From Hymenobacter sp. GOD-10R (GTDB lineage Bacteria > Bacteroidota > Bacteroidia > Cytophagales > Hymenobacteraceae), in the NCBI RefSeq assembly GCF_035609205.1, contig NZ_CP141184.1:2694501-2758500 (forward strand): DNA of 64,000 nt. The letters are read 5' to 3'. This document shows, one piece after another, positions 1 to 64,000 of this stretch. The notes under the pieces were generated by a model. The model saw nothing but the letters and a program-made list of their open reading frames with translations. It was not told where the DNA came from and did no database searches. Within the stretch, counting starts at the first letter, position 1. The number at the start of each line of letters is the position of its first letter. The translations under genes and the position numbers were made by a program.

Positions 1-1703
1 TCCTCCACGCTGATACGCACACTGCGCTGGGCTGGCACCCGCTGAAGGCTGACCGTGATTTGACCGCGCGCCGGCGTGAATTTCAGTGCGTTAGATAACA
101 GGTTGAACAAGACCTTGTCCAGAATATTGACGTCAAACCACAGCATAAGGCTCGGCTCAGCGGGCAAAAAGCGCAGAGCAATACCGCGCTGGCGGGCGGG
201 CTTCTCAAATACATCCATAATCTCGCGCACGAAGGCCACCACGTTACCCTCGGTGGCGCGCACGGGCATCTTGCCCACGTCGATTTTGCGAAAATCCAGC
301 AGCTGATTCACCAGTTGTAACAGGCGCTGGGTGTTGCGCCGCACCAAACCTAGGTCATGGCGCTGGGCGGCGGAGAGGTCGGCGCCATTGGTGAGCAGCT
401 CTTCCACCGGTCCCATGATGAGGGTAAGGGGCGTGCGCAACTCGTGCGAGAAGTTGGTGAAGAAGCGCAGCTTGGCTTCGGTCTCCACTTTGGCGCGGTC
501 GGCAAAGGCTTGAATTTGATTGCGCTGGGAAAGTATCTCTTGGTTTTGATTGCCTAGCTGCTGCGTGATACGGCGATTGACCCGAAATGCCCGCCACACC
601 ACAACTCCAAGCACCATCGCACCGAGCAACGCCGCCGCCAAGATGTACAGCACGGTTTGCTGGCTGGTGTAAGTCGCCAATTGGGCCTGAAGTAGGCGTT
701 GCTGGCGCTGAATATCCTGCTGCTGACTAGCTAGCTTTTCGGTTTGCATCTTCATCGTCAGCACGTTGGTCGAGTCGATAACCATGGTGCTGAGGATGTT
801 CTCTTTATCATAAGGCTGCTTACGCAAGACCTTCATCGCCGTGCGAATAGCCTCTTCGCCGCCGGGCGAATACAGCATCGTGGCGTTGATGATGCCATCT
901 TGTACCAACTGAATACCACCGCGCGTGCCTGGTAGGCCGTCCACGCCGATAATCTTGATATGGCGGTCGAGGCCTAGCTGCTTGCAGATTTGGTAGGCAC
1001 CGAGGGCAAGACGGTCGTTGTGGGCGAAGATGAGGTCGATGTTGGGGTGGGCGCGCAGCACGGCAGGCAGGCGCTCTAGTACCGACGGCCGCTCCCAGTC
1101 GCTATTCATCTGGGCGGCAAGCCGAAGCTGGGGATAGGCTGCCAGCGCTGCGGCGAAGCCGCGGTGGCGGTCGATGGCCGGCGAGCTACCGGGGGCTCCT
1201 AGCACTTCTAGCACGTTACCTTGGCGCCTGAGCAGGTTGGCGGCGTAGTTGCCCGCCGTCTGGCCTACCTCCACGTTGTTGCCGCCCACGTAGGCCGTGT
1301 ACAGTTTGGAGGTAGTGCGGCGGTCGAGGATAACCACTGGAATACCACGGTTGTACACTTCCTCGATGATAGGCGTAACGGGCTCGGTTTCGTTGGCCGA
1401 AACAATCAACAAGTCAATGCCTTCGCGCAGAAACTCCTTGATCTGCTGCTCTTGCAGGGCGCTGCTATACTGCGCGTCCTTCATCTGAAAGCTGACCTCG
1501 GGGTGAAAGCTCAGTTCCTTTTTCATCCCGGCCAGCATGGCCAGGCGCCAAGCGTCGCCGTTGGTACACTGAGAGAAGCCGATCCGGTAACGATGCACTG
1601 GGGTAGCAGGCGAGCAGGCGCTGACTAACAACAGCAAGCTCAAATAGATACACTGCGCCAGGAAAGAAAATTTGCTCTCCCAAATGGCAGCAAGGGATTT
1701 CAT
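1..1703 (-). CDS. Hybrid sensor kinase with periplasmic sugar-binding-protein domain (partial, C-terminus off the left edge)
   Basis: Reads leftward off the window, so only about 567 N-terminal residues are present. The start ATG at 1703 gives a signal/lipoprotein-like N-terminus (hydrophobic stretch ending VSAC, then SPAT). Residues about 38-310 resemble a LacI/RbsB-type periplasmic binding protein (RIGFSQC, GIDLLIVSANE, PVVILDRR, GVDGLPGT). A glutamine-rich coiled coil follows, then a transmembrane segment near 350-370, then a HisKA domain with the H-box FSHELRTPLT and an ATPase N-box (LFNLLSNALKFTP). This is the layout of Bacteroidota hybrid two-component systems that bind a sugar directly, such as the fructose-sensing type. 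The ATPase end, receiver and AraC output domains expected in this family would lie outside the window. The ligand is unknown, and no carbohydrate gene lies next to it here. Confidence 0.93.
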   Translation of the reverse strand, partial: MKSLAAIWESKFSFLAQCIYLSLLLLVSACSPATPVHRYRIGFSQCTNGDAWRLAMLAGMKKELSFHPEVSFQMKDAQYSSALQEQQIKEFLREGIDLLIVSANETEPVTPIIEEVYNRGIPVVILDRRTTSKLYTAYVGGNNVEVGQTAGNYAANLLRRQGNVLEVLGAPGSSPAIDRHRGFAAALAAYPQLRLAAQMNSDWERPSVLERLPAVLRAHPNIDLIFAHNDRLALGAYQICKQLGLDRHIKIIGVDGLPGTRGGIQLVQDGIINATMLYSPGGEEAIRTAMKVLRKQPYDKENILSTMVIDSTNVLTMKMQTEKLASQQQDIQRQQRLLQAQLATYTSQQTVLYILAAALLGAMVLGVVVWRAFRVNRRITQQLGNQNQEILSQRNQIQAFADRAKVETEAKLRFFTNFSHELRTPLTLIMGPVEELLTNGADLSAAQRHDLGLVRRNTQRLLQLVNQLLDFRKIDVGKMPVRATEGNVVAFVREIMDVFEKPARQRGIALRFLPAEPSLMLWFDVNILDKVLFNLLSNALKFTPARGQITVSLQRVPAQRSVRISVE

Positions 1704-1905
1704 AGCGGAAGGTGGGCAGTTAGAAGCTGAGCAGTAGGCAAGATCTGGTAGCAGATCCTAGCTTAGCCGTAGGGCAACCTACGAAAGTAAGCAAGCTGAG
1801 CGACATTCGGCCGGTTGATGCTCGAAGAGGGCACGCCATAATCATGTACGGATGAGCTAGCCTCAACGAGTAACAACTACCTTACTGTTCAGGTTAAGGG
1901 AAGGT

Positions 1906-3078
1906 ATGCTATCTGTTACTGCCCTCCAACAACCCTCCACGCCCCCTCTCGTTGCTGCTACAACCCCCGAGCAAGCAGCTGCGGAGCTGGCGCCACGCCT
2001 GGCCGCACACGCCGCTTTCTCCGACCAGGAAGGAGGCTTCCCCGCCGACGAAATCGACTGGCTACGCGACGCGGGCTTGCTCGTAGCACCGTTGCAGGCG
2101 CAATGGGGTGAGAAGCCGGCAGCCCTCGGAGCTCAGCTGGAAGCGCAGCTAAGGACGCTGAAACACGTGGGCCGCGGCAACCTAGCTATCGGCCGCGTGT
2201 ACGAAGGCCACGTCAACGCGCTGCAACTCCTGCAACGCTTTGGGCGCCCCGAACAGATAGCCCGTTGGGCTGCCGATGCGGCCGCCGGTCATTTGTTTGG
2301 CGTCTGGAACACTGAGGCTCACGATGGCGTGCACCTCGAGCCGCTGCCCGACGGCCGTTATCGGCTACGCGGCAGCAAAACGTTTGCTTCGGGGGCGGGG
2401 TACGTCACGCGGCCCTTGCTCACGGCAGCGTTGCCCGATGGCGGCTGGCAGATGATCGTACTGCCCGCGGATCAGCAGGTGCCAGCCCTCGATAAGTCCT
2501 TTTGGCGCCCTCTGGGTATGCGCGCCTCTGCTAGCTTTCGAGCTGATTTTACAGGTCTTGAATTAACAGCCAGTGACTTACTCGGCCAGCCTGGCGACTA
2601 CTACCAGCAGCCCGGCTTTAGCGGCGGAGCCATTCGGTTTGCAGCCGTGCAGCTAGGTGGGGCAGAAGCGGTATTCAACGAAACCCGTCATTTCCTGAGT
2701 AAGACGGGCCGCACCGACGACCCTTACCAACGCATGCGCCTCGGTGAGTTAGCCGTGTTGATAGAGAGCGGCAACCAATGGCTGCACGGCGCGGCTACGC
2801 ACGCGGCCCGGCCCGCCGCCGATACCGACGCGGAAGCTACCGTGGCTTACGCCAACCTGACGCGCACGGCCATTGAGGGAATCTGCTTGCAAACGCTGCA
2901 ACTCGCTGAGCGGTGCGTAGGTGCCCGCGGCCTGTTGCGCCCCGAACCATTTGAACGCCTGCACCGCGACCTGACGCACTACCTGCGCCAGCCTGCCCCC
3001 GATGCTGCCCTCGCCGACGCTGGCCGGTTTGTGTTGGCTAAGTCCGCTAATCCAGCTCATACGCTGTGGGATGAGTAA
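1906..3078 (+). CDS. Acyl-CoA dehydrogenase-fold flavoprotein
   Basis: A 390-residue protein with the three-part acyl-CoA dehydrogenase fold: helical N-terminal part, a middle beta domain around FGVWNTEAHDG to PLGMRASASFRAD, and a C-terminal helical part. The C-terminal signature RDLTHYLRQPAPD resembles flavin monooxygenase/N-oxygenase members of the superfamily as much as classic dehydrogenases, so dehydrogenation of an acyl-CoA is not assured. Its last 8 bp (ATGAGTAA) overlap the start of the PIG-L gene, and a methyltransferase follows 11 bp after that, so the three are probably one transcript. The substrate is unknown. Alternatives are an FMN-dependent oxygenase or an acyl-carrier-linked dehydrogenase in a small biosynthetic pathway. 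Confidence 0.85.
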   Translation: MLSVTALQQPSTPPLVAATTPEQAAAELAPRLAAHAAFSDQEGGFPADEIDWLRDAGLLVAPLQAQWGEKPAALGAQLEAQLRTLKHVGRGNLAIGRVYEGHVNALQLLQRFGRPEQIARWAADAAAGHLFGVWNTEAHDGVHLEPLPDGRYRLRGSKTFASGAGYVTRPLLTAALPDGGWQMIVLPADQQVPALDKSFWRPLGMRASASFRADFTGLELTASDLLGQPGDYYQQPGFSGGAIRFAAVQLGGAEAVFNETRHFLSKTGRTDDPYQRMRLGELAVLIESGNQWLHGAATHAARPAADTDAEATVAYANLTRTAIEGICLQTLQLAERCVGARGLLRPEPFERLHRDLTHYLRQPAPDAALADAGRFVLAKSANPAHTLWDE

Positions 3079-3826
3079 GGTGGAACTCTTGTCCTTAGAG
3101 ACACTGCCGAACCAGCCGGTAGCTTTTATTAAATCGCTGGGACGTACTGTTGTCATAGCGCCCCACCCCGATGATGAGTCGTTGGGCTGTGGGGGGCTGA
3201 TGGCCACGTTGCGCGCAATGCTGGTGCCAGTGGCGGCGGTGCTCATCACCGACGGTACCATGTCGCACCCCCATTCACGCAAGTTTCCGCCTGCTGCCAG
3301 GCGAGCATTGCGCGAAGCAGAGTTTGCCGAAGCCCTAAGTTTGCTGGGGGTAGAAGCGGATGCTAGCTTACTGCTCGGGCTGCCCGATGGCGCGGTAACT
3401 GATCTACCACCAGCTGCCTTCGAGCAAGCAGTAGCCAGTCTAACAAAGTACCTAGAAGATTGGGCTCCCGCTACCATCGTGGTGCCATGGCGCCGCGACC
3501 CGCACCCCGACCATCGGGCTACCAGCAAGCTGGTACAGGCGGCAGTAGCTAGGTTACCTATAGCACCGCGGGTGCTCGAGTACCTAGTATGGGCCTGGGA
3601 ACGCGCCGCCCCTGACGACTTGCCCCGCTCTGATGAGGTCACCGGCTGGCGCCTCGATATCAGCACAGTACTGGCGCAAAAGCAGCAAGCTATTGCGGCT
3701 CATCGGTCTCAAATCGATGGCATTATCGACGACGATCCTACGGGCTTCCAACTGGCTCCGCAGATGCTGGCGCACTTCGCCCGCCCCTACGAAGTGTACG
3801 TGGAAGCCCTTCCTTCACTACAATGA
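3071..3826 (+). CDS. PIG-L family zinc-dependent deacetylase
   Basis: A 251-residue LmbE/PIG-L enzyme. Such enzymes remove N-acetyl groups from N-acetylglucosaminyl or related amide substrates using zinc. The family motif APHPDDESLGCGG sits near residues 34-46 and the second metal-site motif DPHPDHR near 141-147. The start at 3071 (MSKVELL) was chosen because it gives the ATGA-type overlap with the upstream dehydrogenase-like gene and places the zinc motif at the usual distance. A longer in-frame reading from 3002 would lie inside the upstream gene. The context (methyltransferase next, glycosyltransferase opposite) suggests a small glycoconjugate or modified amino-sugar product. That is inference. 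Confidence 0.9.
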   Translation: MSKVELLSLETLPNQPVAFIKSLGRTVVIAPHPDDESLGCGGLMATLRAMLVPVAAVLITDGTMSHPHSRKFPPAARRALREAEFAEALSLLGVEADASLLLGLPDGAVTDLPPAAFEQAVASLTKYLEDWAPATIVVPWRRDPHPDHRATSKLVQAAVARLPIAPRVLEYLVWAWERAAPDDLPRSDEVTGWRLDISTVLAQKQQAIAAHRSQIDGIIDDDPTGFQLAPQMLAHFARPYEVYVEALPSLQ

Positions 3827-3837
3827 AAACCTAGGGC

Positions 3838-4437
3838 ATGAACCAGAACCAACCCAATACGTTGCCGCCCACCTATTTCGAGCAGGTGTACCAAGCCAAT
3901 GCCGACCCGTGGCAGTTTGAAACTAGTCCGTATGAGCGTGAAAAATACGCCACCACGCTCGCCGCTTTGCCCCGACCTAGCTATGCGCACGCGTTTGAAG
4001 TAGGCTGCTCGCTGGGCGTGCTCACGGAGAAGTTGGCGGCTCGTTGCGCGCAATTGTTGTCGATTGATGTGGCCCTGGAGCCCTTGGCGCGCGCCAAAGC
4101 CCGGTGCGCTAACTTACCGCAGGTCACGTTTCAGCAGATGTTTCTGCCGCAGGAGTTTCCGGCACAACACAACTTCGATTTGGTGCTCCTCTCGGAAGTG
4201 GGTTACTACTGGAACCTCGCCGACCTAGGTCGGGTGGCCGATGGTTTGCTTGCCCGCATGGTGCCCGGCGCGCACTTGCTGCTCGTGCACTGGACGCCCG
4301 TGGTGCACGACTATCCCCTCACCGGCGATGAAGTGCACGAGTTTTTTCTAAATCGCGCTACGCCAGAAGGGCCTTTGCAGCACCTGCACGGCGAGCGGTA
4401 CGAGCAGTACCGCCTCGACTTACTAGAAAAGCGTTAA
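3838..4437 (+). CDS. NodS-like class I SAM-dependent methyltransferase
   Basis: A 199-residue Rossmann-fold methyltransferase. It starts with PPTYFEQVYQANADPWQFE and carries the SAM-binding motif I EVGCSLGVLTEKLA near residues 55-68, followed by acidic motif II (LLSIDVALEPL). The order and spacing resemble NodS, the N-methyltransferase of Nod-factor synthesis, but resemblance at this level does not fix the substrate. It begins 11 bp after the PIG-L gene and ends 38 bp before the converging glycosyltransferase stop codon, so it is probably last in the three-gene rightward operon. Confidence 0.88.
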   Translation: MNQNQPNTLPPTYFEQVYQANADPWQFETSPYEREKYATTLAALPRPSYAHAFEVGCSLGVLTEKLAARCAQLLSIDVALEPLARAKARCANLPQVTFQQMFLPQEFPAQHNFDLVLLSEVGYYWNLADLGRVADGLLARMVPGAHLLLVHWTPVVHDYPLTGDEVHEFFLNRATPEGPLQHLHGERYEQYRLDLLEKR

Positions 4438-4475
4438 GCACCGTTTACTTGATTAAGCCAGGCTCAGGCAGGTGG

Positions 4476-5687
4476 CTACGCCTGGGTCGGGTGTAGCCAA
4501 TCGTGCTGGCGCAGGAGCTGGCGCACTTCTGCTAGGGCTTCTCGCAGCGGAACGGGCGGCCACCGCTCCAGCCATTTTCCTGCTTCTTGCCGCGTTTGCT
4601 CAACCCAATGCCAAAGCTCCCCAAAAGTCTTGGACGCTTGCAGAAAGTGGGTGAGAGCTGCCTGCGGCACACCGAGCGTGCTGGCCACTTCCTGAATCAT
4701 CGGCGCGGCAAAGCTAGGTTCTGGAATCTGTTGCCAGACGTGGCGGAGTTGGCGCCGGGCAGTCCATTCTTGTTGTAACCCGCGCGGGCACTCCACGCAA
4801 GGCTCCTGCTGCTGTTGGTGCAACAAAGCCCACTGGCGCAGCTGCCACGAAAGCCCTACGGCCACGCGCCCCGTGAGGCGATTCGACGTAACTACCTGTA
4901 CGGCTGGACTATGACGCACGCGCAGGTCGTGGTGGCGCAGGGCTTGGTACAAGGCTTCATCTTCCAGGTAAGGCACCACGGGCAGGCCACCCACGCGGCG
5001 GTAGGCTTGCGGCGTAAGCGCCAAGCTAGCACCAAAGTGTTGGTGGTGGCGCGGCCACGGGTCAGCAGGGTCAGGGTCGACTAAGCTTTCCAAGCGGGCC
5101 CGCAGAATGCGGTACGTGGCGTCGCGCAGGTGCTGGTAATGCACCGCGCACCTAGTTGCCGGGCTGGCATTCGTCAGGATGCGGCCTCCCACGGCATCGT
5201 TGCCCGCGCCTAGCTCCGCCTGAATAGCAGCCAACCAGGTAGGGGCTACGTGCGTGTCCGCATCGGTACTTGCCAGGAAGGTGTTTGCGTTGCGGGTGTG
5301 CTCAAGGCGGCGACAAGCTTCGTCCATAAGCAAGCGGCGCGCCCACCCAATATGAGCTTCGGCAGGCGGCAGTGTTACTTCTACCACGTGCACCGCCACA
5401 TGCGGGTGCGCTTGGGCAAAGCTCCGGGCCGTGGCTGCCGTGGCATCGTCGCAATTATTAGCCAGCACGATTACCTCGTAGCAGCGCGGGTCGAGGGGAC
5501 GACCAGCGAAGTCGACTTGCGCGGCCAGGGCTGCCAGCGTTTGTGGCAGGCGCTCCGCCTCGTTTTTGGCCGGAACAATCACGCAAGCGAGCAGCTGCGG
5601 TGCGGGCGTCGTCTCAATAACCAAACTAGTTGGTATTTCCACCGCATCAGTCAGCGTACTGACCCGAGAAGGCGTATCCTGTTGCAT
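4476..5687 (-). CDS. Family 2 glycosyltransferase
   Basis: A 403-residue GT-A fold enzyme. The nucleotide-sugar-binding start ACVIVPAKNEAERLP is near residues 34-48, the metal-binding DxD is in STDADTHVAPTW near 138-149, and a GG-E-D acceptor region is in VGGLPVVPYLEDEALYQAL near 230. The remaining third (from about residue 280) is helical with no clear membrane segments, so it looks soluble or peripheral rather than a processive synthase. It faces the ACAD/PIG-L/methyltransferase operon with only 38 bp between the stop codons. To my knowledge these four families are often neighbours in other bacteria. Donor and acceptor are unknown. Confidence 0.87.
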   Translation of the reverse strand: MQQDTPSRVSTLTDAVEIPTSLVIETTPAPQLLACVIVPAKNEAERLPQTLAALAAQVDFAGRPLDPRCYEVIVLANNCDDATAATARSFAQAHPHVAVHVVEVTLPPAEAHIGWARRLLMDEACRRLEHTRNANTFLASTDADTHVAPTWLAAIQAELGAGNDAVGGRILTNASPATRCAVHYQHLRDATYRILRARLESLVDPDPADPWPRHHQHFGASLALTPQAYRRVGGLPVVPYLEDEALYQALRHHDLRVRHSPAVQVVTSNRLTGRVAVGLSWQLRQWALLHQQQQEPCVECPRGLQQEWTARRQLRHVWQQIPEPSFAAPMIQEVASTLGVPQAALTHFLQASKTFGELWHWVEQTRQEAGKWLERWPPVPLREALAEVRQLLRQHDWLHPTQA

Positions 5688-5974
5688 TAGCAGAGCCCAG
5701 AATTAGGCCATCTGCAAGCGCTACGGTAGGCGGAGGAGGGGCTAGTGGTAGGAGTGGGTGAGGGGAAGCTACAGGTCATAGGTGCTACTGCCTGCTGCGA
5801 AAGGAGAGGCAATAAAGAAACTGAGCTGTAGATAAAAAGTTAAGTAGAATTAATCTAATGAAGCTCAACCTTTATACAAAAGCCTAACCAGTCTGTACTG
5901 TCTAGCTTCCTTCGGACGAGCTAGGTGCTACTTTCGGGAGGCAAAGCAGCAGATTATCAAGGGGGACTTTAACG

Positions 5975-6022
5975 CAAAAGCACCTAGCTCCAACGGCTTG
6001 CCGTCAGAGCTAGGTGCTTTTG
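5975..6022 (-). terminator. Strong hairpin terminator after the NTF2-like gene
   Basis: Perfect 16-bp inverted repeat (CAAAAGCACCTAGCTC at 5975-5990 against 6007-6022). The loop holds a second small stem (CGGC/GCCG). It lies 14 bp past the stop codon of the leftward gene at 6036-6482, and on that strand the stem ends in a short T-rich arm. Confidence 0.7.
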
Positions 6023-6035
6023 TACTTTCGAAAGA

Positions 6036-6482
6036 CTACTTAAGCGTCAGCGCGGGGCTTTCGGCGTAGGAGCGTACTTGGTTGACCACCTTCCACTCTC
6101 CATCGATTTGCAGCAAGCTGACAAAGTCAACCACATGGCCATTCGACGACTCTCGTTCGACGCGAGCTACAGCGGCGGTGCCTTGCAGGTCGATGTAGGC
6201 GATACGACCGGGTTGCTGAAAGTCAGTGGTTTTGGCAGAAGCTAGGGTAGGCTCTGCTGCATTCTTCGTAACCAGGGTGCCGCTTTGCACTTGCATAGTT
6301 TGGGCGGAAGGCAAGTAAGCTTGGCTTGCAGCGCCGGCATCAGCGTTGTTAAGTAGCTGGCTTGTAAGCGTTTCCTCAATGCGGGCTATCTGGTATTTAG
6401 TTTTTGCAGAAAGGCGCTGAGCGAAGGAAACAGAAGCGAAGCTGATGAACAGAAGGGCGAGGAAAAGGACTTTGGTTTTCAT
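6036..6482 (-). CDS. Secreted NTF2-like (putative lumazine-binding type) protein
   Basis: A 148-residue protein with a clear Sec signal peptide (MKTKVLFLALLFISFASVSFAQ, cut after about residue 22). The rest has the NTF2-like pattern: an N-terminal helix pair (KYQIARIEETLTSQLLN), then paired strands ending in GTAAVARVERES, DFVSLLQIDGEWKVVNQV. The ending D-F-x-S-L-x-x-I-x-G-x-W-K-V-V-N is typical of the 'putative lumazine-binding' NTF2 family common in Bacteroidota, whose ligand is rarely known. It is followed by a strong terminator and preceded by a long leader with its own promoter, so it is probably transcribed alone. The function is not known. Confidence 0.75.
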   Translation of the reverse strand: MKTKVLFLALLFISFASVSFAQRLSAKTKYQIARIEETLTSQLLNNADAGAASQAYLPSAQTMQVQSGTLVTKNAAEPTLASAKTTDFQQPGRIAYIDLQGTAAVARVERESSNGHVVDFVSLLQIDGEWKVVNQVRSYAESPALTLK

Positions 6483-6935
6483 GGCTTGGAAAGGCTGGAA
6501 GGAGAAAGGAAAAGGAAGGAAGAGTGGTAGAAAGGAGCGTAAAGGGGCTGAGGGAAGCTCAGCAATAGGAGAGCAGAAGGAAAGGACGAAGGAGCGAGGA
6601 AAGGAGGCCTACGGGGTCATCGAAGTGGAGCTTGCGTTGAACTTATCGGGCAATAAGGAGCTGTTCCAGGCGGCCGCGGTTCCGCTGGGTGCCCTCGTGC
6701 GAGGATGCCTTCAACTGTGGTAGGAATGCTCGGCTAGTGAGCATCGGTGCAACGTCGGGATAGATACCGGCAGGCGGTCAAGGGTTGTCTGGAGTTGCAA
6801 AAAAATGCGGACCGACTTACCTGCTTCTGGTGACGTTGGCGCCTGGCGGGCGTCGCCCCGGTTGGGCGGCTACGACGGCCAGGACGTTGTTCGAAGTAGT
6901 GATACAAATGTAGTGGAAGGTACTATGTGACGCAA
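6483..6935 (-). promoter_or_regulatory. Promoter and about 410-nt pyrimidine-rich leader of the NTF2-like gene
   Basis: On the minus strand a Bacteroidota-type promoter is visible: TTG at 6935-6933, 20 bp, then TACATTTG at 6912-6905. Transcription would begin near 6898 and run about 415 nt before the start codon at 6482. The last 125 nt of this leader (6484-6610) are almost pure C/U on the transcript. Further upstream are small hairpins (CCTCG/CGAGG near 6699-6710, TGCTC/GAGCA near 6726-6742) and an A7 run (T7 on the transcript). No known riboswitch was recognised. The rest of the gap up to 7149 is A+T-rich and shows no gene. Confidence 0.5.
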
Positions 6936-7149
6936 GGTACCTTGGATATATTTTTAAATTTTCTTGCAAATATTTTTGGGCTTGCTTTAAGGTGTTGTGT
7001 AAATATCTGATTTATAGAAGTTTATAAATAAATAACTTGCTATGCTTCAGGGCTTTGCTCATCGTCTAATTGCGTAGCAAAGGTGATCTTTATCCGAATA
7101 CCTAGCTGAGTTTCCGGATTATGAATAGGTTACTATGTTGTTAGCGGAC

Positions 7150-8007
7150 CTATTTAGCCTTGCGGATATAGATATTCCCGTTCAAGGTCTTCATCATCAC
7201 TTCCGATCCGCCACCGTTGAGCTTGCCGTACGTCCAATTGTCGACGTTCACACGGTAGGTGCCGCCTTCGTTCGTACGGTTTATTTTGGCAGCGCTTTTC
7301 TCCGTCACCAGATCAAAGTCGCTGTAGATTTCGCCCTGGTCGGATTTCAGCTTCAGTGCCGCTTTGGTGTTGCTAGGGAAGGTCACATCAATAGCGCCAT
7401 TTACGCTCGAAAAAGCCATGGGCGTGCTGGTGGTCACGCTTCTGAATGTGGCCGTTACGGGTCCATTCACCGTGTTGGCCACGGCCGAGCCGCTTACGTC
7501 TTTCAGCTGAATACCGCCGTTCACGTTGCCTACCTCTAGCTCGCCCGTCACGTTCTCCACCACAATGTTGCCATCCTGCACGGTGCTAATCTGCAAGGAG
7601 AAATGTTGCGGCACCTTGATGACAAGGTTGACGGGGTGACGATACGAGTCGGTTTTCACGTTGATGCGGTTGTCGTTTTCGTCCACAGTAAGCTCCACGC
7701 CCGAGTCGTTATCGATGCGCCGTAGGCCATTGGCATTGGCCGGGATAGGTCGGGTAGCAGTGCGCTTCCCTTCACGGGAGCCTGCATCGATTATAACATC
7801 TTTGCCCGAATAGCCCACCACATTGATGGAGCCGTTCACGAGCTTCACGCGGAGCATGCCGGGTTTGCCAGGCGAACTGAGTGGGACGACGAGCTGGTCT
7901 TTGTCGCCAGATTGGGCTAGGGTGGGGAGCGAGGCGCCTAACAGCGCCGTGAGCAAGCTAGCTCGGAGCAAATGGCGGGTAGCAGTAGGAAGAAAGGTCG
8001 TTTTCAC
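7150..8007 (-). CDS. DUF4097 beta-strand repeat protein (first paralog from the left)
   Basis: A 285-residue secreted protein (signal peptide about residues 1-31). The body is made of short repeated beta strands with the DUF4097 rhythm: GSINVVGYSGKDVII, GNIVVENVTGELEVGNVNGGIQLKDVSGSAVANTVNGPV, LNGNIYI. Such proteins form right-handed beta solenoid-like domains and are common beside anti-sigma or transmembrane regulators. Their molecular role is mostly unknown. The start codon is GTG at 8007 and overlaps the upstream paralog's TGA (GTGA), which suggests translational coupling. It is the last gene of the sigma/anti-sigma operon. Confidence 0.85.
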   Translation of the reverse strand: MKTTFLPTATRHLLRASLLTALLGASLPTLAQSGDKDQLVVPLSSPGKPGMLRVKLVNGSINVVGYSGKDVIIDAGSREGKRTATRPIPANANGLRRIDNDSGVELTVDENDNRINVKTDSYRHPVNLVIKVPQHFSLQISTVQDGNIVVENVTGELEVGNVNGGIQLKDVSGSAVANTVNGPVTATFRSVTTSTPMAFSSVNGAIDVTFPSNTKAALKLKSDQGEIYSDFDLVTEKSAAKINRTNEGGTYRVNVDNWTYGKLNGGGSEVMMKTLNGNIYIRKAK

Positions 8008-8876
8008 TTGGTTTGCTGTTTAATCGTTACGTCGCCGTTGAGGGTCTCGAAGCGGAAGTCTTTTCCGCCTTTGCCGAGTCGCATGGCCGTATCCTTGTTG
8101 AGTTTATACCGGGTGCCGTTGCCGCTATTCTGCTTGTTTTGCGTGACTTGCGCGGGCAGCGTTTCTGCGTTAGGAAAATCGGTGAACAGCTCGCCGTGCA
8201 TGCTTTTAAAGTGCACGTCGGCCGAAACATCCTTGGGGTAGCTCACGATAATTTGCCCGTTAATGGTGTGGTAAGACGAGGCGCCCTCGGGATTTCCCAC
8301 GTACGAAGCTTCCACATTGCCATTCACTGTGTGGGCCTTGGTAGTGCCGCGGACGTTGGTGAGGGCAATAGCACCGTTCACGTTGTAGGCTTCCAGCTTC
8401 CCGGTCACATCTTGAATCGTGAGCTTGCCGTTATTCACCGTCGACACGTGCAGATTCAGCTGGCGCGGCACTTTTACCACGTAGTTGAAGGTGTAGTGGT
8501 AGTCGATTTCCTTGTGGTTCCAGTTGCCACGGCCGTTGTGCGGGCGCGAGTCGTACGGAGCGGCCGTGTACGCCACGATGCTGTCGCCGCGCTGGAGAAA
8601 ACCGAGTTGCGCTTCCTTCTTGCCTAACTCCAAGGTTTGTGGGTCGTCGGCCCGGATGATCTTGGTGGCTTCAATCACTACTTTGTTGCCGTCGTAGCCC
8701 TGTATGCTCACGGCACCGTCGATGTTGTAGAGTGCTAGCACAGTGCGGCTGGCGTCGGAGGTGACGGTGAACTCTTTGCTGATCTTTTCGGTGGCTTCGC
8801 GGTCTTGGGCCATCGCTTGGCAGCTAGACAGTAGTAGGAAGAGTCCCGTCAGTTGGGGGAGAATGGAAGGTTTCAT
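8004..8876 (-). CDS. DUF4097 beta-strand repeat protein (second paralog)
   Basis: A paralog of the following gene with the same repeating pattern (GAVSIQGYDGNKVVIEA, GKLTIQDVTGKLEAYNVNGAIALTNVRG, LNGDVTI). I chose the start at 8876 (MKPSILPQ), which gives a short signal or lipoprotein-like leader (LFLLLSSCQAMAQ). A start at 8915 would add 13 unlikely polar residues. With 8876 the gene overlaps the end of the anti-sigma gene by 53 bp. Within the operon it is third after the sigma and anti-sigma genes. A cell-envelope role is plausible but not shown by the sequence. Confidence 0.85.
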   Translation of the reverse strand: MKPSILPQLTGLFLLLSSCQAMAQDREATEKISKEFTVTSDASRTVLALYNIDGAVSIQGYDGNKVVIEATKIIRADDPQTLELGKKEAQLGFLQRGDSIVAYTAAPYDSRPHNGRGNWNHKEIDYHYTFNYVVKVPRQLNLHVSTVNNGKLTIQDVTGKLEAYNVNGAIALTNVRGTTKAHTVNGNVEASYVGNPEGASSYHTINGQIIVSYPKDVSADVHFKSMHGELFTDFPNAETLPAQVTQNKQNSGNGTRYKLNKDTAMRLGKGGKDFRFETLNGDVTIKQQTK

Positions 8877-9732
8877 CGTAGGGTTGGTTGGGAGTGGAAG
8901 TGACCGGCTGGCCATTCGACAAAGACTTAAGGCTTTCCTTGATTTTACCGCGCACCGCTTCGTTCAGCTCCGGGTCTTTCAGCAAGCGGCGCAAGGGTTT
9001 CACCGAACGCTTTTCCTGCAACTGTACCATCACATCGGCCAGCGCCGATTGCACCAGCGGCGACTCCTGGTGGGTCAGTGACTGCACTAGCCCCTGGCGC
9101 ACAGCTGGTTCTTGGGCGAGCTGGGTGAGGGCTTCGAGGGTGGCGAGGCGCACGTTCACGTTTTCGTCGTGGTTCAGCGTGCTCAGCAGGGCTTCCACTA
9201 CTTTGGGGTTGGCGGTGCTCAGCTCCTTGGTGTAGCTCACCGCCCGCAGGCGCTCGGTGGCGGAGGGGTTGTCGATGAGGGAGAGGAGCATCACCTGCCG
9301 CATGTCGGCTACCTGCTTGGTGAGGGTAGCGAGCTGCTGGTTATCGGCAGTCGGCGCGGGCTGTTGTTTGTTCAGCCAAAACCCGACGGCCACGCCAACC
9401 CCAACCAACGCTAGGCTATACGCCAGCCGTAAGGCCTGCTGGGGCGTGAAGACGTCTTGCAGCCACTGCCACACGGCGGCCCAGGAGCTAGGTTTGGTTT
9501 GCGTTTCTTCCTTATAAGAGGCAAGCATGGCGTAGAATGCCGGCCGCACATTTTCGCTAGGCTCCGGTACGGGCACTCCGCTCATGGTGTACCATACTTT
9601 CTGCATGGCTTGCAGCTCCTCGCGGCACTCAGTACACTCCTCCAGGTGGGCCGCCACGGTAGCGCGTTCCACCTCGGGAAGTTCGTGGTTCAGGTAATCG
9701 ATAAGCTGCTCTTGGGCGTGTTCACAATTCAT
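8824..9732 (-). CDS. Anti-sigma factor: zinc-finger domain, one membrane segment, HEAT-like repeats
   Basis: 302 residues. The N-terminus carries the anti-sigma zinc motif H29-x3-C33-x2-C36 (AAHLEECTECREEL) of the zf-HC2/ZAS type, which holds an ECF sigma factor inactive at the membrane. One hydrophobic segment lies near residues 98-117 (AYSLALVGVGVAVGFWL). The periplasmic side (about 130-280) is a run of HEAT-like helical repeats (LLSTLNHDENVNVRLATLEALTQL, LVQSALADVMVQLQ), a likely protein-binding or sensing scaffold. It starts 9 bp after the sigma gene stop and overlaps the DUF4097 gene. The partner is very probably the adjacent ECF sigma factor. Confidence 0.88.
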   Translation of the reverse strand: MNCEHAQEQLIDYLNHELPEVERATVAAHLEECTECREELQAMQKVWYTMSGVPVPEPSENVRPAFYAMLASYKEETQTKPSSWAAVWQWLQDVFTPQQALRLAYSLALVGVGVAVGFWLNKQQPAPTADNQQLATLTKQVADMRQVMLLSLIDNPSATERLRAVSYTKELSTANPKVVEALLSTLNHDENVNVRLATLEALTQLAQEPAVRQGLVQSLTHQESPLVQSALADVMVQLQEKRSVKPLRRLLKDPELNEAVRGKIKESLKSLSNGQPVTSTPNQPYDETFHSPPTDGTLPTTV

Positions 9733-9741
9733 TATCTATCG

Positions 9742-10335
9742 TCAGTTTTCAATTCGTAAGTAAATGGTCTTCAATTCGTTCATCGCCCGGTGCACCCGCA
9801 CTTTCACGGCGCCTTCCGTGGTGTTCAGCACCCGGGCAATCTCCTCATACTTCAGCTCCTGAAAACGGCTCAGCACCAGCACTTCCCGGTAGTCGTCGGA
9901 GAGGTGGGCTAGGGCCCGATGCAGGGTTGCTACTTCCTGTTCCCGTTGCAGCTTCTCGTCGGCCCCGGCGCCCCCGCCAATCTTCTCCGTCCAATCGGCT
10001 ACATCGGTGTGGCGCGCGTTGTGGCGGTTCTTCTTCACGTGGTCGGCCAGCACGTTGCGAGCTAGGTGGTACATCCAGGTGCGAAACTCGCCTTCCCCCG
10101 TGTAGGTGTGGCGGTATTTCAGCATCCGGTAAAACACGGTTTGTACCAGGTCCTCGCTGGCTTCTGCCTGGCCGAGCATGTGGTAAAGAAAGCCGAACAA
10201 CTTCCGGTGGTAGCGCTCGAAGAGCAGGCCCATTCGGTCGACATCGCCGGCTTTCACCCGGAGCATGAGCGCATTATCAGTAAGCGTATCCAACCGGGAG
10301 AGAAGGTTTGGTGGGGGTGATTTTGATGTGGACAC
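9742..10335 (-). CDS. ECF-type RNA polymerase sigma factor
   Basis: A 197-residue sigma-70 family protein of the extracytoplasmic function type. Region 2 is near residues 35-105 (FERYHRKLFGFLYHMLG, SEDLVQTVFYRMLKY, FRTWMYHLARNVLADHVKK) and region 4 near 135-190 (LSDDYREVLVLSRFQELKYEEIARVLNTTEGAVKVRVHRAMNEL). It is first in a four-gene leftward operon with its membrane anti-sigma factor and two DUF4097 proteins. ECF systems usually control their own operon, but no matching promoter pair was identified by eye. The stimulus is unknown. Confidence 0.92.
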   Translation of the reverse strand: MSTSKSPPPNLLSRLDTLTDNALMLRVKAGDVDRMGLLFERYHRKLFGFLYHMLGQAEASEDLVQTVFYRMLKYRHTYTGEGEFRTWMYHLARNVLADHVKKNRHNARHTDVADWTEKIGGGAGADEKLQREQEVATLHRALAHLSDDYREVLVLSRFQELKYEEIARVLNTTEGAVKVRVHRAMNELKTIYLRIEN

Positions 10336-10398
10336 CGCCCTGCGGCAGAGAGGTTACAGCTAGGTGCAAACTTTTTTTCAAGTCAGCTAAAATGCCAA

Positions 10399-10498
10399 TA
10401 GCGCGAAGCTCCGGCTTCGCGCATCGTTGAACGATTAAAGCTAGGTTCGCCCTGGGCTCAAATCGTTCAACGATGCGCAAAGCCGGAGCCTCGCGCTA
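10399..10498. repeat. Intergenic palindromic element E1
   Basis: Inverted repeat of 38 nt per arm (10399-10436 and 10461-10498) with 2 mismatches and a 24-nt spacer. The inner ends contain the core ATCGTTGAACGAT, which recurs in elements E2-E5. It sits between the doxX stop and the sigma-factor start, both leftward genes. Confidence 0.85.
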
Positions 10499-10559
10499 CA
10501 TACTATGATACTATAACTGTTCGGCTAGGTCCTAAACCTGGCCAAGCCACTGGGTTACC

Positions 10560-10928
10560 CTAGGCCACTACCGAAGCCGGCCGCCGTAGCCAGAGTACCA
10601 CGGCCAGCAGTGCCAGCAGCACCAAAGCGGGTAAACCGCCGGCCAGTCCACCCGGAATCTTCGTGGCGTGCATAATGACCGCGCCCACCATAATAATGAT
10701 TAGTCCGATGGCTGCTAAGCGGGTGAAGCGTGGAACCAGCAACCCGATACCACCGAGTAGCTCGGCCGCCCCAACAACATAAGCCAGCGCACCGGGCAGC
10801 CCCATGCTGCTGAACATCCCTACGGTAGCCGTTAGGTCGGAGAGCTTCTTGAAGCCCGAAGCAATGAATGCTAGGCCTAGCAGAACCTGTAAAATCCAGG
10901 CAATGATGTTGCGAGTGGAGGAAGACAT
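10560..10928 (-). CDS. DoxX family membrane protein
   Basis: 122 residues with four predicted membrane helices (IIAWILQVLLGLAFIASG, ALAYVVGAAELLGGIGLLV, LAAIGLIIIMVGAVIMH, ALVLLALLAVVLWL) and the DoxX pattern GxxKL near the first loop (SGFKKLSD). DoxX proteins are small membrane proteins linked to thiol/quinone redox stress. CatD in Bacillus catDE is a known relative under an HxlR-family repressor. Here the HxlR regulator gene lies directly upstream on the same strand, and the promoter carries the same 62-bp block as the azoreductase promoter, so doxX is very probably part of one quinone/electrophile-stress regulon. Confidence 0.88.
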   Translation of the reverse strand: MSSSTRNIIAWILQVLLGLAFIASGFKKLSDLTATVGMFSSMGLPGALAYVVGAAELLGGIGLLVPRFTRLAAIGLIIIMVGAVIMHATKIPGGLAGGLPALVLLALLAVVLWLRRPASVVA

Positions 10929-10994
10929 AATAACTAGAATAACGGTGAAAAGAAGACGATTCAGCCCGGCTGCTCTAGCGGCCGTTCAGTAGGC

Positions 10995-11069
10995 GCAAAG
11001 GTGGAGGCTAGGTGGTTTATTTCGACTAGTAGTTTACCAAAGGATACCGGTATCCTTCGGTAAACTACT
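10995..11069 (-). promoter_or_regulatory. Operator/promoter of doxX (copy 1 of inverted pair)
   Basis: Contains a 42-bp palindrome (11028-11069, 20 of 21 base pairs matching) centred on AGGATACCGGTATCCT. On its doxX side a further 39 nt lead to CACCTTTGC at 11003-10995, a candidate -7 region (consensus TAnnTTTG). The whole block 10995-11056 matches 11635-11574 in inverted orientation at 60 of 62 positions. Likely bound by the adjacent HxlR protein. Confidence 0.8.
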
Positions 11070-11089
11070 CTGATAGCTAGGCGTTTGCG

Positions 11090-11536
11090 CTAGCCTGCTT
11101 TCTTCACTTCCGCTGCCTTGTCCGGGTGTTCCTTGGTTAAGCGTAGTACCGAGTCCGGTTCATCGGCTGCTGTCGACGGGTGCATGATGTGGGCGCGGTG
11201 CAGCTGTCCCCACATGCGCAAAGCATCAATAACGGGGAACAGGTTCTCGCCATAGGGCGCCATAGTGTAGGTGACGGCCACCGGCACCGTTTCGGCCTCC
11301 ACGTGGCGGGTGAGTAGGCCATTCACTTCCAGCTCCTTGAGCTCTTTGCTGAGCATCTTGGCGGTGATGCCGGTCACGTCGCGTTGCAGCTGCTTGAAGC
11401 GCTTTGGGCCATCGATGAGGCCGACGATGATGGGAAGCTTCCACTTGCCGCCGAGCAAGTCGAGGGCGTCGCGCACGGAGCGCATGGCGCCGTTGCATTC
11501 TTGGGAATTTGCGGGTCGATGATAAGGCTGTAGCAT
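11090..11536 (-). CDS. HxlR family winged-helix transcriptional regulator
   Basis: A 148-residue MarR/HxlR-type DNA-binding protein. The signature SQECNGAMRSVRDALDLLGGKWKLPI (residues about 11-36) includes the conserved N-terminal cysteine (C14) that acts as the redox/electrophile sensor in relatives such as YodB, CatR and HypR. The winged helix follows (GPKRFKQLQRDVTGITAKMLSKELKELEVNGLLTR, about 43-78). It lies between doxX and an azoreductase gene, and near-identical palindromic operator blocks stand on both sides of it. In Bacillus, homologous regulators control azoreductase and DoxX-family genes in response to quinones. I infer the same role here, with autoregulation likely since copy 2 overlaps its upstream region. 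Confidence 0.92.
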   Translation of the reverse strand: MLQPYHRPANSQECNGAMRSVRDALDLLGGKWKLPIIVGLIDGPKRFKQLQRDVTGITAKMLSKELKELEVNGLLTRHVEAETVPVAVTYTMAPYGENLFPVIDALRMWGQLHRAHIMHPSTAADEPDSVLRLTKEHPDKAAEVKKAG

Positions 11537-11573
11537 GCCCTAAAGGTCGCTCTAAATCAGGTTTGTATCCTAG

Positions 11574-11635
11574 AGGATACCGGTATCCTTTGGTAAACCA
11601 CTAGCCGAAATAAACCACCTAGCCTCCACCTTTGC
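11574..11635 (+). promoter_or_regulatory. Operator/promoter of the azoreductase gene (copy 2 of inverted pair)
   Basis: A 62-bp block starting with the 16-bp perfect palindrome AGGATACCGGTATCCT and ending in CACCTTTGC. It matches the doxX promoter block (11056-10995) at 60 of 62 bases in inverted orientation, so it points toward the rightward azoreductase gene. It also lies only 37 bp upstream of the leftward HxlR start, so binding could control both. Confidence 0.8.
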
Positions 11636-11809
11636 TCGCACCAAACCAACACGAGTAGCCACTCTGAGCAGGCCTGTTGCGCGCAGGGTCTGCCCACGCT
11701 TGGCACCAACGGTTGGGATTGGGTTTTCACTAGCAGCAACCTAGGTATCCGACCTAGCCCAGCCGCACGGCACGTTGCGCTTTCTACTCTTCATTATTCC
11801 CTTTCGACC

Positions 11810-12433
11810 ATGCACATTCTGCATATAATCTCCAGTCCCCGCGGCAACGCCGCATTTAGTATTCAACTATGCAACGCCGTGATTGACAAACTGTTGGCAG
11901 CTAACCCCGGTAGCACAGTGCAGGTATACGACCTCACCAACAAGTCCTTCCCGCACATGGAAGAGGTGTACCTGCAAGCCATTAACACGCCCGCCGAGCA
12001 GCACACACCTGCCCAGCAAGACGCCGTGCGCCACTCCGACGACGCCATTGCCGCTCTGCAAGCGGCTGATACCATCGTTATTGGCGCGCCCATGTACAAC
12101 TTCGGAATTTCGTCCACGCTCAAAGCTTGGCTCGACCACATTGTGCGGGCCCGCGTCACGTTTCGCTACACCGAGCACGGGCCGCAGGGGTTGGTGGAGA
12201 ACAAGAAAGTGTACATAGTTACTTCGAGTGGAGGCATTTACTCCGAAGGACCCATGGCGAGCTATGACTTTGTGGTGCCCTATCTACGGGCCGTGCTAGG
12301 CACTCTCGGCATGACCGACTTGACGGTGGTACGGGTAGAAGGCACCGCCATTCCCGGCGTTCAGGATACCGCCATGGAGAAGGCCCTAGCTAGCATCGAC
12401 GTATCATCTGCCCCTTCGCTGGTAGAAGCGTAG
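11810..12433 (+). CDS. azoR: FMN-dependent NADH-azoreductase
   Basis: A 207-residue flavodoxin-fold oxidoreductase. The N-terminal phosphate-binding part is HIISSPRGNAAFSIQLCNAVIDKL. The family motif GAPMYNFGISSTLKAWLDHI (residues about 91-110) forms the FMN site, and TSSGGIYSEGP lines the ring. AzoR enzymes reduce azo compounds and quinones by two electrons using NADH and protect against thiol-depleting electrophiles. The promoter carries the HxlR-type palindromic block, and a strong terminator follows 14 bp after the stop, so it is a single-gene transcript under the neighbouring regulator. Confidence 0.92.
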   Translation: MHILHIISSPRGNAAFSIQLCNAVIDKLLAANPGSTVQVYDLTNKSFPHMEEVYLQAINTPAEQHTPAQQDAVRHSDDAIAALQAADTIVIGAPMYNFGISSTLKAWLDHIVRARVTFRYTEHGPQGLVENKKVYIVTSSGGIYSEGPMASYDFVVPYLRAVLGTLGMTDLTVVRVEGTAIPGVQDTAMEKALASIDVSSAPSLVEA

Positions 12434-12447
12434 TAAGCTGCTTTCCC

Positions 12448-12510
12448 AACCAAAACGGCCTGCCACAGACCAGTATTCTTGCTGGTTTGCGGCAGGCCGT
12501 TTTGGTTTTA
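12448..12510 (+). terminator. Terminator of the azoreductase gene
   Basis: Perfect 17-bp stem (AACCAAAACGGCCTGCC at 12448-12464 with 12491-12507) followed by TTTT, with a second stem (ACCAG/CTGGT) in the loop. It lies just past the stop codon at 12433. Confidence 0.85.
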
Positions 12511-12690
12511 GCGCTTGCCCAACTAGGCCAGATTTTTCCCGCTGGTCGGAATGACGTTCTTGTTTCCAAGGTCTATTGACATAGATTCTTACGCTATTAT
12601 GCGCTCAACAATGATAACCAGCTTTTATACGTTGACGCAAAATGACTAGGCCGTTGCGTTAATCCTAGCTTTTCCATTCTAGTCTTCGCT

Positions 12691-13191
12691 ATGCTAAAGT
12701 CTATCCTGTTGAATAGTAGTGCACTCGTCGCAGTAGCAATCCTGTGTAGTACTGAGGAAGCACTGGGTCAAACCAACTGCTCTGCGCCCATGCTTAAAGT
12801 ATTAAGTAATAACCAGGAAATACCTGCTACGGGCAGCGCCTTGGTACCTAGGGTCAGATTGCGCGTGACGTCGCCCGACGATTGTGCTGAACAGGGGCAC
12901 TACCGGTTCCGGAACGCGTTGATAACAGTGGTGCGCCGCGGTCGTCCTGTTATTCCCTCGATGATCGTAAATCAACCGGACGTGAACCTGGTGCCGTGGA
13001 CAAAGTATTGCCAGCCGGGCGACCATATTACCTTCTTCATTTCTTACCACGACATAGCGGTAGTAGCTGCTGATGGCTCGCTACAGCCTTACTCACTGCC
13101 CAAACGTGGAGAGATCAAAGGAGAGAAATTTGACATTCGTACTGATCAAGCGAAGGGCATCAGCTTCACGTGGCCTCTGCTGAAGCCTTAG
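12691..13191 (+). CDS. Secreted protein of unknown function
   Basis: A 166-residue protein with an N-terminal hydrophobic signal (LNSSALVAVAILCSTEEALG, cut near residue 26). Three or four cysteines (C29, C64, C107) would suit disulfides outside the cytoplasm. The middle, FRNALITVVRRGRPVIPSMIV followed by YCQPGDHITFFISYHDIAV and FDIRT, faintly recalls the C-terminal domain of GldM-like gliding proteins ('rkGrp...kpGD...f'), but the match is too weak to name. It stands alone between the azoreductase terminator and the converging fabF gene. Confidence 0.6.
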   Translation: MLKSILLNSSALVAVAILCSTEEALGQTNCSAPMLKVLSNNQEIPATGSALVPRVRLRVTSPDDCAEQGHYRFRNALITVVRRGRPVIPSMIVNQPDVNLVPWTKYCQPGDHITFFISYHDIAVVAADGSLQPYSLPKRGEIKGEKFDIRTDQAKGISFTWPLLKP

Positions 13192-13270
13192 ATTACAAGG
13201 GAGTGTTTGCTTGAAATAGCTTCACTAGTAGACGCGCATGGAGGAAAGAGCTCAGTCTGGTGACTGCGTA

Positions 13271-14524
13271 TTAATAGGTGAACTTCTTGAGGATCAATGT
13301 AGCTGTGTGACCACCAAAGCCGAAGGAGTTACTCATAGCATATTCCACCGGGCCGTAGTAGCTTTCGTTCAGCGTTAGGTTCAGTTGGCTGGCAAAGCCT
13401 GGATCTACCTGCGTCGTGTTGATGGTAGGCGGTATCACGTCTTGCTGCACAGCTTGCACGCAAGCAATAGCCTCCACCGCACCAACAGCTCCCAGCAAGT
13501 GACCCGTCATAGATTTAGTGGCACTAATGTGGAGGTGAGGCATAGGGCCAAATACTCGCTCCACGGCCCTCAGTTCACTGGCATCACCTAGCCCCGTAGA
13601 GGTAGCGTGGGCATTTAGGTAGTCGATTTGGGCCGCTTGCAGTCCGGCATCCTCCAGGGCGGCCAGCATGCTCAGGTAAGCGCCTTCGCCTTCGGGGTGC
13701 GTGCCCGTGAGGTGGTAGGCATCTGCCGCCATGCCGCCACCTACCACTTCGGCTAGGATAGGAGCACCCCGGCGGCGAGCATGCTCGTACTCTTCCAACA
13801 CCAGTGCCCCTGCGCCTTCACCCACCACGAACCCGTCGCGACTCACGTCGAAGGGACGGGAGGCGGTGGCGGGCGTGTCGTTACGGGTGGAAAGGGCGCG
13901 TAGCGCGTTGTAGGTGCCGATGCCGGTTTCGTTGATCGGTGCTTCCGAGCCACCGGAAATCAGCACGTCGGCCTTGCCCCAGCGGATATAGTTGAAGGCA
14001 TCAATCAGAGCCGTGGTGGAAGTGGCGCAGGCCGACACGGTGGCGTAGTTCAGCCCCCGCAGTCCGTGCTTGATGGAAATCACGCCCGCGGCAATGTCCA
14101 CAATCATCTTGGCGCCGAAGAAGGGATTGAAGCGCGGTGTGCCGTCGCCTAGGGCAAACTCACTGATCTGCTCCTGTAAGGTGAGCAGCCCGCCCGCGCC
14201 CGACCCCCAAATCACGCCGATGCGGTTGCGGTTCAACTGTTCGAAAGCTAGCTCAGCATGGCGAATGGCCTCATCGGCAGCCACCAGCGCGTACTGCGTA
14301 AAAGGGTCATACTTACGGATTTCAGCGCGCTCAAGGTAATTGAGCGGATCGAAGCCCTTTAGCTCGCAGGCAAAGCGGGTTTTGAATTTCGTCGCATCGA
14401 AGTGGGTGATTGGGGCGGCCCCGCTCACGCCCGCTATAAGGGCGCGGCCAAAGCTAGCGGCATCGTTGCCAATGGGCGTTAGTGCTCCCACCCCCGTCAC
14501 GACTACACGTTTTAAATCAGGCAT
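13271..14524 (-). CDS. fabF: Beta-ketoacyl-ACP synthase II (KAS II) family
   Basis: A 417-residue thiolase-fold condensing enzyme that extends acyl-ACP with malonyl-ACP. Nucleophile C166 lies in SACATS, with catalytic histidines H306 (AHATST) and H342 (KSMTGHLLG), conserved K337, and the gatekeeper/oxyanion glycine-rich loop SNSFGFGGHT near 398-407. All active-site residues are present, so it should be functional. Unusually, it is not beside acpP or other fatty-acid genes but is third in a leftward run TetR - MFS exporter - fabF (gaps 49 and 33 bp). It may be a second FabF adjusting membrane lipids or acting on a dedicated acyl chain. Its exact substrate preference cannot be read from sequence. 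Confidence 0.93.
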   Translation of the reverse strand: MPDLKRVVVTGVGALTPIGNDAASFGRALIAGVSGAAPITHFDATKFKTRFACELKGFDPLNYLERAEIRKYDPFTQYALVAADEAIRHAELAFEQLNRNRIGVIWGSGAGGLLTLQEQISEFALGDGTPRFNPFFGAKMIVDIAAGVISIKHGLRGLNYATVSACATSTTALIDAFNYIRWGKADVLISGGSEAPINETGIGTYNALRALSTRNDTPATASRPFDVSRDGFVVGEGAGALVLEEYEHARRRGAPILAEVVGGGMAADAYHLTGTHPEGEGAYLSMLAALEDAGLQAAQIDYLNAHATSTGLGDASELRAVERVFGPMPHLHISATKSMTGHLLGAVGAVEAIACVQAVQQDVIPPTINTTQVDPGFASQLNLTLNESYYGPVEYAMSNSFGFGGHTATLILKKFTY

Positions 14525-14557
14525 ATATATGCACGTAGAAAAGGAAAAAATTGGCTC

Positions 14558-16117
14558 TTAGTGGTCCGACAAGCTGACTTTCACTGGTCCGCTGCTTGGC
14601 CCTCGGCGCAACACGAGCAGCAGCAGGGGCATGGCCGCCAGAAAAAACAGGCCTACCAGCAGAAAGGCGTCGTTATAACTCTGAATGCCGGCTTGTTGAT
14701 TTACAGTTAGATCCAGCAACTGGTAGGCGCGCTGCTGTGCCTCCAGTATGGGCTGCCCCAATCGGGCAACTACCAGCTGTGTGCCGCTGGCTAAGCGCTC
14801 CGACACGGGCAGATCTGCCGCGCTCAGGTGCGTGACCAACGCGTGGCGGTGTTCGGCGAAGCGCGTCGCAAGGTAGGTATTGACAATGGCAATGCCGAAC
14901 GAGCCGCCGAGCTGGCGCATCATGTTGTTCAGGGCTGCCCCCTGGGCAATATCCTTCAGCGCCAGCCCTGATACTGCCAGCGCCGTGAGTGGCACCGTGA
15001 GCAGCGCTAGGCCCGCCCCGCGCAGAATCAAGGGAAAGTAGAAATCGTCCTTACCCGCCGTTCCATTCAGTTCGGCCATGCGCCAGCTGAAAGCGAAAAA
15101 CAGCACAAAGCCTAAGGCAATTACCACCGGAATTGGCACGCCTTTTTGCAGCGCACGGGCCGTGAGCATGAGGCAGAAGATGGCGAGCACCGCACCCGGT
15201 AGCAGTAGTAGGCCCGTGTCGAGCACCGGGAAATGTAGCAGGCGCTGGGCAAATACGGGAGTGAGGTACACCGAGGTAAATAGCCCCATGCCCGTCACGA
15301 AGGTGAGCAAGGCTGCCACCGCGAGCGTCCGGCTTTTGAGCACGCGCAGATCCACGATGGGGTGTTTCGTCGTTAGCTCCCACCAGATGAAGGCAGTCAA
15401 TCCTACCACTGCGGCCACGCTCAACTGCGTGATGTAAGGCGTTTCAAACCAGTCTTCTTCCTGTCCCCGCTCCAACACGATTTGCAAAGCCCCCACGCCC
15501 ACCACTAGCAGCAGCAGACCAAGCCAGTCCATGCGCAGGTTGGCCCGGGTGGTAGCCGCCGGCTCCGGCACCAGCAGAAACGCCGCAATAGTGACTATAA
15601 TCCCAATCGGTACATTGACCAAGAAGATCCAGTGCCAGCTCGTCACGTCCAGAATGTAGCCGCCCAGCGTAGGCCCAATGGTTGGCCCGGTGAACACGCC
15701 GATGCCGAACAAGGCACTCGCTACCCCACGCTTCTCCGGGGGAAATGCTTCAAATACAACCGTCTGGGAAGTTGACAACAAGGCCCCGCCTCCTAGGCCC
15801 TGCACGAAACGGAAGGCCACTAAGGTCCAGATATTGGTGGCCGTGCCGCACAGCGCCGAGGCGATGGTAAACAGAATGATCGAGCCAATAAAGTAGCGCC
15901 TCCGACCTAGCCTTGCCGCCAGAAAGCTGGTGATGGGAATAATGATGATGTTGGCAATGGCGTACGAGGTGATAACCCACGACGTGTCGGCCAGCGTGGC
16001 ACCTAGGTTACCGCTCATGTGCGACAGCGCCACGTTCACGATGCTGGTATCAATCAACTCCATCACGGCCGCCGCAATGACTGTGGCACACAGCAGAAAA
16101 AGGCGCAGAATACTCAT
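14558..16117 (-). CDS. DHA2 (EmrB/QacA) family MFS multidrug exporter
   Basis: A 519-residue, roughly 14-helix major facilitator of the drug:H+ antiporter-2 family. Near the N-terminus are the antiporter pattern MELIDTSIVNVALSHMSGNLG (residues about 19-39) and motif A-like LAARLGRRRYFIGS (65-78). Motif C, the antiporter signature, is seen in GIGVFTGPTIGPTLGGYIL (about 142-160). DHA2 pumps export drugs, dyes or fatty acids from the inner membrane. No EmrA-type adaptor is adjacent. A TetR operator lies 16 bp upstream of its start, so it is a direct target of the neighbouring repressor. Confidence 0.92.
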   Translation of the reverse strand: MSILRLFLLCATVIAAAVMELIDTSIVNVALSHMSGNLGATLADTSWVITSYAIANIIIIPITSFLAARLGRRRYFIGSIILFTIASALCGTATNIWTLVAFRFVQGLGGGALLSTSQTVVFEAFPPEKRGVASALFGIGVFTGPTIGPTLGGYILDVTSWHWIFLVNVPIGIIVTIAAFLLVPEPAATTRANLRMDWLGLLLLVVGVGALQIVLERGQEEDWFETPYITQLSVAAVVGLTAFIWWELTTKHPIVDLRVLKSRTLAVAALLTFVTGMGLFTSVYLTPVFAQRLLHFPVLDTGLLLLPGAVLAIFCLMLTARALQKGVPIPVVIALGFVLFFAFSWRMAELNGTAGKDDFYFPLILRGAGLALLTVPLTALAVSGLALKDIAQGAALNNMMRQLGGSFGIAIVNTYLATRFAEHRHALVTHLSAADLPVSERLASGTQLVVARLGQPILEAQQRAYQLLDLTVNQQAGIQSYNDAFLLVGLFFLAAMPLLLLVLRRGPSSGPVKVSLSDH

Positions 16118-16132
16118 GGTGAAGTTGTATTT

Positions 16133-16148
16133 TATACCAATCGGTATA
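16133..16148 (-). promoter_or_regulatory. TetR operator upstream of the MFS gene
   Basis: TATACCAATCGGTATA. Read on the minus strand with flanks it is AATATACCGATTGGTATAA, which nearly matches the site before tetR (AATATACCGTTTGGTATTA). It is 15 bp upstream of the MFS start codon. Confidence 0.78.
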
Positions 16149-16166
16149 TTTTAGAAGAAAAAAATG

Positions 16167-16769
16167 TCAGACAGCTAATTCGCTGTTGATCAAGTGCTCG
16201 ATGTGGTCGAGGGTAGTCATAAGCGCAGTAGCATCGCCAGTGGCTTTTGCCACTAGAATGCCGCCTTCCACCAGCGCGATGAAGAGCGTAGCGTAGCGTT
16301 CGGCTTCGGTCGCCGGCTTTAGTTCGCCGGCCTGTTTTCCTGCTTCGATGATGCGAACAATATTGCCCCGCCAACTCCGCAAGCTCTCCTGCACGCGCTG
16401 GCGCAGGGCAGTCGGTGGGGCATCGTCTACTTCCACGGCCGTGTTGAGAATGGGACAGCCGCCCATGCCCCGCAGTTCGGAAAAGGTTTTTCGGTAGAAG
16501 CGCGGCATGGCGAGCAACTTCTCGCGGGCAGGGGCGCTGCTCTCCGCACCGGCCCGAAGCCCGTCCCGCACCAGACCTAGGTTGTAATCGAAAGCAGCCA
16601 GCGCTACTTCTTCTTTGTTCTCAAAATTGCCGTAAATGGCGCCCTTCGTCAAGCCCGTGGCGGTGGTAAGGTCGTTCAAGGACGTGCCGGCGAAACCCTG
16701 CTTGTTGAAAATAGGGGCTGTCTGCTCGATAATGAACTGGCGCGTACGTTCGGCTTTAGACATGGTCAT
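16167..16769 (-). CDS. TetR family transcriptional repressor
   Basis: 200 residues. The N-terminal TetR helix-turn-helix (RQFIIEQTAPIFNKQGFAGTSLNDLTTATGLTKGAIYGNFENKEEV, residues about 10-55) is followed by an all-helical ligand domain (AAFDYNLGLVRDGL ... FIALVEGGILVAKATGD). It resembles the AcrR/NemR-like group with a C-terminal TetR_C domain. It is first in the run TetR - MFS - fabF. Its promoter overlaps a palindromic site that is repeated upstream of the MFS gene, so it very probably represses itself and the pump. The inducer is unknown. Confidence 0.93.
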   Translation of the reverse strand: MTMSKAERTRQFIIEQTAPIFNKQGFAGTSLNDLTTATGLTKGAIYGNFENKEEVALAAFDYNLGLVRDGLRAGAESSAPAREKLLAMPRFYRKTFSELRGMGGCPILNTAVEVDDAPPTALRQRVQESLRSWRGNIVRIIEAGKQAGELKPATEAERYATLFIALVEGGILVAKATGDATALMTTLDHIEHLINSELAV

Positions 16770-16783
16770 GTACGGAAACGGTG

Positions 16784-16813
16784 CAAATATACCGTTTGGT
16801 ATTAAACTGTCAA
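16784..16813 (-). promoter_or_regulatory. tetR promoter with overlapping operator
   Basis: On the minus strand: TTG at 16813-16811, a 19-bp spacer, then TATATTTG at 16791-16784, an exact Bacteroidota -33/-7 promoter. The palindrome TATACCGTTTGGTATT (16788-16803) lies in the spacer and overlaps the -7 box, so a bound repressor would block it. Confidence 0.82.
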
Positions 16814-16835
16814 CTCGATGAAAAAGTTAACGGCA

Positions 16836-16868
16836 TTTTCATTTTATGGAGTTTCCATAAAATGAAAA
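16836..16868. repeat. A+T-rich perfect palindrome upstream of the SDR gene
   Basis: TTTTCATTTTATGGA, 3-nt loop, then its perfect complement (15 bp per arm). It sits between the divergent tetR and SDR genes. The rest of the gap to 17112 shows no gene. An open frame continues upstream of the SDR start to 16921, but its residues do not look protein-like. The role could be an operator for the AraC protein or a terminator. Confidence 0.6.
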
Positions 16869-17112
16869 GACTAGAGTTTACAAAACCTCGCCTTGGTGAT
16901 GGCGGCCAGAGTCTCGGCTGGTGATGCTCACTGGGACTTATAGAATGACGCCATCTGCCCCACATGGATTTCGGTGGTATTCTGTTCCAAACTGGGCCAC
17001 CACTTCCTCGGATACTCCTAGCCGCCTTTTGAACACAAAGAGCCGCCTTTTGGCTACAAGCGGTTCCTCCAAGCTAGAGTTCTTTGCCTGCTCAACTTCA
17101 GCAAATAAGAAT

Positions 17113-17925
17113 ATGACCTACACGCTAATAACCGGAGCCTCCGGAGGGATTGGGCAAGCCCTGGCCAGTAAATTGGCCGCGAAAAAACACAACCTCGTCT
17201 TAGTAGCTCGCAGCGCGGAGAAATTGGCCCTACTTAGCCAACAGCTACAGGCCGACTACGGCGTTCAGGTCACGTTCATCGCCGCCGATTTGTCTAAGCC
17301 AGATGCTCCGCACCACATTTATAGCAAGACCCAAAAGCATAACTGGGAAATTGACCTGCTAGTGAATAATGCAGGCATTGGCTCAGGAGGAGAGTTTGCC
17401 ACGCTGTCTTTGCAATCGGAGCTGGATTTGCTGCAACTCAATAATGCTTCGTTGGTAGCCATGACTCATCTGTTCCTGCAGCCTATGCGTGAACGAAGAA
17501 AGGGGCAGATCATAAATGTTGCGTCGATGACGGCCTTTATGCCGGTGCCGTATATGGCGACCTATGCCGCTAGTAAGGTGTTTGTACGCTCGTTTACGGA
17601 GGCTCTAACGGAGGAGTGCAAGCCGTACGGAATTGATGTACTGTTATTTGCGCCTGGGCTGACCAGAACTAACTTCAATGAAGCTGCCGGTATTAATAAT
17701 GAAAAGGCCGTCGGGCTAAGTTCTGACTACAAAACAGCTGATGCCCAGACGCCCGATGAGGTTGCGCAGGAGTTAGTGGAGGCTCTAGCTGCAAAAAAAC
17801 GTTTCCATGTGGCAGGAAGCAAAAATCGTTTTGGGGCTCGTCTGCTCACCTTATTGCCCAATGCTATGATTGCCCAATATATGGCCAGCTCTTACCAGAA
17901 GAAGCTAGCAAAAACAGCTAATTAG
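17113..17925 (+). CDS. Short-chain dehydrogenase/reductase
   Basis: A 270-residue classical SDR. The NAD(P)-binding TGASGGIGQALA lies near residues 7-18, LVNNAGIGSGG near 82-92, the catalytic Ser in VASMTAF, and the Y-x-x-x-K pair in MATYAASKVF. I chose the start at 17113 (MTYTLITGASG), which puts the Rossmann motif at its usual position. An upstream start at 16921 would add 64 atypical residues. Most similar in layout to DltE/YqjQ-like oxidoreductases of unknown substrate. An AraC regulator follows 6 bp downstream and is probably cotranscribed. Confidence 0.9.
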   Translation: MTYTLITGASGGIGQALASKLAAKKHNLVLVARSAEKLALLSQQLQADYGVQVTFIAADLSKPDAPHHIYSKTQKHNWEIDLLVNNAGIGSGGEFATLSLQSELDLLQLNNASLVAMTHLFLQPMRERRKGQIINVASMTAFMPVPYMATYAASKVFVRSFTEALTEECKPYGIDVLLFAPGLTRTNFNEAAGINNEKAVGLSSDYKTADAQTPDEVAQELVEALAAKKRFHVAGSKNRFGARLLTLLPNAMIAQYMASSYQKKLAKTAN

Positions 17926-17931
17926 GGGCTT

Positions 17932-18843
17932 ATGGAACCGATCAGCACCGTTCACATTCAGTCGATCAAGCAGTTGCATCAGCTCTTGCAACTGCCCAAG
18001 CCCACGCATCCACTGGTCAGTCTGATCCAGTTTGAGCACTTTCCTAAAATCGCCATTGAACAGCGGACGAGGCTAATCACGGATTTCTACCAGATAACGC
18101 TCAAAACGGAATGCCCTTGTCGACTACAATACGGACAAAGTATGTTCGACTTCGACGAAGGGGTGATATCCTGCTTTGGGCCCAAGCAGGTGAGCTTTCT
18201 GGAGAAGGATTTTCGCTTCGCCACTGCCGGCTGGCAGCTATCGGTCCATCCAGATTTCTTGCGGAACTTCCCCTTGGGGAGCAAGATCAAATCCTACGGC
18301 TATTTTGACTACGCCGTCAATGAAGCGCTGATTCTGTCCGAAGAAGAGCAGCAAGCCGTGGAAGCCATTTTTCTCCAATTGCGAAAAGAATCCATGCGGC
18401 CGATCGACAATTTTAGTCAGGAGGTATGGATTACCAATATTGAACTGCTGCTGACGTACTGCAATCGGTATTACAACCGGCAGTTTATCACCCGCAAAGC
18501 CGTGAACAGCGAATTGTTAGTGAAGGTGGAGCAGGTGCTGAATAACTATTTTGCCGCACCCCACCCAGACCTAGGTTTGCCGACTGCTCAGTATGTAGCG
18601 GATAGCTTGCATTTATCGTCCAAATATCTGAGTGACTGCTTAAAACAGCTCACCGGCAGCACAACCCAGCAGTTGATCCACGAACGACTCATTGAGCAGG
18701 CAAAAGAGAAACTGTTGACCACGACGCTTTCCGTCAGTGAAATTGCGTATGCCTTGGGGTTCGAGTATCCACAGTCCTTTAGCAAGCTCTTTAAAGCCAA
18801 GACCCAGCAAACCCCCTTGCAATTCCGAGCAGATTATAATTAG
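17932..18843 (+). CDS. AraC family transcriptional regulator
   Basis: 303 residues. The N-terminal half is a cupin-like ligand/dimer domain (SLIQFEHFP ... FDFDEGVISCFGPKQ). The C-terminal AraC DNA-binding domain, about residues 200-300, has two helix-turn-helices (VADSLHLSSKYLSDCLKQLTG and VSEIAYALGFEYPQSFSKLFK). Genes of this type often control the SDR beside them. Here the two are 6 bp apart on the same strand. The perfect palindrome at 16836-16868 is a possible binding site. Ligand unknown. Confidence 0.92.
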   Translation: MEPISTVHIQSIKQLHQLLQLPKPTHPLVSLIQFEHFPKIAIEQRTRLITDFYQITLKTECPCRLQYGQSMFDFDEGVISCFGPKQVSFLEKDFRFATAGWQLSVHPDFLRNFPLGSKIKSYGYFDYAVNEALILSEEEQQAVEAIFLQLRKESMRPIDNFSQEVWITNIELLLTYCNRYYNRQFITRKAVNSELLVKVEQVLNNYFAAPHPDLGLPTAQYVADSLHLSSKYLSDCLKQLTGSTTQQLIHERLIEQAKEKLLTTTLSVSEIAYALGFEYPQSFSKLFKAKTQQTPLQFRADYN

Positions 18844-18981
18844 AAGGTCGTGCCTGGTAGTCCTGGCGGCAAGTCAGCGCATCCAATCAGGAATTGGCCC
18901 TCTGCTTTGTTGCTGATCAAGTTCTTCATCTGCGTTCGTGTGCTCGGCCGAACTGTATTGCTGGCGCATTGCTAGGTTTGG

Positions 18982-20841
18982 CTAAGCGACTTCGTTTTGA
19001 CTAGCTAGCGCCAAGGTAAACCCGAATGTGCTGCCCGTACCTAGCTCGCTCTCCACCCACAACTGCCCACCCTGGCTGGTGATAAACTCGCGGGCGATGC
19101 TCAAGCCTAACCCGGAGCCGCCTTTGTAGCCGTTTTTGTCCGGAATCTGGACGAAGCGCTGGAAGATTTTTTCCTGGTACTGCGGCGCGATGCCAGGGCC
19201 GCGGTCCTGTACCCGTACCTGCACTTGCTGCCCATCGGGGGCTAGGTCGGCGCGGATGCGAATGGCTTCTTGCTCAGGCGAGTAGCGGATGGCATTGGCC
19301 AGCAGGTTGAGCAGCACCCAGGTCGTTTTCTCGATATCGGCGCGCACGGCGGGCAGCGTTTCCGGTACTTGGATATCGAGCGTGAGCTGCTTGGGTTGGA
19401 GCTGAAGCTGGATGGTGTCGGCGGCAAACTGCACGATGTCATGGATGCGGCTGGGCTGGAAGTTGAGCTGGATGTTGCCCGATTCCAGCCGCGACACGTC
19501 GATTAGCTCGCCTACTAGCTTCAACAGGCGCTGGTTTTCGCGGTTGAGGGTAGCCAAAAGCTTCTGCTGCGCCTCGTTGATCGGGCCCACCCGCTGATCT
19601 TGCAACAGCATGAGGCTGAAGTTGATACTCGATAGGGGCGTTTTCAGCTCGTGCGATACCGTGGCCAGAAAGTTAGACTTGGCTTGGTCGAGCTTCTTAA
19701 AATCAGATACGTTGCGCAGCAGCAAGATCGAGCCCACAAACGCCTTCTTCTCCAAGGCCTCGTTGTAGGAAACCACGTCGTGCACGATGAGGCGGTAATA
19801 CAGTTCCTCGCCGCCTTGAGCTAAGGTAAGCAGCGGTGGGTCAGCCTCGCGACGATTGGCTGGCAAATCGAGGTGGCGCAGCATCTCACGGAGCAAGTCG
19901 TTTTCCTGCGCAACTTCGTCGGCGGCGCGGTTTTCAAGCTGTCCGAGCGGCAAGCCTAGCAAGTTGCTTACTACGGGATTCGCCACAATTACGCGGCGGT
20001 TTTGGTCAATCAGCAGCAGGCCTTCATCCAGGCTATTCACGATACTGACCACGCGGTTGCGCTCCGTAATTAGTTCGGCTAGGGTGGAGGTGCGGTAGTC
20101 GCGGAGTTGCAGCAGCATCTGGTTGAACGAACGCGCCACTTGGGTAAATTCGTCGTTGCCTTCTTCGGGAATGGAGGCGGTGAAGTCGTGGCGGGCGGCA
20201 TTAGCGAGGCTAGCTGTTAGCTGGCGCAACGGGGCTACCGTCGCCTCAGGCACGCTGAAAATGAACATCATCGTGAATAACACGCTGAAGGTCAGTAGGG
20301 CCACGGTGTAGCGGTTGGCTTTGGTGGCGGTTTGCTGGGCAACGACGTTCTTGCGCATCAAGGCCTGCATGTTGAGCTGCACCATGCGCGCCGTTTGTGC
20401 CCGCAGCAGTTGGTGGCGCGGTAAGATCTGTTCGAGGTAAAAGGCCGGCGTAGGGGCATTGCTGGACTGCGGATCGAGCAATAGTTGATAATCGGCAAAG
20501 GCACGCGTGAGGCTGTCTACTATTTGGCGTTCACCTACTTCGGTGATGTTGCCGGCTTCGCGGGTCAGGTTCTGGCGAAACCGTTGCAGCCCATTTTGCA
20601 GGGCAGGGGCGTAGTTGATAGATGCGGTGCCACCTAGGTAGCGCTGCTGCTCGAGAGGGGCTAGGTCGTCGAGGGCGGCAAACATCCGCTGGCCTAGCTG
20701 CACCGAGTAGAAGTTGTCTTGCAACACCATGGAGGAGGAGCGTTCCAGGCGCTTCACCGAGTACAACGCGTAGGCACTCACCCCGATGAGCATGGCCAAA
20801 ACTGCCAGAAAGCCGAGCGTAATCTTATTTTTTAGGTTCAT
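18982..20841 (-). CDS. Sensor histidine kinase (HAMP-PAS-HisKA-HATPase), kinase partner of the split KdpD
   Basis: 619 residues. TM1 is near 7-27, followed by an extracytoplasmic helical sensor region (about 30-180, four-helix-bundle-like). TM2 is near 183-205, then HAMP (about 203-257), PAS (SIVNSLDEGLLLIDQNRRVIVANPVVSNLLG, about 265-300), HisKA with phosphorylation site SHELKTP (H about 396), and HATPase with N-box LLNLLANAIRYSPE and G-boxes DRGPGIAP and GGSGLGLSIA. It lies 136 bp downstream of the KdpD N-terminal gene on the same strand, at the end of the kdp locus. In many bacteria KdpD is a single protein with both parts. Here the kinase seems to be a separate polypeptide. Its likely output is the NtrC-type regulator at 30661-32019. 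Confidence 0.9.
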   Translation of the reverse strand: MNLKNKITLGFLAVLAMLIGVSAYALYSVKRLERSSSMVLQDNFYSVQLGQRMFAALDDLAPLEQQRYLGGTASINYAPALQNGLQRFRQNLTREAGNITEVGERQIVDSLTRAFADYQLLLDPQSSNAPTPAFYLEQILPRHQLLRAQTARMVQLNMQALMRKNVVAQQTATKANRYTVALLTFSVLFTMMFIFSVPEATVAPLRQLTASLANAARHDFTASIPEEGNDEFTQVARSFNQMLLQLRDYRTSTLAELITERNRVVSIVNSLDEGLLLIDQNRRVIVANPVVSNLLGLPLGQLENRAADEVAQENDLLREMLRHLDLPANRREADPPLLTLAQGGEELYYRLIVHDVVSYNEALEKKAFVGSILLLRNVSDFKKLDQAKSNFLATVSHELKTPLSSINFSLMLLQDQRVGPINEAQQKLLATLNRENQRLLKLVGELIDVSRLESGNIQLNFQPSRIHDIVQFAADTIQLQLQPKQLTLDIQVPETLPAVRADIEKTTWVLLNLLANAIRYSPEQEAIRIRADLAPDGQQVQVRVQDRGPGIAPQYQEKIFQRFVQIPDKNGYKGGSGLGLSIAREFITSQGGQLWVESELGTGSTFGFTLALASQNEVA

Positions 20842-20935
20842 GCTGCTGAGCAGGCAAGATGTAGAACATTTAGGTGGTGTATGCCACAGGTCAAGTAGTG
20901 ACGCATTATCTCACAACTGATTGTTGATATAAAGA

Positions 20936-20960
20936 TCATGCTTCGATTAGTTCAGCATGA
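20936..20960. repeat. Fragment of the CATGCTGAGC repeat family (E12)
   Basis: TCATGC / GCATGA short inverted repeat with interior TTCGATTAGTTCA and right flank CGTCCTGG. The same order is seen at 53073-53111 (TTCGACTAGTACAGCATGACGTTCTGG). It looks like a degenerate single-hairpin copy between the split kdpD and its kinase gene. Confidence 0.4.
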
Positions 20961-20977
20961 CGTCCTGGGTTACATAA

Positions 20978-22141
20978 TCAATAGGTTATCAGATAAATAT
21001 CCACATCCCGGTTTCCGGCAGCGACGCGCCGCACGAGTTCGGCCGTTACGCTGCGGCGGGCGAGCTTATCCAGCCAACTTTTCTCGCTCGTAACGCCACA
21101 AATCAAGAGCGACACGTTTTGTTCGGCGGCCACGCGTAGCACTTCGGCTACCACGTCGGTGCCCTTCACCCGCAGGATCTGCCCGCCTAGCTCGGTAGCG
21201 AGCTGAAGGTTGTTGATGAGGTGGCGTTGCGTGGCCAGTCCGATGCGGTCCGACGATTCGGCGGGCGTTTGCACGTACAGCACCGCCCAACGGGCCCCGC
21301 CGAGGCGGTCGGCTAGGCGCGAGGTTTTGCGGATGATTTCTTTAGCGGCTTCCGCGTTGGTATTCACGCAGGCCAGCAGGCGGTCGGCGTTGCGGCGCTG
21401 AGGCTGCACCGTGGCGGCCGCGCCAGCATCGATCTGATGGCCAAGTTGATTGGCCACTTCTCGCAAGGCTAGCTCGCGAAGCTGCAACAAGTTTTGGGGT
21501 TGGAAGAAGTTGCGCAGGGCTGCCGGCACTTTCTGCGGATCGTAGATCTTGCCTTCCTCCAGACGCGTCCGCAACTCATCTACCGTCAGGTCGACGTTTA
21601 CCACCTCATCGGCTTGCTTCAGCACTTGGTCGGGCACCCGCTCGGTCACGTCGGTGCCGGTGATTTTCAGTACTTGGTCATGTAGGCTTTCCAGGTGCTG
21701 CACGTTCACGGCCGTAATCACCGAAATACCCGCGCGCACAATGTCTTCCACATCCTGCCAGCGCTTCTCGTTCTTGGAGCCCGGCACATTGGTGTGGGCT
21801 AGCTCATCTACGACCACTACTTGCGGCCGACGCTGCAACACGGCAGCTAGGTCCATTTCCTCCAACGCCCGACCCTTGTAGTACAGCGTTTTACGCGTCA
21901 GCAGGGGCAAGTCGCGCAGCTGCGCCACGGTGCCGAGGCGGCCGTGCGTTTCCACGTAGGCTAGCACCACATCCACGCCGTGATGGTGCAAGTCGTGGGC
22001 TTCTTGCAGCATGCGGTAGGTTTTGCCCACGCCCGCCGCCAGTCCTAGGTACACCTTGAGCCGGCCCCGCCGCTTCTGCTGCACCAAGCGCAGGAAGCGC
22101 TCAGCAGATTGGTCGCGCAGGTCATCTTCGGCCGGAGGCAT
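20978..22141 (-). CDS. kdpD: KdpD N-terminal sensor protein without kinase domain
   Basis: 387 residues. Residues about 20-230 are the KdpD sensor domain with Walker A GLAAGVGKTYRML, the box VYLGLAAGVGKT...LAYVETHGR, and VVVDELAHTNVPGSKNEKRWQDV. Residues about 250-385 are a universal-stress-protein (USP) domain (RRNADRLLACVNTNAEAAKEIIRK ... VSLLICGVTSEKSW). The four membrane helices, GAF and histidine kinase that follow in E. coli KdpD are absent, and the gene ends cleanly (IYLITY). A separate HAMP/PAS kinase gene lies directly downstream. It presumably senses K+ availability or cyclic-di-AMP/nucleotide ligands and acts on that kinase in trans. Confidence 0.93.
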   Translation of the reverse strand: MPPAEDDLRDQSAERFLRLVQQKRRGRLKVYLGLAAGVGKTYRMLQEAHDLHHHGVDVVLAYVETHGRLGTVAQLRDLPLLTRKTLYYKGRALEEMDLAAVLQRRPQVVVVDELAHTNVPGSKNEKRWQDVEDIVRAGISVITAVNVQHLESLHDQVLKITGTDVTERVPDQVLKQADEVVNVDLTVDELRTRLEEGKIYDPQKVPAALRNFFQPQNLLQLRELALREVANQLGHQIDAGAAATVQPQRRNADRLLACVNTNAEAAKEIIRKTSRLADRLGGARWAVLYVQTPAESSDRIGLATQRHLINNLQLATELGGQILRVKGTDVVAEVLRVAAEQNVSLLICGVTSEKSWLDKLARRSVTAELVRRVAAGNRDVDIYLITY

Positions 22142-22210
22142 GAGGTGAGGTGGTGAAATAGTGTGAGATGGTGAGTGTCTCTACGGCCTCGTGGCCGAAG
22201 CCAGAACGGT

Positions 22211-22310
22211 GTAGAGACGCATACTTGCGTCTCCTCGTTGAACGACTGGTGCTAGAACGACCTAAGTAAACAACATCAGCAACGATTGAGACGCAAGTAT
22301 GCGTCTCTAC
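22211..22310. repeat. Intergenic palindromic element E2
   Basis: Perfect 23-nt arms (22211-22233 and 22288-22310, beginning GTAGAGACGCATACTTGCGT). Each arm is itself a palindrome (GAGACGCA-TACT-TGCGTCTC). The interior has CGTTGAACGA (22236-22245) and CAACATCAGCAACGA (22271-22285), shared with E3 and E4. Located between the porin and kdpD genes. Confidence 0.9.
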
Positions 22311-22346
22311 ATCAGTAAGGAGCCTGTAACGCGGCTGGTAAAGAGA

Positions 22347-23459
22347 CTAAAACGACAGGGCAATGCTCGACGTCACGTTGCCGTAGCTGTCGGAGGTGCG
22401 GCCGTCTTTCTGCTGGAAGATGTTGCTCTTGGCATCCAGCAAGCGGCCTTCCACACGAAAAAGCACGTTGCTAGTGGGGGCGTAATCCAAATTGAGCGAA
22501 CCGCCTTTGAGCTTTACGTCGGCGTCGGTGGCGGCGGGCATAATGGAGTTGATAATCACCCCATGATCAGCGTTGTAGTACTCGACGCGGGCGGCGGCGG
22601 TCCACTTATCGGCTAGCTTGTAGCGCACGAAGGCGGCGCCCGTGTGCCAAGTGTCGGCTTTGGTGCCATCCTGGGCTTTTTCCTGCTTGCCCACGTCGAA
22701 CACCAGGGCTAGGCTCAGACGCTCGGTGGCCGTATAACTCGCGTAGAAATTATGGTAGTAGCGACGGCGCTTCACCGAGTCGGTGGGCTGCTCGTTGCCG
22801 TAGAAGGTGCTCGAGTTGATGAGCAGCTTGTCGGTGGGTTTCCACTGAATCTGGGTGCCGAGGGCTTTGCCTTGGTTGTTCTCGCGGATGTTTTGCCAGC
22901 CGTTCAGCGCCAGCGCCGTCAAGGTCAGCTCGGGGGCAACTTCGTAGGTGAAGCGGGCGCCGGCTTCGTAGTAGGGTGAGTTTTCAGCCATTAGCGAGCG
23001 GGTCAGCGTCCAGTTGTCCTTGCTCATGGCCGATTCGAAGCCGATGTGCGAGGTGAAAATACCTAGGTCAAGCCAGACTTTTTGGAAGGGCCGAAAACCG
23101 GCGTAACCCTCGTAGATGTGCTTGAAAATCTGATCTTCAGCAGCGTAGTTGGCCGTTACATACGTACCCGCATGTAGGGCGAAAGCTCCGCGCACCTTCT
23201 CATCCTGGTAGCGCACTCCCACGATGCCGTTGTTGATGGTAAACTCGTTTTGGCGGTCGTGGGAGTAGAGGAAGCCGGGGCGGTCGTGGGTGTTGGCGTG
23301 CTTGAAGTCGTAGCCGTAGTAGCCATCGACGAAGCCGTAGAAGGTGAGGAAACTAGCACTTGGGGCTTTGATAGAATCAGCGGCGGCGGGCTGCTCCTGG
23401 GCTACGGCAGACAAAGTGGGCAGCGTAAAGCCAAGGGCGAGCAGCAAAGAGTTTTTCAT
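22347..23459 (-). CDS. Outer-membrane beta-barrel porin (OmpL-like, 'BBP2' type) of the kdp locus
   Basis: 370 residues with a signal peptide (LALGFTLPTLSAVAQ, cut about residue 20) and then alternating amphipathic strands rich in aromatic residues (FYGFVDGYYGYDF, GFLYSHDRQNEFTINNGIVGVRYQ, AARVEYYNADHG). It ends in SIALSF, a typical outer-membrane beta-signal with terminal phenylalanine. The stretch NEFTINNGIVGV is characteristic of the Bacteroidota BBP2/OmpL-like porin family. It starts 7 bp from the end of kdpC and is almost certainly in the kdp operon, so it may supply K+ or ions across the outer membrane. That function is inferred from context. Confidence 0.87.
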   Translation of the reverse strand: MKNSLLLALGFTLPTLSAVAQEQPAAADSIKAPSASFLTFYGFVDGYYGYDFKHANTHDRPGFLYSHDRQNEFTINNGIVGVRYQDEKVRGAFALHAGTYVTANYAAEDQIFKHIYEGYAGFRPFQKVWLDLGIFTSHIGFESAMSKDNWTLTRSLMAENSPYYEAGARFTYEVAPELTLTALALNGWQNIRENNQGKALGTQIQWKPTDKLLINSSTFYGNEQPTDSVKRRRYYHNFYASYTATERLSLALVFDVGKQEKAQDGTKADTWHTGAAFVRYKLADKWTAAARVEYYNADHGVIINSIMPAATDADVKLKGGSLNLDYAPTSNVLFRVEGRLLDAKSNIFQQKDGRTSDSYGNVTSSIALSF

Positions 23460-23466
23460 GGGGAAA

Positions 23467-24033
23467 TTAACGACTAGCAGAAGCTAGGTTATCAAGAGCT
23501 AGGTTAAGGCGGAGTACGTTGACCCGGTCGGGGTTGATGATGCCTTTTTCTAGGTTGTTGGTAATTAAGTTTTTGATGGTATTTGGGTCGATGTTACGGG
23601 CTTTGGCAATGCGCCCCACCTGCACGTAAGCACCCTGCGCCGACAAGTGCGGATCGAGGCCAGAGCCCGACGCGGTAACCAGCTCGGCGGGCACCTGGGC
23701 TTTCGTCACGCTAGGATTTTGCAGCAGAAAGGTATCGAGGCGGGCCTTCACAGTAGCTAGGTACTCCGGGTTCGAAGGGCCTTTGTTGGAGCCAGCGGAA
23801 CCTGCTGCGTTGTAGTCCACCGCCGAGGGGCGCGAGTTGAAGTACTCGGGCCGGTCAAATTTCTGCCCCACATTGTCGTAGCCGACCACGCGGCCGTCTT
23901 TACTCACGGTTACCCCTAGGCCTTGGCCCGGTGCGAGTTGTGCCCCAGCCCACACGAGGGCCGGGTAAATAAGACAGCACACCACCAGCAGGACTAAGGT
24001 GAGGCGGATGGCTGGAAGCAGTTGGTTTTTCAT
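23467..24033 (-). CDS. kdpC: K+-transporting ATPase subunit C
   Basis: 188 residues. One N-terminal membrane helix (IRLTLVLLVVCCLIYPALVWAGAQL, about 9-33) and a periplasmic domain with KdpC motifs: FDRPEYFNSRPSAVDYNAAGSAGSNKGPSNPEYL, and SGSGLDPHLSAQGAYVQVGRIAKARN. KdpC stabilises the KdpA/KdpB complex and raises ATP affinity. It lies between kdpB and the porin gene. A 180-bp palindromic element (E4) separates it from kdpB, which is unusual for a complex needing fixed stoichiometry. Confidence 0.96.
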   Translation of the reverse strand: MKNQLLPAIRLTLVLLVVCCLIYPALVWAGAQLAPGQGLGVTVSKDGRVVGYDNVGQKFDRPEYFNSRPSAVDYNAAGSAGSNKGPSNPEYLATVKARLDTFLLQNPSVTKAQVPAELVTASGSGLDPHLSAQGAYVQVGRIAKARNIDPNTIKNLITNNLEKGIINPDRVNVLRLNLALDNLASASR

Positions 24034-24067
24034 TTTTAAAGAAGCTAAAAGCTAAGGTTAGAGCTAG

Positions 24068-24245
24068 TTCCCCTCCTTTTTTCAAGGAGGGGTGCCCAAA
24101 GGCGGGGTGGTTATTCGTTGAACGACTTGCGTATGACCGTTCTGGCTTAGTCGCTCTTTATCAACAACATCAGCAACGACGGTCAACCACCCCAGCGGCG
24201 CCTGCGGCACCGCGTCCCCTCCTCATCTGAGGAGGGGAGCTGTCG
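24068..24245. repeat. Intergenic palindromic element E4
   Basis: Arms made of C/G-rich hairpins (CCCCTCC...GGAGGGG at 24071-24092; TCCCCTCC...GGAGGGGA at 24216-24238) plus GGGGTGGTT / AACCACCCC. The interior holds CGTTGAACGA (24116-24125) and CAACATCAGCAACGA (24165-24179), the same core as E2 and E3. It sits between kdpB and kdpC. Confidence 0.85.
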
Positions 24246-24258
24246 TTCTTTTTGTCAA

Positions 24259-26304
24259 TTACATAAATACGCCTACCAGCAAGTCAATCAGCTTGATGCC
24301 GATGAAGGGCACGATTACGCCACCTAGGCCATATACGAGCAGGTTGCGGCGGAGCAGCGCCGAGGCGCCGATAGGCTTATAGGCCACCCCGCGCAAGGCC
24401 AGCGGTACCAGCGCCGGGATGATGATGGCGTTGAAGATAACGGCGCTCAGAATGGCCGACTGAGGCGATTCTAAGTGCATGATGTTCAAGGCACCTAGGC
24501 TCGGAATGGCGACCATGAACAAGGCCGGCACGATGGCGAAGTACTTGGCCACGTCGTTGGCGATGCTGAACGTGGTGAGCGTGCCGCGGGTCATGAGCAG
24601 CTGCTTGCCGATTTCCACCACTTCGATGAGCTTGGTGGGGTCGTTGTCGAGGTCGACCATGTTGCCGGCTTCCTTTGCGGCTTGCGTGCCCGAGTTCATG
24701 GCTACCCCCACGTCGGCTTGGGCGAGGGCGGGGGCGTCGTTGGTGCCGTCGCCCATCATGGCTACGAGCTTGCCACTTTGCTGCTCGGTGCGGATGTAGG
24801 TCATTTTATCCTCAGGCTTGGCTTCGGCAATGAAGTCGTCGACGCCCGATTTTTCGGCAATGAACTTCGCGGTCAGGGGGTTGTCGCCGGTTACCATCAC
24901 CGTTTTGATGCCCATTTTGCGCAGGCGCTCGAAGCGCTCCTGAATGCCGGGCTTGATGATGTCTTGCAGTTCGACTACGCCCATCACGCGGTCATTTTCG
25001 CTGACAACCAACGGTGTACCGCCGTTCGAGGCCACGGCTTCGGCGCGCTGCGTTACTTCCTGCGGGAAAGGCTGATTGGCCTTGTTGGCGAGCTGACGAA
25101 TAGCGTCAGAAGCGCCTTTGCGAATGTGGGTACCGTTAGCGAGCGTCACACCCGACGAGCGAGTTTCGGCGGTAAACTTGATCAGCTCAGCACCTTGCAA
25201 CCTAGCTTGGAGCGGCTGCGGGTCCACGTTTTGCTCGCGGGCTAGCTCCACAATACTCTTGCCCTCGGGTGTTTCGTCGGTGAGCGAGGCGGTGGTGGCT
25301 AGCTCGATAAGTGTGCGTTCGTCGACGCCAGGGGCGGGCCAGAAGTGAGTGGCTTTGCGGTTGCCGATGGTGATGGTGCCGGTTTTGTCGAGCAGCAGCA
25401 CGTCGATGTCGCCAGCGGTTTCCACGGCTTTACCCGATTTGGTGATGACGTTGGCCCGTAGCGCCCGGTCCATGCCGGCAATGCCGATGGCCGAGAGCAA
25501 GCCGCCGATGGTGGTCGGAATCAGGCACACAAACAGCGCAATGAACGAGGCAATGGCAATGGGTGTCTTGGAGTACACGGCGAAGGGTTGCAGCGTGACG
25601 CACACAATCACGAACACCAGCGTAAAGCCCGCCAGCAGGATAGTGAGGGCAATCTCGTTCGGCGTTTTCTGCCGGGCGGCGCCTTCTACCAGGGCAATCA
25701 TCTTGTCGAGGAACGACTCGCCGGGTGCCGTGGTCACGACTACCTTGATGCGGTCGGATAACACCTTGGTGCCACCCGTCACGCTGGATTTATCGCCGCC
25801 GGCTTCGCGAATTACGGGCGCCGATTCGCCCGTGATGGCCGATTCGTCAATGGTAGCTAGGCCCTCAATGATTTCTCCGTCGGTAGGGATGATTTCGCCG
25901 GCTTCCACCACGAACATCTGGCCTTTCTGGAGTTGGGAGGAGCTAACTGACGAGATGTTGCCTTTCTCATCGATGACGCGAGCGGGCGTTTCCTCGCGGG
26001 TTTTGCGCAAGCTTTCGGCTTGCGCTTTGCCGCGCGCCTCGGCAATGGCTTCAGCGAAGTTGGCGAACAGCAAGGTCAGTAGGAGCACCAGAAAGACCAC
26101 GAAGTTGTAGGCAAACGAGCCCTGCGCTGGGTCGGGGTTCACCAGCAGACCTAGGGTCACGAAGAGCATGACCACCGTGCCGAGCTCCACGGTGAACATC
26201 ACTGGGTTGCGGTACATCAGCCGCGGGTCGAGCTTCACGAAGGACTGCTTAAGCGCTTCCTTCACGAGCTGGGGCTGAAATAGGGATTGAGATTTGGGAG
26301 ACAT
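24259..26304 (-). CDS. kdpB: K+-transporting P-type ATPase, catalytic subunit B
   Basis: 681 residues, full length for KdpB. Phosphorylated aspartate D306 is in [13 protein letters not shown]. The actuator motif TGES spans 158-161 (its serine is the inhibitory phosphorylation site in E. coli). Nucleotide-domain KGAS is in [12 protein letters not shown], and hinge motifs [19 protein letters not shown] and [22 protein letters not shown] follow. About seven membrane helices are seen. It hydrolyses ATP to drive K+ uptake through KdpA in the inner membrane under K+ limitation. Repeat elements E7 (upstream, toward kdpA) and E4 (downstream, toward kdpC) flank it. Confidence 0.98.
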
Positions 26305-26324
26305 AGAGTTGTTGTGCTAACGTG

Positions 26325-26492
26325 CGCCTCACCCCTAGCCCCTCTCCGAAAAGGAGAGGGGAACTAGCTCTAGTTTTTAGAAGGCTAGCTTGAAGAGGTT
26401 GAACAGCAAAGTTTTAAAGCTAAAGGCCAGGCTAGTTTTCCGCAAGCGCTTGATGCGCGCTACCTTTTCGGAGAGGGGCTAGGGGTGAGGCG
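26325..26492. repeat. Intergenic palindromic element E7
   Basis: Outer arms of 30 nt are perfect inverted copies (26325-26354 with 26463-26492; starts CGCCTCACCCCTAGCCCCTC). The left side has an extra inner hairpin (CCCCTCTCCGAAAAGGAGAGGGG) whose counterpart is lost on the right. It is the same arm type as E6 at 42439. It lies between kdpA and kdpB. Confidence 0.88.
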
Positions 26493-26499
26493 ACTAGAA

Positions 26500-28200
26500 C
26501 TAGTAGAGCGAGAAATGCTCAGCAATAGGTCCCAGTGCCAGCGCCGGGAAAAAGGCTAGGGCGGCGATGATGACAATAACCGCCAGCACCATCACGCCGA
26601 AGGTGGCTGTGTCGGCGGGGAGCGTGCCGGCCGATTCGGGCACGACTTTCTTGCGGGCGAGCAGGCCGGCAATGGCAACCGGGCCGATGATGGGCAGAAA
26701 GCGCGAGAGCAGCAGCACCACGCCTGTACTGATGTTCCACCATGGCGTGTTGTCACCGAGGCCCTCAAAGCCGGAGCCGTTGTTGGCGGAGGCAGAGGTG
26801 AACTCGTAGAGCATTTCCGAGAAGCCGTGGAAGCCGGGGTTGGCGAGCCAGCTCGCGTATTCGGTGGGGTTGCCGGCATAGAGGTGGGCCGTCATAGCAG
26901 TGCCGGCTAGGATGAGCAGTGGGTGCAACAGCGTCACGATGACGGCAATCTTCATCTCGCGGGCCTCAATCTTTTTGCCTAGGAACTCCGGCGTGCGGCC
27001 CACCATTAGGCCGGCAATGAACACGGCAATGATTAGGTAGGCGAAGAAGTTGAGCAGGCCCACGCCGCAGCCACCGTAGAAGGCGTTGGTCATCATGCCC
27101 AGCATTTGACACAGGCCCGACAGCGGCATGAATGAGTCATGCATGGAGTTGACGGAGCCGCAGGAAATGATGGTGTTGGTGATGGACCAGTAGGCCGAAG
27201 CCGCCGCGCCGATCCGCATTTCCTTGCCTTCCAATGCACCTAGACTCTGGTCAACGCCCAGTTGAGAAATAACAGGGTTGCCGTGCATTTCATAGTAGAC
27301 GGTGGGAGCGAGCAGGGCCACGAAGCCCACGGTCATCACCCCGAAGATCATCCAGGCCAGGCGCTTACGCTTGAGGTAGAAGCCGAGGGCGAAGATCATG
27401 GCCAGCGGAATCAGCATCAGCGCCACGTTCTCGACCACGTTGGTGAGGTAGTTAGGGTTTTCCAGCGGGTGGGCCGAGTTGGCGCCGTAGAAACCGCCGC
27501 CGTTGGTACCTAGCTCCTTGATGGCCACCATTGCGGCCACCGGCCCGCGGCTCACGGCCACCGAATCGCCTTGCAGTGTAACGAGTTCCTGCTTGCCAGC
27601 CAGCGTCATGGGCGTGCCGTTGAAGGCTAGGATGAGGGCAATGACCAGCGACAAAGGCAACAGCAAGCGCGTCAGGCATTTGAGGAAGTAGTTGTAGAAG
27701 TTGCCGAGCTTCTCGGTGGTGCGGGCTTGCAGGGCGTTGAAGATGACCACGGCGGCTGCAATGCCAGTAGCCGCCGACACGAATTGCAAGAAGGTAATTA
27801 CCACCATCTGCGACAGATACGACAGGCCCGATTCGCCGGAGTAGTGCTGCAAGTTGCAGTTCACCAGAAAGGAAATAGCCGTATTAAAAGCTAGGTCCGG
27901 CGACATGCTCGGGTTGTGGTCGGGGTTCAGGGGCAGCACGCCTTGGGTGCTTAGTACGGCCATGGCCAGCACAAACCACACAAGGTTGATGATGAGCAGC
28001 GCCACCAGGTGCTGCTGCCAGGTCATTTCGCGGTTGGCATCGATGCCGGCGAGGCGGAAGATGCCGCGCTCGATAGGAGCGAGGAAATCCAGCGCGTTTT
28101 TGTCGCCGCGAAATACATTCGCCAAAAAGCGTCCGAGCGGCAGCGCCAGCCCCAGCGCGAGGCCAAACATGACGAGGACACCTAGCAAATCTTGATTCAT
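26500..28200 (-). CDS. kdpA: K+-transporting ATPase subunit A (channel-like)
   Basis: A 566-residue membrane protein with about ten helices and four selectivity-filter-like loops: QHYSGESGLSYLSQM, LGTNGGGFYGANSAHPLENP, NTIISCGSVNSMHDSFMPL / YGGCGVGLLNF, and SASANNGSGFEGLGDNTPWWN. These are hallmarks of KdpA, which binds and guides K+. It begins 37 bp after the tiny kdpF gene and is followed by palindrome E7 and kdpB. Length and motifs are complete. Confidence 0.98.
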   Translation of the reverse strand: MNQDLLGVLVMFGLALGLALPLGRFLANVFRGDKNALDFLAPIERGIFRLAGIDANREMTWQQHLVALLIINLVWFVLAMAVLSTQGVLPLNPDHNPSMSPDLAFNTAISFLVNCNLQHYSGESGLSYLSQMVVITFLQFVSAATGIAAAVVIFNALQARTTEKLGNFYNYFLKCLTRLLLPLSLVIALILAFNGTPMTLAGKQELVTLQGDSVAVSRGPVAAMVAIKELGTNGGGFYGANSAHPLENPNYLTNVVENVALMLIPLAMIFALGFYLKRKRLAWMIFGVMTVGFVALLAPTVYYEMHGNPVISQLGVDQSLGALEGKEMRIGAAASAYWSITNTIISCGSVNSMHDSFMPLSGLCQMLGMMTNAFYGGCGVGLLNFFAYLIIAVFIAGLMVGRTPEFLGKKIEAREMKIAVIVTLLHPLLILAGTAMTAHLYAGNPTEYASWLANPGFHGFSEMLYEFTSASANNGSGFEGLGDNTPWWNISTGVVLLLSRFLPIIGPVAIAGLLARKKVVPESAGTLPADTATFGVMVLAVIVIIAALAFFPALALGPIAEHFSLY

Positions 28201-28237
28201 AACACGAGAGAAATAGAAGGGAGAACTCAGAAGGCGA

Positions 28238-28318
28238 CTAGAAGCGCTCAGGCTTCAGCAGCACGTAGATCAAGTAGCCAAACACGGCCAGCGACAACAG
28301 AAAAAGGGCAATCATCAT
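28238..28318 (-). CDS. kdpF: K+-transporting ATPase small subunit F
   Basis: A 26-residue single-helix peptide (MMIALFLLSLAVFGYLIYVL then LKPERF). The last residues L-x-x-P-E-R-F and the position 37 bp before kdpA are diagnostic of KdpF, which stabilises the Kdp complex. It starts at the first of two adjacent ATG codons. Confidence 0.9.
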   Translation of the reverse strand: MMIALFLLSLAVFGYLIYVLLKPERF

Positions 28319-28331
28319 GGCGCAAGGGGCG

Positions 28332-28427
28332 TTAGATGTGGTCGAAGTATTCCACGGATTTATAAAAGAGCCAGAAGCCAGCGAGGCCAGCGGCAGTGAG
28401 CAACGGAAGCATGAGAGCGGGTGCCAT
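28332..28427 (-). CDS. Tiny hydrophobic protein before kdpF
   Basis: 31 residues: one membrane helix (MLPLLTAAGLAGFWLFYKSV, from residue 6) with an acidic/aromatic tail (EYFDHI). It is the first ORF downstream of the candidate sigma-54 promoter and stops 14 bp before kdpF. Its composition and its place at the head of the operon make it likely to be a real small membrane protein of the Kdp system. I do not recognise a named family. Confidence 0.6.
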   Translation of the reverse strand: MAPALMLPLLTAAGLAGFWLFYKSVEYFDHI

Positions 28428-28470
28428 CGGGCAAGGTGTTGTAGTGAATGATTGGATATGCCAGGTAGCT

Positions 28471-28486
28471 TGCGAAAGTCAGCCCA
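28471..28486 (-). promoter_or_regulatory. Candidate sigma-54 promoter of the kdp operon
   Basis: Minus strand TGGGCTGACTTTCGCA: GG and GC 10 nt apart and G at consensus position 7, compared with the consensus TGGCACG-N4-TTGCW. It lies 43 bp before the first small ORF of the operon. It fits the NtrC-type, GAFTGA-containing regulator encoded upstream. The 28428-28804 gap has no other visible gene. Confidence 0.55.
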
Positions 28487-28804
28487 ACCGGAAAGAATTT
28501 GGTGTGGTGGATTGTAAATGCTTGGTTAATAATATTTTGTGATGATAAAAAGCGGAAATGAACGGACCATTAGAATAGGGGGCACTAGCGTTTTGCTAGG
28601 GTCGGTTTGCTAGAATGCTAGTGTTTTAGTAGGAGCTTGGGCCGCGAACAAGCATGTTGCCGGACGTGGAGTCGGTAAAGCGCAAGCGGTATAGGCTGCC
28701 GCACCAGCTATTCTTCATTGCCTCAGGTTGCGCCCGACTAGTACTCGGCTGCACTTTTTTGCCCTGCGCTAGAAAGGCGCGGGTAGTACGAAGGGGCTGA
28801 AAAG

Positions 28805-28843
28805 CAAAAGGCGGCTTCTCAACCAGAGAAGCCGCCTTTTGCG
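28805..28843 (-). terminator. Terminator between the small-protein genes and the kdp operon
   Basis: Perfect 17-bp stem (GCAAAAGGCGGCTTCTC at 28805-28821 with 28827-28843), 5-nt loop, ending on the minus strand in TTTTGC. It is 21 bp past the stop of the gene at 28865, so the kdp structural genes need their own promoter. Confidence 0.8.
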
Positions 28844-28864
28844 GTGAATGGAAGTGGAACAGGC

Positions 28865-29218
28865 CTAGGCCAAAATATCGGCGCGCTGGTGCTCGTAGGC
28901 TTGGTAAAGGCGGGCGGGCATGAGCTGGCGAGCTAGGGCCATGCCTTCGGGCGTATCATCGAGGTGCAAGTCGGGGAGGTAAATGGTTTCCATAGCCGCG
29001 GCTAGGTACGCATTGCCGCGGCGCAATAGCTCCTCGGCCACGGCGAAGCACTGGCGCAAGCGGGTGAGCTGATTCGCCAAGATTGCCTGGTGGGTGTAGA
29101 GCGCAAACTGACCCAGTGGGCGGTAAAAGCCGCCGCAACGTGGAACGGGCTGAAGCTTCAGCGCCAGATCAGGGAAATTGGAAATGAGCAGTTGGATGGT
29201 TTCGTTGGGGGTAAGCAT
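28865..29218 (-). CDS. Small helical protein of the kdp locus (paralog A)
   Basis: About 117 residues from the chosen start MLTPNETIQ at 29218 (an in-frame ATG at 29239 would add seven). All-helical pattern: QLLISNFPDLALKL, FALYTHQAILANQLTRLRQCFAVAEELLRRGN, AYLAAAMETIYLPDLHLDDTPEG, ARQLMPARLYQAYEHQ. The neighbouring gene at 29352 shares the same plan (short N-helix, Y-T-R/H...L..LR.C...A..LL, ...YLPALHL), so the two are paralogs. Related small proteins occur near kdp in other Bacteroidota, possibly the family labelled DUF7674 (name not verified). Function unknown, perhaps a regulatory partner of Kdp sensing. A terminator follows. Confidence 0.7.
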   Translation of the reverse strand: MLTPNETIQLLISNFPDLALKLQPVPRCGGFYRPLGQFALYTHQAILANQLTRLRQCFAVAEELLRRGNAYLAAAMETIYLPDLHLDDTPEGMALARQLMPARLYQAYEHQRADILA

Positions 29219-29265
29219 AACCGTAAGCATTAGGAACATGGAAGAGAAGGCACGAGCGGAACCAA

Positions 29266-29325
29266 TCAGATAACCAGTTCAATAGCTAGCCAGAGTAGCA
29301 GCAAAAAGCCGAGAACGTATTTCAT
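29266..29325 (-). CDS. 19-residue single-helix peptide between the paralogs
   Basis: ATG at 29325 encodes MKYVLGFLLLLWLAIELVI and stops at 29266. A lysine followed by an unbroken hydrophobic helix recalls KdpF-like or other membrane micro-proteins. It sits between two paralogous small-protein genes on the same strand (26 bp after one, 48 bp before the other). It may be real or chance. Confidence 0.4.
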   Translation of the reverse strand: MKYVLGFLLLLWLAIELVI

Positions 29326-29351
29326 ATAAGCAGCGGGAGGTGAAGCAAAAT

Positions 29352-29687
29352 CTAGCGCCGGGCGCACACCTGCGACAACAGGCGGGGCATGAATTGCTCT
29401 AGCAATTGCGGATCTTGGGGAAGCTCGGCTAGGTGCAGCGCGGGCAAGTAGCTGTGTAGGACGGCCGCCGTCAGGGCTGGGTCGTTGAGTTGCAGCAGCT
29501 GGTTGGCCAGAACCAGGCAGGCACGTAGCTGCGGCAGGCGGCCGGTGAGGGCCATGTGGCGCGTATAGGTGGCGAAAGCCGCCAGCAGGTCGGGAAGAGC
29601 GGCGGGCTGGTCGTAGTGCGACAGCTCATGTTCGAGGGCCGGAATGTGCTGCACCAGCAGCGTCGAGAGTTGAGAGGAAGCAATCAT
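29352..29687 (-). CDS. Small helical protein of the kdp locus (paralog B)
   Basis: 111 residues from the chosen start MIASSQLSTLL at 29687; an ATG at 29750 would add 21 residues of poor character. The sequence is mostly helical: STLLVQHIPALEHELSHY, AALPDLLAAFATYTRHMAL, RLPQLRACLVLANQLLQLND, AVLHSYLPALHLAELP, QLLEQFMPRLLSQV. It matches the plan of paralog A downstream. It is probably cotranscribed with the 19-residue peptide and paralog A up to the terminator at 28805. It could relay or modulate K+ sensing, but no catalytic motif is visible. Confidence 0.68.
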   Translation of the reverse strand: MIASSQLSTLLVQHIPALEHELSHYDQPAALPDLLAAFATYTRHMALTGRLPQLRACLVLANQLLQLNDPALTAAVLHSYLPALHLAELPQDPQLLEQFMPRLLSQVCARR

Positions 29688-29983
29688 AGCCAGCAAAAAA
29701 GACCGTGAAACAGACTGACTGCGCAGTTGCTGCGAGGCGAGTAACCGCATATGCCAGAAGTTGACAAGGCAGGTGCCAGGCGCCGGGTAATTGGCTAGAA
29801 TGATTGCTAAGTAATTGTGAATGAATCGAAAGTGCTTGATAGATGCAATTGTAGAGCAGTCTAAAAGGCCAACGGCCCCTAGCGTTCTGCTACAGGTGCT
29901 CTACGCTTTTGCATAGTTCTGAATGGCATATCAACTGTCCTGGGTGTTGCTGGCAATGCTGCTAAGGCTAGGAACTGCTCGGC

Positions 29984-30129
29984 CCGGATTTATAATCCGG
30001 TCGTTAAGAGCTGCGGATTTGCAATCCGCCCGTCTGCGCCATTAGGTGTTTTTGTTCTGGTGCAGTTGCCCGTTTTGCGGGCGGGGATTGCAAATCCCCA
30101 TCTCGCAACAGCCGGATTACAAATCTGGC
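29984..30129. repeat. Intergenic nested-palindrome element E13
   Basis: Four short palindromes in series: CCGGATTTATAATCCGG (29984-30000), GCGGATTTGCAATCCGC (30013-30029), GGGGATTGCAAATCCCC (30083-30099) and GCCGGATTACAAATCTGGC (30111-30129). The first two together are an imperfect inverted copy of the last two. The rest of the gap 29751-30345 holds no recognisable gene. Confidence 0.8.
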
Positions 30130-30345
30130 AGAGCAGCTAGAGCGGCCAGAGCAGTACATGGTGTTCTTTGCACCTGCTGGCCGTAGACTCACCATAGTAA
30201 AATGAAAGGCGGGGTAATGGGGTAAGTGGCGCTTACGGAGCCAAAACCTGTTTGGGAAAGCAGTGGCACCTAAATGGCGGGGTGATTCTGCGTGAGGCTA
30301 GCTCACCTATCACTTTCATGTACCCAGATCGTCACTACGTCACCT

Positions 30346-30642
30346 ATGCCTGATTTACTCACTGAAATAACGCAAGCCGCACGCGCCTACTACCAACAAC
30401 TCCAACAGATTAGCTGCACGAAAACTGACTTTCGAGATTGGCTACAGGCGTTGCCAATGACTGAGCGGGAGCAGATGTCGGCGGGTGGGTTTGCTATTGC
30501 CTCTACCCGCCGCGCGTTTCAGCGTCACTGCTTGGAGTGGCGTGGCTACTCGATGCGCGAGTTTATGCGCGCCCACTTGTCGGTTGCCGCTTTCGACTTG
30601 TGGGAAGCGCACCGTGAGTTCAATGGCGATTTGCCGGCCTAG
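30346..30642 (+). CDS. Small protein of unknown function
   Basis: 98 residues from the chosen start MPDLLTEITQ at 30346, 54 bp inside a longer open frame. It is helical and rich in arginine and tryptophan (FRDWLQALPMTEREQMSAGGF, STRRAFQRHCLEWRGYSMREFMRAHL, AFDLWEAHREFNGDLPA). Similar small proteins, with an 'EWRGYSMREFM...HREFNGDLP' ending, seem to recur in Hymenobacter-like genomes, but I know no function. It converges on the response-regulator gene with 18 bp between stops. It is the only rightward gene inside the kdp region. Confidence 0.6.
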   Translation: MPDLLTEITQAARAYYQQLQQISCTKTDFRDWLQALPMTEREQMSAGGFAIASTRRAFQRHCLEWRGYSMREFMRAHLSVAAFDLWEAHREFNGDLPA

Positions 30643-30660
30643 GTTCCGCTAGTTAGGTAA

Positions 30661-32019
30661 TCAGAGTTCGTACTCTTGCAGCTTGCGGTAAAGGGTCGTC
30701 AGGGCGATACCTAAGATGCGGGCCGTTTCGGTTTTGTTGCCGTGCGTTTCGAGCAGAATGCGGCGAATGTGGCTTTTTTCTGCACTGCGCAGCGTGCGCT
30801 CGTCATCGACTATGCCAGGAGCCTCGGACGAGGGTTGGGGCTGATCGAACTCGGCGGGTAGGTATTCGGGCGTCAGCACGTCGCCGTCGGCTAGGATAAC
30901 GGCGCGCTCTAGTACATTTTTGAGCTCGCGCACGTTGCCGCGCCAGTTGTAGTGCGTGAGATAGCGCAAGAAATCGGCGTCCATGCCGCGCAGGCGCTTG
31001 CGGAGCTTGGCGGCGTAGAGGCGCAGAAAGTGGTTGGCCAATGGCTCAATGTCTTCGCGGCGAGCATTCAGGGGCGGCACGGCCACCGTGAACACGGCCA
31101 GACGGTAGTACAAATCGGGGCGAAAATGGCCGGCGTCGGCTTCTTGGCGCAGGTTGCGGTTGGTGGCGGCCACAATGCGCACGTCGGCGGAGCTAGGTTT
31201 GGTCGCGCCGATTTTGGTGAACTGCTGAGTTTCCAGCACCCGTAGCAGCTTGGCTTGCAGCTCCAACGGCAGCTCCCCGATTTCATCTAGGAACAGCGTG
31301 CCCATGTTGGCTTCTTCCAGTAGCCCTTTCTTATCGGTGAGGGCACCGGTGAAGGCCCCTTTCTTATAACCAAACAGCTCCGATTCCAGCAAATCCTTTG
31401 GAAAAGCGCTGCAATTGACGGCCACAAACGGCTTGGTGCGGCGCGGGCTAGCCTCGTGAATGGCCTGAGCAAACAGCTCCTTGCCGCTGCCCGTTGGGCC
31501 TTCCAGCAGCACGGTGCTGTCGGTTTGCGCCACGCGTTGGGCGAGGCCTTTGGCTTGGTTGAGCGCCGCCGAGTGCCCAATCATGGCGTCGAAGGTATAA
31601 GGGAGGGCCACGCGCTTTTCGAGCTCAGCTACGCGGCGCTTGAGCTGGGCTTTATCGACGGCGCGACTTACCACCGCCACGAGCTGGCGGTCGGAGTCCC
31701 CCTTGGTCAAATAGTCGAAGGCGCCTTGCTTCATGGCCTGCACCACATCGGGTATGGTGCCGTAGGCAGTCATCAGAATGACCTCGGCCAGCGGAGCCTT
31801 TTCCTGATAGCGCGGCAGCAGCGCTAGGCCATTGCCGTCGGGGAGCTTGACATCGGAGAGGATAACGAGCAATTCCTCAACATGTTCCTGCAAGAGCTCC
31901 AGGCCACGGTAGGCAGTGGCAGCTTGCAATACGGTGTAGCCTTCTAGCTCCAGAATCTGGCTGAGCAGTTGACGTAAGCTGGGCTCATCGTCGATGAGCA
32001 GCAAGGTGCCGGTAGGCAT
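30661..32019 (-). CDS. NtrC-type sigma-54-dependent response regulator, probable Kdp regulator
   Basis: 452 residues. Receiver domain (1-120) with acidic pocket D10-D11, phospho-acceptor D56 ([10 protein letters not shown]), T/S (LMTAYG) and K (LTKGDS). AAA+ domain (about 143-375) with Walker [13 protein letters not shown], the sigma-54 contact loop KKGAFTGAL, and Walker [13 protein letters not shown]. Fis-type helix-turn-helix at the end ([25 protein letters not shown]). It belongs to the same strand and region as the kdp genes, and no KdpE (OmpR-type) gene is present, so it probably takes KdpE's place as partner of the histidine kinase at 18982. The candidate sigma-54 promoter before kdpF supports this. 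Confidence 0.92.
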
Positions 32020-32105
32020 AGTAGGAGTTGTTCGGAGAAAACGAGCCGCAAAGTACGGCGGAATGGTTGAGTGCGGGTGCTAGCTTTGTGGCTTCGTTGC
32101 ACGAT

Positions 32106-32332
32106 GTAGAGACACATACTTGTGTCTCCCCGTTGAACGATTCGCATGAACTAGATAGAGCACAGTAGTTTGCATCTGCTCATTGAGCGACTACAAACTG
32201 TACATGTGAGTTCTACAGGTTAGCCGAATAGGTGGTAGTGACCAACGAAATGACATTCTAGATAGAGTCGCTCTTAAAAGCAGGTAAGGCAAACAACATC
32301 AGCAACGACGAGACACAAGTATGTGTCTCTAC
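32106..32332. repeat. Intergenic palindromic element E3
   Basis: Perfect 23-nt arms (32106-32128 and 32310-32332; start GTAGAGACACATACTTGTGT). Same design as E2, but the arm reads GACACA...TGTGTC instead of GACGCA...TGCGTC, changed at all four paired places. The interior has CCGTTGAACGA (32130-32140) and CAACATCAGCAACGA (32294-32308). It lies between the divergent response-regulator and aminotransferase genes. Confidence 0.9.
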
Positions 32333-32360
32333 AAGCAAACCGATTATCATTTAACTATCC

Positions 32361-33596
32361 ATGCCCCTCTTTTCCTCCGAATCCATCCGTGCTTCTTTCC
32401 CCGCCCTGCGCGAGCACGCTGACCGTAAGCCCTTTATTTTCTTCGATGGCCCTGGTGGTAGTCAAATGGCGCAGCAGACCATCGACGGCATGCTCGGTTA
32501 CATCACCGGCGGCATGGCCAACCTGCATGGCACCTTCTCCACCAGCCAAGCCACCGATGAACTGCTCGAAGCAGGCCGCCGTGGCATGGCCGATTTCTTG
32601 AATTGCCAACTTCAAGAAGTAGCCTTTGGGCAAAACATGACCTCATTGGCTTTCGCCATTGCGCGCAGCCTAGGTTCGTTCATCCAAGCCGGCGATGAAA
32701 TTGTGGTGACGGAACTCGACCACCGTGCCAACGTGGACCCCTGGGTAACACTTGCCAAAGACCGCGGCGCCGTGGTGAAGTTCATCCCCGTGAACCCCGA
32801 AACCTACACGCTAGAGCTAGGTGGGCTCGATGAACTGATTACCCCTAAAACCAAGCTGGTAGCCGTCACGATGTCGTCGAATGTGGTGGGCACGGTGCCG
32901 CCGGTGGAGCAGATTATTCAGCGGGCAAAAGCAGTTAGGGCCTTGGCGGTGCTGGATGCGGTGCACGCCACGCCCCACTATCCTATTGATTTTCAGAAGC
33001 TAGGTGCCGACGTGCTGTTTTGCTCGGCTTATAAGTTTTTCGGACCGCACCTCGGTATTGCGGTGGTGTCGGCGGGACTGTTTGAGAAACTGCCCGTCTA
33101 TAAGCTCGCGCCCGCCCCCGCGTACATCCCCGACAAGCTCGAAACTGGCACCCAAAACCACGAGGCCATTGCCGGCTTGCTGGGCACTTTGGCCTTCATC
33201 GAAACGCTGGGGGAAGGCAGCACCCGCAAGGAACGGTTGCGCACCGCCATGCAAGCCGTTGAGGAACAGGAACAACGGCAGGCGCAGCAGCTAGAAAAGT
33301 TTCTAAAAGGTCTGCCCCACGTACGCGTATACCGCGCGCCGGCCGATACGCGCAAAACGCCAACGGTCGCCTTCACCTTGGAAGGCGTCAACTCGCGGGA
33401 GGCGTGTGCGTGGTTCTTCGAGCACTACAGCATGAACATCGCCGACGGCCATTTTTACGCTTCCACGCTGGCCGAAAAGCTAGGTATCATGGCACAAGGC
33501 GGCTGGATTCGGCTGGGCCTGGCTCCTTATAACACCGATCAGGAAATTGAGCTGTTCAAAACCGCGTTATTGGCCTTTATAGACAAAACGTACTAG
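32361..33596 (+). CDS. Cysteine desulfurase-like class V aminotransferase (VC1184 type)
   Basis: A 411-residue PLP enzyme of aminotransferase class V. The PLP lysine is in SAYKFFGPHLG (about residue 227). The phosphate-binding and cofactor aspartate parts are FGQNMTSLAFAIARSLG and AVLDAVHATPHYP. The C-terminal domain ends with RLGLAPYNTDQEIELF. The start FPALREHADRKPFIFFDGPGGSQM resembles the subgroup known from Vibrio VC1184, related to SufS/CsdA but lacking a proven role in Fe-S assembly. Its neighbours give no pathway clue: palindromes E3 and E8 bracket it as a single gene. Confidence 0.9.
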   Translation: MPLFSSESIRASFPALREHADRKPFIFFDGPGGSQMAQQTIDGMLGYITGGMANLHGTFSTSQATDELLEAGRRGMADFLNCQLQEVAFGQNMTSLAFAIARSLGSFIQAGDEIVVTELDHRANVDPWVTLAKDRGAVVKFIPVNPETYTLELGGLDELITPKTKLVAVTMSSNVVGTVPPVEQIIQRAKAVRALAVLDAVHATPHYPIDFQKLGADVLFCSAYKFFGPHLGIAVVSAGLFEKLPVYKLAPAPAYIPDKLETGTQNHEAIAGLLGTLAFIETLGEGSTRKERLRTAMQAVEEQEQRQAQQLEKFLKGLPHVRVYRAPADTRKTPTVAFTLEGVNSREACAWFFEHYSMNIADGHFYASTLAEKLGIMAQGGWIRLGLAPYNTDQEIELFKTALLAFIDKTY

Positions 33597-33606
33597 ACCC
33601 GAAAAG

Positions 33607-33706
33607 AAAGAACGTCATGCTGAGCTTGCCGAAGCATCTCTACCGCAATGGTAATCATCTACTTTGGCGCTAGAGATGCTTCGGCAAGCTCAGCATGACG
33701 TTCTTT
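33607..33706. repeat. Palindromic element E8 between convergent genes (possible two-way terminator)
   Basis: Perfect 36-nt arms (33607-33642 and 33671-33706; start AAAGAACGTCATGCTGAGCT) with a 28-nt spacer. The end TTCTTTTGTT is T-rich. It lies just after the aminotransferase stop and before the aldo/keto reductase stop. It is homologous to E9 at 40848. Confidence 0.9.
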
Positions 33707-33723
33707 TGTTAGCTAGCTTCCGC

Positions 33724-34758
33724 CTAGAAAATCTGCACGGGCGGTGGGTTTAGCTCTGGCCGCTGGCGCTGGTGCCAGTAGGGGTAAACGGGTGGCGTGT
33801 CGCTGACCTTATCTAGCCGTTCTACTTGCGCTGGTGTCAGGTTCCAGCCCACGGCACCTAGGTTTTGGCGCAGTTGCTCTTCGTTGCGGGCACCGAAGAT
33901 GAGGCTCGTTACCGTGGGGCGCTGCAAAAGCCAGTTCAGCGAAATTTGGGCGATGGTTTTACCGGTTTCTTCAGCTAGCTCGTCCAGCACGTCCACGATG
34001 GCAAATTGCAGCTCATCAGGCACATCGGGGCCTTGGCCACCGCCTTGCTGCAAGCGGCTGCTTTCCGGAATCGGCTGACCCCGACGCACTTTGCCGCTCA
34101 GGCGTCCACTCGCCAGCGGCGACCAGATAACCGCGCCCACGCCCTGGTCGATGCCCAGTGGCATCAGTTCCCACTCGTACTCCCGGTTGATGAGCGAGTA
34201 ATACACTTGGTGACCGATGTAGCGCGCCCAGCCGTGGCGCTCCGACACCGACAGCGACTTCATCAGGTGCCAACCCGAGAAGTTGGAGCAGGCGATGTAG
34301 CGTACTTTGCCACTCTGAATTAGGTCGTCGAGGGCGCGGAGGGTTTCCTGCACGGGCGTGCGAGAGTCGAAGCCGTGCATGTAGTACACGTCGATATAAT
34401 CGGTGTTGAGGCGCTTCAAGCTATCCTCGCACTCCTTCACCAAGTGCAGGCGCGAGGAGCCGAAATCGTTCGGACCGTCGCCCATCGAGAAGGTGGCCTT
34501 GGTGCCGATCAGCACCTCCTGGCGACGGTCGCCGAGCGCTTGCCCAAAAATTTCTTCGGCCATGCCGTTCGAATACACGTTGGCCGTGTCGAAGAAGTTG
34601 ACACCTGCTTCTAGGCAAATGTCAATCAGGCGGCGGGCTTCCGCTACGTCGGTGCTGCCCCAGGCTTTGAAGAACTCATTGCCCCCGCCGAAAGTCGCGG
34701 TGCCGAAGCTCAACACGGGCACGTACAGGCCCGAGGCCCCTAGCTGTCTGTATTCCAT
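33724..34758 (-). CDS. Aldo/keto reductase
   Basis: A 344-residue (alpha/beta)8-barrel NADPH-dependent oxidoreductase. The catalytic tetrad is visible as D and Y in FFDTANVYSNG, K in EVLIGTKATFS and H in DVYYMHGFD. The cofactor-phosphate region is in SLIFGARNEEQLRQNL. The start at 34758 (MEYRQLGASGLYVPVLSFG) is the family's usual N-terminus; an ATG at 34791 would add 11 residues. It is similar to the YajO/PdxI-like or L-glyceraldehyde-3-phosphate reductase-like group, but the substrate cannot be fixed from sequence. It is followed by element E8. Confidence 0.92.
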   Translation of the reverse strand: MEYRQLGASGLYVPVLSFGTATFGGGNEFFKAWGSTDVAEARRLIDICLEAGVNFFDTANVYSNGMAEEIFGQALGDRRQEVLIGTKATFSMGDGPNDFGSSRLHLVKECEDSLKRLNTDYIDVYYMHGFDSRTPVQETLRALDDLIQSGKVRYIACSNFSGWHLMKSLSVSERHGWARYIGHQVYYSLINREYEWELMPLGIDQGVGAVIWSPLASGRLSGKVRRGQPIPESSRLQQGGGQGPDVPDELQFAIVDVLDELAEETGKTIAQISLNWLLQRPTVTSLIFGARNEEQLRQNLGAVGWNLTPAQVERLDKVSDTPPVYPYWHQRQRPELNPPPVQIF

Positions 34759-34911
34759 AAGTTGTTTTGGTTGGAAGGAGAACCTAGCCACAACCGAATA
34801 AGAAGCAGTCTGGTTATAGTTGAGGCGCTGACTACTCGATTAAAATGCCCTGAGAAACTATCTCAGGAATCGTTAATGGTCTGATTGATTACACGTTGTG
34901 TAGACAACACG

Positions 34912-36018
34912 TTACTTGTCTTCCGCTAGCCATTGCATTGCTTGGTACTGACCAGGCCCTAGGAACAGCTGCAAGATTTTATCCGTCATCTTTAGGCCAT
35001 TAGCGCTGTTGGTCAGGAAAACGATGCTTTCCTGTTTTCCAGGAAAGGCCATAAAGAAGCCTTGAAAATCACCGTTGTCGCCCCACTGCCAGATGGCCGG
35101 ACCGTGGCTGATATTTGCCAGGCCCAGCCCGCAAGCCCATGCAATAGCCGCATCAGTAGGAGTAGTGGGCACGCGGCAACGGTTGGCTGGGTTGGCCTGA
35201 GTGGTCAGTAGCTTAGCTGTGGCAGGTGCCAGCCCCCGACCTGCTAGCAGTGCCTGCAAAAAGCGGCTGTAGTCGCTGGCTGTTGAGAGCAGGGTGAAGG
35301 CTCCGTAAGGGTCTATAAAGTGCAGTTGCTGTGTAGGTTTGCCCGTAGCATCATGGCCAAAACAGGCGTTAGCGGTAAAAGCATCGCGCCAGACGAAGCT
35401 GCTATGTGCCATCTGTAAGGGGGTAAAGACCTCCCGCTGTGCCAATGCCTGGAAGGACTTTCCCGTCAGGTGCTCCAGCGTTTTTTGCAGAAATACATAG
35501 CCTTCGCCGGAGTAATTCCAGCAGCTATCAGGCGCGTAGCGCAGGTGTAGGGGTGAGGTACTCCAAGCGGTGCTCAGAGGGTTTTCTGCCCAGTTGGGCA
35601 AGCCGGTGGTGTGGGCCAGCACCATGCGGGCCGTGATTTTGGCTGCGGGGGGGTCCTGTTGTAGCCGCGGATACGCGTAGTAGGTGAGCAAAGGCGTATC
35701 CAGCGTTAGAACGCCTTGGTCGCACAAGCGAAGGGTGAGATAGGCGAGAACCACTTTGCCGAGCGAGGCCGCTTGAAACGTGGTGTTGTCATTAACAGCT
35801 TCCGTAGTGCCCTGTTTGCGCCGACCTAGGTTGTAGGCAGTTGCAGTGCCTTTCTGGCTGTAGATCAGTTGAATACCTGGAACGTTTTCTTGCTTCAGCA
35901 GTGCCTCTAGCTGTGTTTGTTTTGTCGTCTTGGGGCTCGGCACCGCGCGATGCGGTGAGGATTGAGCCGCTGCAACCAGTGCAGTACACCACAGGAATAC
36001 AAGTAGAAGAGCTTTCAT
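34912..36018 (-). CDS. Serine hydrolase of the class C beta-lactamase / PBP family
   Basis: 368 residues with a signal peptide (LLLVFLWCTALVAAAQ, cut near 19). The S-x-x-K nucleophile is in FQAASLGKVVLAYL (about residue 91), the Y-x-N-like second box in SCWNYSGEGYVFLQ (about 168), and a further box (HGPAIWQWGDNGDFQGF, about 310-326) stands in for the KTG region. Members act as beta-lactamases, esterases or D-amino-acid peptidases in the periplasm, and most Bacteroidota copies are uncharacterised. It lies alone between two hairpins (CCTGAGA/TCTCAGG at 34849-34867 and the terminator at 36091). Confidence 0.87.
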   Translation of the reverse strand: MKALLLVFLWCTALVAAAQSSPHRAVPSPKTTKQTQLEALLKQENVPGIQLIYSQKGTATAYNLGRRKQGTTEAVNDNTTFQAASLGKVVLAYLTLRLCDQGVLTLDTPLLTYYAYPRLQQDPPAAKITARMVLAHTTGLPNWAENPLSTAWSTSPLHLRYAPDSCWNYSGEGYVFLQKTLEHLTGKSFQALAQREVFTPLQMAHSSFVWRDAFTANACFGHDATGKPTQQLHFIDPYGAFTLLSTASDYSRFLQALLAGRGLAPATAKLLTTQANPANRCRVPTTPTDAAIAWACGLGLANISHGPAIWQWGDNGDFQGFFMAFPGKQESIVFLTNSANGLKMTDKILQLFLGPGQYQAMQWLAEDK

Positions 36019-36090
36019 GTAAAACGGATTAATAGGTGGTGCAAGCTAGATGCAAAACACAACTCATCCGTTGGCTGAACGGGTAGATAG

Positions 36091-36132
36091 CCAAAACAAA
36101 AGCCTCGGCGTACGCCGAGGCTTTTGTTTTGG
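36091..36132. terminator. Perfect 42-bp palindromic terminator
   Basis: CCAAAACAAAAGCCTCGGCG, TA, then its perfect complement. G/C core with A/T tails on both sides, so it can end transcription both ways. It lies 22 bp beyond the stop of the YeiH-type gene (36155) and upstream of the serine hydrolase start. Confidence 0.88.
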
Positions 36133-36154
36133 GATTGAGCAACCTAGGTTTATT

Positions 36155-37432
36155 TTACCGAAACAGCAGATACGCAATGCCCAACGTCACGAAAATGTTG
36201 AACGTCTGAGCAATCAAGAAGGCGTAGAGTGGTTTCTTGTTTTCCTGCTTGAATAAGTCGTTGAAGTTGGTTTCCAGCCCGATACTAGTGAAAGCGAGGG
36301 CAAACCACCAACCTTGCGCGCTCTTCAAACCGCCTTTCAGCGCGTCGGTAGTTTCTGGGGCAAGGAAGAAAGAGAACAGCAGCGAAGCAGCAATGAAGCC
36401 GAGCACGAACTTCGGGAACCGCTCCCAGATAACCCCTAGGGTCGGCTTGCCTTCGGGCTCGGCAGCGTTTGGGTGATTGGTGTACGTCCAGTATACTGAG
36501 ATGGCGAAGGCAGCTAGGCCGAGCAGCACATTCTGGGAAAACTTCACGATGGTGCTGATTTTCAAGGCCGTTTCTCCTACCAATGTACCCGAGGCCACTA
36601 CGGCGCCGGTCGTGTCGATGCTGCCGCCGAGCCAGGCGCCCGTTACTTCCTGCGATAAACCTAGCCAATGCGCGGCGTAGGGCATGAAAATCATCATCGG
36701 GATGGCCGTGATGAGCACGAGCGAAATGACGTAGGAAAGTTTTTTGGGGTCGCCTTTGATAGCACCCGCCGTGGCAATAGCCGCCGACACACCGCAAATA
36801 GATACGCCGCTGGCAATCATCATGGTAAGCTCGTCGTCTACTTTCAGCTTGCGGCACGTCCAGAAGGCGAAGTACCACACCGATAGCACCACCACCAGCG
36901 CCTGCACTAGCCCGAGTGAACCGGCTTTCAGGATATCGCCGAAAATGACGCTCGTGCCCAGCAGCACCAACCCAATCTTCACAAACAGCTCCGTGGTGAG
37001 CGTGGCCCGCAGCCAGTCGGGCAGGCCAAACACGTTGCTAACGATTAGCCCCGCCAACAAGCTGAAAATAACGGCCTCTAGACCTAGCCCCCGCGCCTGC
37101 GGGCTACCGGCCACAATCAGTGCCAGCAGCGTCAGCAAATACACCAGTGGAAAACCCAGTGCGAAGTTGCGTACCGACTTACCCGTGAGCCGCGCCCCGA
37201 TGCCTGCTACTGCGGCCAGGTAAATGAACTGCGCCAGAATGAGTTGCAGGTTAGCAGCGCTGAAGACTTTGCCGGTAAGCTCGGCCGTATTGTTCCAGTT
37301 AAATACCGGCACCGCAAACGGCAGACCTAGCAACGAAAGCCCAATAAGCAAGCCGCCGAGCACGACGACCACCCAATCTTCGTGGAGGGTAAATGCTCTT
37401 CTGGTGAGAACGGGGGAAACAGTGGTGGACAT
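36155..37432 (-). CDS. YeiH/YadS-type putative sulfate exporter family membrane protein
   Basis: A 425-residue protein with about 11 membrane helices (UPF0324/PSE family). Family landmarks: GLEAVIFSLLAGLIVSNVFGLP, KIGLVLLGTSVIFGDIL, and the long conserved SGVSICGVSAAIATAGAIKGDPKKLSYVISLVLITAIPMMIFMP, then GAWLGGSIDTTGAVVASGTLVGETAL. The family name is based on little biochemistry. Some members sit near taurine/sulfonate or cysteine genes. Here it is 26 bp downstream of a phytoene-dehydrogenase-like gene and may be cotranscribed with it. Confidence 0.9.
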   Translation of the reverse strand: MSTTVSPVLTRRAFTLHEDWVVVVLGGLLIGLSLLGLPFAVPVFNWNNTAELTGKVFSAANLQLILAQFIYLAAVAGIGARLTGKSVRNFALGFPLVYLLTLLALIVAGSPQARGLGLEAVIFSLLAGLIVSNVFGLPDWLRATLTTELFVKIGLVLLGTSVIFGDILKAGSLGLVQALVVVLSVWYFAFWTCRKLKVDDELTMMIASGVSICGVSAAIATAGAIKGDPKKLSYVISLVLITAIPMMIFMPYAAHWLGLSQEVTGAWLGGSIDTTGAVVASGTLVGETALKISTIVKFSQNVLLGLAAFAISVYWTYTNHPNAAEPEGKPTLGVIWERFPKFVLGFIAASLLFSFFLAPETTDALKGGLKSAQGWWFALAFTSIGLETNFNDLFKQENKKPLYAFLIAQTFNIFVTLGIAYLLFR

Positions 37433-37458
37433 AGAGGAAAGAATAGAAGATGGGAAAG

Positions 37459-38910
37459 TTAGTCTTGGTAAAGTGGTGGGGCTTTGAGCTTGAACACGTC
37501 ACGTAAGGCGCGGTTGGCGGCGTGGTAGCCGCACATGCCGTGCACGCCCCCGCCAGGCGGCGTGGCCGAGGAACAGATGTAAAGCCCTGATTTAGAAGTA
37601 CGATAAGGCGAAGCTCGCAACGCCGGCCGCGTGTACAGCTGCGCCGCATTCAGCAAGCCGCCGTTAATGTCGCCACCCACGTAGTTGGGGTTGTGCTCCT
37701 CGATCTGGGCCGTGTCGAAGGTGTGGCGGCCGATAATCCGTTCGCGGAAGCCAGGGGCAAAGCGCTCCACTTGCCGCTCGATGATGTCGGTCATATTAGC
37801 ACGGGAGCCATTCGGGACGTGGCAGTAGGCCCAGGCGGTGTGCTTGCCGGCGGGGGCGCGAGTGTCGTCGAAGAGGCTTTGCTGGGCCAGTAGCACAAAC
37901 GGCTTGCTAGGGTGCTGACCATTAGCAGCGGCTTTTTCGCTGGCGGCAATTTCGGGCAGCGTACCCCCTAGGTGCACTGTGCCGGCTTGGTGGCAATCGG
38001 CCGCCGTGAATGGAATCGGCCCGTCCAAGGCCCAATCAATCTTGTACACGCCCATTCCATATTGGTAGCGTCGTAGCTGCCATTGATAAATGGTCGAGAG
38101 GCTATGGCCTGCAATCTGAAGGAGTTGTGCCGGCGTGACATCGAGCAGCACGGCGCGGGCCTTCGGCAGCTGCGCCAGCGAGCGGACGAACGTACCCGTT
38201 TCCACCTTGCCACCTAGGGCCACAAAGTGCGCCACCAGCGCATCGGCAATACGCTGGGAGCCACCTTTTGGCAGCGGCCAGCCTTTGCGGTGGGCCGCCG
38301 TGAGTAGCACCAAACCGATGGCCGCCGTGGTGATATTTTCGAGCGGCTGAATCGAGTGGGCTGCCATGCCAGCGAATAAGCCCTTGGCTTCTTTGGTCTT
38401 GAAGCGGTTGGTGAGCGTGGTAGCCGGCAGCAGCGCCGACAAGCCAAACTGCGCCATATTAATAGGGTGCTTCGGAATGTGGAGCGGCGCCAGCACGTCG
38501 TTGGCAATGCTTGGCCAATTGGCAACCAGTGGCTCCATCAAATCGCGGTACGCCTGCTCATCCGAACCTAGCTTGCGAGCCGTTTCGGCCAGAGAATTAA
38601 GCACAACGGCCGCCGTGCCGTCATCAAAGGGGTGCGCTGCCGCGACGGGAGGTGTGATGTATTCTAAGCCATACTGCGCAAGCGGCAGCGTTTGGAAGTA
38701 AGGCGAAGCCGCCGCCAGCGGGTGAATGGCGGAGCAAATGTCGTGGTGAAAGCCCGGTAGCGTCAGCTCAGCCGTGCGCAGACCGCCACCTAGGTCCTTC
38801 TTGCCCTCAATCAGCAACACCGACAAACCGGCTTGCTGCAACACAATAGCAGCGGCCAGCCCATTCGGCCCCGAACCAACGACAACGGCATCATAATCAA
38901 AGTTATCCAT
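37459..38910 (-). CDS. Phytoene dehydrogenase-like FAD oxidoreductase (PYROXD2-like)
   Basis: A 483-residue amine-oxidase/carotenoid-desaturase fold flavoprotein. The ADP-binding GxGxxG region is VVVGSGPNGLAAAIVLQQAGLSVLLIEGKKDLGGG (about residues 10-44). A C-terminal FAD-closing segment (GLYICSSATPPGGGVHGMCGYHAANRAL) is present. The substrate side HHDICSAIHPLAAASPYF and the overall length match the NAD(P)/FAD-dependent oxidoreductases loosely named phytoene dehydrogenase-like. No other carotenoid genes are here, so carotenoid desaturation is doubtful. It lies downstream of the two DoxX-like membrane proteins and could share their redox role. Confidence 0.88.
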   Translation of the reverse strand: MDNFDYDAVVVGSGPNGLAAAIVLQQAGLSVLLIEGKKDLGGGLRTAELTLPGFHHDICSAIHPLAAASPYFQTLPLAQYGLEYITPPVAAAHPFDDGTAAVVLNSLAETARKLGSDEQAYRDLMEPLVANWPSIANDVLAPLHIPKHPINMAQFGLSALLPATTLTNRFKTKEAKGLFAGMAAHSIQPLENITTAAIGLVLLTAAHRKGWPLPKGGSQRIADALVAHFVALGGKVETGTFVRSLAQLPKARAVLLDVTPAQLLQIAGHSLSTIYQWQLRRYQYGMGVYKIDWALDGPIPFTAADCHQAGTVHLGGTLPEIAASEKAAANGQHPSKPFVLLAQQSLFDDTRAPAGKHTAWAYCHVPNGSRANMTDIIERQVERFAPGFRERIIGRHTFDTAQIEEHNPNYVGGDINGGLLNAAQLYTRPALRASPYRTSKSGLYICSSATPPGGGVHGMCGYHAANRALRDVFKLKAPPLYQD

Positions 38911-38977
38911 GGAGTGATGAAGAAGCTCTGCGGCTGTTTTTTAGCGCCGAGCTTAGTAGAGTGAGAGAGTTGAACGG

Positions 38978-39109
38978 CCCGGTCCGACGCTCTAGGCGTC
39001 CAACCGGTTTTCGCTGCGAAGGTCCGCGCCCTATAAACAAGGCAACTGCAACATTAGCACGAAGCTCGTTCAACGACGACCGGTCGGACGCCTAGGGCGT
39101 CGGACCGGG
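38978..39109. repeat. Intergenic palindromic element E5
   Basis: 30-nt arms (38978-39007 and 39080-39109; start CCCGGTCCGACGCTCTAGGC) with 2 mismatches. Each arm contains the near-palindrome GGACGCCTAGGGCGTC. The interior near the right arm reads CTCGTTCAACGAC, the reverse of the GTTGAACGA core of E1-E4. Located between the phytoene-dehydrogenase-like gene and the second DoxX-like gene. Confidence 0.88.
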
Positions 39110-39114
39110 GCACG

Positions 39115-40809
39115 TTAGTACTGCCCGGCCGACAACGTCGACTCCGATAAGGTGTACTTACGGTCAACTCGGTCGAGAACGACGTAGAGCGAATCTTTTT
39201 TCTCGTTGAGGCCACGCAAGATGACGTGCTTGCCGCCGTCGGTGGTCTGGTAGGTCAGAATCATATGGTTGCGCTTTTCGGGGCGTTGCTCGGCCTTGAT
39301 GCCCCGCACCCGACGCGTGCTGGAGGCGCTGGGGTTAATCTTGGCGGTTTCGTCGCCGATGTGGGCTAGGGCCGTGGGGCTGATCCACTCAGCTAGGGAG
39401 GCTTGGTATTTGGCTTGGCGCTCCGCGTCGTTGCTACCTAGGTAGCTGCCGCCGAAGTCGCCGCCGTAGCCGTTGGTGTGGGCGGCCGCAATGCTACTGC
39501 CTTTCGGGGCGCGCCGCTGGGCAACGGCTTCGTCGCGGTTGCGGCGGCCACGGCGGTCGTTGCCGGTGCGGATTTTACTTTGCAGGTACAGTGTGTGGTC
39601 GATGGTATCGGCATCGTAGTAGAACACGCGCTGGCCACCGGCCAGACCGGTCGTTTCGAAAGTGCGGTTGATGTCGCGCATGGGCGAGCCGCCGCCGTTT
39701 GAGAGGTCTAGCTTCAGGGGACGGTTTACCTTGTAGGTCAGCGTAGTCCACTTCTCAAACGTGGCCTGCTGCCACCGCACGCTGTCGAGGGGCGAGTAGG
39801 GGATGCTTTGGCCGTTGAGGCGGAACTCCGTCACGTTGTAGAGGCCGCGCAGGGCCGCCACGCCTCTTTGGGCGGGCTGCTTGTAAGGGTCGTAGGTGAA
39901 GTTCTCGTATTCGAGGTAGGTCAGGTATACCAGGAAAATACCGATGGTCGCCGTTTTCAGACCTAGCCTGGTGTAGCGCAGCCACGCCTCGCGGAACCTA
40001 GGGTAGTAGTGGTGCGGCACCGTGTACCGCTCTTTGATGAGCAGGTTATACAGGTTCGGAATATCCTGAATCATCAGAAACGCCGCTAGCAGCACGAAGT
40101 AGGAGCTATACACGTGCACGCCGCCATCATACGCAAAGTTGACGAATACAATATCGCCAAGGGCGCCGAGCAGCAAAGCCGCCCCTAGGAAGGTCGTGCG
40201 GCGGAAGAACAACAGCACGCCAGCCAGCGACTCTACTAAGCCTGTAAATACCTGATACCACGGCACGATGCCGATCTGAAGCCAAAAGATTTTCTGCGCC
40301 GTCATGTCGCCGAAGTCACTGTTCAACAGACCAATGGAAGGGTAGGGCATCTGCGTGGGGAACACCTTTGTGAAGCCAAAGCCAATGATGCCGATGCCCG
40401 CCCGGAAGCGCACAATTACGCGCAGCCAGTAGTATAGCACCTCGTATTCTTCGCGCTTGCGGTCAACCAGCGTCCAAATGATACCAATGACCAGCGCAAT
40501 ACCTAGGGCCACAAACCACTTGTCGTAGCCGAGTAGGGCCGGGGCGCCACCCTCCGTGCCGCCTGGGAGAAAGAACGTGGGCGAGAAGCGGGCAATGTCG
40601 TACACGTCGCGGTAGTGTCCGTGCAGCCAGTCAATCGTGAACAGGTTTTTGTACCACCCAAAGTCACTGGGGAGCGACATCAGCACGAAAAACGGAAAAG
40701 CAATGCGGAACAGAACGCGCTGGTACGGCTTCCAAGGGCGGCGCACCGGAGCGTCGGTGGCAGGTGCCGCAGTAGTTGGCAGCGGCGCAGTGAGGAAAGT
40801 AGGAGCCAT
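39115..40809 (-). CDS. Large DoxX-like multi-pass membrane protein with C-terminal soluble domain (paralog 2)
   Basis: 564 residues. A cytoplasmic start is followed by several helices. The DoxX-like core is VIVRFRAGIGIIGFGFTKVFPTQMPYPS, then IGIVPWYQVFTGLVESLAGVLLFFRRTTFLGAALLLGALGDIVFVNFAYDGG (about residues 125-250). A last helix lies near 310. The C-terminal ~230 residues are soluble, starting GLYNVTEFRLNGQSIPYSPLDSVRWQQATFEKW and ending VILRGLNEKKDSLYVVLDRVDRKYTL. A glycine/asparagine/arginine-rich insert (about 400-450) is absent from paralog 1. The soluble part looks like a beta-rich domain. It is linked on one strand to SusC/SusD and paralog 1. Function unknown. Confidence 0.8.
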   Translation of the reverse strand: MAPTFLTAPLPTTAAPATDAPVRRPWKPYQRVLFRIAFPFFVLMSLPSDFGWYKNLFTIDWLHGHYRDVYDIARFSPTFFLPGGTEGGAPALLGYDKWFVALGIALVIGIIWTLVDRKREEYEVLYYWLRVIVRFRAGIGIIGFGFTKVFPTQMPYPSIGLLNSDFGDMTAQKIFWLQIGIVPWYQVFTGLVESLAGVLLFFRRTTFLGAALLLGALGDIVFVNFAYDGGVHVYSSYFVLLAAFLMIQDIPNLYNLLIKERYTVPHHYYPRFREAWLRYTRLGLKTATIGIFLVYLTYLEYENFTYDPYKQPAQRGVAALRGLYNVTEFRLNGQSIPYSPLDSVRWQQATFEKWTTLTYKVNRPLKLDLSNGGGSPMRDINRTFETTGLAGGQRVFYYDADTIDHTLYLQSKIRTGNDRRGRRNRDEAVAQRRAPKGSSIAAAHTNGYGGDFGGSYLGSNDAERQAKYQASLAEWISPTALAHIGDETAKINPSASSTRRVRGIKAEQRPEKRNHMILTYQTTDGGKHVILRGLNEKKDSLYVVLDRVDRKYTLSESTLSAGQY

Positions 40810-40847
40810 TAGGATAAGAGTCTAATCAGATTTGATACTACCATCGT

Positions 40848-40940
40848 GTCATGCTGAGCGTGTCGAAGCATCTCTGCAGCTTCGTTGCAATACCATTGAT
40901 TAGCATTGCGATAGAGATGCTTCGACACGCTCAGCATGAC
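40848..40940. repeat. Intergenic palindromic element E9
   Basis: Perfect 28-nt arms (40848-40875 and 40913-40940; start GTCATGCTGAGCGTGTCGAA). Homologous to E8, but the arm has GAGCGTGTCGAAGC where E8 has GAGCTTGCCGAAGC, changed in both arms so pairing is kept. The spacer also matches E8 in reverse (CTCTA-Y-CGCAATG-S-TAATCA). Located between the two DoxX-like paralogs. Confidence 0.9.
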
Positions 40941-40959
40941 GGTCTATTTTATCAGTGCA

Positions 40960-42360
40960 TCACAGCTTCGAGCCAGCGCCGCGGCCCGTCTTGCTGGCTT
41001 CTTCGAGCAGGTATTTCTTGTTTCGCTTTTCTAGCACCACATACAGGTCTTGTCCTTGCACATCGGTGCCACTGAGGACGAGGGTATTCGCATCGGGGCG
41101 GGTCAGGTGCAGTGTCAGCTTATCAGGGCCTTCCAGTTTGTTGCGATTTTGAAGGTTGAGCGTCTGGCCGTCAGCGCTGAGCGTGTAGCCGTAATAGTGG
41201 CGACCGGCTGCGCCAGCAAATTCGTAGTTGCGGGCTAGGTCGTCGGGGTGAATGATTTCCGTATTGCTTTGGTCGAGCACGACGGGGCTGTTAGATCGAA
41301 TGCTCAGGGTGGCCCATTTTTCAAACACCACGTCTTGCCAGCGCACCGGGTCGGTAGCCGAGTAAGGATGCACCTGGCCGTTCAGCCGAAACTCGCGCAC
41401 GTTGTACAGGCCCGCCGCATTCGGCAAGCCGGCTGCCGCTGGGTAGTGGTAAGGCCCCGCGTGATACGCCGCGTAGGTTTTAGCACCATAAATCCCTACA
41501 AAGAAGAACACGAAGCCCACCTTCATCGTCAATTTAGCCGTGCGTGGCCACCCTGCCGGCAGCACCAAGCGGAAGCGGTTCGGTTGCGTGGGTTGCTCCA
41601 GGGTGAGCAGGTTGTTGAGACGGCGTAGGTCGTACCAAAGAACCAGCAGCCCTAGGGTAATTAGGTAGAAGCTGTACACGTACTCGCCGCCCTCGTAAGC
41701 TAGGTTCGAGAGGAACACGTTGCCCAAAAACGACAGCACGATAAATGCCCCGACGCTCGCCGTACGCCGATTGAGCAGCAGCAGCGCCCCCAGGATTTCT
41801 ACCAACCCCAAAAACGATTCGTACGAAGGCGTGATACCTAGGCTCAGCGAGAAGATTTTCCAGTCGCTGAGGTCGCCGTAGTGCGTGTTCAGGTGGCTGA
41901 GCGAGGGCAGCGGCGACTGCATCGGGAAGAACTTCAGGAAGCCGTACGCCAGTAGCCCCGCCGCCAAGCGGTAGCGCGCCAGCACCCGCAGCCAATAATA
42001 TAAGGTGTCGTAGTTCGTGCGAGTTTGGTCGCGCAGGCCCCACACGGCCGCTCCGACGGCCGCAATAGCCGCTATAATAGCCCAGTTGACAAAGAAATCA
42101 GGGCCGTCAAAAAAGCGGGGCGAGTAGTGCGCCAGCCGGAAAATATCACCGAACGAGAACCCCGCCCAATTGCTAATAACGTCGCGGTAATACTTCCAAT
42201 CGAGCGGCACGATTTGGAGGAAGAAGTACAGGAAAGCGAAGCGGAACAGCCCTTTCTCGAAGCTAGACCACCGATCCGGCGTCTGCGTCGGCACTGCGGA
42301 CGTCGGCGCCGCTGGGCGCTCCTGCACCGGCGTAGTTTGGAAAGACAAAGTGGTGCTCAT
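40960..42360 (-). CDS. Large DoxX-like multi-pass membrane protein with C-terminal soluble domain (paralog 1)
   Basis: 466 residues from the chosen start MSTTLSFQTT at 42360; an ATG at 42420 would add 20 residues. It shares the plan of paralog 2: the pairs YWLRVLARYRLAAGLLAYGFLKFFPMQSPLPS, FLGLVEILGALLLLNRRTASVGAFIVLSFLGNVFLSNLAYEGGEYVYS and GLYNVREFRLNGQVHPYSATDPVRWQDVVFEKWATL match the equivalent parts of the neighbour. About 8-9 membrane helices are followed by a soluble beta-rich tail with LYVVLEKRNKKYLLEE. Such proteins beside SusCD suggest a membrane redox step linked to an imported substrate. This is inference. Confidence 0.8.
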   Translation of the reverse strand: MSTTLSFQTTPVQERPAAPTSAVPTQTPDRWSSFEKGLFRFAFLYFFLQIVPLDWKYYRDVISNWAGFSFGDIFRLAHYSPRFFDGPDFFVNWAIIAAIAAVGAAVWGLRDQTRTNYDTLYYWLRVLARYRLAAGLLAYGFLKFFPMQSPLPSLSHLNTHYGDLSDWKIFSLSLGITPSYESFLGLVEILGALLLLNRRTASVGAFIVLSFLGNVFLSNLAYEGGEYVYSFYLITLGLLVLWYDLRRLNNLLTLEQPTQPNRFRLVLPAGWPRTAKLTMKVGFVFFFVGIYGAKTYAAYHAGPYHYPAAAGLPNAAGLYNVREFRLNGQVHPYSATDPVRWQDVVFEKWATLSIRSNSPVVLDQSNTEIIHPDDLARNYEFAGAAGRHYYGYTLSADGQTLNLQNRNKLEGPDKLTLHLTRPDANTLVLSGTDVQGQDLYVVLEKRNKKYLLEEASKTGRGAGSKL

Positions 42361-42438
42361 GGGTTCGAAAGAATGAGTGGAAGGAAAGGGAGTGGGTTGT
42401 GTAGAGAGGTATCGAAGCAATTTGCGTGTAGTTGGAAG

Positions 42439-42629
42439 GTCGTTCAGGCGGAGCGCCTCACCCCCCAGCCCCCTCTCCGAAAAGGAGAGGGGGAGCCTGT
42501 ACCGGTTTTATTGGCTATTCGCCCTAGTTTCGCAAAAGCCAACTGCTAGTAACCAATAGCTTAATCGACTGGCTCCCCCTCTCCTTTTCGGAGAGGGGGC
42601 TGGGGGGTGAGGCGCTCCGCCTGAACGAC
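42439..42629. repeat. Intergenic palindromic element E6 (59-bp perfect arms)
   Basis: Arms 42439-42497 and 42571-42629 are perfect reverse complements over 59 nt (start GTCGTTCAGGCGGAGCGCCT). Each contains GCGGAGCGC and CCCCCTCTCCGAAAAGGAGA hairpins. The 73-nt interior has a weaker pair (ATTGGCTATT / ACCAATAGC). Same arm type as E7. It fills nearly the whole gap between the susD stop and paralog 1. Confidence 0.95.
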
Positions 42630-42634
42630 TACGC

Positions 42635-44035
42635 TTAGTACCCAGCGTTTTGTGTCAGCGCGGCATCGACTTGAATCTGGCTGATCGGGATGGGCAGCAG
42701 CAGGCGAAAGGAGGGCAGCGCGGTTGTGTTATTCAATGGGTCTTTGAAGACCGCCGTGGCGCGGCCCGTGCGTGCTAGGTCGAACCAGCGGTGCGGCTCC
42801 AGAGCAAACTCCAAGCGCCGCTCGTTTTCAATAGCTAGCAAAATGTCGCTTTGCGAAGCGGCGGTGCTGGCAGCTAGGCCAGCGCGGGTGCGCACGGCGT
42901 TCAGGTCGGCTAGGGCGCCGGAGAGCTTGTTCTGCTGAGCCCGCGCCTCGGCCCGAATCAGGTACAACTCGGCGATGCGGAAGATGTAGCTAGGGTCGGA
43001 CCCGGGGCTGCGGTAGTAGAGATTACCGTACCAAGTGGTGCTGTTCACGCTGGAAATGAGCGTGCTACGGCCGTTCGGCGTGTTGTTGGGCGCCGTAGTC
43101 AGCAGGTTCACCAACTCATTATTGGGAGCCCACTGCCGGGTGCCGCCGTTGGCCGTGGGTTGCCACTGCCCCCGGTGGCCGTTTACCTCCGTGGTGCCAT
43201 TATAGAAAAGCTCAAACACGGACTCACGCGTGCCGCGGACGTTGTTGGCAAACCACGCGTTAAAAGGCGCTACCAACTGGTAATTAGCATTGTCGCTGAT
43301 GAGGCGGGTGGCGTAGTCTTCGGCCGCGGCCCAGTTACCCTGGTACAAATACAACCTAGCTTTCAGTGCCCACGCGGTTTTGCGAGTAGCTCGGTAGCGG
43401 TCAGCGGTTTGCACCGTGGTTGGGTTGGGCAAAAGCGGCTCGGCGGTTTCTAAGTCGCTGAGCGCTTGGGCATAGGTTTCGGCTTGGGTAGCGCGGGCAA
43501 TGCCTTGGTTGGAAGTGGCCGTGAGCGTAGGCTGCGTGATAATCGGAACCCCGCCGAACGTGCGAGCTAGGTCGAAGTAGGCCAGGGCCCGGATAAAATA
43601 CGCTTCGCCGAGGTACTGATTGCGCAGCGCATCCGTCAGCAGCGGGTCGCTCACCTTAGGCACGTTAGTAATGACGTGGTTTGCCCGGTTGATGGTCACG
43701 TAAATGGCCGACCACACGGTACTGATCGTTGAGTTGTCGGCCCGCACGTTGTGGGTGATGAATTCCTGCACCTGCGATTGGGTGCCGGTCCACTGAATAT
43801 CGCCGCCCCCTAGGTAGCCAATCGACTGAAAGCTGGTGCCGTAATAGCCACCGCTCGCCAACGCGCTGTACACGCCATTGAGTGCTGTACTGGCCGATTT
43901 CTGGTCTACAATCGTTTGGTCATCGGCAATGGATTCGCGCGGCGCCACGTCCAAGAACTGCTCGCACGCGCTCAGACTTAAAACCAAGGCGACGGTGGAA
44001 AAAAGCGAGGCTATTTTTAGGTAAGTAAGTGACAT
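42635..44035 (-). CDS. SusD/RagB family outer-membrane lipoprotein
   Basis: 466 residues from the chosen start MSLTYLKIA at 44035. The lipoprotein leader ends LSLSAC with lipidation cysteine C24, followed by EQFLDVAPRESIADDQTI, the usual SusD opening. TPR-like helices follow (AYFIRALAYFDLARTFGGVPIIT, AWALKARLYLYQGNWAAAEDYATRLI). The conserved end is YIFRIAELYLIRAEARAQQNKLSGALADLNAVRTRAGL ... IENERRLEFALEPHRWFDLAR ... RLLLPIPISQIQVDAALTQNAGY. SusD caps the TonB-dependent SusC barrel and captures the ligand at the cell surface. The ligand here is not evident. Confidence 0.95.
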   Translation of the reverse strand: MSLTYLKIASLFSTVALVLSLSACEQFLDVAPRESIADDQTIVDQKSASTALNGVYSALASGGYYGTSFQSIGYLGGGDIQWTGTQSQVQEFITHNVRADNSTISTVWSAIYVTINRANHVITNVPKVSDPLLTDALRNQYLGEAYFIRALAYFDLARTFGGVPIITQPTLTATSNQGIARATQAETYAQALSDLETAEPLLPNPTTVQTADRYRATRKTAWALKARLYLYQGNWAAAEDYATRLISDNANYQLVAPFNAWFANNVRGTRESVFELFYNGTTEVNGHRGQWQPTANGGTRQWAPNNELVNLLTTAPNNTPNGRSTLISSVNSTTWYGNLYYRSPGSDPSYIFRIAELYLIRAEARAQQNKLSGALADLNAVRTRAGLAASTAASQSDILLAIENERRLEFALEPHRWFDLARTGRATAVFKDPLNNTTALPSFRLLLPIPISQIQVDAALTQNAGY

Positions 44036-44089
44036 AGAAGTGGCTGAGTAGCTGAGTGACCGAGTGAATAACTGGTCACTGATCATTGA

Positions 44090-47000
44090 CTAGAAAGTGG
44101 CGTTGATGCCCACTTGCAGACTGCGCGGCTGGGGCGGCGTACCTAGGTCGATGCCTTGCTGGTTGGCGTCGCTGCTGGACGCTGATTCGGGGTCGAGGCC
44201 GGTGTATTTGGTCAGCAGGAACAGGTTGGTGCCTTGGGCGTACACCCGCACCGAGCCGCCGAGTAGGCGCTTGGTCAGGCGCTCGGGAATGGTGTAGCCG
44301 AGGCTCAGGCTGCGCAGGCGCAGGAAAGAGCCGTCTTCGAGCCAGCGGCTGCCGCCGTCGAGGTAGTTGTTCACGTTGATGCCGTCGGGCTTGGGCACGT
44401 CGGTGACGTCGCCGGGCTTCTGCCAGCGCTTTAGGTTGCTGGCGAAAATGACGCGCGCCTCATCCCGCGCCCCACCACCCTCGCCGAAGAAGCGGTTGTG
44501 ATTGTATACTTTGTTGCCGTACTGGAAAGAGAGCAACACGTTGGCATCAAAGCCTTTGTAGGTAATAGAGTTGGTGAGGCCACCGAAGAACTTCGGCCAT
44601 ATATTACCCACAATGTGGCGGTCGGCGGCTGTGATCTTGCCGTCGCTATCTACGTCGCGGTACACGGCGTTGCCGGTTTGCGGGTCCACATACAGTTGCT
44701 CGTAGAGCCAGAACGAGTACAGCGGTGAGCCTTGCTGCTGCAAAATCAGGTCGCGGCTGCCGAACTTAGTCGGGGTAGCTAGCTTCTCAATATTATTGAC
44801 GTTGCTAGCAATGTTGAAGTTGGTGTTCCAAGTGAACTGCTCCTTGCGAATGTTCACCGAGTTCAGCGCAAACTCCACCCCTTTGTTGCTGACCTCCACC
44901 GCGTTGGCCCAGTAAGAGCTGAAGCCCGTCGTGGCCGGTTCGGTCAGCTGAATGAGGCCGTTCTTGGTGTATTTGCGGTAGGCATTGAACTCCAAACCTA
45001 GCCGCCCATCGAAGAAAGCCACGTCTAAGCCGATGTTGGCCTGCGAGGTTTGCTCCCATTTCAAGTCAGGGTTGGAGAGCTGCTGGGGCGCAATGCCTGC
45101 TGAGCCTAGGTAGTTCGAGCCGCCGTTCCACAGCCCGCGGGCCGCGAAGTTGCCGATGCCGTTCTGGTTGCCGGTGAGGCCGTAGCTGGCGCGCAACTTC
45201 AAGTCGCTCAGCACGTGTACGTTTTGCAAGAAGTTCTCCTGCTTGATGCGCCAGGCCGCGCCCACGCTCGGAAAGTAGCCCCACTGGTTCGACTTGCCGA
45301 AGCGCGAGGAGCCGTCGGTGCGGAAACTCACGTTGAGCAAATACCGGTCGTTGAAGTTGTAGTCGGCGCGGCCGAAGAAGGAAGCCAGCCGATAACCCGA
45401 CCAGTTTTGGGTGCTGCTCGTGACGGAAGCCGCCGAAATTTCCTTGAAAGAGTTGTTCGGGAAGCCTGTGCCCTGGGCAAACGTGCGCCCGTTGGTGTCG
45501 CTCTGCAATCCATTGCCCACCACAATACCCAGGCCGTGCTTGCCAAACTGCTGGCGGTAGGTCAGCGTGTTCTCGTTGAGCAAGGAAGTGTATTGCGAGA
45601 CGCTGGACGTAGCTAGCCCACCCACGCCAGCGCCTGCAATCAGGAACGTATTCCAGTATTCCGACTCGTCGTAGTTGTTGTAATCAACCCCAAAGCTGGT
45701 GCGAAACTTCAGGTTCGGCAGCAGCTGCACGTCGCCGTACAGGTTGCCGATGTAGCGCAGGCTGGTAGAGTTGACATCGTAATTATTAACGAGTAACTCG
45801 ACATTGTCGAAGCTAGCCCGACCTACGAGCTGCCCATTAGCATCGTAGGGAGAGAGCAGGGTGGGCGTGTGCAAAGCCGCTTGCAGCAAGCCGCCCGCCG
45901 GACCATCGCCCGCCCGGCCTTCATTACGGTAGGTGCGCGAAAACGAGTTGCTCACTCCAATCTGCACCTTGTCGGAAATCTGCTGATCGAGGTTGACCTT
46001 GAAGCTAGCCCGCTGGAAATCAATGGGACGCAGAATAGACTCCTGCTTCGTATAACCACCCCCAATGTAGTAGCGCGTGCTAGCGCTGCCCCCCGACACC
46101 GACAAATCGTAGTTTTGCAACCGCGCCGTGCGGAACACCTGGCTCAGCCGGTCGTAGGTCGGCTGCTCCTCTGGCAATCCGCGCCCACCCTGCGACACTG
46201 GGCGATACGGCCGGTTCTCGGAGGTGTGCGGCGTGGTGCCGGTGGTGTTCAGCCAGTTTTCGTTCACTAGTGTCGCGTGCTCAGGGCCAGTAGCTAGGTC
46301 CCACAGCTTGGCCGCTTTGGCCCAACCCTCCGATGCGTTCAGGCTGATCTTCGGCTTCTGGTTGAAGTTGCCGCGCTTGGTTGTCACGAGAATGACACCG
46401 TTGGCGCCGCGGGCCCCGTAGAGCGCCGTAGCATCGGCATCCTTCAGAACTTCAATGTTCTCAATATCAGCCGGGTTTAGGTCGGCAATCGGTGAGCTAG
46501 CTTTGCCGCCGGTGCTGATGGTCTGCAGGCTGTTGTTGTTCATGAACACGCCATCCACCACGTACAGCGGCGTATTGGAGCCATTAATGGTGGTGGCGCC
46601 GCGCACCCGCACATTTGTAGCTTGGCCCGGCACCCCGCTGTTCGACGAAATCTGCACGCCGGATACCTTGCCCTGTAACTGCGCATCAAAGCTGCCGACT
46701 GGAATGTCCTTGGTATCTGAAGGGTCTACTTTCACGATGGAGCCCGTCAGATTTTTGCGCTGCTGAGTGCCGTAGCCGACCACTACCACTTCGTTGAGCT
46801 GGCCTTGGTTGGGGGCTAATCGCACGATGAGGCTGCCGTCGCGCCCAGGCGTGACTTCCTGCGACTTATAGCCGATGAATGAGAAAATAAGCGTGGCGTT
46901 TTCCGGCGTTTCGCTCAGCGTAAACGTGCCGTCTTGGTTCGTGGTAGTGCCGGCCGTAGTGCCTTTTACCCGCACCGTCACGCCCGGTAGCGCGGCGCCG

Positions 47001-47134
47001 TTTTCGTCTAATACTTTACCGGTAATAGGACCTGTCGCTGCTAGGTGAAAATAAGGAGCATTGGGAGCAGCCGTGCCGTGAGCCAACGCAGGTAGCCCCA
47101 CGGCCAGTAAAATAAGTGGTACTAGTGATTTCAT
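44090..47134 (-). CDS. SusC/RagA family TonB-linked outer-membrane transporter
   Basis: 1014 residues from the chosen start MKSLVPLILLAVGLPALAHG at 47134 (signal peptide about 1-20). An N-terminal carboxypeptidase-regulatory-like domain (GKVLDENGAALPGVTVRVKGTTAGTTTNQDGTFTL) is followed by the SusC TonB box/plug start (LNEVVVVGYGTQQRKNLTGSI). The plug has the conserved VLKDADATALYGARGANGVILVTTK. A 22-strand barrel with the family end RLTKRLLGGSVRVYAQGTNLFLLTKYTGLDPE ends in VGINATF. It pairs with SusD 54 bp downstream to import an oligomer across the outer membrane. No glycoside hydrolase is directly linked, so the substrate may not be a polysaccharide. Confidence 0.96.
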   Translation of the reverse strand: MKSLVPLILLAVGLPALAHGTAAPNAPYFHLAATGPITGKVLDENGAALPGVTVRVKGTTAGTTTNQDGTFTLSETPENATLIFSFIGYKSQEVTPGRDGSLIVRLAPNQGQLNEVVVVGYGTQQRKNLTGSIVKVDPSDTKDIPVGSFDAQLQGKVSGVQISSNSGVPGQATNVRVRGATTINGSNTPLYVVDGVFMNNNSLQTISTGGKASSPIADLNPADIENIEVLKDADATALYGARGANGVILVTTKRGNFNQKPKISLNASEGWAKAAKLWDLATGPEHATLVNENWLNTTGTTPHTSENRPYRPVSQGGRGLPEEQPTYDRLSQVFRTARLQNYDLSVSGGSASTRYYIGGGYTKQESILRPIDFQRASFKVNLDQQISDKVQIGVSNSFSRTYRNEGRAGDGPAGGLLQAALHTPTLLSPYDANGQLVGRASFDNVELLVNNYDVNSTSLRYIGNLYGDVQLLPNLKFRTSFGVDYNNYDESEYWNTFLIAGAGVGGLATSSVSQYTSLLNENTLTYRQQFGKHGLGIVVGNGLQSDTNGRTFAQGTGFPNNSFKEISAASVTSSTQNWSGYRLASFFGRADYNFNDRYLLNVSFRTDGSSRFGKSNQWGYFPSVGAAWRIKQENFLQNVHVLSDLKLRASYGLTGNQNGIGNFAARGLWNGGSNYLGSAGIAPQQLSNPDLKWEQTSQANIGLDVAFFDGRLGLEFNAYRKYTKNGLIQLTEPATTGFSSYWANAVEVSNKGVEFALNSVNIRKEQFTWNTNFNIASNVNNIEKLATPTKFGSRDLILQQQGSPLYSFWLYEQLYVDPQTGNAVYRDVDSDGKITAADRHIVGNIWPKFFGGLTNSITYKGFDANVLLSFQYGNKVYNHNRFFGEGGGARDEARVIFASNLKRWQKPGDVTDVPKPDGINVNNYLDGGSRWLEDGSFLRLRSLSLGYTIPERLTKRLLGGSVRVYAQGTNLFLLTKYTGLDPESASSSDANQQGIDLGTPPQPRSLQVGINATF

Positions 47135-47298
47135 GTTACGAGAAATTTCCTGACGTGTGTCTAGGCTTGCGTAAGGCTGGTGTGCCTCCCCAACCATTGG
47201 TTGTGCAGGGTTGGAGAGGCGTTAGCAAGGATTATCTAAGCCGTTGCGGCTTGCTTAAGTGCAGCTAACCTTTTGGAATGCAGTATATTGCTGCTTCG

Positions 47299-47559
47299 TT
47301 ATCTGTTGGAAGTGAGCGAGCCACGTCTTCGCAGCCAGCGCGTAAACTGACCTATTTGCGCCTCGCTAGGCGATTCGGTAGCTAGGTTATCCAGCAAGTC
47401 GGCGCGGTGCAGGCCGGCCAGAACTGCCTCTGCATAAGGGAAGCTGTTAAGTGAATGAGCGACTGGGGTAGCAGTCGTGATGGTGTCGTTGGGAGCAATA
47501 AACAGCGACTCATTGGCCGCAAAAACTTCACTCAGAACCTGGTTCATGATGATTGACAT
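47299..47559 (-). CDS. Short protein of unknown function
   Basis: About 86 residues from the chosen start MSIIMNQVLSEVF at 47559. It has a plausible amphipathic pattern (FPYAEAVLAGLHRADLLDNLATESPSEAQIGQFTRWLRRRG) and natural composition, but no family is recognised. It lies 165 bp upstream of susC on the same strand. Could be a real orphan or chance. Confidence 0.4.
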   Translation of the reverse strand: MSIIMNQVLSEVFAANESLFIAPNDTITTATPVAHSLNSFPYAEAVLAGLHRADLLDNLATESPSEAQIGQFTRWLRRRGSLTSNR

Positions 47560-47599
47560 AGCTTGGAAAGGGTAGGAGAGCAGCGACAAGTCACTAGCT

Positions 47600-48640
47600 T
47601 AGTAGCAACTTCTTGTAGCAGGAGGCATGGTAGCGCTCCGTAGTCTGCAATGCGTGAATGCGCTCAGCACAAGTAAGTTGTGCTGGGGTTTAAGTAGGCT
47701 AGACATGGCTAGCCCTAGGTCCGCTCAAGAGCGGTATCCAGCCTAGGTAAGAGGTAATCTTACGGAAGAAGGAATTTTGACTATACCAGGAAGGTAGTTG
47801 CCTAGATAATCTATAGAAAGTAGGGGTTTTGTGCTTTTCCTGTTTCTAGCTTGCCTTCTTGCGCTACTGATTGCTTGTTCACGTGTTGAATAGCTCTGTT
47901 CAAGCCACACCAAAGAAGCAAAGAGAGGCGGAATAGGATTTTTCCGCTAGTATATCGCGATGGATCTTCCACAGACAAGAACTTACCAAGCAAAAGGCAT
48001 GATCGTAGCGGTCCTAACAAATCTTGTTAAGATGCAGGACGCCTCAGCAGAAAGCAGTTCTTCTGTGAGAGAATGATGGCAAAAAAGGAAAAGCGGGGGC
48101 AATCAGCCTCAACAACAACCCATACAACCAGCCATGCTCATACAGACAGCTGTTGCGGACATACCACAACAGCCACGTTGCGAAGCAACGAGCATAGAAG
48201 ATTGAGTGCAGAGTTGTTGGGAGTGATCCACGGCAACTTGTTTTTATATGGTCAGGATTTGGCACCGTTCCGGGTATTCCGGGGGTTGTCGGCGTATCGT
48301 CGAGCCTGTCTCTCCACGCCTCTGTATAAAAACCATCCTTCAACGAGAAGGGATTGATTGCGCCAAAGGTAAACTAGTAAGATTGAGGATTGCAAATAAT
48401 TTTTTATAAAAATGTCAACCCAATGATGAGTAGGAATACACGACAGCGTGTTCGGCACCTGCGCCATTTGCGCCATACCATACCTAAGAAACGGCTTTTC
48501 TAATTAGTAGGGTTATAGCGCTAGCTGTAACCCTACAGGTCGTTCTACGCCGAACGTGCCGTGGCGCATTCCTACAAGCTGTTCAAGATCAGGACTTAAG
48601 AAAATAACATAATCTTGGCAAAAAGCTGCTTTTTTCGACG
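47600..48640. other. 1-kb gap with no convincing gene
   Basis: Several short open frames overlap on both strands, none with family character. A small palindrome (AACCCTACA region near 48508-48538: GGTTATAGCGCTAGCTGTAACC) is visible. Possible remnant of a decayed gene. The right end leads into the promoter of the SAM riboswitch. Confidence 0.5.
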
Positions 48641-48647
48641 CTAGGCC

Positions 48648-48677
48648 TTGCATACTGTTTTTCGCCCTCTATATTTG
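48648..48677 (+). promoter_or_regulatory. Promoter of the SAM riboswitch transcript
   Basis: TTG at 48648-48650, 19-bp spacer, TATATTTG at 48670-48677: an exact Bacteroidota -33/-7 promoter. Transcription would start near 48684, 15 bp before the aptamer. Confidence 0.85.
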
Positions 48678-48698
48678 CGATGCGCTCCTTCACCGGAG

Positions 48699-48813
48699 CA
48701 CTTATCAAGAAAGGCGGAGGGACAGGCCCTATGAAGCCTTAGCAACCAGTAGGAATACCAGGTGCTAAATCCTGTTCTAAGTCGGCTGTGGCCAGCTTAG
48801 GAGAAGATAAGTT
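48699..48813 (+). ncRNA. SAM-I (S-box) riboswitch aptamer
   Basis: Contains the conserved S-box parts in order: P1 5' strand ACTTATC (48700-48706), AAGAAAGGCGGAGGGACAGG, CCCTATGAAGCCTTAGCAAC, GGTGCTAAATCC, and P1 3' strand GATAAGT (48806-48812). It binds S-adenosylmethionine and controls sulfur amino-acid genes. The next gene is a cysteine synthase family enzyme, which fits. A terminator 25 nt later completes the switch. Confidence 0.95.
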
Positions 48814-48837
48814 ATAAGATGCTCATCACGCGGTGCT

Positions 48838-48868
48838 GCTCTTCTGACTTATCGGAAGGGCTTTTTTT
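48838..48868 (+). terminator. Riboswitch-controlled terminator
   Basis: GCTCTTCTG (48838-48846), loop ACTTAT, CGGAAGGGC (48853-48861), then seven T. The segment ACTTATC (48847-48853) inside it is exactly complementary to the aptamer's P1 3' strand GATAAGT. SAM-free RNA can therefore form an antiterminator, while SAM binding frees the terminator. Confidence 0.88.
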
Positions 48869-48956
48869 ATGCTCTTGCGGTAAGCTTTCTTGATCAAGTG
48901 CATACGGGAAAAGGGAGGCGTTTGTCAAACGTGTAAACCCCTCGTATTCCGCTGCT

Positions 48957-50141
48957 ATGTCTGTTGCTACTTGCTCTCCCCGTTCCGTATCTTCTTCGTT
49001 CCTGACTGGTGCTCGTGCTGCTCGGCGCCCAACTGCTGTACATTTCAAAGTGCCGCAAGTAGCTAGCCTAGAAAACTATGCGACTTCGCTATCGAAAAAC
49101 GGCTGTTGTCTTTCGCCGGAGCTGGAAGAAAAATTCAACCACCTCTGGCACCTCGTTGGCAACACGCCTATGCTGGAGCTGCATTATCGCTACCAAGGCC
49201 AGCCGGGCCGCATTTTCGTGAAGTGCGAGCACTACAACCTGACGGGCAGCCTCAAGGACCGCATGGCTCTGTACATTCTGCAAGAGGCGTACAAAAACGG
49301 TGAAATTAAGCCCGGCGACACGATTGTGGAGGCCACCAGCGGCAACACTGGCATTGCCTTCGCCGCCATCGGCAGAGCGCTGGGCCACCCCGTACGCATC
49401 ATCATGCCCGACTGGCTGAGCGCTGAGCGGGTGAACATCATCAAGAGCCTAGGTGCCGAGATTACGCTGATTAGCAAAGTGCAGGGTGGTTTCTTGGGTA
49501 GCATTGCGTTGGCCGAAGAAATTGCTGCTTCCCGCTCCGATATATTTCTTCCCCGGCAGTTTGAGAACAGCTTCAATGCGAAAGCACACGCCAAAACTAC
49601 CGGCGTGGAAATCTGCGCGCAACTGAAGCGGCTAGGTCGCGTACCCGATGCGTTCATTGCTGGCGTGGGCACGGGCGGTACGGTGATGGGGGTGGGCAGC
49701 TACCTGCGCAGCCAAAATTCAAATGTGCGTATCCACCCCCTAGAGCCAGCCGAGTCGCCGACGCTAACTACCGGCTACAAAGTAGGTTCGCACCGTATTC
49801 AGGGCATTTCGGACGAGTTCATTCCCGCCATTGTGAAGCTCGCTGAACTCAACGAGGTGGTGCAGGCAAATGATGGCGATGCTATTCTAGTGGCGCAAAA
49901 GCTAGCTACCGAGCTAGGCCTAGCCGTCGGTATTTCATCAGGGGCAAACGTGATTGGTGCCATCCGGCAAGCAGCTATCCTCGGCCCCGATGCTACTGTG
50001 GTAACGCTATTGTGCGACAGCAACAAGAAGTATCTCAGCACCGATCTGCTCAAGGAAGAGCCGGTGCGCGCAGGTTACTTGGCTCCCGAACTGGAGTTCA
50101 CCCACTATCAACCCATTAGCCGGCTGAGTTTTCCGGTGTAG
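48957..50141 (+). CDS. PLP-dependent cysteine synthase / cystathionine beta-synthase family protein
   Basis: 394 residues. Fold-type II PLP enzyme: PLP lysine in [17 protein letters not shown] (about residue 101), phosphate-binding and substrate loop [19 protein letters not shown] (about 123-141), [15 protein letters not shown] (about 240-254), and SSGANVIGA near the C-terminus. It makes cysteine from O-acetylserine, or cystathionine from homocysteine and serine. Which one is not decided by sequence. A roughly 40-residue N-terminal extension precedes the core ([10 protein letters not shown]). Control by a SAM-I riboswitch (off when SAM is high) points to methionine/cysteine supply. Confidence 0.92.
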
Positions 50142-50173
50142 CGGGGCTAGCTTTCGCAAGAAGCCTTCTTTTA

Positions 50174-50213
50174 AACGTCATGCTTTGCTCCGGCTCAGCA
50201 TGACGTTCTTTTT
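50174..50213 (+). terminator. Terminator of the cysteine synthase gene, related to the CATGCTGAGC repeats (E10)
   Basis: AACGTCATGCT (50174-50184) pairs with AGCATGACGTT (50197-50207), followed by CTTTTTT. The stem sequence matches the outer arm of element E8 (AACGTCATGCTGAGC). It lies 32 bp after the stop codon. Confidence 0.85.
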
Positions 50214-50317
50214 TGCCTGATTACTGCTTAGCATCTAAATGCTTGCGTAGATAATAATGCGTTTTAGATTTCGGCAGCGTTGTAGATAAACCTAAAACTG
50301 GAGTAGAAGAACCTAGG

Positions 50318-50728
50318 TTATTTTACCATCAGCGTCCGCACATTGCCAGTTTTTTTGTCCACTTCGAAAGCAGCGCGGTTGGGCATGCGGCCTGCCCAGT
50401 CGGTGCGGGGTACCAGCACTTGCCATTGCGTATCGATATCGACGACACTTGCCGAATCGACCACGTAGAGGTTTGCGTTGGGTTGAGCTTTCACGTAGCG
50501 CGCTATGGCTGCACGAGCCGCGGCTTCCGTGAGCGCTGCTGTTTCCGTTGGTGCCGCCGCTTGGGCTGGCATCGTGGCTTCCGCAGGCGTCGCCGCTTGG
50601 GGCGCATCAGCGGTAACCGGTTTTGCTTGTTGACAGCTCATAAGTACAGCCACTATACCCCCTAGAAAGTAGCGCGTTGGCAACGTGTAAAAAGCTGGCG
50701 TACGCAGGGGAGAAGCTAAAAATTTCAT
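50318..50728 (-). CDS. Small lipoprotein of unknown function
   Basis: 136 residues from the chosen start MKFLASPLRT at 50728. The lipobox VAVLMSC gives a lipidation site near residue 32. An alanine/proline/threonine-rich linker follows (about 35-65). The C-terminal domain AARAAIARYVKAQPNANLYVVDSASVVDIDTQWQVLVPRTDWAGRMPNRAAFEVDKKTGNVRTLMV recalls YpeB/PepSY-type or 'conserved hypothetical' beta-meander domains that end 'vdkktG.v..l'. No specific role can be given. Confidence 0.65.
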   Translation of the reverse strand: MKFLASPLRTPAFYTLPTRYFLGGIVAVLMSCQQAKPVTADAPQAATPAEATMPAQAAAPTETAALTEAAARAAIARYVKAQPNANLYVVDSASVVDIDTQWQVLVPRTDWAGRMPNRAAFEVDKKTGNVRTLMVK

Positions 50729-50889
50729 AAAAAGGACTGGCAATGAGTCGGTTGGTGAAGTACGGCGCTATCGGCGCGGCCACAAGATACAGCTTCCGCA
50801 GTAGTCGTCTTTTCAGCAAGAGGCATGCGGAAGCTAGGATAGTTAGCCTTCTGCCTTCCACCGCAACAAAAGTCTTCAGCCGTGCCGCG

Positions 50890-51408
50890 CTACGCCTGCC
50901 GCAGTAATAGGCGCAACGAGAGGACGCCCAGCAACAGAATAGCCGCCGCGAAACACCCGACTACTACAGCCCACAGGCTGCGAGGCACCGTCGACTTGGG
51001 AGCCGGCCGCAGCAAAAGCAGTGGTAATACCACCGGAGCTAGGGTTTGGGGGATGGTAGCGCCCGCTAGCAACTCGCACACGCCCACCGCGCAGGCCAAC
51101 AGCGTCCCGGCGCCCAGTGCAAGCTGTTGCCAGAAGGGAAGAACCGGCATCGAAAACGGTTGCCACTGGTTCGGGTCGGTGGGAGCGATACGGCGGGCTG
51201 TTTTGGGGCGGGCGCCGCGGCGGTTGAACTCACTCAGCCGTCGGTTGACGTCTTTGCGGAGCCGAATCAGGGTAAACACCGCCACCACTACCACCAGGAA
51301 CGTCGAGACGGCAAAGACAATCAGCAGCGGAACCAAGTGTTCTTGCTGGCCAGGAACGGCCGCCATAAGTAGAACCGAAGAAAACGCGGGCAGACTGAGA
51401 TTCATCAC
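50890..51408 (-). CDS. Small membrane protein of unknown function
   Basis: 172 residues. Three predicted helices: LVPLLIVFAVSTFLVVVVAVFTLI (about 25-48), QLALGAGTLLACAVGVCELLAGA (about 95-117) and SLWAVVVGCFAAAILLLGVLSLRLLL (about 143-168), with a basic cytoplasmic loop between the first and second (RLRKDVNRRLSEFNRRGARPKTARR). No family recognised. It is followed by the lipoprotein gene on the same strand. Confidence 0.65.
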   Translation of the reverse strand: MMNLSLPAFSSVLLMAAVPGQQEHLVPLLIVFAVSTFLVVVVAVFTLIRLRKDVNRRLSEFNRRGARPKTARRIAPTDPNQWQPFSMPVLPFWQQLALGAGTLLACAVGVCELLAGATIPQTLAPVVLPLLLLRPAPKSTVPRSLWAVVVGCFAAAILLLGVLSLRLLLRQA

Positions 51409-51610
51409 GTGGAAAATACGCTTTTAAGGCGTTAGTCGTATGGTGTCAAGCAAAGAGGCATTCGCGCAGAAGCAGCATGCCTACCGTAAGAACGTTGGCT
51501 GGTCGCATTCTATTCTGTAACCACTCGCGCGTAACTACGTGCGCTAATTTCCTCTTGAATACTAACACACAAGAGGTCGAATTAGTGGAAGAAGTTGGTG
51601 ATTATCCGCA

Positions 51611-51649
51611 TAAAAAAGCCCCCAACCAAATCGGTCAGAGGCTTTTCGG
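51611..51649 (-). terminator. Terminator after the pectin operon
   Basis: On the minus strand: GCCTCTGACCGATTTGGTTG...GGC followed by TTTTTTATG. Outer pairs AAAAGCC/GGCTTTT and inner ACC/GGT are visible. It lies 30 bp past the GH105/88 stop. Confidence 0.65.
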
Positions 51650-51678
51650 AGTAGAGTGGCTAGGAAAACGTAGTAGGG

Positions 51679-53028
51679 CTACTTAGTTATCTGCACCGAG
51701 CTGTCGTTGATGTCAAATGGGTGGTTTTTGAGCAGACGAATGATTTCGGCACCCGCCAGAATGACTGGGCCGTAGCCGTGGGCTGCGTACACGTTCACCG
51801 GCCGGTAGTAGTAGAACGCCGGATCGAAGCCCATGCCCGTACCCACGCAGGTGCCTTCCACCTGCCCGCTGGCGTTTACCTTGGTGCTCACCGCATTCCA
51901 GGCGAGTATCGACATGGGGCCATACGCTTTGGCGTCGAGCCAGCCTTTGTTGATGGCGTGGGCAATGGCGTAGGCATAAATTGCCGTGGCGGAGGTCTCT
52001 AAATACGAATCGTTGCGGTCGAGCAGCTGGTGCCAGAACCCCGTGCCTGACTGCCGCATGGCGAGGCCATTAGCGTGGGCGCGCAACTGCGCTAGGATAG
52101 TGGCCCGACCCGGATGATCTTCGGGCAGCACGTCTAAGATTTCAACTTTCGTCAGCAGCGCCCAGCCGTTGGCGCGGGCCCAGTGAAACTCGGGGTGTAC
52201 GGCCATATCCTGCACCCAGCCGTGCATGTAGAGGCCTTTTTCCTTGTCGAACATGCGCTGCGAAAACTGCGTGAATTGCTTCACCACCTCGTCGTAGTAG
52301 CGCCGCTCGCCGGTGAGTTTGCCCATTTGCGCCAGCGCTGGCAGGCCCATGTACATATCGTCGAGCCAGAGCGTGTTGGGCTGCGGGCGGTTGCGGGCTA
52401 GGGTGCCATCCGACAGCTTGAATTCCTTAGTCATGATGTAGCCGACGAAGCTGTCAATCAGCGGACGTAAGTCGGCGGAAAGGCCGGCCCGCTGCGCCTT
52501 GATCATGGAGGCCGTGAGGGCGCCGCCGTCGTCCAGCGCGTGCGGGTTCATGAAGCCGCGCATGGGCGTAGGGCTCTGCGGGTTGGCCGTTTGGTAAGCG
52601 CGGTAATACGGCGCCAGCTCCGAGAGGAACTTCAGGCGGCTGAAGGTGTAATCCGTGTATTTTTTGTCGCCGGTCACTTCGCCAGCCAGCAGCATGCCCG
52701 AGTACGTTACGCCCCACTCGTAGCTGGTCAGGCGGAAATCGCCGGGCTTGATAATGGCATCGGGGTTAAATTTACCGCGGGTATTAACGGCAGCATTCGT
52801 CTTTTTATCAACGAGTTCGGCTGGTGTTGACTTGTCTAGGTAGTTGTACACGCGGTCCAGTACCTGCTTCACGTCCTCGGGCTTGGTCTTGCCGTAGGGC
52901 ACCGGATAATCGGGCTGCAATAGGTGCAGCGGCGTGGTGGTGTCGTTGGCCTTAGGCGGGTTCGTTTGAGCCACAGCCGTAGTAGCACCTAGCAGCAGAC
53001 CTAGGTAGGGTAGACGTGTTACTCTCAT
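51679..53028 (-). CDS. Unsaturated rhamnogalacturonyl hydrolase (GH105/GH88 family)
   Basis: 449 residues with a signal peptide (LLLGATTAVAQ, cut about 21). An (alpha/alpha)6-barrel family protein: motifs GDFRLTSYEWGVTYSGMLLAGEVTG, RGFMNPHALDDGGALTASMI (paired Asp near 166-167), NTLWLDDMYMGLPALAQMG (catalytic Asp region about 225), FHWARANGWALLTKVEIL and ETSATAIYAYAIAHAINKGWL. These enzymes cleave the unsaturated sugar left at the ends of pectin fragments after lyase action. It is third in the leftward set with a CE12-like esterase and a PL9-like lyase, so it would finish pectin breakdown in the periplasm. Confidence 0.9.
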   Translation of the reverse strand: MRVTRLPYLGLLLGATTAVAQTNPPKANDTTTPLHLLQPDYPVPYGKTKPEDVKQVLDRVYNYLDKSTPAELVDKKTNAAVNTRGKFNPDAIIKPGDFRLTSYEWGVTYSGMLLAGEVTGDKKYTDYTFSRLKFLSELAPYYRAYQTANPQSPTPMRGFMNPHALDDGGALTASMIKAQRAGLSADLRPLIDSFVGYIMTKEFKLSDGTLARNRPQPNTLWLDDMYMGLPALAQMGKLTGERRYYDEVVKQFTQFSQRMFDKEKGLYMHGWVQDMAVHPEFHWARANGWALLTKVEILDVLPEDHPGRATILAQLRAHANGLAMRQSGTGFWHQLLDRNDSYLETSATAIYAYAIAHAINKGWLDAKAYGPMSILAWNAVSTKVNASGQVEGTCVGTGMGFDPAFYYYRPVNVYAAHGYGPVILAGAEIIRLLKNHPFDINDSSVQITK

Positions 53029-53072
53029 AGAGCGAGGAATAGTGGTGGGAAGTTGAGTAGAAGAGAATCGCT

Positions 53073-53111
53073 AGAACGTGTTGTGCTTCGACTAGTACAG
53101 CATGACGTTCT
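53073..53111. repeat. Single-hairpin copy of the CATGCTGAGC repeat family (E11)
   Basis: AGAACGT...ACGTTCT with interior GTGCTTCGACTAGTACAGCATG. It shares AGCATGACGTTCT with E8 and E10, and TTCGA-TAGT-CAGCATGACG with E12. Located between the esterase and GH105/88 genes. Confidence 0.55.
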
Positions 53112-53127
53112 GGTAAAACACGCACGC

Positions 53128-54465
53128 TTAATTGCCGTCTGGCTTCACCACGTCGTTTTTGGGGCTATCAGCCCAGTGCCAGCTGGCTAGCGCATCGGGG
53201 TGGTTGGGATCGAAAGTAGGCGTGTCGTTTCGGAGGAACTTCGTGAGACCTAGCTTATTGACCTTGATGCCTTCTACCACGCACTTCGCTATTTCGTAGG
53301 CGCCGTAGGGGTTGAAGTGGGTGTTATCGGCCAAGGCCTGGGTCTGGCCGGGGTAGGTGTTGGCGGGATAGTGCACCAGCGCCTTCTTCGAGTCTTCCAC
53401 GCCCATGGCTTCGTAGAGCTGGGTGGTCATCTGATTGAGGTCGATGAGCGCAACATTTTCTTCCTTGGCAACTTTGCGGGCGGCGTCGGGGTAGTCACCT
53501 AGGCTGTTCACGTTTTTGCCGGTAGCCTCGTCGAAGTTGCGGCGAGCGGTGGAGGTCAGAATCACGGGCGTAGCGCCTTTCTTCTTGGCTTCGCTCACAA
53601 ATAGCTTCAAGCGCTCGGTGTAGCTTTTGAAAGCGCCATCATTGGGGCCTTTCTCCTTTTGGTCGTTGTGGCCGAACTCAATGAATAAGTAATCGCCGGG
53701 CTTTATCACGCTCAATACTTTCTCTAGGCGGTGCGAGCCCATAAAGCTACCTAGAGTCAGGCCTGACTCAGCATGGTTGGCAATGGCTACGCCCGGCTTG
53801 AAGAAGCGTGGAATCATCTGCCCCCAAGCTGCCCACGGCTCATCGTCCTGGTTCACGACGGTGGAATTGCCGGCTAGGTACACCGTCACGGCGTTCTTGG
53901 CGGGTGTTATTTCCAGCGCGTTGAGGCAGGTTTTTGATCCGTTAAATTCTAGTGTCAGCTTGTCGTCCCAGTCTAGCTTGCCTAGCTCCCGGGGTTTTAG
54001 GCTTACTTCGCCGCCGGTCGAAATCTTGCGGTCTTTGATGTTGATCGTGAACGTCTGGGTAGTGAATTTGCCGGGTGCGGTGGTGGTTTGCTCCAGCAGC
54101 AAGCGCCGCGACTCCGCCTTCAACGATGTTGACGACGGTCCTTGGGCGTCACCTAGGGTCACGGTTACGTTGTAGTTGCCCTCGGGCAAGTTGACCGAGA
54201 AGTAGAAAGGTTTGTCACTGGTCACGAAGTCGCCTTTCAGCGCATCCTGGCCGGTGCGACTAACAGCCGTAGCAGTCGTGTTAAAATCGAAGCCGTAGCC
54301 GGTAGTGGGTGAGTACACGTTGGTGGGCAGCACGGGGGTGTAGCCGGGCGTCACTTTGCCGCTGCCGAAGTCAAACTTGTAGGAGGTTTTAGCAGATTGA
54401 GCGTTGGCGCTGGCCGCTAGTGCAAGGCTCAGGAGGAAGGCTGGGAAGAACGATGGGCGTGTCAT
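53128..54465 (-). CDS. Rhamnogalacturonan acetylesterase-like SGNH hydrolase (CE12-like) with N-terminal galactose-binding-like domain
   Basis: 445 residues with a signal peptide (FLLSLALAASANAQS, cut near 23). An N-terminal beta-sandwich (YKFDFGSGKVTPGYTPV ... YFSVNLPEGNYNVTVTLGD, about 27-185) is followed by an SGNH/GDSL domain. Nucleophile serine in VYLAGNSTVVNQDDEPWAAWGQ (about 200), oxyanion GH-N in YLFIEFGHNDQKEKGPND, and the D/H pair in ADNTHFNPYGAYEIAKCVV (about 378-383). It removes acetyl groups from pectin rhamnogalacturonan, exposing it to lyases. It lies between GH105/88 and the PL9-like lyase. A 46-bp block upstream is shared with the lyase gene. Confidence 0.9.
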   Translation of the reverse strand: MTRPSFFPAFLLSLALAASANAQSAKTSYKFDFGSGKVTPGYTPVLPTNVYSPTTGYGFDFNTTATAVSRTGQDALKGDFVTSDKPFYFSVNLPEGNYNVTVTLGDAQGPSSTSLKAESRRLLLEQTTTAPGKFTTQTFTINIKDRKISTGGEVSLKPRELGKLDWDDKLTLEFNGSKTCLNALEITPAKNAVTVYLAGNSTVVNQDDEPWAAWGQMIPRFFKPGVAIANHAESGLTLGSFMGSHRLEKVLSVIKPGDYLFIEFGHNDQKEKGPNDGAFKSYTERLKLFVSEAKKKGATPVILTSTARRNFDEATGKNVNSLGDYPDAARKVAKEENVALIDLNQMTTQLYEAMGVEDSKKALVHYPANTYPGQTQALADNTHFNPYGAYEIAKCVVEGIKVNKLGLTKFLRNDTPTFDPNHPDALASWHWADSPKNDVVKPDGN

Positions 54466-54514
54466 GGAAGGCTTTGGGACTGGTAAGAAGGCTTTTGCCT
54501 AGCTTACAGGCTCC

Positions 54515-54560
54515 AATAACACCTCCGGTCTAGGCTCGTCCGTCCTGTAGTCTGCTGGTT
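54515..54560 (-). promoter_or_regulatory. Upstream block shared with the PL9-like gene (copy 1)
   Basis: 46 bp, AATAACACCTCC...TGCTGGTT on the plus strand. It aligns without gaps to 56447-56492 with 36 of 46 identical bases, and lies 50 bp before the esterase start. The remaining gap 54466-54686 shows nothing else. Confidence 0.55.
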
Positions 54561-54686
54561 CGTGGGAGGCTAAGTCGAATGAAAGGGCCGTAGTTAAAAT
54601 GATAGTCCGACTGCCGTAGATGCAATTTGGAGGTGCATTCACAGCAGCCGGATTATCAATTCCCGGAGCAGGCTAGCTTATTGTCA

Positions 54687-56393
54687 CTAGATTTTCACAA
54701 GCCTTTTCGACGTTACGATCTTACCCGACGTCAACTTGAGGATATAGACGCCAGCAGCCGGGAATACCTTCTCATTCAGGCTAATCTGGTGTGAGCCCGC
54801 TTTAACTTCCTCATCAAGCAAAACGGTAATTAATCGTCCCTGGGCATCATAGAGGGAAAGATTGACAGCGGCTTTTTCGGGCAAATAAAAGCTAGCCGTT
54901 GCCTGCGAGCGAACCGGAACCGGCGCAATCGACAATCCTAGTACCTGACTTTTTGCTGAGCTAGCGGTGCTCAGAATAACCCTGTCTGTCTCGAAACAAC
55001 CTAGGTCAGGCGCTGTGCCGCTGTACGGAAAACCAATGTTGGTGCCTGCATCAACCATCTCGCTGGTTGGCTTCAAGCGCAGAAAATCATTCACGGGCAG
55101 ACTGCCATCTGCTTGTCGCGGCGCGGTGAGCAGCTCCATATCCGTGCTCAGGAAATCATCGGCTGTCACAGTAATAGCCGAATTCAGGAAGCTGTTGTGG
55201 TCGATGGTGCAGGCGGCGAGGTCGTAATCGGTGATGTCGCGGCCCGTGGAACGCGGGGCAAAGCTGATGTTATTTTTGATGACGTGGTTGTAGCCCGGTA
55301 CATCGGTGAGATAATCCGTTGTGTTCCTCGCTTTCCGGTTGAGCATGTTGTAGTTAGTAGCATTCATGTAGGCGGTATTGTTAGACCAGGTGCTACCCTC
55401 TAAGTGGTGATTGGAATAAAACCCATTGGATTTGTTGCGCACGGAAAGACAAAACTGAATCGTATTTCTAGGCACAACGGTCGGGATGGAAGTGACAGCC
55501 GCGCTGCCGTAACCACCTGCTTTGAAGCCGTTACCATCTCCCCGGCTGCCAAAAGTAGCCGTGTAACCATTGTAGAAAGACCAGCAGTTCTCAAACACCG
55601 TAGGCGCAAAGGCCGAGATGCAGTCGTAGCCGTCGTCGCTGTTGAACCAGGCTCGGCACCCCCGGAACACGTTGCCGGTGTAGTTCGCGTTGTTGGGGTG
55701 GTTGCCGAAGCCATCTACGTTGCCGCCATTCGCGGCGCCGGTGGTGTTCGGCGTGTTGATATTGTCGTTGTTGCGGTAGGCGTCGCAGTTGAGGATAAGG
55801 TTGTTCGGGCCTCTGGTCAGGTAAAAGCCAATAGCCTGCCCATCGTGCATGCTCAGCCGCTCGTAGATGTTGTTGCCGCCCGCCCCACTCTGGGAGAAGC
55901 AGATTGACTGCGTGTTGACGTTGGTGGCGACAAGTGGTACCCGCACCCCGACGATTTCCAATCCCCGCAGGTGGATGTACGAGCCTGTTACCTCAAATGC
56001 GCTGAGGCGGTAAGGGGCGGCGAAAGGGGCACCAGGGTTGGTGACATTAGGGTCAACGTTGGCGTAGTTGAAGACCGGCTGCTCGCCCGGATACGCCCAG
56101 TAGTTGATGCGCCCGGCCGTCGCCGAGCCGCTTTTACTCAGCAGCGTGACGTAGGCATACGGGTTCGAGTAACCGGCTATCTGCGAGTTCTGCATCAGGT
56201 AGGTGCCACCGCGTACCCACACCGTATCGCCGGCTACTACCGCTGTTTGGGCCCGCTGGATGGTTTTAAAAGGCAGAGAAATCGTGCCGTTGTTGTTCGC
56301 ATCATCTCCGTTAGGCGCCACATAATAAGTAGCTGAGAAGGCCGGATAGAAACGAATTACCAGTAGAAGGGCGAGAAGGTAGTTTTTGGCCAT
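54687..56393 (-). CDS. PL9-like pectate lyase (right-handed beta-helix) with T9SS sorting domain
   Basis: 568 residues. Signal peptide near 1-20, then YYVAPNGDDANNNGTISLPFKTIQRAQTAVVAGDTVWVRGGTY, the usual opening of family 9 beta-helix lyases. Helix turns include DGYDCISAFAPTVFENCWSFYNGY and the family signature GDGNGFKAGGYG (about 283-294). The last ~80 residues (IAPVPVRSQATASFYL ... LNEKVFPAAGVYILKLTSGKIVTSKRLVKI) are a type A C-terminal domain for type IX secretion, so the lyase is exported to the cell surface or medium. It would make the first cut in pectin. First gene of the pectin set, with its own upstream block. Confidence 0.92.
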   Translation of the reverse strand: MAKNYLLALLLVIRFYPAFSATYYVAPNGDDANNNGTISLPFKTIQRAQTAVVAGDTVWVRGGTYLMQNSQIAGYSNPYAYVTLLSKSGSATAGRINYWAYPGEQPVFNYANVDPNVTNPGAPFAAPYRLSAFEVTGSYIHLRGLEIVGVRVPLVATNVNTQSICFSQSGAGGNNIYERLSMHDGQAIGFYLTRGPNNLILNCDAYRNNDNINTPNTTGAANGGNVDGFGNHPNNANYTGNVFRGCRAWFNSDDGYDCISAFAPTVFENCWSFYNGYTATFGSRGDGNGFKAGGYGSAAVTSIPTVVPRNTIQFCLSVRNKSNGFYSNHHLEGSTWSNNTAYMNATNYNMLNRKARNTTDYLTDVPGYNHVIKNNISFAPRSTGRDITDYDLAACTIDHNSFLNSAITVTADDFLSTDMELLTAPRQADGSLPVNDFLRLKPTSEMVDAGTNIGFPYSGTAPDLGCFETDRVILSTASSAKSQVLGLSIAPVPVRSQATASFYLPEKAAVNLSLYDAQGRLITVLLDEEVKAGSHQISLNEKVFPAAGVYILKLTSGKIVTSKRLVKI

Positions 56394-56446
56394 TATAAAT
56401 CATGGTTATATAAGGTGGAGGGGAAATTGGGGTGACTAGGAGCGCT

Positions 56447-56492
56447 AATAACATCTCCAACCTAGGTTTATCTGTCTTGTAGTGTGCTGGTT
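56447..56492 (-). promoter_or_regulatory. Upstream block shared with the esterase gene (copy 2)
   Basis: 46 bp, AATAACATCTCC...TGCTGGTT on the plus strand. It lies 54 bp before the PL9-like start, in the same place relative to the start as copy 1 (54515). The rest of the gap to 56835 is A+T-rich (56510-56570). No gene is seen. Confidence 0.55.
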
Positions 56493-56835
56493 GAGAATGC
56501 ACTTTAATTATTGCTGTTTATATATTAATTATAATTTATTCTAATTATCTTTAAATAAATTTGGTGTCTACACTAGAATACTACTGCTGTTTCTTGTTGT
56601 TCATCTTAGGAGCTAGCAGGCAGCGCAAAGTACCAGTAGTATCCGCGTGTGCCCACTCTGACAGATGCTGTTCATCGTTGCTTCACTCTGCCTTACCTAC
56701 TATATAAAAGCAACTACAACGACCTAACACCACGCCAAGTGGATGCTCCGTTGCGGTAAGCATGCGCCAGTCTGGCCGAAGCTACCATGTTGCTTAGTTG
56801 CCGCCCACTCCGCCCCACCTAGTTCTCACGCCCCC

Positions 56836-57555
56836 ATGGTCAACACTGTTACTCCTTTTCCCGCATCATTGATACCCGACAATGATGCGGTGCGGCTGCG
56901 CACGCTGCATCAATACCGTATTGTAAACACGACCCCAGAGAAGATTTTTGATGAGTACGCCGCCTGGGCCGCACAACTCTTCAACCTTCCTATTGCGCTG
57001 ATCTCGCTCGTAGATGAAGATCAAGTTTGGTTTAAAGCAACTGTCGGCGCGCAGGGCATCAGAAGCCTGACGCGGGGTGACAGCATGTGCTCGGCGGCCA
57101 TTCTGCATGATGATGCCGTAGTACTGTCCGACTATTCCAAGGAAAGTTGCGGCCTGATCAGCCAAACCGTTGCTGAAGAAATAGGCCTGCGTTTTTACGC
57201 GGGTGCCGCCTTGCAGATGCCCGACAAAGAGAAGATTGGGATGCTAGCGGTGATTGGACGTGAGCCGCGAGACTTCTCCGAGGCCGAATCGGAGCTGCTC
57301 GTGCGCCTGGCGCAACTAGTCAGCCAGACGATTGAGCTACGAGGCCATTACCTAGCCCACGAGCAGGCCGATGAGTGGGAAGATGCTCAACAAGAGCTAG
57401 CCCAGCGCCTCGACGATAACGCGACCTTGGCCCGCTACCTAACCACCCGCACGCACGGCATCGACCTAGCCGATGAGCAAGTAGCCCAGGTCATTTACCG
57501 TCGTTTGAATACTGTACAAGCTTTGCTGCAGAAGCGGCTGGCTGTGGCGGCGTAG
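56836..57555 (+). CDS. GAF domain protein
   Basis: 239 residues from the chosen start MVNTVTPFPASLIPDNDAVR at 56836; an upstream ATG at 56743 would add 31 unlikely residues. The GAF domain occupies about 25-180 (FDEYAAWAAQLFNLPIALISLVDEDQVWFKATVGAQGIRSLTRGDSMCSAAILHDDAVVLSDYSKE ... LRFYAGAALQMPDKEKIGMLAVIGREPRDFSEAESELLVRLAQLV). The C-terminal ~55 residues are helical without an output domain. Stand-alone GAF proteins may sense small ligands or redox state. Here nothing indicates the partner. Confidence 0.85.
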   Translation: MVNTVTPFPASLIPDNDAVRLRTLHQYRIVNTTPEKIFDEYAAWAAQLFNLPIALISLVDEDQVWFKATVGAQGIRSLTRGDSMCSAAILHDDAVVLSDYSKESCGLISQTVAEEIGLRFYAGAALQMPDKEKIGMLAVIGREPRDFSEAESELLVRLAQLVSQTIELRGHYLAHEQADEWEDAQQELAQRLDDNATLARYLTTRTHGIDLADEQVAQVIYRRLNTVQALLQKRLAVAA

Positions 57556-57580
57556 GTCATTTAGGTACAGTTATAAAGAT

Positions 57581-57607
57581 AAAAGCCAGGCGCACGCTTG
57601 GCTTTTT
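57581..57607. terminator. Terminator between convergent genes
   Basis: AAAAGCCAGGC (57581-57591), loop GCAC offset, GCTTGGCTTTTT (57596-57607): a G/C stem with A/T tails both ways, 25 bp after the GAF stop and just before the stop of the leftward small gene. Confidence 0.75.
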
Positions 57608-57610
57608 CTC

Positions 57611-57889
57611 TTAAGGTTCATTAATATTAATTTCGGTGCTCTTTGACAGAAGGTATTGCACCAATTCATAAAAGACCAAAGCGCTAATTTTTTCTGAAAC
57701 TAAATTATCACAGAAAGCTAGGCTGTTAGCTTCTAGGCTGATCGTCAATGCGGGCAAGACTATGCCTGGTGCATTAATGTGCCAAGAAGATTCTTCAGCG
57801 TTATAGTGCGCCCCAAATCTACTTAGTATAAATTCTTCTAAATCAGCCTCGTTGAAGTGCTGATAAGTAATTCGAAGCTCCTTTCCCAT
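57611..57889 (-). CDS. A+T-rich small protein of unknown function
   Basis: 92 residues: ELRITYQHFNEADLEEFILSRFGAHYNAEESSWHINAPGIVLPALTISLEANSLAFCDNLVSEKISALVFYELVQYLLSKS. Alternating strands and helices with natural composition and an immunity-protein-like or small cytosolic fold. The base composition is clearly more A+T-rich than that of the flanking genes, as is the next gene. No family recognised. Confidence 0.6.
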   Translation of the reverse strand: MGKELRITYQHFNEADLEEFILSRFGAHYNAEESSWHINAPGIVLPALTISLEANSLAFCDNLVSEKISALVFYELVQYLLSKSTEININEP

Positions 57890-57944
57890 ATATAATAAAG
57901 TAGTGAAGGTTCGAGCCTAATTGGTATGAGGTATTAAAGCAGAC

Positions 57945-58316
57945 TTAAATACGAATAGGCCCTGCAAGTAATAGTTCTTTGATATTTTCTGCCATATAAA
58001 TTGTATAGTAAAGAACAACAACTACTATCATACACCTGGGTAATAAATCGAACGCTCTCAATAAATAGGAGAACTTACGTTTATTGAAGAGGGAAAGGGG
58101 TACTGCCAAAAGTCCACCGGACAAGGAAAGCACTGCACTTCTAATAAATAAATTATCGATATTATCAGTAAAGGAACCGACGGAATAATCAAATTTCATA
58201 TCGGCCCTACACAATCTATATGGCTCACCACCTACATCATATACTATCCAAATAGAAAAGAGGAATCCTGCGACTGTAACCCATGGAAAGGATATGTTAT
58301 TTTTTGGGCCAGGCAT
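57945..58316 (-). CDS. A+T-rich small membrane protein of unknown function
   Basis: 123 residues with three hydrophobic segments (FPWVTVAGFLFSIWIVYDV, IRSAVLSLSGGLLAVPLSLF and LLPRCMIVVVVLYYTIYMA). No family recognised. Together with the gene at 57611 it forms a short A+T-rich patch between G+C-rich genes. The gap 58317-58425 has only a weak hairpin (GGGAGCA/TGCTCCC, 58386-58417). Confidence 0.55.
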   Translation of the reverse strand: MPGPKNNISFPWVTVAGFLFSIWIVYDVGGEPYRLCRADMKFDYSVGSFTDNIDNLFIRSAVLSLSGGLLAVPLSLFNKRKFSYLLRAFDLLPRCMIVVVVLYYTIYMAENIKELLLAGPIRI

Positions 58317-58425
58317 AATATTGGTTTTTAGTTTCTAAACAATATAATACGTAGCTAGTAGTAATAACTCATTTTGCAGACTTTCGGGAGCACCGCCTTG
58401 TCTTCTACGATGCTCCCAATAAGCC

Positions 58426-60297
58426 TTACATCGTGTACTTCCGCCCCTTGTTCTGCTGCTTCAGATACGCCATTAGCGGCTGGAAGTAGTCGACCATAGC
58501 GCGGGCGGAGAGGTCTTCGCCGGTCTTTTCTTTCAACACGGTGCGCCAGTCTTTGCTGGAGCCGGGACGCATGATGTCGCGCAGGAAATTGCCCACTTCT
58601 TTGTTGCCGTAGTAATTGGTGGCGTGCGGATCCTGGTGCAAGATCTGCTTGGCAATGTGGTCGTGGAGCTGGAACAGGATGACGTAGCTCAGGGCATAGT
58701 CGTAGTACTGCGCGGGGTCGTCGTTGATGTGTGTTTTGGTGGCAGGGTCTAGGTACTGCTCACCACGCGCCGTGGGGGGCACGATGCCCTGATACTTCTT
58801 CACTAGCTCCCACCACTTAGCGTTGAGTTGGTCGGCGGGCAGGTTGTCGGCATAGAAGCTGTTTTCCCACTCGCTCATCACGCCCGACGAGAACGGAATG
58901 AATGTCACGTAGTTAAGCGCTTCCTTAAGCAGGGTTTGGGTCTGGTCGGTTTGGGTTTTGGGGTCCATCAGCTCCAAGCCTACTAGGAAGGGCTTTTGGC
59001 TGGCCGCGAGGCCCATGAGGCTGCCCATGGCTTCGTGGTAGCCGCGGTTAGCACCCTGGCGCAACAGCGGCGGCACATCGGGGTTGGTGTAGGTGAGATA
59101 GTAGTAGATATGACCTAGCTCGTGGTGAGTGGTTTCGTACCACTCGGTGTTGGCCTCCACGCTCATCAGGCTGCGCACGTCCTGGTTAAGGTCGATGTGC
59201 CAGGCCGAAGCGTGATTGTTCTTCTTGTAGTTGGCGCCAGCGGGCAACGGGTACAGGCTGCTTTTCTCCCAGAATACGGCGGGCAGCGCCTGAAAACCTA
59301 GGCTTTGGTAGAAGCGTTCGGCCTGCTTTACTTGCCACTCGGGGCCTTTCTTGGCAAGCGTCGCATCGAGGTTCACACCTTTCACGTCGACCATGCTGCT
59401 CCAATCTTGGCCCCAACGGTTGGGCACCCACGAAGCGGGCAGGTAATCGGGCACTTGCTTCACGCCGTATTTCTTAGCTAGCTCGTAGCGGGCGTAGGTG
59501 TGTAGCTCGCGGTAGAGCGGGCGCAGTTCCTCGTTGATTTTGCGTACCAACGCCATCATCTCCTCACGGCTCATGCCGTAGTCGGAAGCTTGGTAAGAGA
59601 AAAAGTCGGAGTAGCCGAGGGCTTGCACGGTTTGGTTGCGCAGGCCGCGCAGGTTCAGCAGGCCTTCTTTCAGCGTGGGGCCGATGGCTTTGCTGGCTTC
59701 CCAGATAGCTTGGCGCTTCTGCGGGTTCTTTTCGGTGCGCAGCAGCTCGTCGAGGTCATTGGTCGTGACGGACTTTCCGTTGTACTGGTAGTCGAAGCCG
59801 TAGAGCTTTTCGGTTTGGGCGGCTTCGGCTTTGATGCGGCGCTTTACTACGTCGGCTACCGTTTGGGGCGAGTTGGCAGCGTTGTAGAGGGCGGTTTGCA
59901 GCTCCTTAACCTGAATCTCGGAGAGCTGGTCTTTGTGGTCCAGGAACTGGCGAAGGCGCTGAATGTTCTCGGCGCTGCCCGCAAAGGCAGCTATGCGCTC
60001 ATTGGCGCGGGCCGTAGCTCCCGAATTAGTGGTGTCGCCGGGTACGATGTGCGTATTAGAACGCCATTCTGCCTCGCTCGACTCCGTATAGAGCCGCTGG
60101 TACTCAGCAGAGTACTGCTTTAGAAAGGCTTCGGCTTGCGCACGCCAGTCGGTGGAGTTAGGTTGATAGGTGAGGCCTGGTGCAGTTGCAGCAGGTGGGG
60201 CAGTAGCAGCGGCAGGGGTTTTGGTCGTAGGTGCGCACGACCATAGCGCCGTGCCCAAGGTGGCAAGAGCGAGGCCGCTTAGATAGGATTTCTTCAT
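58426..60297 (-). CDS. M2 family zinc peptidase (ACE-like dipeptidyl carboxypeptidase), lipoprotein
   Basis: 623 residues. Lipoprotein leader ending LGTALWSC (lipidation C21). The gluzincin site HHELGH in YETTHHELGHIYYYLTY is near residues 391-396, with the downstream glutamate in NRGYHEAMGSLMG (about 422). Other M2 landmarks: KNNHASAWHIDL and FIPFSSGVMSEWENSFYADNLP. The length matches the ACE-type core. It removes C-terminal dipeptides from peptides in the envelope. It is a single gene. Confidence 0.93.
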   Translation of the reverse strand: MKKSYLSGLALATLGTALWSCAPTTKTPAAATAPPAATAPGLTYQPNSTDWRAQAEAFLKQYSAEYQRLYTESSEAEWRSNTHIVPGDTTNSGATARANERIAAFAGSAENIQRLRQFLDHKDQLSEIQVKELQTALYNAANSPQTVADVVKRRIKAEAAQTEKLYGFDYQYNGKSVTTNDLDELLRTEKNPQKRQAIWEASKAIGPTLKEGLLNLRGLRNQTVQALGYSDFFSYQASDYGMSREEMMALVRKINEELRPLYRELHTYARYELAKKYGVKQVPDYLPASWVPNRWGQDWSSMVDVKGVNLDATLAKKGPEWQVKQAERFYQSLGFQALPAVFWEKSSLYPLPAGANYKKNNHASAWHIDLNQDVRSLMSVEANTEWYETTHHELGHIYYYLTYTNPDVPPLLRQGANRGYHEAMGSLMGLAASQKPFLVGLELMDPKTQTDQTQTLLKEALNYVTFIPFSSGVMSEWENSFYADNLPADQLNAKWWELVKKYQGIVPPTARGEQYLDPATKTHINDDPAQYYDYALSYVILFQLHDHIAKQILHQDPHATNYYGNKEVGNFLRDIMRPGSSKDWRTVLKEKTGEDLSARAMVDYFQPLMAYLKQQNKGRKYTM

Positions 60298-60494
60298 GGT
60301 AAAAACAGAAAAGAAGACGAAGCTAGGAGAATAGGCAGGTGCTCGTCAGCAAGTCCCGAAAATACACAATGCCGCGCGAATCAGCCGAAACGCAAAGGCT
60401 AATCGTGTTGTTCAGAGGTGCCGTGGCGCTTGCCCGAATGAGTTGGTATCTTGCTTGCAGCCTAGGCTTCGATTTTCTTTTCTCTTCGTAGTAT

Positions 60495-61307
60495 ATGTCT
60501 ACGTCCATCACCCTTACCCAAGCCAGCTCCATATATGCTGGCCACTTCTTATTCACCCTCGTCCGCTACGGGCTGTTTGCCGGCGTAGCGTACTTCATCT
60601 TCTGGCGCTGGCGCAAAGACCGTTGGCAGTCGCGGCGGGTGCAGCAGAAGTTTCCTGAAGACAAGCACCTACACACCGAGGTAAAGTACTCGCTGCTTAC
60701 GTGTCTGATTTTCGCGGCCGTTGGGGTTGGCATTTTTGCGGCCCGCCAAGCCGGCTACACGCGCGTCTATACCAACCTAGCTGATCACGGCCTGGGGTAT
60801 TTGACCTTCAGCATGCTGGCCCTGATTGTAGCGCACGACACCTATTTCTACTGGACGCACCGCTTTATGCATCTGCCCCAAGTATTTAAGTATGTGCACC
60901 GGGTGCACCACCTGTCGCACAATCCTTCGCCCTGGGCCGCTTTCTCCTTTCACCCGCTGGAGGCCATCATCGAAGCCGGTATTGTACCGCTGATGGTGTT
61001 CATCATGCCCTTGCACCCGCTTACCCTAGGCCTCTTTATGATCTACATGATGGGCATGAACGTGCTCGGGCACCTAGGGTATGAGCCGTATCCTGCCGGT
61101 TTTCTGCGCAGTAAGTTTGGGCGCTTGCATAATACCAGCACGCACCACAACATGCATCACCAGTACGTGAAGGGCAACTACGGCTTGTACTTTAACATTT
61201 GGGACCGGCTCATGGGCACCAACCACGCCAAGTACGTGGAGCGTTTTGAAGCCGTAACGGAAGGCAAGCAGCCGCAAAAACAAAAGGCCGTGCAGAAAGC
61301 TGCGTAG
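60495..61307 (+). CDS. Sterol desaturase / fatty-acid hydroxylase superfamily membrane enzyme
   Basis: 270 residues, about four membrane helices, with the eight-histidine di-iron motifs: HDTYFYWTHRFMH (about 115-127), HRVHHLSHNPSPWAAFSFHPLEA (about 136-158) and HNTSTHHNMHHQYVKGNYGLYFNIWDRLMGT (about 214-244). Such enzymes hydroxylate or desaturate lipids or carotenoids using O2 at the membrane. No lipid or carotenoid gene is adjacent. An O-methyltransferase follows 40 bp downstream on the same strand. Confidence 0.92.
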   Translation: MSTSITLTQASSIYAGHFLFTLVRYGLFAGVAYFIFWRWRKDRWQSRRVQQKFPEDKHLHTEVKYSLLTCLIFAAVGVGIFAARQAGYTRVYTNLADHGLGYLTFSMLALIVAHDTYFYWTHRFMHLPQVFKYVHRVHHLSHNPSPWAAFSFHPLEAIIEAGIVPLMVFIMPLHPLTLGLFMIYMMGMNVLGHLGYEPYPAGFLRSKFGRLHNTSTHHNMHHQYVKGNYGLYFNIWDRLMGTNHAKYVERFEAVTEGKQPQKQKAVQKAA

Positions 61308-61347
61308 GGCTAGTGTACCTAGCTTCGTTCTTATTATAAGTTGGCTT

Positions 61348-61935
61348 ATGAATCAGATACGAGCGGAATTCCTCCGGCAGCTAGCGGAGTTTGGACAAGC
61401 GAATGACCAGCAGGCTACGCGCCGGGATGAGCGGCTACTTAACATTACGCCGGATACCGGACCGTTTCTCGCCCTACTCATCAAAGCGACGCAAGCGCGA
61501 GCTGTGCTCGAAATCGGGACATCCAATGGGTACTCTACCATTTGGCTGGCCGATGCGGTACAAGCTACGGGTGGCCACGTGACAACTGTAGAAGTGAACG
61601 AAGCTAGGGCTACGCAGGCGCGGCACAATTTTCAGCAAGCGGCATTTATCGATACGATTACGTTGGAAGTAACGCCAGCCGAAAGCTTCTTGCCTACCAT
61701 CGCCAGCAACTCTTTCGACTTCATCTTCTTAGATTCGGACCGGACGCAGTACTGTGCGTGGTGGCCTCTGTTGCATCGCCTGCTACGTCCGGGCGGCCTG
61801 ATGGTGGTAGATAATGCCGTGTCGCACCAGCACCAGCTCGTGGCTTTCTTGGCCTTGGTGGAAGCTACACGAGGAACAGAAACGTCGCTGGTGCCACTCG
61901 GGAAAGGCGAACTACTAATTTGGAAGCAGCGGTAA
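61348..61935 (+). CDS. O-methyltransferase (class I SAM-dependent)
   Basis: 195 residues. The SAM motif VLEIGTSNGYSTIWLADAV (about 53-71) and VTTVEVNEARATQARHNF, then FIFLDSDRTQYCAWWPLLHRLLRPGGLMVVDNAVSHQ match the O-methyltransferase family 3 (COMT-like/TrmR-like). It lies 40 bp after the hydroxylase gene, possibly one transcript. Substrate unknown. Confidence 0.88.
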   Translation: MNQIRAEFLRQLAEFGQANDQQATRRDERLLNITPDTGPFLALLIKATQARAVLEIGTSNGYSTIWLADAVQATGGHVTTVEVNEARATQARHNFQQAAFIDTITLEVTPAESFLPTIASNSFDFIFLDSDRTQYCAWWPLLHRLLRPGGLMVVDNAVSHQHQLVAFLALVEATRGTETSLVPLGKGELLIWKQR

Positions 61936-62022
61936 GTAGCACGGGATAAGCAAGGCTAGGTTTAAGCTATTTTACTATGCAAATGAGTAATTGAATAGAT
62001 GCATAATCATAAAAAATGCATC

Positions 62023-62529
62023 ATGCAAAAGATATCTCTTTTAGCAGTTTTTTATTTCCTTTCCTTAGGTCTTGTAATAGGCCAAGTTGAAAAAGATGCT
62101 GCTGAGATGAGTTTGGTGGTAAAAAGCGCTGAAAAGAAGTTCTCAAATGATTATCTAACTGTTGTAGTTGAATTCAAAAATATCAGCAACAAAACGATTA
62201 GGCTTCTAGAATATGACCACTCTAGACAATTAGGGGTAATGTTTTTTACACAGGTAAGTATTCAGAACGAAAGGTACAAGTTAGCTGCGGTTAAACCAGG
62301 ACCTCCGAAATTTGAGTTTGTTCCTGATGATATAACTACTTATGTTGAAATTCCTAAAAATAAATCCTATTCCCAGATAGTAGATTTTAGAAATTATTTA
62401 AGAAACGGAGGATCTAAATTGCGTCCAGGATTATATAGAATAAACGCCAATTATGTAAACTGGTATGGTGGTGACTGCATCAAGGGCTTTTATAAGGCTA
62501 AAGAATTATTAGTTCGCGTAGATAAATGA
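62023..62529 (+). CDS. A+T-rich secreted protein of unknown function
   Basis: 168 residues from the chosen start MQKISLLAVFYFLSLGLVIG at 62023 (signal peptide about 1-20). Beta-rich: MSLVVKSAEKKFSNDYLTVVVEFKNISNKTIRLLEYDHS ... GLYRINANYVNW. The pattern of 'fkNisnktI' with later 'lrpGlYrinanY' resembles Ig-like or DUF4232-type domains. Base composition is strongly A+T-rich against G+C-rich neighbours, suggesting recent gain. No function can be given. Confidence 0.65.
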   Translation: MQKISLLAVFYFLSLGLVIGQVEKDAAEMSLVVKSAEKKFSNDYLTVVVEFKNISNKTIRLLEYDHSRQLGVMFFTQVSIQNERYKLAAVKPGPPKFEFVPDDITTYVEIPKNKSYSQIVDFRNYLRNGGSKLRPGLYRINANYVNWYGGDCIKGFYKAKELLVRVDK

Positions 62530-62582
62530 ATTATTAGCTGCAATTCCTCTGCTTTCAGCCTGTTCCCATTTCTTTATTTTAC

Positions 62583-63530
62583 TCACGCTGCTTGCTTCTC
62601 CTGCTGTAATAAGTGACAGTCCTTATATTTCTTGCCGCTACCGCACGGGCACGGGTCGTTGCGTCCAAACTTGCGCTTGCTGCGCAGGGTCTTTAACCAT
62701 TCACGCGGATCGACGCTAAAGCGCAAGAAACGCTTCTTGGGGTTCTGGCGCAGGGCACGGCTGAGTAGTTGGTACAGCTCCGGATGGTTTTCCTGGAGCT
62801 TCTCGGGTTTCTCGAAGAAGTACTCAGTCACGACGGCGAAGAACTCGGCTTCGTTGGTGGCGCCGTAAGGGTTAATTTCGGACTTGCCGTCGCGAATCGC
62901 CTGGATTTCGCGTTGCATCACCTCGGCCCAAGGTTGCAGCAATTCGGGTGGCAGAGCTAGCTTCGGCACGCCGTCAATCACTCCATCGGCCTGGTCGAGT
63001 AGGTGGGCAAACTCGTGGATGCCGACGTTCTGCTTGTCCATGGCGTCCCGAAAGCCTTGTTCCAGCGAAGCTTTGGAAAGGCGCATGTAGTGTTGGTTCT
63101 GAAAGTTTTGCACGCTGCCGAGCAAGGTGCCATCCAGGGGAGCTACCTCCTTGTTCGGGTCTTTTTCCTGTTTCCAGGCATCGGGCACAATCAGCACCTC
63201 ACCTAGGTTGGCGTACTGCCACTCGGGGAAGCCAAATACGGGGATGATGGCCGAGGCGGCCACCAGCACGCGTGTTGTATCCTCGACCTCTACCTGCACG
63301 CCCGTGATGCGCGTCTCGGCTAAGAAAACTTGCACCGCGCGCTCAAAGCGCTGTTTTTCGTTCTTCGAAAGCGACAAATAAAAAGCCACGCGTTCCGTTA
63401 GCACCTGCCGCCAAGCGGCAGGAAAATCTTGTGCCAGCGCCGCAGCACGCACGCGGCTTTCGCGGGTGACGTAGCGGTAAAAAGCAAAAATAACGGCGGC
63501 CAGTACGGCCAGCCAGATGAAGTAGTTCAT
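62583..63530 (-). CDS. MtfA-like zinc peptidase fused to a SEC-C motif
   Basis: 315 residues. An N-terminal membrane helix (FIWLAVLAAVIFAFYRYV, 4-21) precedes the MtfA/DUF980-type peptidase with VGIHEFAHLLDQADG (zinc HEFAH, about 172-176) and downstream TNEAEFFAVVTEYFFEKPEKL as second metal part. The last 30 residues carry a SEC-C zinc motif (RNDPCPCGSGKKYKDCH). In E. coli MtfA inactivates the Mlc repressor and is cytosolic, without either addition. The membrane anchor and the SEC-C tail suggest a ribosome/SecA- or protein-binding role, which is inference. Confidence 0.9.
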   Translation of the reverse strand: MNYFIWLAVLAAVIFAFYRYVTRESRVRAAALAQDFPAAWRQVLTERVAFYLSLSKNEKQRFERAVQVFLAETRITGVQVEVEDTTRVLVAASAIIPVFGFPEWQYANLGEVLIVPDAWKQEKDPNKEVAPLDGTLLGSVQNFQNQHYMRLSKASLEQGFRDAMDKQNVGIHEFAHLLDQADGVIDGVPKLALPPELLQPWAEVMQREIQAIRDGKSEINPYGATNEAEFFAVVTEYFFEKPEKLQENHPELYQLLSRALRQNPKKRFLRFSVDPREWLKTLRSKRKFGRNDPCPCGSGKKYKDCHLLQQEKQAA

Positions 63531-63666
63531 AAAGCAATGAACAACAGTTAGTAATGAACAAGGAGCAATCGAGTAAGCAAGAGCTAGCTCGGCTCAGCAA
63601 TAATTTGCCTTATACGATTCGGCCGTCGTTCCGCCGAAATCAAGCAGCTTGTTCATTACGAGTGCC

Positions 63667-64000
63667 TCATTGCCAAGGAGTTCCTAAATGCTCTTGCAAC
63701 CGCTCGCGCAGCAAATCTTGCAGTACGTGGTCGAGGAACTGAAACTTGTCGGGGATGCGCAGGCAGATGACGGGCTTGCCGGCTAGCTCGGCGGCGAACT
63801 TTTGCCGCAAAATATCTGCGTGCTTGCGCTCCATCACAAAAATAACGTCGGCCCAACCTAGGTGCCCGGCCGTGACGCGCACGCGGGCTCCGGGCTCTGT
63901 GCCCGCGGAGCGGGCCACGTAGTGTGGGTGCTGGTCGAACAGGCGCTCGGCGGTGAGGCTGCGCCAACGATTCTGGCTGCAAATAAAGAGAAGCTGGCGG
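63667..64000 (-). CDS. Low-molecular-weight tyrosine phosphatase-like protein (partial, start off the right edge)
   Basis: About 111 C-terminal residues are present. Read from the edge: RQLLFICSQNRWRSLTAERLF, where C-S-Q-N-R-W-R fits the C-x5-R phosphatase signature, then VARSAGTEPGARVRVTAGHLGWADVIFVMERKHADILRQKF with the D/R-like switch region, and DKFQFLDHVLQDLLRERL. This is the predicted tyrosine phosphatase family (COG4551-type). The N-terminal ~5-10 residues and the promoter lie outside the window. Confidence 0.85.
   Translation of the reverse strand, partial: RQLLFICSQNRWRSLTAERLFDQHPHYVARSAGTEPGARVRVTAGHLGWADVIFVMERKHADILRQKFAAELAGKPVICLRIPDKFQFLDHVLQDLLRERLQEHLGTPWQ

Follow-up and report, generated by a model that had tools for sequence, protein, structure and literature searches.

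The internal motifs of E. coli BIMEs bind IHF or gyrase. The described systems closest to the palindromes analysed here are GTAG-REPs, BIMEs and REPINs with their RAYT (TnpAREP) genes, for which the available text of the reports gives GTAG before the hairpin, intergenic inverted pairs, high copy number and a RAYT gene flanked by its own hairpin (PMC3733652, PMC8266576, PMC6006769). Conserved GTAG-REP spacers are described within families and not between families in the part of the source available (PMC3733652), and for TnpAREP of E. coli the accessible text names tag and hairpin as determinants (PMC8266576). Also described, in the available part of the source, are the RAYT-flanking TIRs of P. 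putida and P. fluorescens, in which degenerate GTAG-1 units are joined to unrelated hairpins in hundreds of copies (PMC3733652).

All the GTAG-REP traits just named recur in the Hymenobacter palindromes, with the tag in types A, B, I and K and RAYT genes flanked by their own hairpin in types B and K (and in type E without the tag). The difference is that one inner motif, TCGTTGAACGA, occurs here across different stems, beside different RAYTs and in untagged palindromes. As in E. coli BIMEs, a conserved motif lies between two inverted REPs, but TCGTTGAACGA crosses REP families. As in the TIRs, a constant part is combined with unrelated hairpins in many copies; the constant part there is a degenerate REP in the text available, whereas that of the present elements is an inner motif combined with arms of many kinds.

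Palindromes with a shared core in the window

Positions are those of the 64-kb window, the whole stretch of Hymenobacter sp. GOD-10R DNA that was analysed. The core that a sequence-only reading had seen in E1, E2, E3, E4 and E5 (reversed in E5) was confirmed by motif search and extends to TCGTTGAACGA, a self-complementary 5+1+5 palindrome (TCGTT-G-AACGA). The arms of the five elements differ as that reading described, and the second string that it gave to E2, E3 and E4, CAACATCAGCAACGA, is present in exact copies at 22271, 32294 and 24165, respectively. E6 and E7 (33607 and 40848) and E13 (42439), to which the same build had been ascribed, are real palindromes but are without the core. The features are as follows.

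10399 to 10498, no strand: E1, type B tail-to-tail dimer with TAGCGCGAAGCTCCGGCTTCGCGC arms, the right one with an intact GTAG tag (inverted-repeat search; the same hairpin type adjoins the RAYT at L061)
10424 to 10434, plus strand: E1 left core, TCGTTGAACGA (motif search)
10463 to 10473, minus strand: E1 right core, the same motif TCGTTGAACGA (motif search)
22210 to 22311, no strand: E2, type A dimer with TGTAGAGACGCATACTTGCGTCTC arms (inverted-repeat search; the G059 ortholog has altered arms)
22235 to 22245, plus strand: E2 left core, TCGTTGAACGA (motif search)
22271 to 22285, plus strand: E2 right core end, CAACATCAGCAACGA (motif search)
24068 to 24241, outer ends approximate, no strand: E4, type C, nested small hairpins CCCCTCC..GGAGGGG, an inner hairpin and GGGGTGGTT (sequence inspection; found in both close relatives)
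24115 to 24125, plus strand: E4 left core, TCGTTGAACGA (motif search)
24165 to 24179, plus strand: E4 right core end, CAACATCAGCAACGA (motif search)
26325 to 26492, no strand: type P palindrome (CACCCC..CTCTCC) without core (inverted-repeat search)
32105 to 32333, no strand: E3, type A dimer with a 167-nt loop (inverted-repeat search; both relatives have different elements at the orthologous gap)
32132 to 32140, plus strand: E3 left core, with CC in place of TC before GTTGAACGA (motif search)
32294 to 32308, plus strand: E3 right core end, CAACATCAGCAACGA (motif search)
33607 to 33706, no strand: type D palindrome, CGTC-tagged, without core (inverted-repeat search)
38978 to 39109, no strand: E5, type E palindrome, CCCGGTCCGACGC.. 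(inverted-repeat search; the same hairpin type flanks the second RAYT, L251)
39066 to 39076, minus strand: E5 core, TCGTTGAACGA (motif search)
40848 to 40940, no strand: type D palindrome without core (inverted-repeat search; in G050 the same gap has an A element inside a D palindrome)
42439 to 42629, no strand: E13, type P palindrome with 62-nt arms, without core (inverted-repeat search)

E4 was absent from the 25 listed inverted repeats because its arms are strings of small hairpins, of which the inner parts GGGGTGGTT and AACCACCCC pair.

The whole 7.5-Mb genome contains 117 copies of TCGTTGAACGA against 20 for the reversed control, and 42 of CAACATCAGCAACGA with at most one mismatch against 5 for its control. 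In the window, the 9-mer GTTGAACGA was found 7 times against a mean of 0.37 over 100 shuffles; six of these copies are in E1 (twice, one on each strand), E2, E3, E4 and E5 (minus strand), and the seventh, at 20122, lies within an ORF (18982-20841) outside any palindrome. A chance origin of the core repeats is ruled out by the shuffles and reversed-pattern controls. Nor are cores equally common outside inverted repeats, because 82 of 100 distinct TCGTTGAACGA sites examined lie inside inverted arms scoring at least 14 (maximum 11 in 300 shuffles), which also rules out a free-standing host motif. We know of no protein for TCGTTGAACGA.

Most of the elements at 284 armed sites have a loop of at least 20 bases with TCGTTGAACGA at one or both loop ends; in 6 of the 284 the motif makes up nearly the entire loop, with arms of several kinds. 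Loop interiors are enriched in GAACGA/TCGTTC (24 versus 1.6, with single-base shuffles as background). CTAG is generally common in this Hymenobacter genome. In an integron attC, the GTTRRRY and RYYYAAC sites form the outermost parts of the palindrome; GTTGAAC matches the consensus but by inspection sits inside the arms, at the loop, which is the wrong side, and an attC identity was rejected. No Rfam family matched the elements, the only window matches to reach the gathering score being two SAM riboswitches.

Arm kinds, tags and RAYT genes

Many elements are tail-to-tail REP dimers of the BIME/REPIN type, with a hairpin on each side, tags (where present) facing outward and an inner module that starts with TCGTTGAACGA or TCGTTGCTGATGTTG beside the hairpin. 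About ten arm kinds, assigned by regular expression, share TCGTTGAACGA, and close relatives often differ in arms at the same spot; the motif is common to the elements, but they are not the single family proposed from sequence alone. As judged by eye, a GTAG tag directly precedes the hairpin in types A (GTAGAGAC), B (GTAGCGCG), I (GTAGGAACGCGCC) and K (GTAGGGTGCG), and none was seen there in types C, E, M, N and P. Within 230 kb of contiguous sequence from this genome, the core (at most one mismatch) is present in all elements of types A (9/9), B (4/4) and C (8/8) and seldom in types D (1/9) and P (0/3), in a count made by hand that takes in E4, missed by the finder, as well as two elements labelled Z. 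Arms and core are therefore not freely shuffled. Type D arms start with CGTCATGCTGAGC and have the CGTC tag of CGTC-REPs (PMC3733652); among the RAYT loci found with a single query protein, none was seen with type D on both sides, and one had a D-like palindrome on one side. The Hymenobacter core in 1 of 9 type D cases is a difference from CGTC-REPs.

RAYT loci were searched for with one protein as the query, and L248 and L253, which represent the same contig-end place, were left out. In this genome, type B hairpins lie on either side of the RAYT-B gene, and after them comes GCGTTGAACGA, which differs from the motif by one mismatch; the type B-flanked loci are L061/L221 and L222. RAYT-B scores 78 bits against NF047646 (cut-off 80) and 23.8 against Pfam Y1_Tnp (cut-off 23), and matches TnpArep (PDB 4er8, E 4.3e-5) in the structure database. 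A second, distant RAYT, RAYT-E (L251), which at 58 bits is under the NF047646 cut-off, has type E hairpins on both sides, and none of these flanking copies contains the core. Relatives carry a third lineage (L268 and L269; 28-30% identity to RAYT-B), flanked by the type K hairpin GTAGGGTGCGGGGC..GCCCCCGCCCG and then by TCGTTGAACGG or TCGTTGAACGA and variants.

Repeat pairs scoring at least 17, a score without a shuffle control, flank 26 of 29 RAYT loci, and flanking pairs were scored in 5 of 19 further loci, mostly from distant groups. Among the 48 usable RAYT places of 100 listed, no RAYT was directly flanked by types A, C or P, and none had type D or I on both sides; each of the latter was seen on one side only: in L252 a type I hairpin lies roughly 110 bases away from the RAYT, and in L262 the distance between the RAYT and a D-like palindrome is about 75 bases. 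The suspected link to a REP-associated tyrosine transposase is supported for types B and E. From RAYT flanking and the shared motif together, it follows that REP families of three RAYT lineages, plus palindromes for which no RAYT was found, share one inner module.

Different arms in the same gaps

The account that we consider probable, with some reserve, combines tail-to-tail REP dimers, RAYT-mobilised stems, a shared inner module and turnover in tolerant gaps. RAYTs would cut and copy hairpins in trans as single-stranded DNA, each RAYT lineage selecting its own stem. Because it functions whatever the stem, the inner module would be retained or gained anew; it may be where the second REP pairs, or a host protein may bind it as IHF and gyrase bind E. 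coli BIMEs. Untagged palindromes would have acquired it secondarily. Gain and loss of elements would be concentrated in intergenic gaps that tolerate them, so that one gap has different arms in different species, and template switching inside the palindrome could keep both arms alike. What was observed is the sequences themselves, the concentration of the motif inside arms, the flanking of RAYT genes by types B and E, palindrome-free gaps in relatives and differing arms in the same gaps; the A element inside a D palindrome in G050 and the loop enrichment also speak for the account. Against it count the E. coli determinants (tag and hairpin), the core-free type E copies beside RAYT-E, the changes seen in the centre, the RAYT places without directly flanking A, C or P arms, the few scored pairs at the further RAYT loci, the Hymenobacter genomes without motif excess and the keeping of palindromes, which is not clearly special to core-bearing gaps.

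In matching gaps of two close relatives (G059 and G050) the palindrome is often kept with different arms, in a comparison that is biased in that arms were picked for matching each other and in which borderline scores, 12-13, were classed as "different". Within the genus, a single gap may hold several arm kinds, as judged by eye, or no palindrome, and most of the turnover of arms can be put down to insertions that recur in tolerant gaps. Gaps without a palindrome do occur in relatives; at the E2 slot, 4 of 24 genomes have such gaps, of 41-63 nt. The gaps that lack an element are too dissimilar to be compared cleanly for the target site duplication of a MITE. The modular non-coding element first proposed is supported, as is a similar centre with different arms, at orthologous gaps as well. 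The centre is not fully constant, and in G059 and G050 the E1, E2 and E4 cores each differ by at least one change, for example TCGTTGCACGA, TCGTTGAACAA and TCGGTGAACGA.

It is conceivable, if doubtful, that TCGTTGAACGA is a stem-independent palindrome nucleus, which serves REP families of three RAYT lineages and also centres single-copy or untagged palindromes, the arms being replaceable at a fixed slot while the centre stays.

We regard it as unlikely that the intergenic hairpin itself is selected, for mRNA 3' end protection or operon attenuation, with arm sequence irrelevant and TCGTTGAACGA a host-protein site. Palindromes of any kind are present in 53 of 143 gaps in the 230 kb (38/96 tandem, 9/23 convergent and 6/24 divergent, with genes called by a crude ORF rule); that tandem gaps hold most of them suits such selection, and by the same counts convergent orientation is not required, for which reason simple terminators were rejected. 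Selection is also consistent with the keeping of a palindrome in 27/36 orthologous gaps versus 10/40 others (Fisher p 2.5e-5; 67 of the 143 gaps were left out for lack of an ortholog, and palindrome gaps are longer, median 199.5 versus 138), which among non-divergent gaps of at least 100 bases becomes 21/29 versus 6/21 (p 0.004). Of the 20 genomes in which the galK-galT gap (genes by Pfam) was recovered, 8, this one among them, have a palindrome there, with at least six arm kinds by eye. However, many genomes have no palindrome in these gaps, so it is dispensable; the 7/27 of the gap survey within the genus is a lower bound, because its score misses long loops (E4 of this genome scores 10). 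Types D and P are mostly without the motif, keeping is not clearly special to core-bearing gaps (9/13 with core versus 28/63 without), and the same gaps could stay occupied simply because they tolerate insertions.

Less probable again is a palindrome seed, in which a 3' end at the self-complementary TCGTTGAACGA snaps back and primes copying of the upstream strand, turning arbitrary DNA into an inverted repeat with the motif central. The six sites where the motif is nearly the whole loop would fit this, as would very long arms (71-78 bases at L105, L110 and L327), the E1 hairpin apex, which differs in three genomes yet is mirrored on both arms in each, and a single-copy 22-base part of the L116 arm, for which a search of the genome with up to three mismatches gave no match outside the two arms of L116 itself. 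Simple snap-back would not yield the loops of at least 20 bases that predominate, and a single undoubled L116 arm was found at its gap in neither close relative (the palindrome in G059 is a different one, and that in G050 is weaker, with a score of 11).

Recombination as the source of arm exchange, a possibility raised by the sequence-only reading and placed here in the core that the elements share, is very improbable: type I arms in G059 correspond to type A in this genome and G050 at A1 23121 (G000:C1:1657120-1657223), where G059 and this genome share the core ends TCGTTGAACGA and (A/G)TCAGCAACGA, but the core middle differs there, repeated insertion into the same gaps looks alike, and a single crossover yields hybrids, of which inspection by eye of 58 sites sampled from other genomes brought up one (L308, with an A left arm and, as its right arm, an R-type hairpin).

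Spread and significance of the shared motif

The dimer pattern was found in 3 of 148 genomes sampled across the order, all 3 among the 10 Hymenobacter. Several Hymenobacter genomes showed no motif excess (e.g. G032, 5 versus 7); single motifs were in excess in some genomes of a further genus of the family, g82 (e.g. 61 versus 1 and 58 versus 1, but 8 versus 10 in another), and the four remaining family genera gave no clear enrichment. Among the 80 stretches listed of 99, 78 are from Hymenobacter by genome name, and the Prevotella and Spirosomataceae matches listed had none of these hairpin arms by eye.

The view that no described family has this build is partly borne out. Types B and E behave as RAYT-linked REPs, whereas the sharing of one inner motif across stem families is new in so far as no description of it was found in the open literature searched. 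If the motif is indeed a nucleus, stem recognition and the joining of two hairpins into a dimer, which are treated as one in thinking on REPs, would have separate causes. A motif common to families with different transposases gives a handle on the origin of REP dimers and on their frequent inverted pairing, and in a non-pathogenic bacterium it could be removed or transferred from one hairpin to another. Where related species have different palindromes in one gap, nature provides a replacement series for asking whether intergenic hairpins are selected or merely tolerated.

The core motif and its place in palindromes

The sequence-only reading had assigned the core string GTTGAACGA to five intergenic palindromes of the window, E1 (10399), E2 (22210), E4 (24068), E3 (32105) and E5 (38978), and this core was borne out, with 7 copies in the window against a shuffle mean of 0.37. 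Extended to TCGTTGAACGA, which is self-complementary (TCGTT-G-AACGA), it occurred in 117 copies in the 7.5-Mb genome of GOD-10R, compared with 20 for the reversed control. A second string, CAACATCAGCAACGA, was found exactly in E2, E3 and E4, as claimed, and genome-wide with at most one mismatch (42 versus 5). The likeness drawn to E6/E7 (33607 and 40848, arm type D) and E13 (42439, type P) does not extend to the motif, as TCGTTGAACGA is absent from them. At an inverted-arm threshold of a score of 14 or more, 82 of the 100 distinct TCGTTGAACGA sites inspected among the 117 were enclosed by inverted arms, the maximum in 300 shuffles being 11; the motif excess is therefore mostly a property of palindromes.

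Arms were then counted in GOD-10R, eight sampled other Hymenobacter genomes, named genomes retrieved with a dimer pattern that ignores the arms, and a pair of syntenic relatives. Arms were present at 284 of 337 sites: 82 of 100 in GOD-10R, 40 of 58 in the unnamed sample, 149 of 164 in the dimer-selected named genomes, where each dimer was counted at both ends, and 13 of 15 in the syntenic relatives. Regular expressions typed these as C (91), B (89), A (74), E (8), D and I (4 each), M and N (2 each) and B2, P and Q (one each); of 7 more unmatched, six resemble variants of A, B, B2, M or Q, and the arm at locus L116 is unique. At 226 of the 284 armed sites, no more than 8 nt separate the arm from the start of the motif. 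When counted by hand with at most one mismatch over 230 kb of contiguous GOD-10R sequence plus E4, the core was present in 9/9 type A, 4/4 B, 8/8 C, 1/2 E, 1/9 D and 0/3 P elements.

The motif forms nearly the whole loop at six armed sites, including L116, where a 22-base part of the arm is unique in the genome at up to 3 mismatches. In the interiors of 208 loops with masked ends, GAACGA/TCGTTC was found 24 times (1.6 in shuffles) and CTAGG 135 times (7.5 in shuffles), compared with 11 versus 6.8 and 8 versus 7.1 for two control words. The module may itself snap back and so seed palindromes, which would account for unique arms and exact centres but fails to explain the common long form. An undoubled copy of the L116 arm was absent from both close relatives; at that gap G059 carries a different palindrome, and the palindrome in G050 is weaker.

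Several variants of build were also noted. A small insert like CCGAAGGAAGGCGYWAGCC lies within B and D hairpins (L140, L172 and the place in G059 and G050 that corresponds to window position 33607). By eye, type C elements among L123–L196 of named Hymenobacter carry an inner hairpin between AAGGAGGGG and GGGGTGGTT. The stem of this hairpin varies from element to element and, in many cases, from one arm to the other within an element, with pairing maintained. L308 is a hybrid, with a type A arm and core on the left and an R-type hairpin (GCGAACTACAAAGTTCGC) as right neighbour.

Arms at orthologous gaps

Much of the window aligns collinearly with two relatives, G059 and G050, in blocks sharing ~70–91% identity. 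E1 is present in all three genomes, where its apex reads CTCCGG, CTCCTG or CCTGCG, in each case in mirror image on the two arms; its core is altered too, with TCGTTGCACGA at both ends in G059. In G059, both arms of E2 (type A) read CAATATTTTG in place of CATACTTG, the left core is TCGTTGAACAA and the right end retains CAACATCAGCAACGA exactly. E4 (core TCGGTGAACGA) and E5 (core retained) were found in both relatives, other elements occupy the position of E3, and in G050 the 40848 gap holds an A element nested in a D palindrome. In G050, the gap matching that of E2 spans ~1.1 kb and contains a type D palindrome but no E2. At window 29984–30128, a further sort of palindrome (GGATTTATAATCC/GGATTTGCAATCC) is conserved in position in both relatives.

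In two further GOD-10R stretches, the G059 counterpart of a type D element is a core-bearing B at A1 10849 and an E at 19628, and that of a type A element is an I at 23121, with both core ends retained, and at 15379. G050 shares the GOD-10R arm type at all of these but 15379, where its arms are a GAGACGC variant of A. L002 (type C) is orthologous to L138 of H. cavernae (type B), with the core in both. Arm alignment gave same, different and no arms at 13, 20 and 7 of 40 G059 gaps and at 13, 12 and 3 of 28 G050 gaps, the class "different" including some borderline cases.

Leaving out 67 gaps without an ortholog, G059 carried a palindrome at 27 of 36 gaps with a GOD-10R palindrome versus 10 of 40 others (Fisher p = 2.5e-5), and at 21 of 29 versus 6 of 21 among non-divergent gaps of at least 100 bases (p = 0.004). 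Retention by core presence was 9 of 13 versus 28 of 63, and thus belongs to palindromes in general. Across the genus, GOD-10R included, 15 of the 24 genomes recovered for the E2 gap had a palindrome there, of six or more arm kinds as judged by eye, and four gaps, 41–63 nt long, had none. For the galK–galT gap (L116; genes by Pfam) the figure was 8 of 20, and for the E4 gap it was 7 of 27, by a score that misses long loops. With one shuffle per gap as control, none reached 14.

Two SAM riboswitches lie on opposite strands of the window (48241–48332, minus; 48699–48813, plus), ~370 bases apart. GATC stands at half expectation in GOD-10R (94 versus 186; window and L369–L377) and is nearly missing from loci of H. 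arizonensis (1 versus 78; L124, L125, L129, L133 and L136) and H. ruricola (0 versus 80; L123, L144, L158, L160 and L182). CTAG is above expectation in GOD-10R, G059 and G050 and below it in the H. arizonensis and H. ruricola loci.

RAYT genes beside the hairpins

GOD-10R encodes at least two Y1/RAYT proteins, one found by Pfam and two by protein search:

G000:C1:1935491-1936069, RAYT-B; NF047646 78 bits (cut-off 80); best PDB match TnpArep 4er8, E 4.3e-5
G000:C1:5503856-5504188 (match), RAYT-E; NF047646 58 bits; NF047646 and Pfam both below cut-off

The RAYT-B gene has type B hairpins on both sides, followed by GCGTTGAACGA, and the RAYT-E gene has type E hairpins on both sides, in copies from which the core is absent. 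RAYT relatives were found at 100 places in 45 of 61 genomes of the genus. Repeat pairs scoring at least 17, counted without a shuffle control, lie beside 26 of 29 RAYT loci examined, with stems that differ from locus to locus, and pairs scoring at least 24 flank 5 of 19 further usable loci, mostly from distant groups. Among those 5, L268 and L269 show another hairpin (type K), then TCGTTGAACGG or TCGTTGAACGA and variants. RAYT-B shares 28–30% identity with the L268/L269 type and 28% with RAYT-E; RAYT-E matched L269 over 22 residues only, and its comparison with the L268 protein gave no match. Single elements lie close to RAYT genes at L252 (type I hairpin with TCGTTGCACGA, ~110 bases) and L262 (D-like palindrome with TCGTGGAACGA, ~75 bases). 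Thus, the inner motif is common to families of hairpins associated with different lineages of RAYT. A type C element was also seen at L230 and at L232 (near position 3010), in both cases ~950 bases away from the RAYT gene.

Known REP systems and proposed mobilisation

By eye, GTAG tags were seen on A, B, I and K, CGTC on D and none on C, E, M, N and P. Types B and E have the RAYT link expected of REPs, and types A and I have the tag alone; for C, M, N and P neither was seen here, and they are not classed as REPs. The part of PMC3733652 seen describes GTAG and CGTC REPs with spacers conserved within families, hybrid dimers in Stenotrophomonas maltophilia, REP dimers within other palindromes, and Pseudomonas REP pieces joined to unrelated hairpins; that part describes no one spacer motif across families, whereas the Hymenobacter motif crosses them. 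A term search for Hymenobacter gave 0 occurrences in PMC3733652, PMC6006769 and PMC12306157.

The best supported reading is of REP dimers that carry a stem-independent inner module and are mobilised in trans by RAYTs. Such a role of the RAYTs is suggested by their flanking position and by what PMC8266576 and PMC6006769 report of TnpAREP. The inner module would work independently of the stem. The Hymenobacter module may pair, or may bind a host protein in the manner of inner motifs of E. coli BIMEs. The elements would arrive and vanish mainly in tolerant gaps.
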